Virus record (IMG/VR): IMGVR_UViG_3300042981_000011
Span: 1 to 26,116 of that record
Length of the DNA: 26,116 bases
Origin: a virus
Direction: 5' to 3' (one strand)
The notes below the pieces were generated by a model. The model searched no databases. It was not told where the DNA came from and saw nothing but the letters and a program-made list of their open reading frames with translations. The position numbers and the translations under genes were made by a program. Numbering within the stretch: the first letter of the stretch is position 1; each line of letters opens with the position of its first letter. Of this stretch, positions 1 to 26,116 are shown one piece after another.

Positions 1-118
1 AATTAGCCAAAATATTCATTGCCGCCTGAGACAAGCCAACACGATTACGCATCTGCGACAAATCCGGCTGATTATCGAAGATACTACTGAAATCGATTGG
101 CTTGTATCCCTCAAGCAT
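1..118 (-). CDS. Partial unknown protein (N-terminal 39 residues)
   Basis: The ATG at 116-118 overlaps the stop of the upstream gene as TAATG, the same coupling seen throughout this leftward operon. The frame stays open to the window edge. The visible residues begin MLEGYKPIDFSSIF and include an RNRVGLSQAAM segment. No family is recognisable from 39 residues. The place at the far end of the virion operon suggests another structural or lysis-linked protein, which is inference only. Confidence 0.6.
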   Translation of the reverse strand, partial: MLEGYKPIDFSSIFDNQPDLSQMRNRVGLSQAAMNILAN

Positions 119-309
119 TAAACCTCATCATTACTACGCTTAACCGGAGTTACCAACTGACGACCAATAACAGCACCAGAGGCTACAAGGAGAGCGTCTA
201 GTGACTGAATGGAAAGGTCACCATTAAGGTAATCAGATACCACCATCAAAATTGAAATTATCGCGCCAATCCATACAATTGGCTCTTTTGAAGACTTAAG
301 CTTGTTCAC
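118..309 (-). CDS. Small one-helix membrane protein, holin-like
   Basis: 63 residues. A charged N-terminus (MNKLKSSKEP) precedes a hydrophobic segment at about residues 11-27 (IVWIGAIISILMVV). A second weakly hydrophobic stretch follows at about 38-50, and the C-terminus is basic (GRQLVTPVKRS). Short phage proteins with this plan, ending in R..VTPV-type tails, are often annotated as holins or membrane proteins next to lysis genes. Here the amidase lies far upstream in the same operon, so the holin role is inferred from topology. The start overlaps the stop of the 409-aa gene by 4 bp (ATGA). Confidence 0.6.
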   Translation of the reverse strand: MNKLKSSKEPIVWIGAIISILMVVSDYLNGDLSIQSLDALLVASGAVIGRQLVTPVKRSNDEV

Positions 310-1535
310 TTCAACTTCCCTTGGTAAGCCATTAGTGCAGCAATGGCGTTGTTGATGTCGAAGCTATCATACTGCGGAGCAAGTCCAAATTGCAAGGCAG
401 AAGGCTGGTTATTTTGAATCTGATCCTTAAGCAATTTCTGTAGATATGCGTCAGTTACCTTATTAGTAATAGGCTGTCCATACTGGTCCTTCTGGCCTGT
501 ATCATACTTACCAGCAAGAACCGCAGGATCCTCCATAACTGAATTAATCATATCCATAAGTCCACTGGCAGTGCTAGAGTCACCACCATAAATTTCACTC
601 AAATAATTAGACGCTCCAGAGGGTCCATTAGACCCCTTAAAAAGCTGATTTGCTACAGAATCACTAGAACGATCTCCTGCCATTTCTTGCATCTTCAACT
701 GTAGATTAAACATATCCATAAGTCGGTCATATTCAGTTTCTTCTTGCTGTGCTACACGCTGTGCATCTTGCTGCTGTAGTTGAGCAAGCATAGCTTGAAT
801 AGCAGATTCCTTACCAGCCTGTAGACCTGACAGCTTACCTCCGGCTGTTTGGAGATAATCTTCAAGTTGAGATCCAATATCATTAGCAATGTTTACACCA
901 GCAAGACGGGTATTATCTGCTGACTGTCGATTATAACTAACATCAGCATTCTTCATTTCATTAAGAAGCTGAAGAGCTGCTGCCTCATCATTTTGACTCT
1001 GCTGCTGGAAATAAGCCTGATCCTCCATAGCTTGCTGAGAAGCTTCAGGAGCGGCAGCCTGAATACCTAGCTTTCTATAAAGAGCAGCTTGCTGAGCTGC
1101 CTGCTCATTATACTCACCCTGTAGAGCCTGCTGAGTCTGATCATACCTATTCTGTGTTTCCTGGGATGCCTGAGCCATTTGCTGAGTAATTTGAGGCATC
1201 TCAGATGCAATATCCTGAGCTAGAGCATTATACATACCTTTAGCTTCAGATTGATTAGCTTTACCGCGCTTAGTGGTTTGAGCCATTTCAGCCTGAAGCT
1301 GCTTAATCATAGGGTCATATTGAGCACCAGCACTACCCTGAGCCTGCTGCATAAGCTGTTCATATGGAGTTGCAACAACATTGATAGACTGAATTTGCTG
1401 CATAAGTTGCGACAGAGGATCAACTGTACTCGTAATACTAGATTTACCACCTACAGACTGCTTCTTCTCTTTAGCAAGTCGAGCTTGATTCTCTGCCTGT
1501 TGGCGAATAGCATCTGCGAGATCAAAGTCTGCCAT
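306..1535 (-). CDS. Gln/Ala-rich coiled-coil protein, probable internal virion protein
   Basis: 409 residues, very rich in Q, A, M and E, with heptad-like alpha-helical stretches over about residues 10-290 and a less repetitive C-terminus ending in IAALMAYQGKLK. No enzymatic motif is visible. It lies downstream of the connector and nozzle genes, where short-tailed phages often keep internal core or ejection proteins, so an ejected or internal virion role is the best inference. The ATG at 1535 overlaps the upstream stop as TAATG. A tail-fibre-associated or other coiled-coil structural protein is the main alternative. Confidence 0.65.
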   Translation of the reverse strand: MADFDLADAIRQQAENQARLAKEKKQSVGGKSSITSTVDPLSQLMQQIQSINVVATPYEQLMQQAQGSAGAQYDPMIKQLQAEMAQTTKRGKANQSEAKGMYNALAQDIASEMPQITQQMAQASQETQNRYDQTQQALQGEYNEQAAQQAALYRKLGIQAAAPEASQQAMEDQAYFQQQSQNDEAAALQLLNEMKNADVSYNRQSADNTRLAGVNIANDIGSQLEDYLQTAGGKLSGLQAGKESAIQAMLAQLQQQDAQRVAQQEETEYDRLMDMFNLQLKMQEMAGDRSSDSVANQLFKGSNGPSGASNYLSEIYGGDSSTASGLMDMINSVMEDPAVLAGKYDTGQKDQYGQPITNKVTDAYLQKLLKDQIQNNQPSALQFGLAPQYDSFDINNAIAALMAYQGKLK

Positions 1536-1954
1536 TAAATCCCCAATTTAGCGGCTCGTCGCCTAAGGGCGTCTTGTCTAGCTGCATCTTGTTCTAGTTT
1601 AAGCTGACGGAGAAAATTAGTCCTTTGCATACTAAGATCTCCGAGCTTATCACTCTGACCGGTCTGGAGGTTTTTTATCTTTGCATTAAACTCCGTATTG
1701 TAATCCCCGAGAGCTTTAGCAAAAACTCCAGACCTCAAGATACCTCGACCAGCAAAGTCGTTTTGCTGATCTACCCTGTCTTGGGCTCCTTGCCTATTCA
1801 TAGAACGGAGCATCTCAGAGTAATCACGTTTTGTGATACCCGTTTGACGCTTATACTGTGATTCATAATCGGACTTGGATTTATTAAAGTTAGCTAGCTG
1901 TTGCTGATATGTAGTATCTCCAGCAAGCCACTTAGCTGCGGCTGACTTAGCCAT
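1535..1954 (-). CDS. Small basic virion-associated protein
   Basis: 139 residues, basic and mostly helical. It has an RGILRSGVFAKALGDYN segment around residues 70-86 and an arginine-rich tail (RRRAAKLGI). I recall similar GILxSGxxAKxLxDY segments in small actinophage structural proteins, without a defined function. It overlaps the upstream gene by 8 bp and the downstream gene by TAATG, so it is translated within the virion operon. A head-tail or ejection-related role is inferred only from position. Confidence 0.6.
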   Translation of the reverse strand: MAKSAAAKWLAGDTTYQQQLANFNKSKSDYESQYKRQTGITKRDYSEMLRSMNRQGAQDRVDQQNDFAGRGILRSGVFAKALGDYNTEFNAKIKNLQTGQSDKLGDLSMQRTNFLRQLKLEQDAARQDALRRRAAKLGI

Positions 1955-2360
1955 TCAGCCTCCTTCTAATGGCTTCTTTTTGTGCCCGTTGTGCTTTATC
2001 GTAAGCAGATACATCAGCTTTTTTACTAGATTTACGGGTTACTGATCTAGTTCCAATTTGATATGGAATAGCCGCGCCCGCAGAACCAGCACCATAGTCT
2101 GAGTGAACAAAGCCATCACCTGATTTAACATACTGAGATTTGTAAGATTTTCCAGTCTTAGTTTTATTATAAGTGTTTGCGTTACTTTCATACAGTTTTT
2201 CTAGTACGTCATTTTCATTCCTATTAGAGGTAACATTTGGAACCTTTGGAATACCCAAAGAATTATACTTATACGCTCCAGAATTTGGTGCCTGTCTACG
2301 CGTAATTGCAGCGAGTTTGAGCCATTCGGGAGCTTCCTTAAAATTCATAACATTGGCCAT
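1947..2360 (-). CDS. Unknown small basic protein
   Basis: 137 residues, rich in K, N, S and Y. It starts MANVMNFKEAPEWLKLAAITRR and ends with an arginine-rich helix (KAQRAQKEAIRRRLNG). The 91-aa gene just upstream also ends in a basic AILRRM segment. This short basic C-terminal motif (I/L-R-R-R/M) recurs in several small proteins of the operon (also 8384-8581 and 8574-8798), so it may be a shared docking element. The function is not recognised. ATG start coupled to the upstream gene by TAATG. Confidence 0.55.
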   Translation of the reverse strand: MANVMNFKEAPEWLKLAAITRRQAPNSGAYKYNSLGIPKVPNVTSNRNENDVLEKLYESNANTYNKTKTGKSYKSQYVKSGDGFVHSDYGAGSAGAAIPYQIGTRSVTRKSSKKADVSAYDKAQRAQKEAIRRRLNG

Positions 2361-2635
2361 TAACTAAACACCCCCTTTGACCCATACCCCATTACATTAG
2401 AGTTCATTGGATTACCAGTATTTGCACCTTTCATTCTCCGAAGAATTGCATTCTTCTTTGCTTGAGCCCTATTATCCCTTTCATTGTATCCTTGGGGATG
2501 GGCTACAGGGCCAATATTGGGCATTGGACGTCCTCCGCCATAGGTTTTATTACCAGCGGCGTAAGGATTAAATGCCTTCATTCCGGGCGCGGGATTTGGT
2601 ACTTGTTTATTACCAAACAAATCCACAATATTCAT
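2360..2635 (-). CDS. Unknown small Gly/Pro/Asn-rich protein
   Basis: 91 residues, largely low complexity in G, P and N. It begins MNIVDLFGNKQVPNPAPG and carries a RAQAKKNAILRRMKGA segment around residues 57-72. It is probably a flexible, non-enzymatic protein of the virion operon. The stop codon of the nozzle-like gene directly abuts the ATG at 2635. No known family recognised. Confidence 0.55.
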   Translation of the reverse strand: MNIVDLFGNKQVPNPAPGMKAFNPYAAGNKTYGGGRPMPNIGPVAHPQGYNERDNRAQAKKNAILRRMKGANTGNPMNSNVMGYGSKGVFS

Positions 2636-4342
2636 TTAGTTCACCGCCTTAGGAACGATCTGCTTAGAAGCGATAAACGTTGTCAATGAGTACAGGTAAG
2701 CTGGACCATCGGTAGTATTGCCCTTAGTAAGCATGTCTACTTTAAATTGCAAAAGTCTAAATCTAAGAGATTTGGGGAACCTAATAAATTTAACAAATAC
2801 CCCAGAATCACTAGATACCATCTGAGTAGTACTAGGAAGAGTTGTGAGTGGGTATTCCCAGGTATTCAAATCATGCCAATGATATATATGGAGCTGACTC
2901 CATGACACTTTATATGCTACAGAGTAAGGGAACATCGTTCCCGTCACGTCACGGCCAGTATAGCAGTCGATACCCCAATGCATCAATCGCTTAAATCTAT
3001 GGCTAAGCCCAATATCAAACTGTTTTGTAGTCATAGAGAGCTCAATATCTACAGCTACAGGGGTAATGTTACCATTCTCTGTATTTGTTAGTTCATACCT
3101 ATCTTCCATTTTAAAAATCTTAAAATACATATTCCAGTTTTCAGATTCCCCAGGACCATTAGAATCTACAGTGGCATAGAGGGAAGTTCCAGCTACATAT
3201 GTCTGAAATCCTCGAAGAGTATCCGTATTAGTGTTATCGAGCCTAATGATAGGTCCAATATAATTAATGTTGTAATCTGAAGACTCCCAGCGAGTCCAGG
3301 CCCTAAGTCGAAGATGATATACATAAAGACGATTATAGAATCTACATACTAGCCTATCCCCCACCACACTTACCCAATGCGTAAAGTGGTATTTTCTATC
3401 ATCATCCAAAAGACTCTGAGGATAAATTCCATCTGGCATAGTGAGATCATCATCAAACTCAAATGGAATTTTGACGCTAACTCTAACAAAGTCATAGTTG
3501 GACATTTCATACACTTGGTTATACTTCATAACAAATATCGAGTTTTCATAAGTAACTACACAATTTCTACCTGTAGCTCCTACATACTCATTAATTACCT
3601 GTAGAACAGCTTGCGCAGGACCAGTATCGTAAGCCAGAACATAGGTAGCATTATCTTTAAAAATAATAATATTATCCTGATAGACTTCTAGCTGCTGTAC
3701 TGCATCACCATCTCCAGGGTTAATATCAAAAAAGTTAGTTCCTGGCCATCCGGTAAAATCTGCTAGATCACTAAAATATAGCCTAGAGCTGTTGGCTACA
3801 GATCGACGTCCGCTAATCCAAAGTCTGTCCTTATAGATGATGGAAGAGTAACCACTCGGCATACTAGCAATAGCAGTAACAAGACCACCGGCAAGGTCAT
3901 ATTTAACTCCCCCAGCTGAATTAGCCAGATCTGGTACCAAATACAAATCATCAGAATACCGATGTGATGCAGAAAACTCCCCATCCGCTATCTTGGCAAG
4001 AATTCCTGCATTAGGACCATCTACGTAGTAAATATACGCCGCACCATCCACTTCCACGTAATTACTACTTATAATGATAAACCTATTACCCTCATAAGTA
4101 CCAGTACCTATAACCCACTGCCAACTATCTGTATGATCAACTGATGTACTAATAGCTGTAGTTGCATATAGCAATGACCATGGTGGGCGCGATACTAGTG
4201 AACCATCAAGACTTAGATCAAAATTAACACAGTCTACCATCTCGTCATCTGCAATCATTGCAGGATCAGAGTACGTATTAATTCCACCAGCAAAAGGGCC
4301 AATTTCTAGTTCTTGGACTGCAGTATTTCTTGTCTTAGGCAT
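2636..4342 (-). CDS. Tail nozzle / tail-tubular-B-like virion protein
   Basis: 568 residues from the ATG at 4342, which overlaps the connector stop as TAATG. An in-frame TTG at 4360 is possible, but the ATG has a GGGGTGG ribosome site about 11 bases upstream and the usual coupling, so it is preferred. The N-terminus (FAGGINTYSDPAMIADDEMVDC) and the repeated DRLWISG and DNIIIFKDNATYVL type strands resemble podovirus nozzle or stabilisation proteins. These form beta-propeller-like hexameric rings below the connector. Its position directly after the connector gene supports this. The family call is from pattern recognition. Confidence 0.65.
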   Translation of the reverse strand: MPKTRNTAVQELEIGPFAGGINTYSDPAMIADDEMVDCVNFDLSLDGSLVSRPPWSLLYATTAISTSVDHTDSWQWVIGTGTYEGNRFIIISSNYVEVDGAAYIYYVDGPNAGILAKIADGEFSASHRYSDDLYLVPDLANSAGGVKYDLAGGLVTAIASMPSGYSSIIYKDRLWISGRRSVANSSRLYFSDLADFTGWPGTNFFDINPGDGDAVQQLEVYQDNIIIFKDNATYVLAYDTGPAQAVLQVINEYVGATGRNCVVTYENSIFVMKYNQVYEMSNYDFVRVSVKIPFEFDDDLTMPDGIYPQSLLDDDRKYHFTHWVSVVGDRLVCRFYNRLYVYHLRLRAWTRWESSDYNINYIGPIIRLDNTNTDTLRGFQTYVAGTSLYATVDSNGPGESENWNMYFKIFKMEDRYELTNTENGNITPVAVDIELSMTTKQFDIGLSHRFKRLMHWGIDCYTGRDVTGTMFPYSVAYKVSWSQLHIYHWHDLNTWEYPLTTLPSTTQMVSSDSGVFVKFIRFPKSLRFRLLQFKVDMLTKGNTTDGPAYLYSLTTFIASKQIVPKAVN

Positions 4343-5019
4343 TAGAAGTAACCACCCCAATACCCGTAGTTACCATAATTTTCATCTTCAGGAAGCGTAG
4401 TAATACGAGGATAGTAATCCTGAACTTTTTCCCTGTCATTCAACTTCATTGTAACATCATTAAATTCTTGCTTCTTAACGGCAGACTTCTGGTAATCCTC
4501 ATCAAGCTCATATGCCTGCTGTAGACAATAACTAACTACCGCATTATGGTATTGAAGAGGCACTGTAAGAGCATCCGCAAGAAGTCCTACAGAAGCAGGT
4601 GTCTTAATATAATAAATCTTAAGACCTTCAGTTAGTGATTCCTGAGGCTTTGGAAATACTGTAATTTTACCATTCCATACCATAAATATTTCAGGAATGC
4701 CAGGACCATAAGGAGTTACACCGGGCGCAGCAGTAAATCCATCAATATACTCATTGAACTCTTGAAACGACATCTTCTTAAGTCTAAAACCCTTATACAT
4801 CAAAAACTTCAATACAGAAAAGTCTTCCGGTACATCATACTCTGCTTGATTCTGTACTGTATCCGCTGTAGCAATAGCCTGCATAAGTTGTTCATTATTT
4901 AGCGCAATATCTTGTTGAGCATCATTAATCCATCGAATGATATCTGCGTCAGTTACCTGAACACCGGCCTCATCGCCGAATGTTCGTTTAACGCGAGTAA
5001 CTACGTCTTGAACGTTCAT
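4342..5019 (-). CDS. Head-tail connector / tail-tubular-A-like adaptor
   Basis: 225 residues from the ATG at 5019, which has GGAGG 8 bases upstream. A TTG two codons earlier is less likely. The N-terminal helical segment (VVTRVKRTFGDEAGVQVTD then IIRWINDAQQDIA) is typical of phage adaptor or tail-tubular-A proteins that dock on the portal. The middle carries beta strands (FMVWNGKITVFPKP) and the C-terminus is Tyr/Gly-rich. It is followed directly by the nozzle-like gene, matching podovirus order. A siphovirus-type gp6-like connector is an alternative, but the nozzle neighbour argues for a short tail. Confidence 0.65.
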   Translation of the reverse strand: MNVQDVVTRVKRTFGDEAGVQVTDADIIRWINDAQQDIALNNEQLMQAIATADTVQNQAEYDVPEDFSVLKFLMYKGFRLKKMSFQEFNEYIDGFTAAPGVTPYGPGIPEIFMVWNGKITVFPKPQESLTEGLKIYYIKTPASVGLLADALTVPLQYHNAVVSYCLQQAYELDEDYQKSAVKKQEFNDVTMKLNDREKVQDYYPRITTLPEDENYGNYGYWGGYF

Positions 5020-5452
5020 AATCAATTCCTCCGTGCTTATACGAAGATTTATTACTACGGAGAATTGACGCCGCTAGTTCGTGATCCTCCTGCCTCTTAT
5101 CAAAATCTTCTTTAGCTCTAATAAGTTCTAGAGCTTTATTGTAGTTTTCGATGAATCCAAGTTTATTAGGTGAGTTTCTCTGGTCCGCTTCAAATACTCT
5201 CGCAAGTAGCCGTTCATCCGCCTCTTCAGCCGTGCAGACCAGGTAGGGCGATTGTCCAATAGGGAAGCATACAACACGAAAAGCCAAATCCTTAGATGAA
5301 CGCTTATCCGGCGGGATCCACTGCAATTGCAAGGTGCTGTCATAATCTTGAAGAATTTCATTAATTCTAACCTGCTTCTGACTAACAAAATGACCGTCTA
5401 CAGGGAAATAGAAATTACCATTAAAAAGCTTAGAATCTCGTTCTTTACTCAC
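4988..5452 (-). CDS. Unknown protein of the virion operon
   Basis: 154 residues starting at the GTG at 5452, which overlaps the upstream stop as GTGA. A GTG four codons earlier has no ribosome site. It has two predicted parts: an N-terminal beta-rich half (GNFYFPVDGHFVSQKQV, FRVVCFPIGQSPYLV) and a charged helical C-terminal half from about residue 80 (ADERLLARVFEADQRN). It overlaps the connector gene by 32 bp. It is probably a minor virion or assembly protein; no family recognised. Confidence 0.6.
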   Translation of the reverse strand: MSKERDSKLFNGNFYFPVDGHFVSQKQVRINEILQDYDSTLQLQWIPPDKRSSKDLAFRVVCFPIGQSPYLVCTAEEADERLLARVFEADQRNSPNKLGFIENYNKALELIRAKEDFDKRQEDHELAASILRSNKSSYKHGGIDYERSRRSYSR

Positions 5453-5952
5453 GAACTTTCCCACTTAGTAGCTACAATATCAGCAACATAGATAGAGTCT
5501 GCTGTAGCTGCTGCTCCTCCAACTTCGAGACTAACTGGAGTGGGTGCCCCAAGATTAACTCTACAGGACCATACAGTCGGACCAGCAGAACCAGTAGTAC
5601 CAGGGACATTTAGAGTAGGTGTAGCTACTACAGTATCGCCAATCTTAAACTTAACGTTATCAGTCTCGTTATTTGCTACAGTGGTTCCAAGAATCGCGAT
5701 AGTGCAAGTAACATCCCAAGTACCTGTAGACAAATCAGAAGTTACTGCAATATCTGCCCCAGCCGCTGGTGCAGCTAGTTTACCATTAGCAAATACTGAG
5801 GTAGCTCTACTAGCAATAGGTTCAGTAATAACAACAGTCTGGGCAGTACCTCCACTAGATCCTGTAATTCTAAGTGCGTACTCACCAGCATCAGCATCAA
5901 TAGCTTCAAAGCTATTTTGAAACATAGTGTTGAGTGATTCAGAAGCTGCCAT
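5449..5952 (-). CDS. Beta-rich virion protein, possible head decoration or fibre
   Basis: 167 residues composed almost wholly of G, A, S, T and V with alternating hydrophobic strands (ITGSSGGTAQTVVITEP, WDVTCTIAILGTTV). This composition is typical of immunoglobulin-like or jelly-roll capsid decoration and fibre proteins. The ATG has AGAGG about 7 bases upstream. It is the first gene after the terminator that follows the major capsid gene, so its expression depends on read-through or an internal start. A decoration role is inferred from composition and position. Confidence 0.6.
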   Translation of the reverse strand: MAASESLNTMFQNSFEAIDADAGEYALRITGSSGGTAQTVVITEPIASRATSVFANGKLAAPAAGADIAVTSDLSTGTWDVTCTIAILGTTVANNETDNVKFKIGDTVVATPTLNVPGTTGSAGPTVWSCRVNLGAPTPVSLEVGGAAATADSIYVADIVATKWESS

Positions 5953-5975
5953 AAACCTCTGTTCTTTGTCTACAG

Positions 5976-6016
5976 GGATAAGAAAAGGCGGCTACAGAGA
6001 GATTCCCTGTAGCCGC
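5976..6016 (-). terminator. Rho-independent terminator downstream of the major capsid gene
   Basis: A perfect 10-bp stem pairs 5988-5997 with 6007-6016 around a 9-base loop. On the minus strand the stem is followed by CTTTTCTTAT. The motif CTGTAG/CTACAG sits in both arms. It lies 16 bases past the capsid stop, where partial termination would set the high capsid to tail-protein ratio. Confidence 0.8.
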
Positions 6017-6031
6017 TCCCCTCCTGCTAAT

Positions 6032-7237
6032 TTAGCTCTCGGTAATGTCATCCAGAAGACCGTGTGAATTACGGCGATGAGTACCGAGCTGGCAGTACTT
6101 ATAGAGAGTAGCATCATAAGCGTCATATCCAATAACGCGCTGCCACTTAGACCCATCGCGATCCATAAAGGACCAATCACTCTCGCGATAGATCTTCATT
6201 TCCTTCTCGTTAAGGAAATACATACGGTTAGGCTGGCAATCCACATCAGAGATGAGTGGAATTTCACCGTTATCCGTAGTGAAGGCCAGACCCTTAAATC
6301 CGCCTTCAAAATCCTTAGTATCGCAGTAACGACGCTGCTGAACGAGGAGGTTAAAGTAACTACGACGAACACCGAGAGTGGTGAAAATAGCCGTAGTATT
6401 ACCACCATTGGTATAAATATCATCCACCATCGTAATCATAAGAGATTCCGAAAGTGCACGATTAACACCTGCGTTGTCGTTCATAACAGACTTCCACACC
6501 GGCTCAGTGGAAGGATCAATACCAAAGAGAGAAGTGGAGTCATCAACAATCTGCTCAAGACCGATAATCTCACGGTTAAGAGAACCATGACGAACAACAA
6601 TATCGGTATTAGCAGTAGCAGTACCGGGAGCTACATCAAGCTCAATAGACGTGTCCTTAGTAACGTCTACAATAACGGCACCGGTAGGGCTAGATGCACC
6701 GGTCTTATTAGTAGTGCCCGTAGCATCATAGATGTCGACAACCATGCCGACTTCCATATACTGGGTATTAGTCATCGGAACAGTAACCGTGGTGTTAGCA
6801 CCAGTTACAACACCGAGAACACCTACAGAAGTTCCATAAATCTGACGGTTAAAGTCCTTAGCCAAATCTCGCTGAATACCGTTAACTTCCTCATCCAGAA
6901 CAGATGCGAAAGCCTGGAAATTAGACTGAGCGAGTTCCATAGACTGTCCGCTAAGACGAACAGCTCCATATTCGTAGGCTAGACTAACCTGCGCACGTGC
7001 ATAACCCTGATTACGTGCAGTCGGCAGTTCTTCCATTTCAAGTCGAGCACCGATACCGTGGTTACGCTTAACGTGGATCGGAAATACAACGTACTTTCCG
7101 CCTACTTCAGAAGTAACACCTTCTGAAGTCTGCTCAATACGCTTAGAAGTCTTCAAGTGGTTCTGAAGCTGTTCACGAATACGCGGCTCGTAAATTTCCT
7201 TCAGAATATTAGTTGCCGTTGTGAGCGTAGCGCCCAT
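6032..7237 (-). CDS. Major capsid protein
   Basis: 401 residues with the plan of HK97-fold major capsid proteins. There is an N-terminal helical segment (EIYEPRIREQLQNHLKTSKRIEQ) and an E-loop/P-domain region with conserved glycines and a YARAQVSLAYEYGAVRLSG stretch at about 75-95. A beta-rich insertion rich in T and V follows at about 140-210. The C-terminal A-domain-like part includes GDxxL-free strands such as NGEIPLISDVDC and RMYFLNEKEMKIY. The scaffold gene directly precedes it, and a strong SD (GGAGG) lies upstream of the ATG. It is followed by the terminator at 5976-6016. Only one CTGTAG-type site falls in this gene. Confidence 0.88.
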   Translation of the reverse strand: MGATLTTATNILKEIYEPRIREQLQNHLKTSKRIEQTSEGVTSEVGGKYVVFPIHVKRNHGIGARLEMEELPTARNQGYARAQVSLAYEYGAVRLSGQSMELAQSNFQAFASVLDEEVNGIQRDLAKDFNRQIYGTSVGVLGVVTGANTTVTVPMTNTQYMEVGMVVDIYDATGTTNKTGASSPTGAVIVDVTKDTSIELDVAPGTATANTDIVVRHGSLNREIIGLEQIVDDSTSLFGIDPSTEPVWKSVMNDNAGVNRALSESLMITMVDDIYTNGGNTTAIFTTLGVRRSYFNLLVQQRRYCDTKDFEGGFKGLAFTTDNGEIPLISDVDCQPNRMYFLNEKEMKIYRESDWSFMDRDGSKWQRVIGYDAYDATLYKYCQLGTHRRNSHGLLDDITES

Positions 7238-7249
7238 TAACCTCCGAGC

Positions 7250-8044
7250 TTAAGCCTTCTTACCGAATTCAGCGGCAAGCATTTGAGCTACGAGATTTCT
7301 TGTTTCTTTTCCAGAAAGCTTCGTAGGATCAATTGCATTAGAGGGAACCCCAGCACCGCCACCAGAATTACTAAGAACAGTAGGTGCAAATGGCTTAGGG
7401 GAAAGATTCTGAACTAGAGCCTGATAAGACTTAACGGCGTCTTCTCCAGACATACCGCTCATCATCTTAGTCAGTACATAATCCTCGTCATAATCCCCAT
7501 GAGTTTCCTTGAGCTTATTAAGTTCAGTCTCAAGGGCCATATCTGCTTGCGCATCCTGCTTAGCCTTAGCATCATTCAAAATAATCTGGGATACTGCCTG
7601 AAGCAATCCATCATGCTGACTAAGCTTCTCCATTACCTCTGGAGGAAGTCCCGCCGAATTTTCTTCGTCAGTTTCCTCATTAGCAGCTTCAGTAGTCGTC
7701 TGCTGCTGGCCGAAATTATAAGCACTCTGTAGGGCATTGTATACGTTCTGAGGATTATTATTAACCTCGTACAGGATTCGAAGACCCTGTTCAATCTCAT
7801 CAGAAGTAATACCATGCTCAGCAAATGGCTTATAACTCTCAAACTCCTTCAGCTGGGAATTAACCGACTCAATACGCTGATTAGCCGCGTCATCCCACTT
7901 CTGAAAATGAGGAGTAACCATCTGATGGAACTGTTCCGGCAATACGCTTAGAACGTCATTCCAAGCTGGATTAGGCCCTGGAGTATTATCACCCGCGTCC
8001 GGGTTTCCACCCTGTACCTCTCCACCTTCAATTGGCGTTCCCAT
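7250..8044 (-). CDS. Capsid scaffold protein
   Basis: 264 residues. The N-terminus is flexible and Gly/Pro/Asp-rich (about 1-30). A long acidic, Q-rich helical centre follows at about 40-190 (NQRIESVNSQLKEFESY and a DEENSAG linker). The basic C-terminal helix ends in FGKKA, typical of scaffolds that bind capsid through a C-terminal hook. It lies 12 bp upstream of the capsid gene. The ATG at 8044 has a GAGGGA ribosome site. The gene has almost no CTGTAG motifs. No protease gene is seen nearby. Confidence 0.8.
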   Translation of the reverse strand: MGTPIEGGEVQGGNPDAGDNTPGPNPAWNDVLSVLPEQFHQMVTPHFQKWDDAANQRIESVNSQLKEFESYKPFAEHGITSDEIEQGLRILYEVNNNPQNVYNALQSAYNFGQQQTTTEAANEETDEENSAGLPPEVMEKLSQHDGLLQAVSQIILNDAKAKQDAQADMALETELNKLKETHGDYDEDYVLTKMMSGMSGEDAVKSYQALVQNLSPKPFAPTVLSNSGGGAGVPSNAIDPTKLSGKETRNLVAQMLAAEFGKKA

Positions 8045-8114
8045 AATATTCCCTCTATTTCCAGGCTCGTACCTCTAGGAGGCCCTAAACCTAATAATTA
8101 GATCCTAAACTTAC

Positions 8115-8387
8115 TTAAATCGGTGAACCTTCTGAAACATTATTAGGTTCTCCTGTAGCAAGATTCTTACGCCTATTAACCTGTGCCAAGGAAGCCCTAA
8201 CAAAACAATCCTTAGCTTCCAACAACTTTCTAAGTCCTACTGTAAGCTCAGGATCATCTTCAATCTCTTCTAGCATAGTGTCTTTAAGCTGTGCACACTT
8301 CCAAGCAATATTAAACAAAGGCTCAGGAAGATGATCGTACTCAAAGAACCTAGTAATAGCCTCTACAGAGGGATGACGATTAGTCAC
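8115..8387 (-). CDS. Acb2/Tad1-type hairpin protein, probable anti-CBASS or anti-Thoeris sponge
   Basis: 90 residues starting at a GTG that overlaps the upstream stop as GTGA. The sequence fits the small Acb2-like fold. It begins with a short aromatic segment (TRFFEYDHLPEPL, residues 12-24), then a helix (AWKCAQLKDTMLEEIE, 28-43). A turn with D45-P46-E47 follows, then a second helix with the hallmark GLRKLLEAKDCFVRASL (51-67). Known Acb2 proteins form hexamers that bind cyclic di- and trinucleotide immune signals. Y17 and K30 could correspond to the aromatic and lysine of the dinucleotide pocket, which is inference. It sits between scaffold and a run of small proteins in the late operon. An uncharacterised structural helper is the alternative. 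Confidence 0.72.
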   Translation of the reverse strand: MTNRHPSVEAITRFFEYDHLPEPLFNIAWKCAQLKDTMLEEIEDDPELTVGLRKLLEAKDCFVRASLAQVNRRKNLATGEPNNVSEGSPI

Positions 8388-8581
8388 TTCTTACCCATTT
8401 CCTTCTTCTTAGCCATACGACGCTTAATGGCATTAGCCTTACCCTCAGGGACTTCCTTCTTGAGGGCCTTAAACTTATCATTATCAAAAGGCTGACCAGC
8501 ACTCCCTACAGGAGTGTTATTGGCTACAGTAGTACCCTTATTAGAATTAGCCTTATCCTTAAACTCTGATTCTTCAGCCAT
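8384..8581 (-). CDS. Unknown small Lys-rich protein
   Basis: 65 residues, very charged and probably disordered. It has an acidic/polar N-terminus (MAEESEFKDKANSNKG) and a basic tail (NAIKRRMAKKKEMGKK). The NAIKRRM segment echoes the AILRRM and GAIGRRL motifs of other small proteins in this operon. It contains the dyad CACTCC-CTACA-GGAGTG at 8500-8516. ATG start at 8581, overlapping the upstream gene by 8 bp. No family recognised. Confidence 0.5.
   Translation of the reverse strand: MAEESEFKDKANSNKGTTVANNTPVGSAGQPFDNDKFKALKKEVPEGKANAIKRRMAKKKEMGKK
8500..8516. repeat. Example of the CTACAG motif as a perfect dyad
   Basis: CACTCC (8500-8505) and GGAGTG (8511-8516) are perfect inverted arms around CTACA. 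The same CTCC..GGAG frame recurs at 17569-17581, and CCCC..GGGG at 11614-11625. The site is inside coding sequence here. Confidence 0.7.
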
Positions 8582-8798
8582 TTCTATTTCCCCTCATCCT
8601 TGCCAATCTGCGCCCAATAGCTCCGACTCGGCCATTATCACGATTCTTGGCTACAGGGGAGCGTCTACTAGCTACTGTAGCATTCTGACTGGCTATCGCG
8701 CTAGTCGCATTATCTACCATCTGCTGATCTGGATTAGCCATCGCAGCTTGTCTAGCCTGTTCTGACTTAAATCCCCCAGGAATATTAGGATGTGGCAT
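8574..8798 (-). CDS. Unknown small Arg-rich protein
   Basis: 74 residues. It begins MPHPNIPGGFKSEQARQAAM and ends in a basic GAIGRRLARMRGNRNG tail. The middle is S/A/N-rich and probably unstructured. ATG at 8798 coupled to the upstream gene by TAATG. The shared basic C-terminal motif with 8384-8581 suggests both are virion-associated or nucleic-acid-contacting proteins, which is speculative. Confidence 0.5.
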   Translation of the reverse strand: MPHPNIPGGFKSEQARQAAMANPDQQMVDNATSAIASQNATVASRRSPVAKNRDNGRVGAIGRRLARMRGNRNG

Positions 8799-9079
8799 TA
8801 CGCAGTCCTAGAAACCTGTGCCGTCATATAATCAGCAATAGTGGTAGGATCCTCGATATTGCGAATAGCAAATACCTTATCGTTGATGTTCATCTTAGCA
8901 AGAACATCAGCAGTATAGGTGTCTGAATCAAAAGTACTAAGGAAAGTATCCATAGTCGCTACAGTGGTGTAATCCGAAGGATCTGTAAGATCTTCAGTAT
9001 CCCCACCCATATCGGCTACAGCTCGAAGTGAGTTAGTAAAACTCACATCAACAATATCGCCGAACTGTGTCTGAGCCAT
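8798..9079 (-). CDS. Unknown small acidic protein
   Basis: 93 residues, rich in D and T (DMGGDTEDLTDPSDYTTVATMD) with a DVLAKMNINDKVFAIRNIED segment at about 58-77. It lies directly downstream of the portal gene, with one base less than contact between portal stop and this ATG. The acidic composition fits a small head-completion or decoration protein, but no family is recognised. Confidence 0.55.
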   Translation of the reverse strand: MAQTQFGDIVDVSFTNSLRAVADMGGDTEDLTDPSDYTTVATMDTFLSTFDSDTYTADVLAKMNINDKVFAIRNIEDPTTIADYMTAQVSRTA

Positions 9080-11200
9080 TTACATCACCGGTCCCTGCAT
9101 CTGTTGAGGCTGTTCTGCCCCTATTTGCTGTGTTTCATCAGTACCTGCTTCACCAGATGTAATATTATTAGCACCATCTGTAGGAGCAGGCATTCCAGGA
9201 ACAAGACCGAGAGCCATCATATGCTGATTAACATGCTCTTCAAACAAATCTTTCAAACGTTGAGGAAGCTGCTCATACTCTTGACCCTTACGATAATTAT
9301 TATGAATCTGGATATGGATCTGATGGTTATCAAAACTATTAACAGGAACAATAAGTGGAGGAGCAGTAGGCATTCCCATACCATCTACAAGGGGTTGTCC
9401 TGTATTAGGATCAACTAGCATAGCTTCACCTGTAGCAGGATCAATACCCTGAAATGTCTGGAGGTAAGCATTCATATCTTCATCAGTAATAGTACTCATC
9501 TTCATATTCTCACGAGAAGCCTGAGAACTATCAATCTGAACTTCTTCATAAAGCCGCTGCACTCCCCCAACATCCATAAGCTCTAGACCCTTCTCAGGAG
9601 GAATAAATCCCTGAGACATAAGGTCCATAAGCAAAGCCTGTTTAGCAGACTTAGATGTAGGAAGCGCAGAACCAGCTTCTACACGAATATCAGTATTATC
9701 TCTTAGATCAGAACCAGCAAATGACAACACATTAAATTGCTGATCGCGCCCAACTACCTTAACGGTTCTGGGAGCATCCCAATATTGCTTTACATAGCAA
9801 AGAGTTTGATATCCAATTTTCTCGAAACCTTCCTCAATACCTTGGAAAGTAACGGAAAGCATAGATTCATCTTGTTCCTGTAGGAAACTAATAGCTGTAG
9901 CCGCAGTTACCCCAGGTGGAACTTGACCCTTAGAGACTTGATGCTGTCCTGAAATATCTTCGAAATCCAAAAGAAGACGCTCTGTTTCTTGGACAACATA
10001 TGCAGGCAAGTTCTGCAAAGGCAACGGTTGCGGTGGCGGAAAGCCCAATTTATAAAGAATAACTTGACCCGGTTCCGTATTAATCTTAGTTGCATCTACA
10101 GAGCCTTCTGCTGCAAGCAATTGCGGATGAGCCATACGGTTCTTAGCTTCAATCATCTGTCCTCTAGTCCGATTATACTCACGCTGAATCGGAATAAGGT
10201 CATTGATAACTGAATCTGCGTAAAACCGACCATTAGGAATATGGGGGAATTTAACAAAAGGATACTGCTGGTGTATATACGGGTTACCTTCTACAAACTG
10301 AGTAACCGTATCCCCAATAATTGTATACATACCGCCATTAGGCATAAATTCTACATGTCCAGGCTTAACCCATACTTCATAACAAAGAATAGCATTCTTG
10401 CGAAAATCGCCGGCTCCAACTAGCTGCAAGAAGCTATCATTAAGGATATCGTTAGCTTCCATTACATTAGGTTGGGCCTTCAGCCCTGGAAAGTTAACCT
10501 TTACCCATTCAGGAGACTTAGTCTGAATATGAATAATATACGGCTGATCTTCAATATCCTCAGCTAGCATATCAGGAACAAACAAATGAAATGGAGTAAC
10601 CATCTCATAACAGAAATCTCCTGGGTTACCTTCTTTATCCTTCTTAGAAGGGTCCCAGTAAGTTTTCATAAATCCAATACCAGTAGTCAATGACCAAAGC
10701 ATTGTCCTACTAAATGTGGACTTAATCTTCTTTTCTCTATATGTAGCATCCCAAATTTGCTCACCAGCCGTAGCCGCAGCCAAATCTCTATCTTCCCCTG
10801 TAGCAGGAACAATAGTAGCTGTAGGTTTCTGAGCAGTTAGTTTGGAAAGCTCCGTACGAATGATCGGACGAATACGATTGATGACAGGCCTAGCGCGATA
10901 ATATGGAGCGGGGGGAATGTAAAGGCGAACACCAGTAGCAGCACTGCTAGCAGACGAGATAGGAATAACCGCAACATTTTGCTTCCCAATATAAAATGCC
11001 AGATTAATATACCACTGACGTTCAATCTGCTGTCTGATAGTACGGCATCGCATATGAGCAGACTTTGTCCACTCTATTACACGATTTTCAAAGTCCTGCT
11101 GCTTAGAATTTTTAGCAAGCTTCTGTAGCTGCTCGTCACTATACTTATTGTTATCTTCTGTAGCCCCAACTACTGAAGATGATGGTTCAGTGATGCTCAA
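9080..11200 (-). CDS. Portal protein
   Basis: 706 residues, the size range of podovirus-type portals. Recognisable parts are an N-terminal helical segment (IRQQIERQWYINLAFYIGKQNVAVI, about 56-80), the clip/wing region with RPVINRIRPIIRTELSKLTAQKPTA (about 103-127), and the stem-type segment NDLIPIQREYNRTRGQMIEAKN (about 335-356). The Q/M/P-rich tail after about 560 is probably flexible. The start is a TTG supported by a strong GGGAGGAGG site 3 bases upstream; no nearby ATG fits. The large terminase upstream and scaffold/capsid downstream agree with a portal. Confidence 0.85.
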   Translation of the reverse strand: MSITEPSSSVVGATEDNNKYSDEQLQKLAKNSKQQDFENRVIEWTKSAHMRCRTIRQQIERQWYINLAFYIGKQNVAVIPISSASSAATGVRLYIPPAPYYRARPVINRIRPIIRTELSKLTAQKPTATIVPATGEDRDLAAATAGEQIWDATYREKKIKSTFSRTMLWSLTTGIGFMKTYWDPSKKDKEGNPGDFCYEMVTPFHLFVPDMLAEDIEDQPYIIHIQTKSPEWVKVNFPGLKAQPNVMEANDILNDSFLQLVGAGDFRKNAILCYEVWVKPGHVEFMPNGGMYTIIGDTVTQFVEGNPYIHQQYPFVKFPHIPNGRFYADSVINDLIPIQREYNRTRGQMIEAKNRMAHPQLLAAEGSVDATKINTEPGQVILYKLGFPPPQPLPLQNLPAYVVQETERLLLDFEDISGQHQVSKGQVPPGVTAATAISFLQEQDESMLSVTFQGIEEGFEKIGYQTLCYVKQYWDAPRTVKVVGRDQQFNVLSFAGSDLRDNTDIRVEAGSALPTSKSAKQALLMDLMSQGFIPPEKGLELMDVGGVQRLYEEVQIDSSQASRENMKMSTITDEDMNAYLQTFQGIDPATGEAMLVDPNTGQPLVDGMGMPTAPPLIVPVNSFDNHQIHIQIHNNYRKGQEYEQLPQRLKDLFEEHVNQHMMALGLVPGMPAPTDGANNITSGEAGTDETQQIGAEQPQQMQGPVM

Positions 11201-11471
11201 TTACCTCCTCCCTATCAATAAGAACTGAAAGTTCATGGAGTCTACGATACTTCTCCTCTGTGGTATGCCCATCCCACTTAACGTTAGCATCATGAGAGAT
11301 ATTCTCAAACAAATGCATATCATTTGGAGAAATATGCCATGACAATTGCCCAGTAGGGGTATCAATATAGATTACAGGCCAATCCGGCTCATTAGGATCT
11401 ACACCAAATCTAGCATTATACTTAGTTGCAAGAAATCTAACAAGATATGCACGTTCTGTGTAAACATCCAT
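11187..11471 (-). CDS. WDGH-motif small phage protein
   Basis: 94 residues. The core reads WPVIYIDTPTGQLSWHIS (about 31-48) followed by VKWDGHTTEEKYRRLHEL (about 68-85). I recall small phage proteins annotated as WDGH-domain proteins with this IDTPxGQxSWH...WDGHTxxEKYxR pattern; their role is unknown. The ATG at 11471 overlaps the upstream stop as TAATG, and the gene overlaps the portal start by 14 bp. Conserved W, H and D residues hint at a compact ligand- or metal-binding fold, but this is not shown. Confidence 0.65.
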   Translation of the reverse strand: MDVYTERAYLVRFLATKYNARFGVDPNEPDWPVIYIDTPTGQLSWHISPNDMHLFENISHDANVKWDGHTTEEKYRRLHELSVLIDREEVIEHH

Positions 11472-11605
11472 TAGAACCCGTCACCCTTAAGACCAAGCTC
11501 AATTAGAGCATCATCCGGACTATCATAAGCATTTGCAGGGTCCAAACCTTGTGATTCATACCTATCTGCAAGCATTTTAACTACAGAAGCATCATCACCA
11601 GGCAT
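11471..11605 (-). CDS. Unknown 44-residue acidic protein
   Basis: 44 residues beginning MPGDDASVVKMLADRYESQG and ending in LIELGLKGDGF. The frame extends much further upstream, but that part runs antisense-like across the zinc-binding gene in another frame. The ATG at 11605 has AGGGG about 9 bases upstream, inside CCCCTGTAGGGG. Its stop overlaps the WDGH start. Function unknown. Confidence 0.6.
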   Translation of the reverse strand: MPGDDASVVKMLADRYESQGLDPANAYDSPDDALIELGLKGDGF

Positions 11606-11613
11606 TATATAAG

Positions 11614-11625
11614 CCCCTACAGGGG
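11614..11625. repeat. CTGTAG-family dyad in a ribosome-binding region
   Basis: CCCC-TACA-GGGG on the plus strand. On the minus strand its GGGG supplies the Shine-Dalgarno of the 44-aa gene, so folding or protein binding here could affect translation of that gene. Confidence 0.6.
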
Positions 11626-11627
11626 AA

Positions 11628-12128
11628 TTATTCTCCGTCGTTGTCAAAGTCTGTAGCGTCGAAAAGGTCATCGGATCCTTCGACGTCAGTAGGTTCGTCA
11701 GTCTCTGAATTTCCTTCTGTTGATTCAGATTCACTTCGCTTTGTGTTTTCCACAGTTTCAAGAAGACTATTGAAAGACTCATCAGGGCTAGGAGAGACGC
11801 TGTAATCCCCGCCAAATACGCTACGAAGTGCATTATCCACCGTCTTATACTCCGATTCCAACTTCTTATGCTTAATAAGCAGTTCTCGATAAGTATCGTG
11901 AAGCTTATCAAATTCTGCTACAGGGAGAAATCCACTAGCTAGTGCTACTTCAGCAATACATATTGTACAAAAATAGACTGCCCCATACCAATCGAGCTGC
12001 TTACCAAAGTCAATAAACTTACGTTTACTGTCTCCGGCAGAACCACAAAGACAACACTGTCCAGGTGCCTGAATAGGCTTATCGATAGCCTGTACTCGCG
12101 CTGCTGACGCTACAGTGGTATTAATCAT
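11628..12128 (-). CDS. Zinc-binding CxxC pair protein with acidic tail
   Basis: 166 residues. C25/C28 (in a CCLC context) and C54/C57 form a likely zinc site, with a KFIDFGKQLDWYGAVYFC linker between them. A coiled segment follows (DKLHDTYRELLIKHKKLESEY, about 74-94), then a long acidic, Ser/Thr-rich tail from about 125. I recall this CCLCGS..FIDFG..DWYGAVYFC head in other phage hypothetical proteins near the terminase. The start overlaps the upstream stop as ATGA. Role unknown; an adaptor or DNA-mimic-like acidic tail is possible. Confidence 0.65.
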   Translation of the reverse strand: MINTTVASAARVQAIDKPIQAPGQCCLCGSAGDSKRKFIDFGKQLDWYGAVYFCTICIAEVALASGFLPVAEFDKLHDTYRELLIKHKKLESEYKTVDNALRSVFGGDYSVSPSPDESFNSLLETVENTKRSESESTEGNSETDEPTDVEGSDDLFDATDFDNDGE

Positions 12129-12415
12129 CAGTCCCCATAAGTAAACAGTGGGTTATCGCCTTCACTAGAAGAACTGCTATCGCCAGATTCTACAAGATTA
12201 ACTACATCATGCACATTAGAGTGAACACTACCGGAAGGCGTTTCAGAAGGATAACGAACTTCTCGACGAGCAATAAGAGGCTCACGATTCTGAGCCCTAG
12301 CAGACCTATCTTCAGCTTCCTGAAGTTCTACTTCATCAAGAAAACGATTAGTAACTGCTTCTCCGAGAGTAGGGTTAGAAAAGAGTTCCGGGTGAGACTT
12401 AGGAAGTGTAGTCAT
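12128..12415 (-). CDS. Unknown 95-residue acidic protein
   Basis: 95 residues beginning MTTLPKSHPELFSNPTLGEA, with a charged helix around 24-50 (RFLDEVELQEAEDRSARAQN) and a serine-rich, acidic C-terminus (ESGDSSSSSEGDNP). The ATG overlaps the large terminase stop as TAATG, so the two are translationally linked. It may be a small packaging accessory; no family recognised. Confidence 0.55.
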   Translation of the reverse strand: MTTLPKSHPELFSNPTLGEAVTNRFLDEVELQEAEDRSARAQNREPLIARREVRYPSETPSGSVHSNVHDVVNLVESGDSSSSSEGDNPLFTYGD

Positions 12416-13950
12416 TAGTAATCCTCCTCATTAAGTACTACACGAGTCCACTTAGTTTTTTCTGCCATAAGATTTTCCGGATTTAGTCTTGGATCAAAAG
12501 AAGGACCCGGAAGTTTAGCGGCATTACCACCAATCTTAGGCAGTTCAACTTTAGCTTGAGGCAGTTCTGCAGAGGCTTTCAACGTAGGCAGGAATGAAAA
12601 ACAATACCTAGCAGAATCACAAGCGTGGTCATCCTTCTTATGAATCTGGTCATGAGGATTATTTTCCGACTGCTGTTTAGTTGATGCCCAAGTTTTCCAT
12701 CTCAACCGCCCCATCTCTCTAATAAGGTTAGCACAGTTCGCCGTGATAAGCCAGTTCGGTTTACCATCAGCGGCATTATCCAAATACTGATTAACTTTAG
12801 CTACACCAGTTATTACGTCATTGTTGCCAAGAGCCATACCAATACCACGCATAGCATATTCAGTCTGGATAGAAGTTCCTGTAACTGGATTACGCTGTGC
12901 TAGCGCGGGATCACATACCCTAATATCCGGCTGCCTACGCCACATCTTTTCACGAGTCTTAATTACTTCTGCATGGTACTCAATAGTACCTTCTGCTTCA
13001 TAATGCTCAGAGAAGGTGATGATTCGTCCATCCCTGTCTACAGCATGCCACAGCACGGCTGTAGGGTTGTTGAAGCCATGGTCTAGGGACATGTACCACT
13101 TGTAATTGGCAGATCTTAGCTCTGTAGGGTCGATAGGCGGAATAACATGCGTGTCAATACTAAACTTCTTATAAACTCGTCCACCCTTACGAGTGAATTT
13201 ACCGTGCCCACGAACCTTTAGTTCATCCTCGTCAAGGCTTCCCAAATATGTATCTACTTCTTCTTCATCCAGATACGGATTTTCTGTCATATCGACTTCT
13301 ACGACAGCAATGCCAGGATCTCCAGCAATACCAGGATCATAAATCTCAAGCTCAATCCACTCCAAACCTTCAACAGGCGTTAGAGTAAACCATTCTCGAC
13401 CTTTACGGTCGATAAGACGAACTTTATTCTCTTTTCGAATATCCTCAGGGGGTTCCTCGTCATAGTGAACAAAGTCGCGACTAGTACCAGCGAACTTATC
13501 AAGATCCTGGTCATAAGACATTAGCTCAACAAATGATTCATTTTCAAAATTAAGAGTACGTTCCGCAGCATCATAGGCAGTATACCAGGATCCACCTCTA
13601 AGTTGAGATGGAGGTACCCACTGCTTAAGCTGAGGAATAATAATTTTAGATACACCATTAAGAAAGTCAACAGAAATAATACGTCCGGCTACAGGGCGAT
13701 TAGGTGTCTCAAGATACGGATGTCTATGCGTTAGCCACCAAATATCTTCTACAATGCCTGCTGTAGTCTTGCCTGATCTGTTACCACCAATATAAAGACG
13801 TACACGCTTATCAGATGAATGAAATAGCTCTTGCTTTGAATGCGGAGTGTAGGAGTTAATATCGGGGGCATAAGCTACTCTACTTAGCCCATCAGTAAGC
13901 TCCTTAAGAGCTTCCTCTACACTGCTGATTGGTCTAACTTTTTTAGCCAC
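12415..13950 (-). CDS. Terminase large subunit
   Basis: 511 residues. The packaging ATPase domain has Walker A GGNRSGKT (55-62), Walker B-like VHYDEE (161-166) and a TLTPVEG coupling motif (about 189-195). The C-terminal RNase H-like nuclease shows MSLDHGF (D290), RVCDPAL (D347) and KKDDHACDSARYC (about 439-450) as likely metal-binding acidic positions. It cuts and pumps phage DNA through the portal. The GTG start at 13950 overlaps the fibre-like gene upstream by 8 bp and lacks a strong ribosome site. The candidate small subunit is five to six genes upstream, with fibres and the endolysin in between. Confidence 0.92.
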   Translation of the reverse strand: MAKKVRPISSVEEALKELTDGLSRVAYAPDINSYTPHSKQELFHSSDKRVRLYIGGNRSGKTTAGIVEDIWWLTHRHPYLETPNRPVAGRIISVDFLNGVSKIIIPQLKQWVPPSQLRGGSWYTAYDAAERTLNFENESFVELMSYDQDLDKFAGTSRDFVHYDEEPPEDIRKENKVRLIDRKGREWFTLTPVEGLEWIELEIYDPGIAGDPGIAVVEVDMTENPYLDEEEVDTYLGSLDEDELKVRGHGKFTRKGGRVYKKFSIDTHVIPPIDPTELRSANYKWYMSLDHGFNNPTAVLWHAVDRDGRIITFSEHYEAEGTIEYHAEVIKTREKMWRRQPDIRVCDPALAQRNPVTGTSIQTEYAMRGIGMALGNNDVITGVAKVNQYLDNAADGKPNWLITANCANLIREMGRLRWKTWASTKQQSENNPHDQIHKKDDHACDSARYCFSFLPTLKASAELPQAKVELPKIGGNAAKLPGPSFDPRLNPENLMAEKTKWTRVVLNEEDY

Positions 13951-14635
13951 TGAAGTACCAATGTGCTGAGTTATTGTAGTTCAAACCATCAAACCAAATA
14001 TTTTGAGATACTCCATTATTGCTATTAAACACTCTAACCGAGCTAGTACCCGAGCTGCTCATAAAAAATCTCCCGCCTACGTTACCAGCCTTGCCTACAG
14101 AGGATCCTGTAATAGGGCTCAGTCCGATAGTATGTATAAAATCTACATTAGATCTAATACCTTCAGGGACAGGCTTAAACACAGTAAAAGATGTAGCCGC
14201 AGGGATTCCAGCTGTAGTTCTTCTAACTGATCCACGCCAATGACAAAATCCTCGGCTATCAAGAGCAATCTGTAGAGGGATAGTCGGATGCATTTCAAAG
14301 TTAGCATCAGAGATTGCTGTAGATGGAACTGTAACCCATGGAGACATAATTTGCTGTATAGGACGCCAATGCCAACCCCAGTTAGCATCCTTGCAAACTA
14401 GAATATAATTACTTGGCCATGTAATATCTACTCCCCCTACAGGGTCATTTCTAAATACTCTATCCCCAATTTCATAACTACCAGCTTGAGGCAATGCCGC
14501 GCCGGTCGCAATAACTGTAATATCATTACGATTCTCTAGTTTCTGAAAGTTTTCAGTAATATTAGTAACTACATCGGCCATAGAGTCCGACTCATCTGGC
14601 ATAAACATATCGTAGTTCGCTGTATTGGATCCCAT
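13943..14635 (-). CDS. Fibre-like virion protein, paralogue 1
   Basis: 230 residues. The N-terminal module NYDMFMPDESDSMADVVTNI and following NFQKLENR matches in pattern the two genes upstream (polar start, DxxD/V, then a helix with N.N...). The rest is beta-rich with many W, G and S residues and an FHWRGSVRRTT-type strand, ending NNSAHWYFSG. It is probably a short fibre or baseplate-like adhesin whose shared N-terminus docks on the virion. ATG start overlapping the upstream stop as TAATG. Confidence 0.6.
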   Translation of the reverse strand: MGSNTANYDMFMPDESDSMADVVTNITENFQKLENRNDITVIATGAALPQAGSYEIGDRVFRNDPVGGVDITWPSNYILVCKDANWGWHWRPIQQIMSPWVTVPSTAISDANFEMHPTIPLQIALDSRGFCHWRGSVRRTTAGIPAATSFTVFKPVPEGIRSNVDFIHTIGLSPITGSSVGKAGNVGGRFFMSSSGTSSVRVFNSNNGVSQNIWFDGLNYNNSAHWYFSG

Positions 14636-15279
14636 TATTCATACCACCATTCAATACCGTCAAGCATAATAAAATTACCCCCGCCGGCATCTCCCTGGTA
14701 TCTTACACTAATAGCAGTTCTATCCGGACCTGTAGCAGACTTAATTTCGACTACAGCAGAAGCAAAACCACTAGCCGCTGTAATTTGTCCTGTAGATGCT
14801 TGCTGATAAGAAAGTCCACCTACAGGAGCGATATCTACAGGGAGAGCAGTGTCTGTAGTAATTTCATATGTAGTGTTAGTAGCCCAGGCGCCTGCGCCTG
14901 CATCAAATTGAACACCGCCCATTAGAACTACTCTACGAGTTACTTGATTGCGCCTGTATACAAGAGGAAATCCAGTGCGAATAAGCCTAGGAGCTCTAAT
15001 AGGTACTAGTTCCCAGGTATCCCAAGCAGTAGAATGATTCAGGCCTCTAAGCCACGTAGTACCATTCCATACGGCAATACGATCCTCAGAACCCACATGT
15101 TCAGGATCATAAGCTTCAGTACCTTCAGGAACAGTAATACCTGTGAAATCAGCAGGACTCTGATTAAAAGGATTAATCTTATCTGCTACTTCTTGCCAGT
15201 TTTCATTTAGCTGGACAGACTCGTCAACAAGCTCGTCATTAGGAGGGTCAGTGACATAGTTAAAGTTGAAATATGCCAA
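14635..15279 (-). CDS. Fibre-like virion protein, paralogue 2
   Basis: 214 residues. The N-terminus (NFNYVTDPPNDELVDESVQL then NENWQEVADKINPF) is the shared docking module. The remainder is beta-rich and ends in LDGIEWWYE, similar in style to the WYFSG end of paralogue 1. No Met or GTG alternative is near, so the TTG at 15279 is used, with GAGGA 5 bases upstream. A receptor-binding or fibre role is inferred from architecture and from grouping with two similar genes next to the endolysin. Confidence 0.6.
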   Translation of the reverse strand: MAYFNFNYVTDPPNDELVDESVQLNENWQEVADKINPFNQSPADFTGITVPEGTEAYDPEHVGSEDRIAVWNGTTWLRGLNHSTAWDTWELVPIRAPRLIRTGFPLVYRRNQVTRRVVLMGGVQFDAGAGAWATNTTYEITTDTALPVDIAPVGGLSYQQASTGQITAASGFASAVVEIKSATGPDRTAISVRYQGDAGGGNFIMLDGIEWWYE

Positions 15280-15390
15280 CTAATCCTCTTCTTCATTATT
15301 AATTCCTGGTTGACCCAAAAGTATAACGGTAGGACTCCCTACAGGAGGATCAGGTATTTCAACTTCATCTGTAAGTATTCCTCCAGCCAT
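15280..15390 (-). CDS. 36-residue proline-rich ORF between fibre genes
   Basis: The ATG at 15390 has a strong GGAGG about 5 bases upstream. The 36-codon frame ends one base before the TTG of paralogue 2. The peptide reads MAGGILTDEVEIPDPPVGSP then TVILLGQPGINNEEED. Position, spacing and SD argue for translation. It could be a small linker or chaperone for the neighbouring fibres, which is speculation. Confidence 0.6.
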   Translation of the reverse strand: MAGGILTDEVEIPDPPVGSPTVILLGQPGINNEEED

Positions 15391-15398
15391 TACACCTC

Positions 15399-16052
15399 CT
15401 AAGGCGTATCGTTGATGGAATAAAATACGTCATTAAGAGAAAAGTACCTGTCACTCGCGCTAGCTGAGTTTCCACCGTATTTAATATACTCCATACGGTC
15501 ATCTCCGGACCCCTGTTGAGGTACAAAAATCCGGAAACATTGGAAATCGCTGGCGGCGGCATTACCACCGTATACAGTGAAGTACTTCTGACGTACGGGC
15601 AAAATACTGCTAGGCAAAGTTAGAAAATTAACTGTAGTATTGGCAGGGAGCTCTCCACCACTAGTCAAATGAAGTCTTCCACGAAATCTAACAAAACCAT
15701 CTACAGTTACAGAATAAGCAATCCTATTAACATCCTGATCTACACTCCCGTATCCAGTTTCAAAAGTTAGACCAGTAACGGACCACTCATCTACAGAGCA
15801 ATTAACATCTTGCCGGACTGAACCATCGAGATAATTGAAGATAGCCCCAGTATAAGTTTTCCACCACTTAAACCCAGTATCTTTAGGGAGGCTAGATGCC
15901 GAAATACTAGGTTCATCAGTAACCACATACTCTACAAGAGGACGAACTCTATCATCAGCTCTCTGTAGATTATAGTTAAGATCCTGGTCTACGTTAACTA
16001 GCTCATCAGAATTAATTAGGTAAAAGTTCTGAGGATCCGTATAGGAGCCCAT
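15399..16052 (-). CDS. Fibre-like virion protein, paralogue 3
   Basis: 217 residues. The N-terminus (PQNFYLINSDELVNVDQDL then NYNLQRADDRVRPLVEYVV) carries the clearest version of the docking module, DELV.V..DLN.N...D.RV. This pattern occurs in actinophage minor tail and fibre proteins as I recall them. The C-terminal body is beta-rich (VDGFVRFRGRLHLTSGGELP), with strands like those of the other two. ATG start coupled to the endolysin stop. Confidence 0.6.
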   Translation of the reverse strand: MGSYTDPQNFYLINSDELVNVDQDLNYNLQRADDRVRPLVEYVVTDEPSISASSLPKDTGFKWWKTYTGAIFNYLDGSVRQDVNCSVDEWSVTGLTFETGYGSVDQDVNRIAYSVTVDGFVRFRGRLHLTSGGELPANTTVNFLTLPSSILPVRQKYFTVYGGNAAASDFQCFRIFVPQQGSGDDRMEYIKYGGNSASASDRYFSLNDVFYSINDTP

Positions 16053-16873
16053 TAGCTGAGTCCAAGATGCTTCATAACAATATCAAGCTTCTTATTAGCC
16101 TGTGCAGCTTGTTCAGCTGCATAGCGAAGCATACTTTCAGGTTCCCAATAGGCATTAGCATCTGAAGTATGGGTTCCAGGCTTCTTCATAGAATCTGTAT
16201 TCCAAACCTCCTTATAAGTCTTAGACTTAGGAGCAGGATTATCTTCCGAATCAGGAGTACTCACAGGCTTAGGTCCCTTCACAAATCGAGCCTTAATATC
16301 TCTGCGCACTTCATCCATATTCATCATCTTACCTGGTGCATAACCAGGATCCCATTTGCCCGGCTGAGCCTCCCCATGGCCAATTTCTGAATATTCATTC
16401 CAGCCATGGAAATCGTTAATCGCGCAGCTAAGAAGAATAGCCGAATCATACTGAGCTGTAGTCATTAGATGATTACCTGAGTACCAAATCTCAGCACCAT
16501 AGAAATGGCGATTAAAATCAGTATTGGCTTCATTGTCTACAGGAGGATCCTTCTCCTCAATAACAGCATCCAACACATCATCATCACCAAGACCAGCGTG
16601 ATTAGCGCGACCCCAACCAATAAGCCACACAATACCGTCTTGAGCAATACCAAAATGACAAAGAGGACCAGGAAGGCTGGAATAACCCTTACGAAGAAGC
16701 ATCCGTTGGTCATCACTATCAGAACCTGTGTGATGCCACATAAATCCATTTACAGGTCCCCAAGGGCCCTTACTGTTACGATTGTGAGTTTCCCAATCTC
16801 CATATTCCTTATACTTAACTCCCCACTTCTTAAGCTGGGATATAAGCTGTGTAGGGGTCATAGGTGTAGACAT
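16052..16873 (-). CDS. Endolysin, N-acetylmuramoyl-L-alanine amidase (Amidase_2/PGRP fold)
   Basis: 273 residues. The zinc amidase domain spans about 1-200. FMWHHTG gives H47/H48, CHFGIAQDG follows at 72-80, then NHAGLG (91-96), AEIWYSG (127-133) and the closing IGHGEAQPGKWDPG (164-177), with H166 and the D175/K173 region typical of this family. It would cut the bond between muramic acid and the stem peptide. From about 200 there is a Pro/Ser linker, then a short basic helix (about 248-270) that may aid cell-wall targeting. ATG start with CGGAGG upstream. Confidence 0.87.
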   Translation of the reverse strand: MSTPMTPTQLISQLKKWGVKYKEYGDWETHNRNSKGPWGPVNGFMWHHTGSDSDDQRMLLRKGYSSLPGPLCHFGIAQDGIVWLIGWGRANHAGLGDDDVLDAVIEEKDPPVDNEANTDFNRHFYGAEIWYSGNHLMTTAQYDSAILLSCAINDFHGWNEYSEIGHGEAQPGKWDPGYAPGKMMNMDEVRRDIKARFVKGPKPVSTPDSEDNPAPKSKTYKEVWNTDSMKKPGTHTSDANAYWEPESMLRYAAEQAAQANKKLDIVMKHLGLS

Positions 16874-17097
16874 TAACCAACCTCCGGAAGTGTCTTAACT
16901 GGACGTCCAAAGAACTGTTCGCGCTCAATTACCGTCTGATCGTAATTGTCAAGACAACGAGCGAGATAATTAGCCAGAATATAATCTGGAGTCCCGGACG
17001 CATTCTCGCGACTGTGACGATTAATTAGAGCTGCTAGCTCCCTACGAAAATTTAGTTCTTCCTGGACAGGTTCTGATACTTTAATGTGTGGGGCCAC
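16873..17097 (-). CDS. Small conserved phage protein (TPDYILA family)
   Basis: 74 residues from a GTG abutting the upstream stop. The core RHSRENASGTPDYILANYLA followed by RCLDNYDQTVIEREQFFGR resembles short helical proteins I recall from actinophages and their prophages, of unknown role. Two helices joined by the SGTPDYIL turn are likely. It sits between the endolysin and a virion-type protein, so it is probably a late-expressed accessory. Confidence 0.6.
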   Translation of the reverse strand: MAPHIKVSEPVQEELNFRRELAALINRHSRENASGTPDYILANYLARCLDNYDQTVIEREQFFGRPVKTLPEVG

Positions 17098-17526
17098 TTA
17101 AACCTGCCTAAAGTTAACGAACTTCTCCAGTAGGTCGACAATATCAGCTACAGTGGGGGCGGCTGGAATTGTCCATTCTGCACGAGTCTGACCCTCATTA
17201 CCGGGGGTCGTATCCATCTCTAGTGGACCAATTTTCTTAGACGTAATACCGTCATGAATATGGTCACCCGGTGAAGCCTGATTATGCTTAGGTCCTAGTG
17301 TGTGATGAAGACTTCTAGGGCCTAGATCTACGTCAGATCTAATATGAGCCTTACGTGACTCTTGTGGGGTACGCTCAGACCATTTAGATCTGTCATAGTC
17401 TGCGTTATAAGTCTGACCAAATTGATCAGGGGTAGTATCTTCTGTAGTCTGATTAACCTTAGATCTACGAAACTTATTAACATCAAACTTCGTGGGTGTT
17501 AGTTCGTGAGGATTCTTATCAGTCAC
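17098..17526 (-). CDS. Minor virion protein with His-rich HHTLGPKHNQA motif
   Basis: 142 residues. The N-terminal half is polar and charged. The centre holds RSLHHTLGPKHNQASPGDHI followed by HDG (about 75-97), a histidine-rich segment I associate with actinophage minor tail or baseplate proteins. The C-terminus is a short helix (ADIVDLLEKFVNFRQV). The GTG start overlaps the upstream stop as GTGA, with AGGAAAGAG as ribosome site. The His cluster could bind metal in a trimeric fibre junction, which is inference. Confidence 0.6.
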   Translation of the reverse strand: MTDKNPHELTPTKFDVNKFRRSKVNQTTEDTTPDQFGQTYNADYDRSKWSERTPQESRKAHIRSDVDLGPRSLHHTLGPKHNQASPGDHIHDGITSKKIGPLEMDTTPGNEGQTRAEWTIPAAPTVADIVDLLEKFVNFRQV

Positions 17527-18227
17527 GTTATCTCTTTCCTGGTTGACGAACCCGGAACAAACGCACTGCTCCCTACAGGAGAACCTGCCTCTATTGCTAG
17601 CTGAGAAAGTTCTATAGCAAGGCTATTTAGAGTATTAGGATCGCGCACGTGCTTTTGAATAGCCTCTAGCACTCGCCCAATAAGAAGCCTGACGTTAACC
17701 TGATTCTCCTGGTCAGGATTATACCGTCCGGTCATCTCATAATAAAGCTTAATGCTAGCCGTATTACCCTGGTTAACTCCACGCATAAGCCCCATGTGAG
17801 CTAGATGTACTGAATTCTCAATCATCAATTCAGAACGCTGGCGCATGTACTCTGCGAAATTACGGTTAAGCATCCACGTACTAAACTCTTCAGTCGATAC
17901 GCCAATATCGCGAAGCTTCTTCTCGTCACTACGTCTATCAGTGAGATTAAGCATGATTGACGCGGCTGCCATTTGACGCTGTGTGATAACAAAATCCTGT
18001 AGATTAATACCGCGGGACTGCATTGACGCCATAAACAATGGATTTTCTTTAAGCTTTTCCAAGTCCTGGTTAGTTACACCGTACTTAAGGAACCTTAGAT
18101 GATCAATTATAGCCTGATTCGTGGGCATCGCGCCAGTCGTATTATGCTGCTTCTCTATAAAATTAACTGCTTCAATCTGCCACTCGGACAAATATTCAGA
18201 TCCAGTAGTCACCGGGCACATCCTCAT
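17523..18227 (-). CDS. Probable terminase small subunit
   Basis: 234 residues, helical. The N-terminus has LSEWQIEAVNFIEKQHNTTG then MPTNQAIIDHLRFLKYGVTN (about 14-53), a helix-turn-helix-like DNA-recognition segment. A long helical core follows (RRSDEKKLRDIGVSTEEFST, FAEYMRQRSELMIENSVHLAH) and a YYEMTGRYNP segment common in phBC6A51-like small terminases. It would select DNA for packaging with the large terminase. The first ATG at 18227 overlaps the upstream gene by 32 bp and has no clear SD. The ATG at 18221 or the GTG at 18212 are alternative starts. Confidence 0.65.
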   Translation of the reverse strand: MRMCPVTTGSEYLSEWQIEAVNFIEKQHNTTGAMPTNQAIIDHLRFLKYGVTNQDLEKLKENPLFMASMQSRGINLQDFVITQRQMAAASIMLNLTDRRSDEKKLRDIGVSTEEFSTWMLNRNFAEYMRQRSELMIENSVHLAHMGLMRGVNQGNTASIKLYYEMTGRYNPDQENQVNVRLLIGRVLEAIQKHVRDPNTLNSLAIELSQLAIEAGSPVGSSAFVPGSSTRKEIT

Positions 18228-18381
18228 ACTCTACAGGAGAAAGCATTGGATACTGAATCAATTGGCAACGCTTATTGGAGCACTGCCAATACAACTCATT
18301 AGGATCCCAAAACATGCTATGTCTACAGTAGAGAGCCTTACGCTGATGATTCAAAATGAGTTGACGGATTCTTTGGAGCAT
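18196..18381 (-). CDS. Small Cys/His protein, possible zinc finger
   Basis: 61 residues from the ATG at 18381, which has AGGGG 5-6 bases upstream. A longer frame from 18447 lacks a ribosome site. The segment YCRHSMFWDPNELYWQCSNKRC gives C..H and C....C positions that could bind one zinc. The C-terminus is acidic (VEYEDVPGDYWI). It overlaps the small-terminase start, so the two are probably translated together. Confidence 0.6.
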   Translation of the reverse strand: MLQRIRQLILNHQRKALYCRHSMFWDPNELYWQCSNKRCQLIQYPMLSPVEYEDVPGDYWI

Positions 18382-18491
18382 CACAACCCCTAATAAGGCA
18401 CTTATCGTATTCTTTACGGAAGACATGGACATGCCTAGGTTTGGCATTACTACTGCTTAGTAGGCCACTAACTATGTCGGTTATGGGTTTT

Positions 18492-18686
18492 TTAGATACT
18501 GACATCGCGACTCAAATCCCTAAAAGTATTCAGGTCTACAGTAGAAGGGAAGTAGCCAACAAGGCCACCAGATTCGCAGATTTCAATATCTGTAGCACTA
18601 ACAATCTCAAACTCGTACTCTTTGCAAAGATTATCGAGCTTCTGAAGGAATTCTCTTGCGTTAGCGTTCACTAGTCTTAAACCCAC
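18492..18686 (-). CDS. Unknown 64-residue protein
   Basis: 64 residues from a GTG at 18686 with AGGA just upstream. A second in-frame GTG at 18671 is possible. The sequence (REFLQKLDNLCKEYEFEIVS then ATDIEICESGGL) looks like a single helix followed by two strands. It overlaps the end of the HTH gene by 26 bp. Function not recognised. The 110 bases to the next start hold no further gene. Confidence 0.55.
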   Translation of the reverse strand: MGLRLVNANAREFLQKLDNLCKEYEFEIVSATDIEICESGGLVGYFPSTVDLNTFRDLSRDVSI

Positions 18687-19167
18687 TTCCTAGTAGACCA
18701 AGATGGCCCATTACTTCCTTCAAACCTGAAGGCATTTTAACTGTATCACCTTCCTCATATTTTGCTACAGGGTCAGGGTGCAGGCACATATCTACACAAA
18801 ACTCGTGGCATGAAATCCAATAGTCCTGCCTCCACTGAAGGAAAATCTTATGGTAGTAGATAATTTCCGGTTGCCTAGCCCGGTCAAAATCTGTAACTTC
18901 TACAGGGAGAAGGTGCTTATTCATTCTACAGGATTCGCGCTTCTGCCACTGCCACTCTTTATAAAGTTGCTCTACCGCGCCGTGACTCAATGGAGAATCC
19001 AAGTGCTTATTGAGAGTTCGTACGGTCCAGTTAAGAGTTTCTTTGTTAACGCTATCATAAATGCCCTGTTCGAGCCGGGACAGATATTGACGAGAAACTC
19101 CGAGCTCTTTAGCCAAACGTGATGTAGAAATAGATGAAAGATAACGAGCATACGATACAGGATTCAT
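18661..19167 (-). CDS. Helix-turn-helix DNA-binding protein, first gene of the leftward operon
   Basis: 168 residues. A Cro/CI-type HTH occupies about 15-38 (TSRLAKELGVSRQYLSRLEQ). The rest is W-, Y- and C-rich (QLYKEWQWQKRES, CHEFCVDMCLHPD), with possible metal-binding C/H residues at about 120-130. The ATG has GGGGAGG 9 bases upstream and sits about 23 bases downstream of the predicted start site of the minus-strand promoter. As the promoter-proximal gene facing a divergent promoter, it is a candidate regulator of the early/late switch, perhaps acting on the CAACC..GGTTG inverted repeat over its own ribosome site. Confidence 0.7.
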   Translation of the reverse strand: MNPVSYARYLSSISTSRLAKELGVSRQYLSRLEQGIYDSVNKETLNWTVRTLNKHLDSPLSHGAVEQLYKEWQWQKRESCRMNKHLLPVEVTDFDRARQPEIIYYHKIFLQWRQDYWISCHEFCVDMCLHPDPVAKYEEGDTVKMPSGLKEVMGHLGLLGSGFKTSER

Positions 19168-19196
19168 ATGTCAACCCTCCCCAGGTTGGTACTCAT

Positions 19197-19226
19197 ATAT
19201 TACTTGGTTTACAGGCTGAATGTCAA
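19197..19226 (-). promoter_or_regulatory. Sigma70-type promoter for the leftward late operon
   Basis: On the minus strand TTGACA (complement of 19221-19226) is followed after 18 bp by TAATAT (complement of 19197-19202). The start site would fall near 19190, giving a short leader before the HTH gene. No other equally good promoter was seen for the 19-kb leftward block. Confidence 0.7.
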
Positions 19227-19251
19227 GTCGGTAATAGTTAAATAGGGATAG

Positions 19252-19273
19252 GGAAATACGAGTGGAATTTTTT
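19252..19273 (+). repeat. Upstream promoter element, copy 1
   Basis: GGAAATACGAGTGGAAT followed by a T-run, ending at the -35 hexamer of the rightward promoter. It matches copy 2 at 19943-19964 at about 20 of 22 positions. It may be an activator or repressor site, or an UP element. Confidence 0.65.
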
Positions 19274-19301
19274 GACAACATAAGGTCCTGGCACATATTC
19301 T
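19272..19301 (+). promoter_or_regulatory. Rightward promoter for the small genes at 19342-19880
   Basis: TTGACA (19272-19277), 18-bp spacer, TATTCT (19296-19301). It is divergent from the leftward promoter, with -35 hexamers about 45 bp apart. Transcription would begin near 19308 and terminate at 19893-19935. Confidence 0.65.
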
Positions 19302-19341
19302 GATCCCAGAACAAAACAAACGCGGCTACAGGGAGTATCTA

Positions 19342-19605
19342 ATGATCACGATTATCGCGCTGGTACTGCAGGTGCTTATGGCCCTGATTACTCCGGCCAA
19401 TAGCGAGGTCATTGTTATTCCCGCCATGCCGCAGCATAAGCCGGTAGTTATTGACCAGGACTCTTACGAATGGTCTGAGTACTACTCCGACGCTTATGAC
19501 GAGTATGCGGATGAGTTCACCGCGCTCTTCAACAGCTACACCTATCGCGTTAGCAAGAACGGGCGCAGCATGATTAACGGCAAGTTCGTCAAGATGGGAG
19601 CCTGA
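19342..19605 (+). CDS. Small exported or membrane-anchored acidic protein
   Basis: 87 residues. An N-terminal hydrophobic helix (ITIIALVLQVLMALITP, 2-18) looks like a signal anchor. It is followed by a Tyr/Asp/Glu-rich stretch (SYEWSEYYSDAYDEYADEFT, about 41-60) and a basic end. The ATG has AGGGAG from a CTACAGGGAG site upstream. It is the first gene behind the rightward promoter and looks richer in G+C than its neighbours. An early membrane or envelope function, such as superinfection exclusion, is possible but unproven. Confidence 0.65.
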   Translation: MITIIALVLQVLMALITPANSEVIVIPAMPQHKPVVIDQDSYEWSEYYSDAYDEYADEFTALFNSYTYRVSKNGRSMINGKFVKMGA

Positions 19606-19607
19606 AT

Positions 19608-19880
19608 ATGTCCAACTTCCTGGTTGAGGTCGCGGTTAATCGCGAGAGCGACAATCTGGGACCGATGGATGGCGCACCTATTGTCGCGGTATTCGCCACC
19701 AATAATGTCCTGGAGTTCACGGACTATCTGACCAGCGCTCGGGATTATTTCGGAGGCATGGTTAAGTTCGACTCGGACGTTAAGTACGTCAGTATCCTGG
19801 TCCAGGCTTATCGGGATCACCACGTAATCTCGATGGACCGTGACACAGAAGGGAAGTTCCGTATTCGAACGAACCAGTAA
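19608..19880 (+). CDS. Unknown early-type protein
   Basis: 90 residues from an ATG with GGGAG 8 bases upstream, two bases after the preceding stop. Predicted alpha/beta (FLVEVAVNRESDNLGPMDGA, YVSILVQAYRDHHVISMDRD). No family recognised. It forms a two-gene unit with the membrane protein, between the rightward promoter and a strong terminator, which points to a short, separately regulated transcript. Confidence 0.65.
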   Translation: MSNFLVEVAVNRESDNLGPMDGAPIVAVFATNNVLEFTDYLTSARDYFGGMVKFDSDVKYVSILVQAYRDHHVISMDRDTEGKFRIRTNQ

Positions 19881-19892
19881 CCAGCCGCGTTT

Positions 19893-19935
19893 ATTGAGCG
19901 CAGCTCTCAGAATATTGGGAGCTGCGCTCAATTTG
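19893..19935 (+). terminator. Strong stem-loop terminator, possibly bidirectional
   Basis: A 16-bp stem (19893-19908 with 19917-19932, one G.U pair) with an 8-base loop AGAATATT, followed by a short T-run. On the other strand the stem is followed by AAACGCGG-complement without a long T-run, so rightward termination is favoured. Confidence 0.75.
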
Positions 19936-19942
19936 GGCCACT

Positions 19943-19964
19943 GGAAATACGGGTGGAATATTTG
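19943..19964 (+). repeat. Upstream promoter element, copy 2
   Basis: GGAAATACGGGTGGAATATT plus TG, the second copy of the element at 19252-19273. Again it lies directly upstream of a -35-like hexamer. Confidence 0.65.
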
Positions 19965-19990
19965 CCAGTCGGTCGCCTAGGGCCTAATCT
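19962..19990 (+). promoter_or_regulatory. Second rightward promoter-like sequence
   Basis: TTGCCA (19962-19967), 17-bp spacer, TAATCT (19985-19990). The -35 is good and the -10 is weak, but the conserved upstream element shared with the first promoter supports it. A transcript from here would cover the gene-free 19991-20527 and possibly the 292-aa gene. Confidence 0.5.
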
Positions 19991-20527
19991 GAAGGCAGTT
20001 CGTTGATAACTCGATAGCAGGCACGCAGGGCAGGCACTAATGACGTGCGTATTCCCATTCGCAGTAGCGCGGTAGTCAAAATAATGACTACGGAATATCA
20101 CTAGGTATTAGACCGTTTGTCCGTCTGCTATAAGAGCCCGTTATTTTTTAACTCAACAGTGTGGCCGAAGCTAAAGGCAATCATTAGGTGTTCTGGCCTC
20201 CCCTTATTCCCGGGAGTTAGACGCGGCAGCTTAATGAACGCCAATAAAGGCACTTGTCGCGATAGGCAAACTCTAGCCATTTAGTCGTGACGCGCGTTAA
20301 TAGTCTCTTACGGAGCATCAATAATTAACAGCGTTTAACGTGAGAGCACATTTAACAAATTGACTATTAATGCAAGGTCATGGAATTTCTTTATGGGATT
20401 TCATGACTACTGGGAAAGGATGATCCCTTACACATTCATCCAAATTCACTGCCATAGGTGTGCTCTGTCTACCTTGACTTTGTGATACCATGGCAGTCCA
20501 GTCAGAACACAACAGAGTGAGGTCATC
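19991..20527 (+). other. Gene-free region: long leader or non-coding RNA
   Basis: I see no convincing coding frame here: stops are frequent on the plus strand and no frame has an SD. It contains the inverted repeat at 20072-20091, a T-run at 20145-20150, and an imperfect inverted repeat around 20378-20406. The last part must hold the promoter of the strongly biased 292-aa gene, but no clean -35/-10 pair is visible (TTGACT at 20474 lacks a good -10). No CTGTAG motif occurs in it. It could also be an origin or an attachment region. Confidence 0.5.
20072..20091. repeat. Perfect 7-bp inverted repeat
   Basis: GTAGTCA (20072-20078) and TGACTAC (20085-20091) around AAATAA. This could be an operator or a small RNA hairpin within the gene-free region. 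Confidence 0.55.
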
Positions 20528-21406
20528 ATGGCTGAGAACACGACTCCCGACACTCTCAAGTCTGAATCTGCCATTAAGGCGGATGAGACTAAGGGCCAGG
20601 AAGTCAAGGCGCCTACTCCTGAAGAGCTTGCAAAGGCTTTTTCGGAACTGCCTAACGAGTTTCAGCAGGCTATTAGGGACCTTAACAAGGACATCGACAC
20701 GCATAACAGCAAGGTCGACTCCGTTAAGGCTTCTGAAGCCAAGGATCCGAAGCTTATTAAGGCTGAGATCTATGAGCAGAACCCGAACAACAATAAGAAG
20801 CTCAAGGCCCTTTATGACCAGGAAATGAAGCTTCAGGCTCAAATCGAAAAGCTTCGTGCTGAGGCATACAAGGTTATCGACGACGACGGTCTTATGCCTC
20901 AGGAACTCACTGAAGAGCAGATTGAGAAGCTCAAGGGTGAGATTACTGAGTCCACTAAGAACCTTCGTGAAGGTGTATCGGCTCTTCTTAAGTTTGAAGA
21001 GATGATGCCTATCTTCGCTGGAAAGTTTAGCCCCCACATTACCGAGATTAAGACTCGGCGTGGTGCTGCAAAGACTAGCTCTAGTGCCGGTACTACTGGC
21101 GAAGTTATGCGCCCTCGGTTTAAGAAGATTGAGGTTAACGGCGTAACCGAAGATACCCAGGGCAATAAGGTTTATGTCCTTAAGGACGGCGAACCTAAGT
21201 ACACGTTTACTTCCGTGTCTGCCTACCTTAAGAAGCAGCACAAGGGTATTAAGTGGACTGCAAAGGACCTTATCCACGCTTACCTCGGAGGTAAGGCTTC
21301 CCAGGATGAGGTGCCTGAGATTCACGAATTTGTTATGCCTCACACTTACAAGGACGCTAACGGTAATGAGCACACCGTTAATTACACTGTGAAGGCGTAC
21401 CGTTAA
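20528..21406 (+). CDS. Probably highly expressed unknown protein, coiled coil plus basic C-terminal domain
   Basis: 292 residues. The N-terminus is acidic and disordered (1-35). A helical middle has clear coiled-coil character at about 88-116 (LKALYDQEMKLQAQIEKLRA) and 128-160. A S/T/G linker lies at 180-192. The C-terminal domain (about 197-292) is beta-rich with a basic helix (VSAYLKKQHKGIKWTAKDLI then HAYLGGK, 230-256) that could contact nucleic acid. Codon choice is narrow (AAG, CTT, GAG, GTT), unlike its neighbours, which suggests high expression. It has its own terminator and a GAGG site before the ATG. No family recognised. Confidence 0.75.
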   Translation: MAENTTPDTLKSESAIKADETKGQEVKAPTPEELAKAFSELPNEFQQAIRDLNKDIDTHNSKVDSVKASEAKDPKLIKAEIYEQNPNNNKKLKALYDQEMKLQAQIEKLRAEAYKVIDDDGLMPQELTEEQIEKLKGEITESTKNLREGVSALLKFEEMMPIFAGKFSPHITEIKTRRGAAKTSSSAGTTGEVMRPRFKKIEVNGVTEDTQGNKVYVLKDGEPKYTFTSVSAYLKKQHKGIKWTAKDLIHAYLGGKASQDEVPEIHEFVMPHTYKDANGNEHTVNYTVKAYR

Positions 21407-21420
21407 GTGAACACTGATTA

Positions 21421-21454
21421 AGGATCGGCCCTTTAGTAAGGGTCGGTCCTTTTT
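21421..21454 (+). terminator. Terminator after the 292-aa gene
   Basis: 12-bp stem GGATCGGCCCTT (21422-21433) with AAGGGTCGGTCC (21438-21449), loop TAGT, followed by TTTTT. It is a strong intrinsic terminator, isolating the 292-aa gene as a single-gene unit. Confidence 0.88.
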
Positions 21455-21480
21455 CATGTCCACTTAAAGGAGGTCACGTA

Positions 21481-21708
21481 ATGCAGACACACAACGCAAT
21501 TCAGATGGGCACTACCATCACTCGGATTGATGGACCGATTGATGACGACAAAAAGAGGGCAATCGAAATTCTGAATTCATCCCTCACTACAGGATGCAAG
21601 CTCATTGAATTCACTTGCAATTGCGATGAGATTATCGCAAAGGAAGACGGGATTACCCGTACTGAATTGATGCAAGTTCTTCGATGCCCGATGAACACCC
21701 GCCTGTAG
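21481..21708 (+). CDS. Unknown 75-residue protein
   Basis: 75 residues. The ATG has AAAGGAGGT 6 bases upstream, the best SD in the window. The sequence (GPIDDDKKRAIEILNSSLTT then GCKLIEFTCNCDEIIAKEDG) suggests helix-strand-helix with C39, C47 and C49. The stop TAG is the end of a CTGTAG motif, which runs directly into the SD of the next gene. Function unknown. Confidence 0.7.
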   Translation: MQTHNAIQMGTTITRIDGPIDDDKKRAIEILNSSLTTGCKLIEFTCNCDEIIAKEDGITRTELMQVLRCPMNTRL

Positions 21709-21719
21709 GAGGTCACGTT

Positions 21720-21926
21720 ATGTTCTACATTCGTATCGTCCATCACAACCCGACATTTCCCTCGCTCAATAGTCTTCAGGACATTTCGGTTAGTGAGTCT
21801 GCCAATAGGGACTCGGTAATCAATACAATGCGTTCGATGCGTAACATTATCGAAAGCGTCTATCAACTGGTACTCATCGAAAAGAACATTGACGGAGAGA
21901 TTATCGAAGAGCACTTCTCCTGCTAG
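21720..21926 (+). CDS. Unknown 68-residue protein
   Basis: 68 residues from the ATG at 21720, preceded by TAGGAGGTCACGTT, nearly the same SD cassette as the gene before it. An upstream in-frame ATG at 21684 would overlap the preceding gene and has no SD. The sequence (MFYIRIVHHNPTFPSLNSLQ, later SVYQLVLIEKNIDGEIIEEH) looks alpha/beta. A strong terminator follows 8 bases after the stop, closing this two-gene unit. Confidence 0.7.
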   Translation: MFYIRIVHHNPTFPSLNSLQDISVSESANRDSVINTMRSMRNIIESVYQLVLIEKNIDGEIIEEHFSC

Positions 21927-21933
21927 GCGAATT

Positions 21934-21970
21934 AACCCCCGATGACCTTAATGGTTATCGGGGGTTTTTT
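21934..21970 (+). terminator. Strong intrinsic terminator
   Basis: A 14-bp stem (21934-21947 with 21953-21966, one G.U pair), loop TTAAT, and a U-tract to 21970. It ends the 21481-21926 pair and rules out the long reading frame that seems to start inside it at 21942. Confidence 0.9.
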
Positions 21971-22061
21971 CATGTCTATTGAAAGGTTAGTTAGTCTAAC
22001 TTTAATTGATGGATCAGGGTGCCGCGTGGAAATTCTGGTCGGTCTTTTTAGGAGTCTGGTT

Positions 22062-22190
22062 ATGGGTAATCATCGTAAGTACGAAGAAGAATATGAAGTA
22101 TTTACTCGGGTTACCATCGTAATGGTTACCGCTGCCATTTCATTCGTCCTTACTAGTCTCGTGTGGGCATACTTTGGATCCTGTAATTAA
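22062..22190 (+). CDS. 42-residue single-helix membrane protein
   Basis: 42 residues from the ATG at 22062, which has AGGAG 7 bases upstream. Earlier in-frame ATGs lie in or next to the terminator and lack an SD. It has a charged head (MGNHRKYEEEYEVFTR) and then a transmembrane helix (VTIVMVTAAISFVLTSLVWAY, with the flanking residues). Small phage membrane proteins of this form serve in lysis control or superinfection exclusion, but which applies is unknown. Confidence 0.6.
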   Translation: MGNHRKYEEEYEVFTRVTIVMVTAAISFVLTSLVWAYFGSCN

Positions 22191-22221
22191 AGCTAAGCGT
22201 CCTAATCTCGATACCATTAGA

Positions 22222-22234
22222 CGTAAGACTTACG
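22222..22234. repeat. Near-perfect palindrome, operator-like
   Basis: CGTAAG-A-CTTACG. Its short, compact symmetry fits a dimeric DNA-binding site. The HTH gene at 18661 and the winged-helix gene at 22648 are both candidate binders. Confidence 0.55.
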
Positions 22235-22349
22235 ACTTGCGTCCTCCAATTAGACGAGTTTAGTTAACGTGAACTCGCTTCGCTCGTTCGCCTACAGGGA
22301 GAGTTAACATTAAGTGAACCGTTAATTATCCACTCCATTAATAATCTCC

Positions 22350-22378
22350 CTGTTTGACCCTTTCAATGGGTTAAACAG
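22350..22378 (+). other. 11-bp stem-loop
   Basis: CTGTTTGACCC (22350-22360) pairs with GGGTTAAACAG (22368-22378) through one G.U pair, loop TTTCAAT. No U-tract follows, so it is not an obvious terminator. Confidence 0.65.
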
Positions 22379-22393
22379 ACAAATCCAGGCATT

Positions 22394-22447
22394 TAGCCCA
22401 TTTGCCTACAGGAGGGGTATACCTCCCAATGTAGCGCAGATGGGCTA
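22394..22447 (+). other. Long rod-like hairpin carrying the CTACAG motif
   Basis: TAGCCCAT/ATGGGCTA (8 bp), TGC/GCA, CTACA/TGTAG and GGAGG/CCTCC stack in order around the loop GGTATA, with only small bulges. The stem buries both the CTACAG motif and a GGAGG sequence. Confidence 0.7.
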
Positions 22448-22477
22448 TTTGGTATATTTCATTTCTTTTAACTTATA

Positions 22478-22532
22478 GCCGACAGACAGAGTAAGTAGTA
22501 CGACTTCGTCTAAACTACACTACTCTGTCGGC
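22478..22532 (+). other. Large hairpin
   Basis: GCCGACAGA (22478-22486) is the exact complement of TCTGTCGGC (22524-22532). A register shift gives GACAGAGTA with TACTCTGTC. Inside, GTAGT/ACTAC and GAC-TTC-GTC extend it. CCAGGT/ACCTGG at 22535-22563 forms a further stem just downstream. Confidence 0.65.
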
Positions 22533-22647
22533 GACCAGGTGTTTTTCAATTGACCTGACCTGGGAGTTTGTGCTTTACTCTATGGTGTTGGTACCTAACT
22601 CGATTTCTCGTTTTACCCATTGGCCCCGGGGTGGGAGAAGGTAATAT

Positions 22648-23256
22648 ATGGCTAGACCACGTGATAACGAATACCGCACAGCTATTCTTAGTGCTCTAGA
22701 CACTAAGTTTGCTTGCAGTATCAACGATGTTAATGAATACCTAAAGGAGCATAATAAGTTTAAATCGTATGCCTCAACGCGACGGATGCTACTAAAGATG
22801 GTATCCGAGGGCGTGATTAACATTCACCCCAAGAGGCACGATAAGAACGCAATGTATTTCATGAAGGGCACTGTTAGTCCCTTCGTTAAAATGGTCACCT
22901 TCAATGGTGATGTGGTTAACCTCAGTGAGTTTATTAATACTACCTACGATCTGGAGTTGAATACATTCCTTAACGAGTCCGTCGCGACCGGTGTTAAACA
23001 ACTTATGTTTGACTACCTTGTAGCTGCTAAGCCTGAGTTGTTTGATGGCGTTCGTGATATTCCCGACAGACGAGAGATCAGAAAGAAGCTCGAAAGAACC
23101 CTTCAATATACTCAGACATTGCATAGGTTCATTAAGTCTTTCCTAGACGCTGACATCCATTCTCCTGTAGGGAAACGAAATATTGCGCGTGAACTAGAGA
23201 CTGTATGTACCGATAAGCAGGTGGAAATTATCGTGAGGGAAATGTGGAAGAAGTAA
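22648..23256 (+). CDS. Winged-helix-like DNA-binding protein
   Basis: 202 residues. The first 75 read as a winged helix: helix 1 EYRTAILSALDTKF (8-21), helix 2 INDVNEYLKEHN (25-36), recognition helix ASTRRMLLKMVSEG (42-55) and a wing VINIHPKRHDKNAMYFM (56-72). The C-terminal part is helical and charged (PDRREIRKKLERTLQYTQTL). The ATG has GGGAGAAGG upstream, after the long hairpin-rich leader. It is probably a transcription or replication regulator. The same topology appears in the protein at 25584. Confidence 0.65.
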   Translation: MARPRDNEYRTAILSALDTKFACSINDVNEYLKEHNKFKSYASTRRMLLKMVSEGVINIHPKRHDKNAMYFMKGTVSPFVKMVTFNGDVVNLSEFINTTYDLELNTFLNESVATGVKQLMFDYLVAAKPELFDGVRDIPDRREIRKKLERTLQYTQTLHRFIKSFLDADIHSPVGKRNIARELETVCTDKQVEIIVREMWKK

Positions 23257-23426
23257 ACGAAGAAACACATATGCTTCGTCGTGGTAGAAGTGAAACTTAT
23301 TGCGGCCTACGAGTAGGTTCATTTAAGGGTGCTCTTAATCAAGACCCTACATGCCCTACCTGTAGCGAAGGACTTAAGCAGGCTAAGAAGCATTTCGAAT
23401 CTCCGTTTAAGCCTAGGGATAAGTAA
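23244..23426 (+). CDS. Small zinc-finger-like protein
   Basis: 60 residues from a GTG with GAGGGA upstream, overlapping the winged-helix stop by 13 bp. Residues H9, C20 and the CPTC pair near 37-40 (HMLRRGRSETYCGL, DPTCPTCSEGL) could form one zinc site. Comparable HxLxxGRxxxCGL...CxxC mini-proteins are common, as I recall, in actinobacteria and their phages, with unknown targets. The stop overlaps the next ATG as TAATG. Confidence 0.6.
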   Translation: MEEVNEETHMLRRGRSETYCGLRVGSFKGALNQDPTCPTCSEGLKQAKKHFESPFKPRDK

Positions 23427-23512
23427 TGGCTAACACTTACGTAAAGTATCGCGATCTCATTGGGCCAGACTTTAAGGGCTTGATTGATATCGCCATGTCT
23501 CTCTCTCTGTAG
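23426..23512 (+). CDS. 28-residue ORF ending in the CTGTAG motif
   Basis: ATG overlapping the upstream stop as TAATG. The peptide begins MANTYVKYRDLIGPDFKGLI and ends MSLSL. The final CTG-TAG is a motif copy, so the motif supplies the stop. Another 28-residue ORF starts 2 bases later. Translation is supported by coupling only. Confidence 0.45.
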   Translation: MANTYVKYRDLIGPDFKGLIDIAMSLSL

Positions 23513-23514
23513 AG

Positions 23515-23601
23515 ATGATGTATCGCGCCGATGATGAGATGGTTATTAGCCTCTCTAGTGGCAATATTCTTGTAGTTTCTGTAGCCGAGGAGGACAAGTA
23601 A
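23515..23601 (+). CDS. 28-residue ORF, possible partner of the preceding one
   Basis: The peptide begins MMYRADDEMVISLSSGNILV and ends VSVAEEDK. It starts 2 bases after the previous stop with only AGAG as ribosome site, and its stop overlaps the next ATG as TAATG. If a frameshift joined the two short ORFs, the fusion would be a 57-residue protein similar in size to its neighbours; this needs checking for sequencing or real frameshift. Confidence 0.45.
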   Translation: MMYRADDEMVISLSSGNILVVSVAEEDK

Positions 23602-23774
23602 TGAAGTTTGAATATAGGCTCATTAATCCCAATAATGTAGATATTAGTGATCCTAGTGTAGCTTACGATACTGAAGTATTTAGTACTGAAGCACAGGGTA
23701 AGGATCATCTGGTCATTACACTTAAGGTTCTTCCTGTAGAAAATTCTTCTGATTCCGAGAGGACGGGTCTCTAA
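23601..23774 (+). CDS. Unknown 57-residue protein
   Basis: The ATG has GAGGAGGACAAGTA upstream, a strong SD, and overlaps the previous stop as TAATG. Its own stop overlaps the next ATG in the same way. Mostly beta-like (KFEYRLINPNNVDISDP, HLVITLKVLPVE). No family recognised. Confidence 0.6.
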   Translation: MKFEYRLINPNNVDISDPSVAYDTEVFSTEAQGKDHLVITLKVLPVENSSDSERTGL

Positions 23775-24124
23775 TGTTCCGAGTCAAGTTCCTTAATATG
23801 GTAGAACAGACCAAGGATGAGTTTAATTACCCTAATCTCTGGGATGCACTACAGGTGTGTAAGGAGACTAACATTGGTCCAGGCTATATTCATTCACCGG
23901 CTATGAGTAATAAGCAGTTCGATCGCGAACTAATGACTCTCCTTACCCAGGGTTTTATTTACATTGGACCTAAGCTTAATCAGTATTCAGAGGGGAGTAT
24001 TATGCTCATGCTTCTCTCTGTAGCCGAAGATGGTACCGAGCGGCCTGTATATAACGCATTGCCGATACCGTTTCAGGCAAGTCCTGATAGTGTAACACTA
24101 TCTCGGATTCATCAGAATCACTAA
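23774..24124 (+). CDS. Unknown 116-residue protein
   Basis: 116 residues, TAATG-coupled. Helical N-terminal half (MVEQTKDEFNYPNLWDALQV, MSNKQFDRELMTLLTQGFIY) followed by a beta stretch (GSIMLMLLSVAEDGTERPVY). The QFDRELMTLLTQGFIYIG part has the feel of a winged-helix second half, but the evidence is thin. It is the last gene before the first tRNA-like element. Confidence 0.6.
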   Translation: MFRVKFLNMVEQTKDEFNYPNLWDALQVCKETNIGPGYIHSPAMSNKQFDRELMTLLTQGFIYIGPKLNQYSEGSIMLMLLSVAEDGTERPVYNALPIPFQASPDSVTLSRIHQNH

Positions 24125-24130
24125 GGAGAA

Positions 24131-24161
24131 TTAACTGATTCCTCCTGTAGGGATCAGTTAA
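24131..24161 (+). other. Perfect 9-bp stem-loop with the CTGTAG motif in its loop
   Basis: TTAACTGAT (24131-24139) and ATCAGTTAA (24153-24161) enclose TCCTCCTGTAGGG. The stem ends exactly one base before the 5' acceptor strand of the tRNA-like element. It could be a processing signal or part of one larger fold. Confidence 0.75.
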
Positions 24162-24255
24162 GGGCCCGCCTCGGTGGAATTAACCGTATGACAGTTATAT
24201 ACCCCCTGTAGCTGACTGTCTTAGTTAATTGAGAGTTCGATTCTCTCCGGGCCTA
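24162..24255 (+). tRNA. tRNA-like element 1 with oversized anticodon loop
   Basis: 5' acceptor GGGCCCG (24162-24168) pairs with CGGGCCT (24248-24254), 7 bp with one G.U. The T arm is GAGAG-TTCGATT-CTCTC (24231-24247). A D-like arm has CGG/CCG around a loop with GG. In place of a normal anticodon arm, GACAGT (24190-24195) pairs with ACTGTC (24215-24220) around a 19-base loop that contains a CTGTAG motif. No standard 5-bp stem with 7-base loop can be drawn, and CCA is not encoded. It could be a tRNA with a small loop insertion, a degenerate tRNA, or a tRNA mimic. Confidence 0.5.
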
Positions 24256-24282
24256 CGTAAGTTCCCTGTAGGAGGTCTAGTT

Positions 24283-24576
24283 ATGCTGCTCTCGGATATC
24301 TTTAACATCGGTCTTAAGCACGAAGGTAAGGTTAGGGATTTTAAGTTTAAGCAGTGCGAGCATCTTGACGCCATCGAAGAAGTACCGTTTATTAAGCGGT
24401 GTACGAAATCTAAGGCTATTGGACTTAGGGTCTGTCTTAGCCACGCTTTTACGGTGACTTTTGATCACGTGGGTATCGGTGAGCGTACTAATTACTTCGA
24501 TACCCAATATGAGGCCGAGTACTTCAGGACTCGCGAAGTTCCTTCAACTTGGACTGAAACTAACTATAAGGTATAG
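24283..24576 (+). CDS. Unknown 97-residue protein
   Basis: 97 residues from the ATG at 24283, preceded by CTGTAGGAGGTCTAGTT, the same motif-plus-SD cassette seen before 21720. A longer frame from 24229 would start inside the tRNA-like element and is rejected. Basic N-terminal half (LKHEGKVRDFKFKQCEHLDA then PFIKRCTKSKAIGLRVC), beta-like centre (HAFTVTFDHVGIGERTNYFD). Function unknown. Confidence 0.65.
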   Translation: MLLSDIFNIGLKHEGKVRDFKFKQCEHLDAIEEVPFIKRCTKSKAIGLRVCLSHAFTVTFDHVGIGERTNYFDTQYEAEYFRTREVPSTWTETNYKV

Positions 24577-24578
24577 TT

Positions 24579-24770
24579 ATGGCAATTAACATTACTAAGA
24601 AGTCTCCGTATTCTAAGATTAGACGTGATGACTTGCTGGTATCTCATAAAACTCTTCTTGAACTAGTAGAAGATCTCCATATTAAGCAACTCATCGTAGA
24701 CAGCGAGGGCTCAGTATTCATCTATTACAAGGATACTGAGTACGGACCGATTCAAGTAATAGGAGATTAG
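24579..24770 (+). CDS. Unknown 63-residue protein
   Basis: 63 residues starting two bases after the preceding stop, with AAGG as weak ribosome site. Predicted helix (SHKTLLELVEDLHIKQLIV) then strands (GSVFIYYKDTEYGPIQVIG). No family recognised. It is followed at once by a zinc-ribbon peptide gene. Confidence 0.6.
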   Translation: MAINITKKSPYSKIRRDDLLVSHKTLLELVEDLHIKQLIVDSEGSVFIYYKDTEYGPIQVIGD

Positions 24771-24773
24771 ACT

Positions 24774-24875
24774 ATGGCGTGTCCCTCTTGTGGCAACTCT
24801 AATACATGGCGTATTTCGGTTGAAGAAGGTCAACCTCAGTATCGATGTATGGACTGTGGTGCCACATTCGGATAA
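24774..24875 (+). CDS. 33-residue zinc-ribbon peptide
   Basis: The ATG has AGGAG 8 bases upstream. The peptide is almost entirely a zinc ribbon: CPSCG at 3-7, a WRISVEEGQPQYR hairpin, CMDCG at 25-29, then ATFG. Four cysteines in CxxC pairs should bind one zinc. Such minimal ribbons can act as protein adaptors or nucleic-acid binders. It directly precedes the second hairpin plus tRNA-like element. Confidence 0.75.
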   Translation: MACPSCGNSNTWRISVEEGQPQYRCMDCGATFG

Positions 24876-24887
24876 TTAGTTAACTGC

Positions 24888-24928
24888 CATCACGCTCGTG
24901 ACTAGAAATAATGGTTACGGGCGTGGTG
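24888..24928 (+). other. 15-bp stem-loop upstream of tRNA-like element 2
   Basis: 24888-24902 pairs with 24914-24928 over all 15 positions (three G.U pairs) around TAGAAATAATG. It ends three bases before the 5' acceptor strand of the tRNA-like element, mirroring the arrangement at 24131-24161. Confidence 0.75.
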
Positions 24929-24931
24929 AAA

Positions 24932-25021
24932 GGTCCCGCATGCGGTAGTAGTGAAAACGAGATTTTCTTGATACGTGCAATCTCAAGTAGCTATTTTCGG
25001 GTTCGACTCCCGACGGGGCCA
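24932..25021 (+). tRNA. tRNA-like element 2 with enlarged anticodon loop
   Basis: 5' acceptor GGTCCCG (24932-24938) pairs with CGGGGCC (25014-25020), with A as discriminator. The T arm is TCGGG-TTCGACT-CCCGA (24997-25013), fully canonical. The middle has a perfect 6-bp stem GAGATT/AATCTC (24959-24964 with 24979-24984) around a 14-base loop, and a poor D arm. As in element 1 no 7-base anticodon loop with U33 can be drawn, and the total length is that of a class II tRNA. CCA is not encoded. Confidence 0.5.
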
Positions 25022-25023
25022 CT

Positions 25024-25043
25024 GAATGACTAATCGGTCATTC
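25024..25043 (+). other. 7-bp hairpin before a CTGTAG motif
   Basis: GAATGAC (25024-25030) pairs with GTCATTC (25037-25043), loop TAATCG. It lies three bases past the tRNA-like element, with CTGTAG at 25047 and the SD of the next gene following. Confidence 0.6.
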
Positions 25044-25070
25044 TCCCTGTAGAGATGAAAGAGGTTAGTT

Positions 25071-25322
25071 GTGTCCGTTAACGTTGAGCTTCACAAGGTC
25101 GTTGTTATCTTTAATGGAGCTCACTACGGCTTTATCTCCCTCGCTAAGGCTGTCAGTTTTATTGAGCAGCAGTACATTAGTGAGGACTACAGCAAGGTTT
25201 ACTCCGAGATTTCTAGTGCTATTAACGCTGGCTCTAATGAGGACGTAGACCTTATCATTACCGACATTGACTCCTATGTTGACATTTACCTTGACGACTC
25301 CGAGGATGAGGATGGCGAGTAA
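25071..25322 (+). CDS. Unknown 83-residue acidic protein
   Basis: 83 residues from a GTG with GAGG about 6 bases upstream. The N-terminal strand pair (VNVELHKVVVIFNGAHYGFI) leads to a helix (LAKAVSFIEQQYISEDYSKV) and an acidic end (DDSEDEDGE). The acidic tail encodes GAGGATGAGG, which doubles as ribosome site of the overlapping next gene. Function unknown. Confidence 0.65.
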   Translation: MSVNVELHKVVVIFNGAHYGFISLAKAVSFIEQQYISEDYSKVYSEISSAINAGSNEDVDLIITDIDSYVDIYLDDSEDEDGE

Positions 25323-25440
25323 GCAGGAACTAATTAAGAAGGCTAAGGACGAGATTAATGACCTACAGAAGAAACACCACACGGTCATTGATCTCTATGT
25401 AGTTAAGCGCTGGCTCGAAGGAATCGAGAGAGCTAAGTAA
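25312..25440 (+). CDS. 42-residue basic helical peptide
   Basis: The ATG at 25312 overlaps the previous gene by 11 bp with GAGG directly upstream. The peptide is one or two amphipathic helices (MASKQELIKKAKDEINDLQK then KHHTVIDLYVVKRWLEGIER). No family recognised. It is the last gene before the structured gap at 25449-25529. Confidence 0.6.
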   Translation: MASKQELIKKAKDEINDLQKKHHTVIDLYVVKRWLEGIERAK

Positions 25441-25448
25441 TTCAGGAC

Positions 25449-25529
25449 GGGCCGACTACCGGGTAACAACTGATATTAGTGCGCTAGAGGTAGATTGGGC
25501 GCGGTGACGGCAGCTGATATCAGTGGCCC
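25449..25529 (+). other. Structured intergenic element, possible non-coding RNA
   Basis: GGGCC (25449-25453) pairs with GGCCC (25525-25529). ACTGATAT (25469-25476) pairs with ATATCAGT (25517-25524), stacked next to the outer stem. GCGC (25481-25484) can pair with GCGC (25499-25502). The layout recalls the acceptor-closed elements at 24162 and 24932 but has no T arm. A CTGTAG motif follows at 25535. The 143-base gap holds no gene I can support. Confidence 0.55.
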
Positions 25530-25583
25530 TTTCCCTGTAGGAATCTTTCGTTTGGTTCCGAAGATGATCTTGAAAATTATATA

Positions 25584-26116
25584 ATGGAGGGGGTTATTAC
25601 GACTAAGCATGTATCTGTGGGTACATGTATGTGCGGGAAGTCTATATTTAAAACTGAAGAGGAAGCCAAGCAATTTGTAAAATTCAGTTCTACTCATAAA
25701 GGCTTCTATATATGTGAACTTTCCAAAACATATCATGTGACTAAACAGTCAGGTGGTAAGCGATACAAAGCCTATGGGTCTAGACGTTTTCAGTTTAACC
25801 CAGAGCGATTGATGAAGGAGCTACAAAGGGATATGGCTAAGAAGACCCTGAGCCAAGAAATTATCCAGTATATGGAAGGTATGTACACTAAGCAGAAGGT
25901 GTATAAGATCTCTTCCAAGATGGTAACTGAATTTATTTATTCAACACGTCCAACACTTAATCGTAATTACATTGCCTCGGAGATTAGCAACCTTAAGAAG
26001 AAGAAGGTAATTGTTGGTATCGATGAGAAGGTTCCAGACCAGCCGGGTGCTCAATATTTTGCATTGGCATCTGTTCTGGAAGAGGTAACTAAGCCGTCGG
26101 ATGGAAATATTGAAGT
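25584..26116 (+). CDS. Partial protein: Cys/His N-terminal part plus winged-helix-like domain
   Basis: The frame is open to the window edge (177 codons seen). From the ATG at 25584 the N-terminus reads TCMCGKSIFKTEEEAKQFVK, with C15, C17, C44 (FYICELS) and H51 as possible metal ligands, like the CGK..EEA..C...H mini-fingers of actinobacteria. Residues about 85-165 look like a winged helix (LSQEIIQYMEGMYTKQKVYK, then the helix NYIASEISNLKKKKVIVGID) and a wing ending QYFALASV. The start is uncertain: there is no SD before the ATG, the frame continues 22 codons further without another usual start codon, and GGAGGGGG lies just inside it. Confidence 0.65.
   Translation, partial: MEGVITTKHVSVGTCMCGKSIFKTEEEAKQFVKFSSTHKGFYICELSKTYHVTKQSGGKRYKAYGSRRFQFNPERLMKELQRDMAKKTLSQEIIQYMEGMYTKQKVYKISSKMVTEFIYSTRPTLNRNYIASEISNLKKKKVIVGIDEKVPDQPGAQYFALASVLEEVTKPSDGNIE

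Follow-up and report, generated by a model that had tools for sequence, protein, structure and literature searches.

Why should a phage repeat one short asymmetric word more than a hundred times, on both strands and mostly inside its genes? The window analysed here is a stretch of 26,116 nucleotides of viral DNA (IMG/VR record IMGVR_UViG_3300042981_000011). A sequence-only reading of it counted by hand about 105 copies of the hexamer CTGTAG or its complement CTACAG, and the exact count is also 105 (52 and 53). That reading proposed that the sites could be repressor stoperators, modification sites, packaging or recombination signals, or nucleoid-protein sites. Our results favour none of these. 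The best fit is a function that it did not list: we predict, with a probability of roughly 0.8, that the phage's own primase, an AEP-RepA-like helicase primase, recognises the 105 sites on the template and primes there.

Results

The excess is due to neither chance nor codon choice

A third-order Markov model predicts 30.0 copies of CTGTAG/CTACAG in the window against the 105 found (z 13.7, rank 1 of all hexamers), which rules out chance as the cause. The first site lies at 438 and the last at 25535-25540. Read backwards, the word occurs 7 times, compared with 52 forward and 53 reverse copies, and its one-mismatch variants occur 2-41 times each. The massive excess of a dispersed, asymmetric word in both orientations, as described from the sequence alone, is therefore borne out. 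Table 1 lists the sites and nearby features.

Codon preference had been dismissed as an explanation, and rightly. With 43 genes chosen by hand, 88 sites are wholly coding (3.80/kb) and 17 are not (5.70/kb); owing to gene overlaps, the 88 become 89 gene counts. Synonymous shuffling within genes yields a mean of 29.8 (sd 4.5, maximum 43 in 1000 shuffles) against these 89, so neither control that the earlier reading had proposed, Markov or codon-shuffled, gives a similar count. Its statement that the word occurs in all reading frames is true only in part. Several frames do occur, but 69 of the 89 counts share one, as xCT GTA Gxx (42) or xCT ACA Gxx (27); the CTA CAG frame holds 14 and other frames 6. 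We read the favoured frame as the one with the least amino-acid cost.

In enriched phages the motif exceeds six bases, with C/Y-rich bases on its 5' side and often a C on its 3' side. The site at 6007 in the three-site cluster has the extended form TTCCCTGTAGCC, and the site at 24266 falls within the ORF listed at 24229-24576. The flanks of CTGTAG in the window look half-palindromic. Related motifs such as CCCCTGTCGCG are not, as judged from the sequence, and we rejected a hairpin or palindrome reading.

Table 1. CTGTAG/CTACAG sites and associated features of the window
Feature	Positions	Strand	Basis or context
CTGTAG, first bases (part 1)	438 699 774 819 1119 3571 3599 4156 4519 4866 5502 5724 6007 7727 8153 8675 9178 9430 9878 9895 10798 10819 11123 11158 11651 13059	+	
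CTGTAG, first bases (part 2)	13122 13761 14212 14270 14317 14730 14790 14853 15632 15963 16456 17442 17997 18590 21703 23165 23360 23507 23579 23734 24018 24145 24206 24266 25047 25535	+	
CTACAG, first bases (part 1)	653 1451 2503 2917 3049 3055 3166 3796 4587 5398 5561 5628 5676 5970 5992 6823 8363 8506 8524 8651 8959 9016 10096 11581 11617 11918	- (orientation)	
CTACAG, first bases (part 2)	12110 13038 13689 14095 14437 14751 14820 14835 15339 15701 15791 16537 17148 17573 18231 18323 18536 18765 18900 18926 19326 21587 22292 22406 23849 25187 25363	- (orientation)	
Whole set of 105 sites	438..25540	both	word count
Two hexamer copies head-to-tail	3049..3060	-	
Three-site cluster	5970..6012	both	between ORF 5449-5952 and major head gene 6032-7237
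Three same-strand sites (24145, 24206, 24266)	24145..24271	+	C-rich bases 5' of core
Terminase large subunit	12415..13950	-	query that fetched the compared relatives
Major head protein	6032..7237	-	context
Gene at the position of the Lsr2 gene in the Jasmine-type phage Casserole	20528..21406	+	gene order, our reading

Related phages differ in the word

Is the excess shared by relatives? It recurs in many, although some lack the word, and no outcome named beforehand as refuting the sequence-only reading was seen. The 46.6-kb relative G001, 97.8% identical to the window over aligned pieces covering 25,269 window bases, has 168 copies of CTGTAG/CTACAG against 48.5 expected. The over-represented word differs between relatives: Casserole, a cultured relative with an Arthrobacter host, carries 95 copies of CTGTGG against 26 expected, and between two relatives CTGTAG has become CTGTCG at 12 aligned sites. 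Among the most distant terminase relatives the word is weak or absent.

Comparison of the window with three relatives revealed no strong conservation of single site positions. CTGTAG is retained at 0.28-0.40, above the hexamer mean of 0.16-0.21, with other hexamers ranking higher; sites thus turn over while density stays.

Spacing and strand use

The words are spread over both strands at a usable spacing, as primase sites should be. The window has 52 and 53 sites on its two strands, and the most uneven phage, Serbin, has 44 and 18. Five of 17 phages (Triscuit, Amigo, Cozz, PMBT14 and Casserole) show, on one strand or both, a spacing more regular than all 2000 simulations; the other 12 do not pass this strictest test. 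Neighbouring sites of Triscuit lie on opposite strands in 36 of 46 pairs, and none of 274 control hexamers alternates as often. Spacing in the window and G001 is not even; sites there lean to clumping. Nor was there a clear strand switch with replication direction: the smallest segment-test values in 17 tests were 0.036 (G001) and 0.044 (G012).

The word accompanies an AEP domain

What do the enriched phages share? An archaeo-eukaryotic primase (AEP) domain is present in 11 motif-bearing relatives, namely those whose records include replication genes. Eight related records keep the helicase ORF and show neither an AEP match in the record nor a word excess, a contrast that probably represents one event. 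These AEP-less records also lack the polymerase and probably form one clade.

To look more widely, we took 163 AEP loci from IMG/VR by primase similarity and kept the 139 of at least 9 kb, dropping 24; these 139 include at least seven records that the analysis had covered before. In 91 of the 139 loci the three most enriched of 2080 hexamers include a [CG]TGTNG word, which ranks first in 61; the best other [CG]xyzNG core reaches 23 of 139. At 50% identity, 25 of 41 primase clusters have such a top-three word and 16 do not; several of the 16 have overlapping words. Controls have one in 5 of 48, all CTGTAG. The AEP-less control leaves out L013 and L024 (under 9 kb) and the short L042; L018 and L019 give the same figures. 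The T7 control comprises 26 of 27 rows, after drops made before the counts.

Six AEP phages of other groups were also counted; the AEP profile used in this comparison was made from the motif-bearing phages themselves. GTGTGG ranks first in Serbin, PMBT14, Cozz and Triscuit (the last counted on 47.5 of 67.5 kb) and GTGTGC in Amigo; JustBecause, counted on 40 of 184 kb, has neither. The motif turns up again, then, in AEP phages whose hosts are Serratia, Pseudomonas and Gordonia. A scan of genome contigs gave one locus. On a tree of the AEP domains, motifs change 11 times, against a mean of 40.5 and a minimum of 35 in 300 shuffles. This tree drops 26 of the 139 primases at 80% identity and labels 79 of 120 rows, namely five named phages and those loci that have a top-three word.

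Overall, the word occurs with the proposed primase and is absent where the AEP domain has been lost, as would be expected of template sites. The exceptions are the 16 clusters and three cases with AEP-type primases and no word: JustBecause, cyanophage S-2L and the Segniliparus locus L309, whose AEP-type calls come from a partial match, annotation or a partial tblastn match.

A candidate reader

The primase gene lies outside the window; we took it from G001, about 8.6 kb past the window's right end. In an AlphaFold2 model of the AEP-helicase (mean pLDDT 81.3, pTM 0.48), there is a match between residues 18-209 and S-2L's PrimPol AEP domain (6zp9; Z 20.1, rmsd 2.4, 175 residues), the single AEP row among the 50 structure matches listed, and one between residues 320-596 and RepA of RSF1010 (Z 23.6). 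The model points to an AEP catalytic fold in the proposed reader. The first 50 Foldseek rows contained helicases and RecA/Rad51-like ATPases only, with no AEP. Sequence evidence for an AEP is weak by itself: a PDB profile search gave E 0.063, next to 0.12 for an unrelated chain. Pfam AEP models did not match the G001 protein, and their matches in relatives fell below the cut-off except in Cozz.

Across 14 primase sequences the stretches WxDFD, HxYW and LRP..N.K are largely conserved, and D106, P123, W139, W169, R176 and N182 are invariant. By our own assignment, these sequences appear to contain catalytic motifs A, B and C. Beyond the catalytic domain the model has helices at residues 228-234, 240-247, 256-269, 274-288 and 297-311.

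Alternative explanations

Could another protein of the replication module read the word, with the AEP as a fellow traveller? In favour of such a reader, the AEP domain is missing from the motif-less records tested together with the Zn-ribbon gene 15, the family A polymerase and the exonuclease gene that goes with the polymerase. Searches for gene 15, however, found no copy in the Manatee phage, Shocker and the partial G016, which bear the motif, and the SSB-like (our label), WhiB and RuvC families, the last a resolvase, also occur in motif-less phages. The polymerase is weakened as a reader by 18 motif-bearing AEP loci with no such polymerase within the locus, and by the absence of the motif from 27 of 31 Toprim-primase loci, where a family A polymerase occurs without an AEP. 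Recurrence of the motif in AEP phages of three other host genera also counts against a fellow-traveller AEP, and we consider this explanation unlikely. Repressor stoperators or nucleoid-protein sites would likewise be dispersed, asymmetric and variable between related phages, as mycobacteriophage stoperators are. But 88 of the 105 sites are wholly within genes, in both orientations, and when genes of G001, G013 and Casserole served as queries, no recognised repressor or nucleoid gene proved to be confined to motif-bearing phages. Gene 55, at the Lsr2 place, was set aside because its family occurs in motif-bearing and motif-less groups, including four motif-less records tested. By presence and absence, then, gene 15, gene 55, WhiB, RuvC-like and SSB-like proteins are rejected or weakened as readers, and we regard stoperators or nucleoid sites as very improbable.

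The classic Chi form is an asymmetric, over-represented, octamer-like word, and the motif resembles it. Judging from Casserole's annotation and gene order, these phages also carry a RecB-like nuclease gene, so that the word might be a recombination or nuclease-protection signal, read either by an exonuclease of the host or by a RecB/Cas4-like nuclease of the phage. Yet the RecB-like gene (G001 20400-21395) is present in four motif-less records too, phages of the same host differ in the word, and the word goes with AEP clades even where their hosts differ; there is little to recommend this explanation. A host-wide oligonucleotide signature, or a codon or mutational bias, would fit the mildly high CTGTAG of the AEP-less phages T7 (31 against 15.9) and Circum (38 against 19.8). 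The codon shuffle fails to reproduce the excess, however, and different primase clades carry different words. Moreover, the CTGTGG excess is absent from four other phages of Casserole's host, Arthrobacter ATCC 21022 (first 50 kb of each), which rules out a host-driven signature there. A HIP1-like repeat, a host-wide repeated oligonucleotide, would be shared among same-host genomes, and in this comparison, which concerns Casserole's host, it was not. We give such a bias hardly any credence.

Discussion

A proposed model for priming at CTGTAG

AEPs that have been studied recognise GTG, GTGA or GTGG, and synthesis begins immediately 5' of the word, according to two reports (PMC8718748, PMC8076596). 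Codes given in the first are GTG for ORF904, GTGA/GTGG and TTTGGTTA for NrSPol, and CCTG for hPrimPol, BcMCM and TthPrimPol, with initiation at the first base upstream of the recognition word (PMC8718748). The first dinucleotide made by the pRN1 primase pairs with the two bases on the 5' side of GTG, and aGAAGAAG is the primer obtained from the template ...TTCTGTGCA... (PMC8076596).

In our model the phage enzyme combines an AEP of PrimPol type with a hexameric helicase resembling RepA. A putative helical-bundle domain may bind GTNG on single-stranded 5'-...CT|GTAG-3'. The first dinucleotide would be made opposite the two bases 5' of GTNG (T, then C), giving a primer 5'-AG... that continues over the C-rich 5' flank and that the phage family A polymerase would then elongate. 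With sites every few hundred bases on both strands, a self-sufficient replisome could start lagging-strand fragments anywhere, and selection would act on site density, not on single positions.

It seems likely that each such phage carries its own AEP primase's code across its entire genome. On this reading the word is several-fold enriched on both strands, mostly in genes, at a cost to codon choice; the genome would be rewritten throughout when specificity drifts (CTGTAG to CTGTCG, CTGTGG or GTGTGG); the word would be lost with the AEP domain and polymerase; and for many such phages specificity could be read from the sequence alone. If so, the template code of a large phage primase class could be read from genomes by counting words. 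CTGTAG, CTGTCG, CTGTGG, GTGTGG and GTGTGC would form a natural series of enzyme/site pairs for identifying the residues behind specificity, and lagging-strand priming could shape codon choice genome-wide. We found no report of such priming-word enrichment in the open-access articles searched, which take in few subscription papers and no bioRxiv preprints.

Comparison with known systems

The stoperators of mycobacteriophage L5 are alike in being many dispersed asymmetric sites whose sequence varies between relatives. They are about 13 bp long, number a few dozen copies and are bound by the repressor, whereas the window has over 100 sites, mostly in genes, that track a primase domain. T7 gp4 is a Toprim-type primase, and in our scan of T7 the six highest words listed for lengths of 5 to 8 include no (G/T)2GTC word. 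Like the proposed enzyme, gp4 is a phage primase-helicase with sequence-specific priming sites in the genome, (G/T)2GTC (PMC12839067). In ORF904 of pRN1 a helical-bundle domain binds GTG and synthesis starts with A opposite T, as we propose here; ORF904 differs in being a plasmid enzyme with a trinucleotide code, and the accessible text describes no site enrichment (PMC8076596). The NrS-1 primase-polymerase, also an AEP-helicase fusion, recognises a short asymmetric GT-containing template word and starts just 5' of it (PMC8718748); CTGTGG and GTGTGG both end in its GTGG. In NrS-1, GTG sites are said to far outnumber TTTGGTTA sites, and the accessible text describes no genome-wide excess (PMC8718748). 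By contrast, the phages studied here show strong enrichment of a word of six bases or longer, which changes from one primase clade to another.

The excess of CTGTAG

The signal in the window is real and strong. CTGTAG occurs 52 times and CTACAG 53 times, and a third-order Markov model expects 30.0 for the resulting 105 copies (z 13.7); no hexamer ranks higher. The over-representation claimed in the sequence-only reading is thereby confirmed. The reversed-letter control occurs 7 times. Codon preference, which that reading had also dismissed, does not account for the excess: synonymous shuffling inside each of 43 window genes picked by hand (1000 runs) gave a mean of 29.8 copies (sd 4.5, maximum 43), against 89 real in-gene copies. 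That the word occurs in all reading frames proved true only in a loose sense. Several frames are used, but 69 of the 89 copies read xCT-GTA-Gxx or xCT-ACA-Gxx, 14 read CTA-CAG and 6 fall in others. The dominant frame encodes Ala, Ser, Thr, Pro, Val, Gly, Asp or Glu and is probably the cheapest solution.

Two other excesses were seen. AGGATC/GATCCT is dispersed over the window (40 versus 15.6 expected) and raised also in the related record G021. The window clade (window, G001, G020, G021) has a second, palindromic excess: TCGCGA, ATCGCG and TATCGCGA, the last with 11 copies versus 1.1 expected in G001, 6 versus 0.3 in G020 and 7 versus 0.6 in G021.

The word among relatives

The window is a piece of a Jasmine-like phage; its terminase is 42.8% identical to those of Arthrobacter phages Casserole and Jasmine. 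The main text of PMC5513430 uses neither 'motif' nor 'stoperator'. A 46.6-kb IMG/VR record, G001, matches the window at a mean identity of 97.8% in aligned pieces spanning 25,269 of 26,116 bases. The host is probably an actinobacterium, because G001 encodes a WhiB-type factor (labelled from an annotated relative in Casserole).

The sequence-only reading had proposed a recount in related phages. The excess recurs in G001 (168 versus 48.5 expected) and others, but is missing from some terminase relatives. Among 44 loci from a terminase similarity search, CTGTAG ranks first or second in L001-L005, L007-L010, L041 and L044, and 19th in L006, a 5-kb locus where it is weaker. No excess was found in L011-L021, L024, L036 and L040 (terminases 64-71% identical, GC mostly about 50%) or in L042 (4.5 kb). 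Among more remote relatives the word is high again, with ranks 1-4 for example in L022 and L025-L030; several of the remotest (L031, L034, L038, L039, L043) show it weakly or not at all.

Longer forms, assembled from overlapping octamers of whole records, are clade-specific: CCCTGTAG in the window clade, CCCCTGTAGCA in G015, CTGTAGCG in G014 and G012, and CCCCTGTCGCG in G013, where CTGTCGCG occurs 48 times versus 1.1 expected. Named phages carry variants of the hexamer itself (see the table of words). Shocker (L085) has a further strong word, TACCCTAA (15 versus 0.0), next to CTGTAAAG.

How does the word change? G015 and G013 share 72% nucleotide identity in aligned parts. Of 44 aligned CTGTAG sites in G015, 12 are CTGTCG in G013, 6 CTGAAG and 1 CTGTAG; of 24 aligned CTGTCG sites in G013, 12 are CTGTAG in G015 and 1 CTGTCG. 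A fair share of sites therefore keep their position while the fifth base switches jointly, which calls for a trans-acting reader with shifted specificity. Retention of window CTGTAG sites in three relatives is 0.28-0.40, versus 0.16-0.21 for the mean hexamer, a turnover that fits selection on density, not on position.

A host-driven word is ruled out for Casserole. Four other phages of its host, Arthrobacter sp. ATCC 21022, show no CTGTGG excess in their first 50 kb (Gordon, 13 versus 16 expected; Circum, 10 versus 11; Amigo, 28 versus 25; PrincessTrina, 40 versus 35). The same stretch of PrincessTrina (L089) is rich in GAGCTC (24 versus 3.1) and CCTGTT (64 versus 17.2); the primase profile described below is unmatched there.

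Site spacing, a further test of the primase link taken up below, is even in some phages. In 5 of 17 (Triscuit, Amigo, Cozz, PMBT14 and Casserole), at least one strand's sites are more even than all 2000 random placements, and in Triscuit 36 of 46 neighbouring pairs alternate strands, a rate reached by 0 of 274 control hexamers. Even spacing is absent in the window and G001, where sites are denser and lean to clumping.

Over-represented words in named phages (observed, expected)
Phage	Word	Observed	Expected
Casserole	CTGTGG	95	25.8
Cellulosimicrobium phage DS1	CTGTCG	116	41
Manatee Spring podovirus	CTGTAG	98	40
Microbacterium phage Shocker	CTGTAAAG	45	1.8
Microbacterium phage Shocker	CCCTGTCG	27	3.8
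Serratia phage Serbin	GTGTGG (top hexamer)	62	22.6
Pseudomonas phage PMBT14	GTGTGG (top hexamer)	74	21.7
Gordonia phage Cozz	GTGTGG (top hexamer)	71	24.9
Microbacterium phage Triscuit	GTGTGG (top hexamer)	47	13.5
Arthrobacter phage Amigo	GTGTGC (top hexamer)	92	28.9

The gene that follows the word

When each G001 gene was compared with relatives that have or lack the motif, the replication module stood out. All 11 motif-bearing phages that include this module have family A polymerase and its exonuclease gene, as against 0 of 4 motif-less records of full length. In motif-bearing phages the product of the adjoining helicase gene has about 550-650 residues and includes an N-terminal domain; G006, G009, G010 and G011 have the C-terminal helicase part alone (366-397 residues). 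An N-terminal domain profile made from the motif-bearing phages themselves matches all 11 of them and nothing anywhere in G006, G007, G008, G009, G010, G011, G018 and G019. These eight all retain the helicase part, and the word numbers 8-15 copies in them, versus 4-32 for the reversed control. Neither part was matched in G005 and G017, which count for neither side of the comparison. Family A polymerase occurs in 0 of 8 motif-less records that carry the helicase. The loss of the domain was probably one evolutionary event. Since neither the domain nor family A polymerase was found beside their RepA-like helicase, these eight relatives may rely on the host replisome. The primase gene would lie beyond the window's right end; that the window's own phage carries it is suggested by G001. 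Gene 15, a small gene near the WhiB gene, belongs to a family present in 8 of the 11 phages with both motif and module.

What is this protein? Its N-terminal domain conserves WxDFD, HxYW and LRP..N.K. In the G001 protein, Pfam recognises the ATPase half alone; Prim-Pol or RepB_primase scores above cut-off in Cozz, whereas the scores for Casserole, Shocker and the Manatee phage stay below it. When solved structures were searched by profile, the matches were weak taken alone: 6zp9, a PrimPol domain, had E 0.063, an unrelated chain 0.12 and RepB' about 0.2. The case for an archaeo-eukaryotic primase (AEP) fold comes from an AlphaFold2 model (22 sequences; pLDDT 81.3, pTM 0.48) that matches 6zp9 and RSF1010 RepA. 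The first 50 rows of a plain Foldseek search are helicases and RecA/Rad51-like ATPases. Our reading of the protein is an AEP fused to a RepA-like helicase, the two being separated by five helices.

Locations of protein and gene features
Feature	Location	Match
Model region like PrimPol AEP domain	residues 18-209	6zp9: Z 20.1, rmsd 2.4, 175 residues
Five helices between the domains	residues 228-311	
Model region like RepA	residues 320-596	RSF1010 RepA: Z 23.6, rmsd 2.8, 239 residues
Gene 15 (190 aa)	L045:12667-13239	possible CGNR-like zinc finger, E 0.0096, below cut-off

Independent tests of the link

The domain profile matches replication proteins in six phages outside the group, and in five a hexamer of the same kind comes first (last five rows of the table of words). 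The sixth, Streptomyces phage JustBecause (a partial match), has no such word among its over-represented hexamers. Three IMG/VR scans with primase-helicase alignments yielded 163 loci, of which the 139 of at least 9 kb were counted; at least 7 of these are records already examined. The [CG]TGTNG family, 8 of 2080 hexamers, ranks first in 61 of the 139 and reaches the top three in 91, versus 10 for the reversed family. TGT is the best of all 64 possible cores (91; runner-up 23). By primase cluster (50% identity), 25 of 41 have a top-three word and 16 do not. Controls gave 0/12 for AEP-less relatives, 4/26 for relatives of T7 gp4, 0/6 for relatives of a Toprim primase and 1/4 for other named phages. 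CTGTAG is the word in each of the five positives, and T7 (31 versus 15.9) and Circum (38 versus 19.8) also have a mild excess of it. On the primase-part tree, which has 79 labelled rows, word identity changes 11 times; 300 shuffles average 40.5 changes and never give fewer than 35.

Polymerase and primase are separable. The motif is missing from 27 of 31 loci that pair a Toprim primase with family A polymerase, and 18 motif-bearing AEP loci show no such polymerase inside the locus, within limited flanks. AEP-type primases without the word occur in JustBecause (L111), a Segniliparus locus (L309) and cyanophage S-2L (L310). Three low-GC AEP loci without a top-three word (L244, L245, L246) carry GGATCC at 10-14 copies versus 0.4-0.6 expected.

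A putative priming code

Spread throughout the genome, the word is best read as a putative priming code of the phage's AEP primase. Lined up on GT, the main words are CT·GTAG, CT·GTCG, CT·GTGG, GT·GTGG and GT·GTGC, or [CG]T·GTN[GC]; Shocker's CT·GTAAAG fits more poorly. The helical bundle of the AEP would bind GTNG, and the preceding dinucleotide would be the start, giving a primer 5'-AG or 5'-AC. CTGTAG phages have a C-rich 5' flank, weaker in other word groups, that would yield G-rich primers. Selection would act on site density, not on position.

Passages of PMC8718748 state that ORF904 of pRN1 needs GTG in the template. They give GTG also as the word of NrSPol, which does best with GTGA or GTGG, recognises TTTGGTTA too and starts mainly at the first base upstream of its recognition word. 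For the pRN1 primase, a passage of PMC8076596 gives the resulting primer as aGAAGAAG. We found no earlier report of genome-wide enrichment in the open-access literature searched. The words described here resemble those of the published AEPs, ORF904 and NrSPol, in being short and containing GT. A primase recognition site is a known kind of signal; its enrichment across a genome and diversification with the enzyme appear new.
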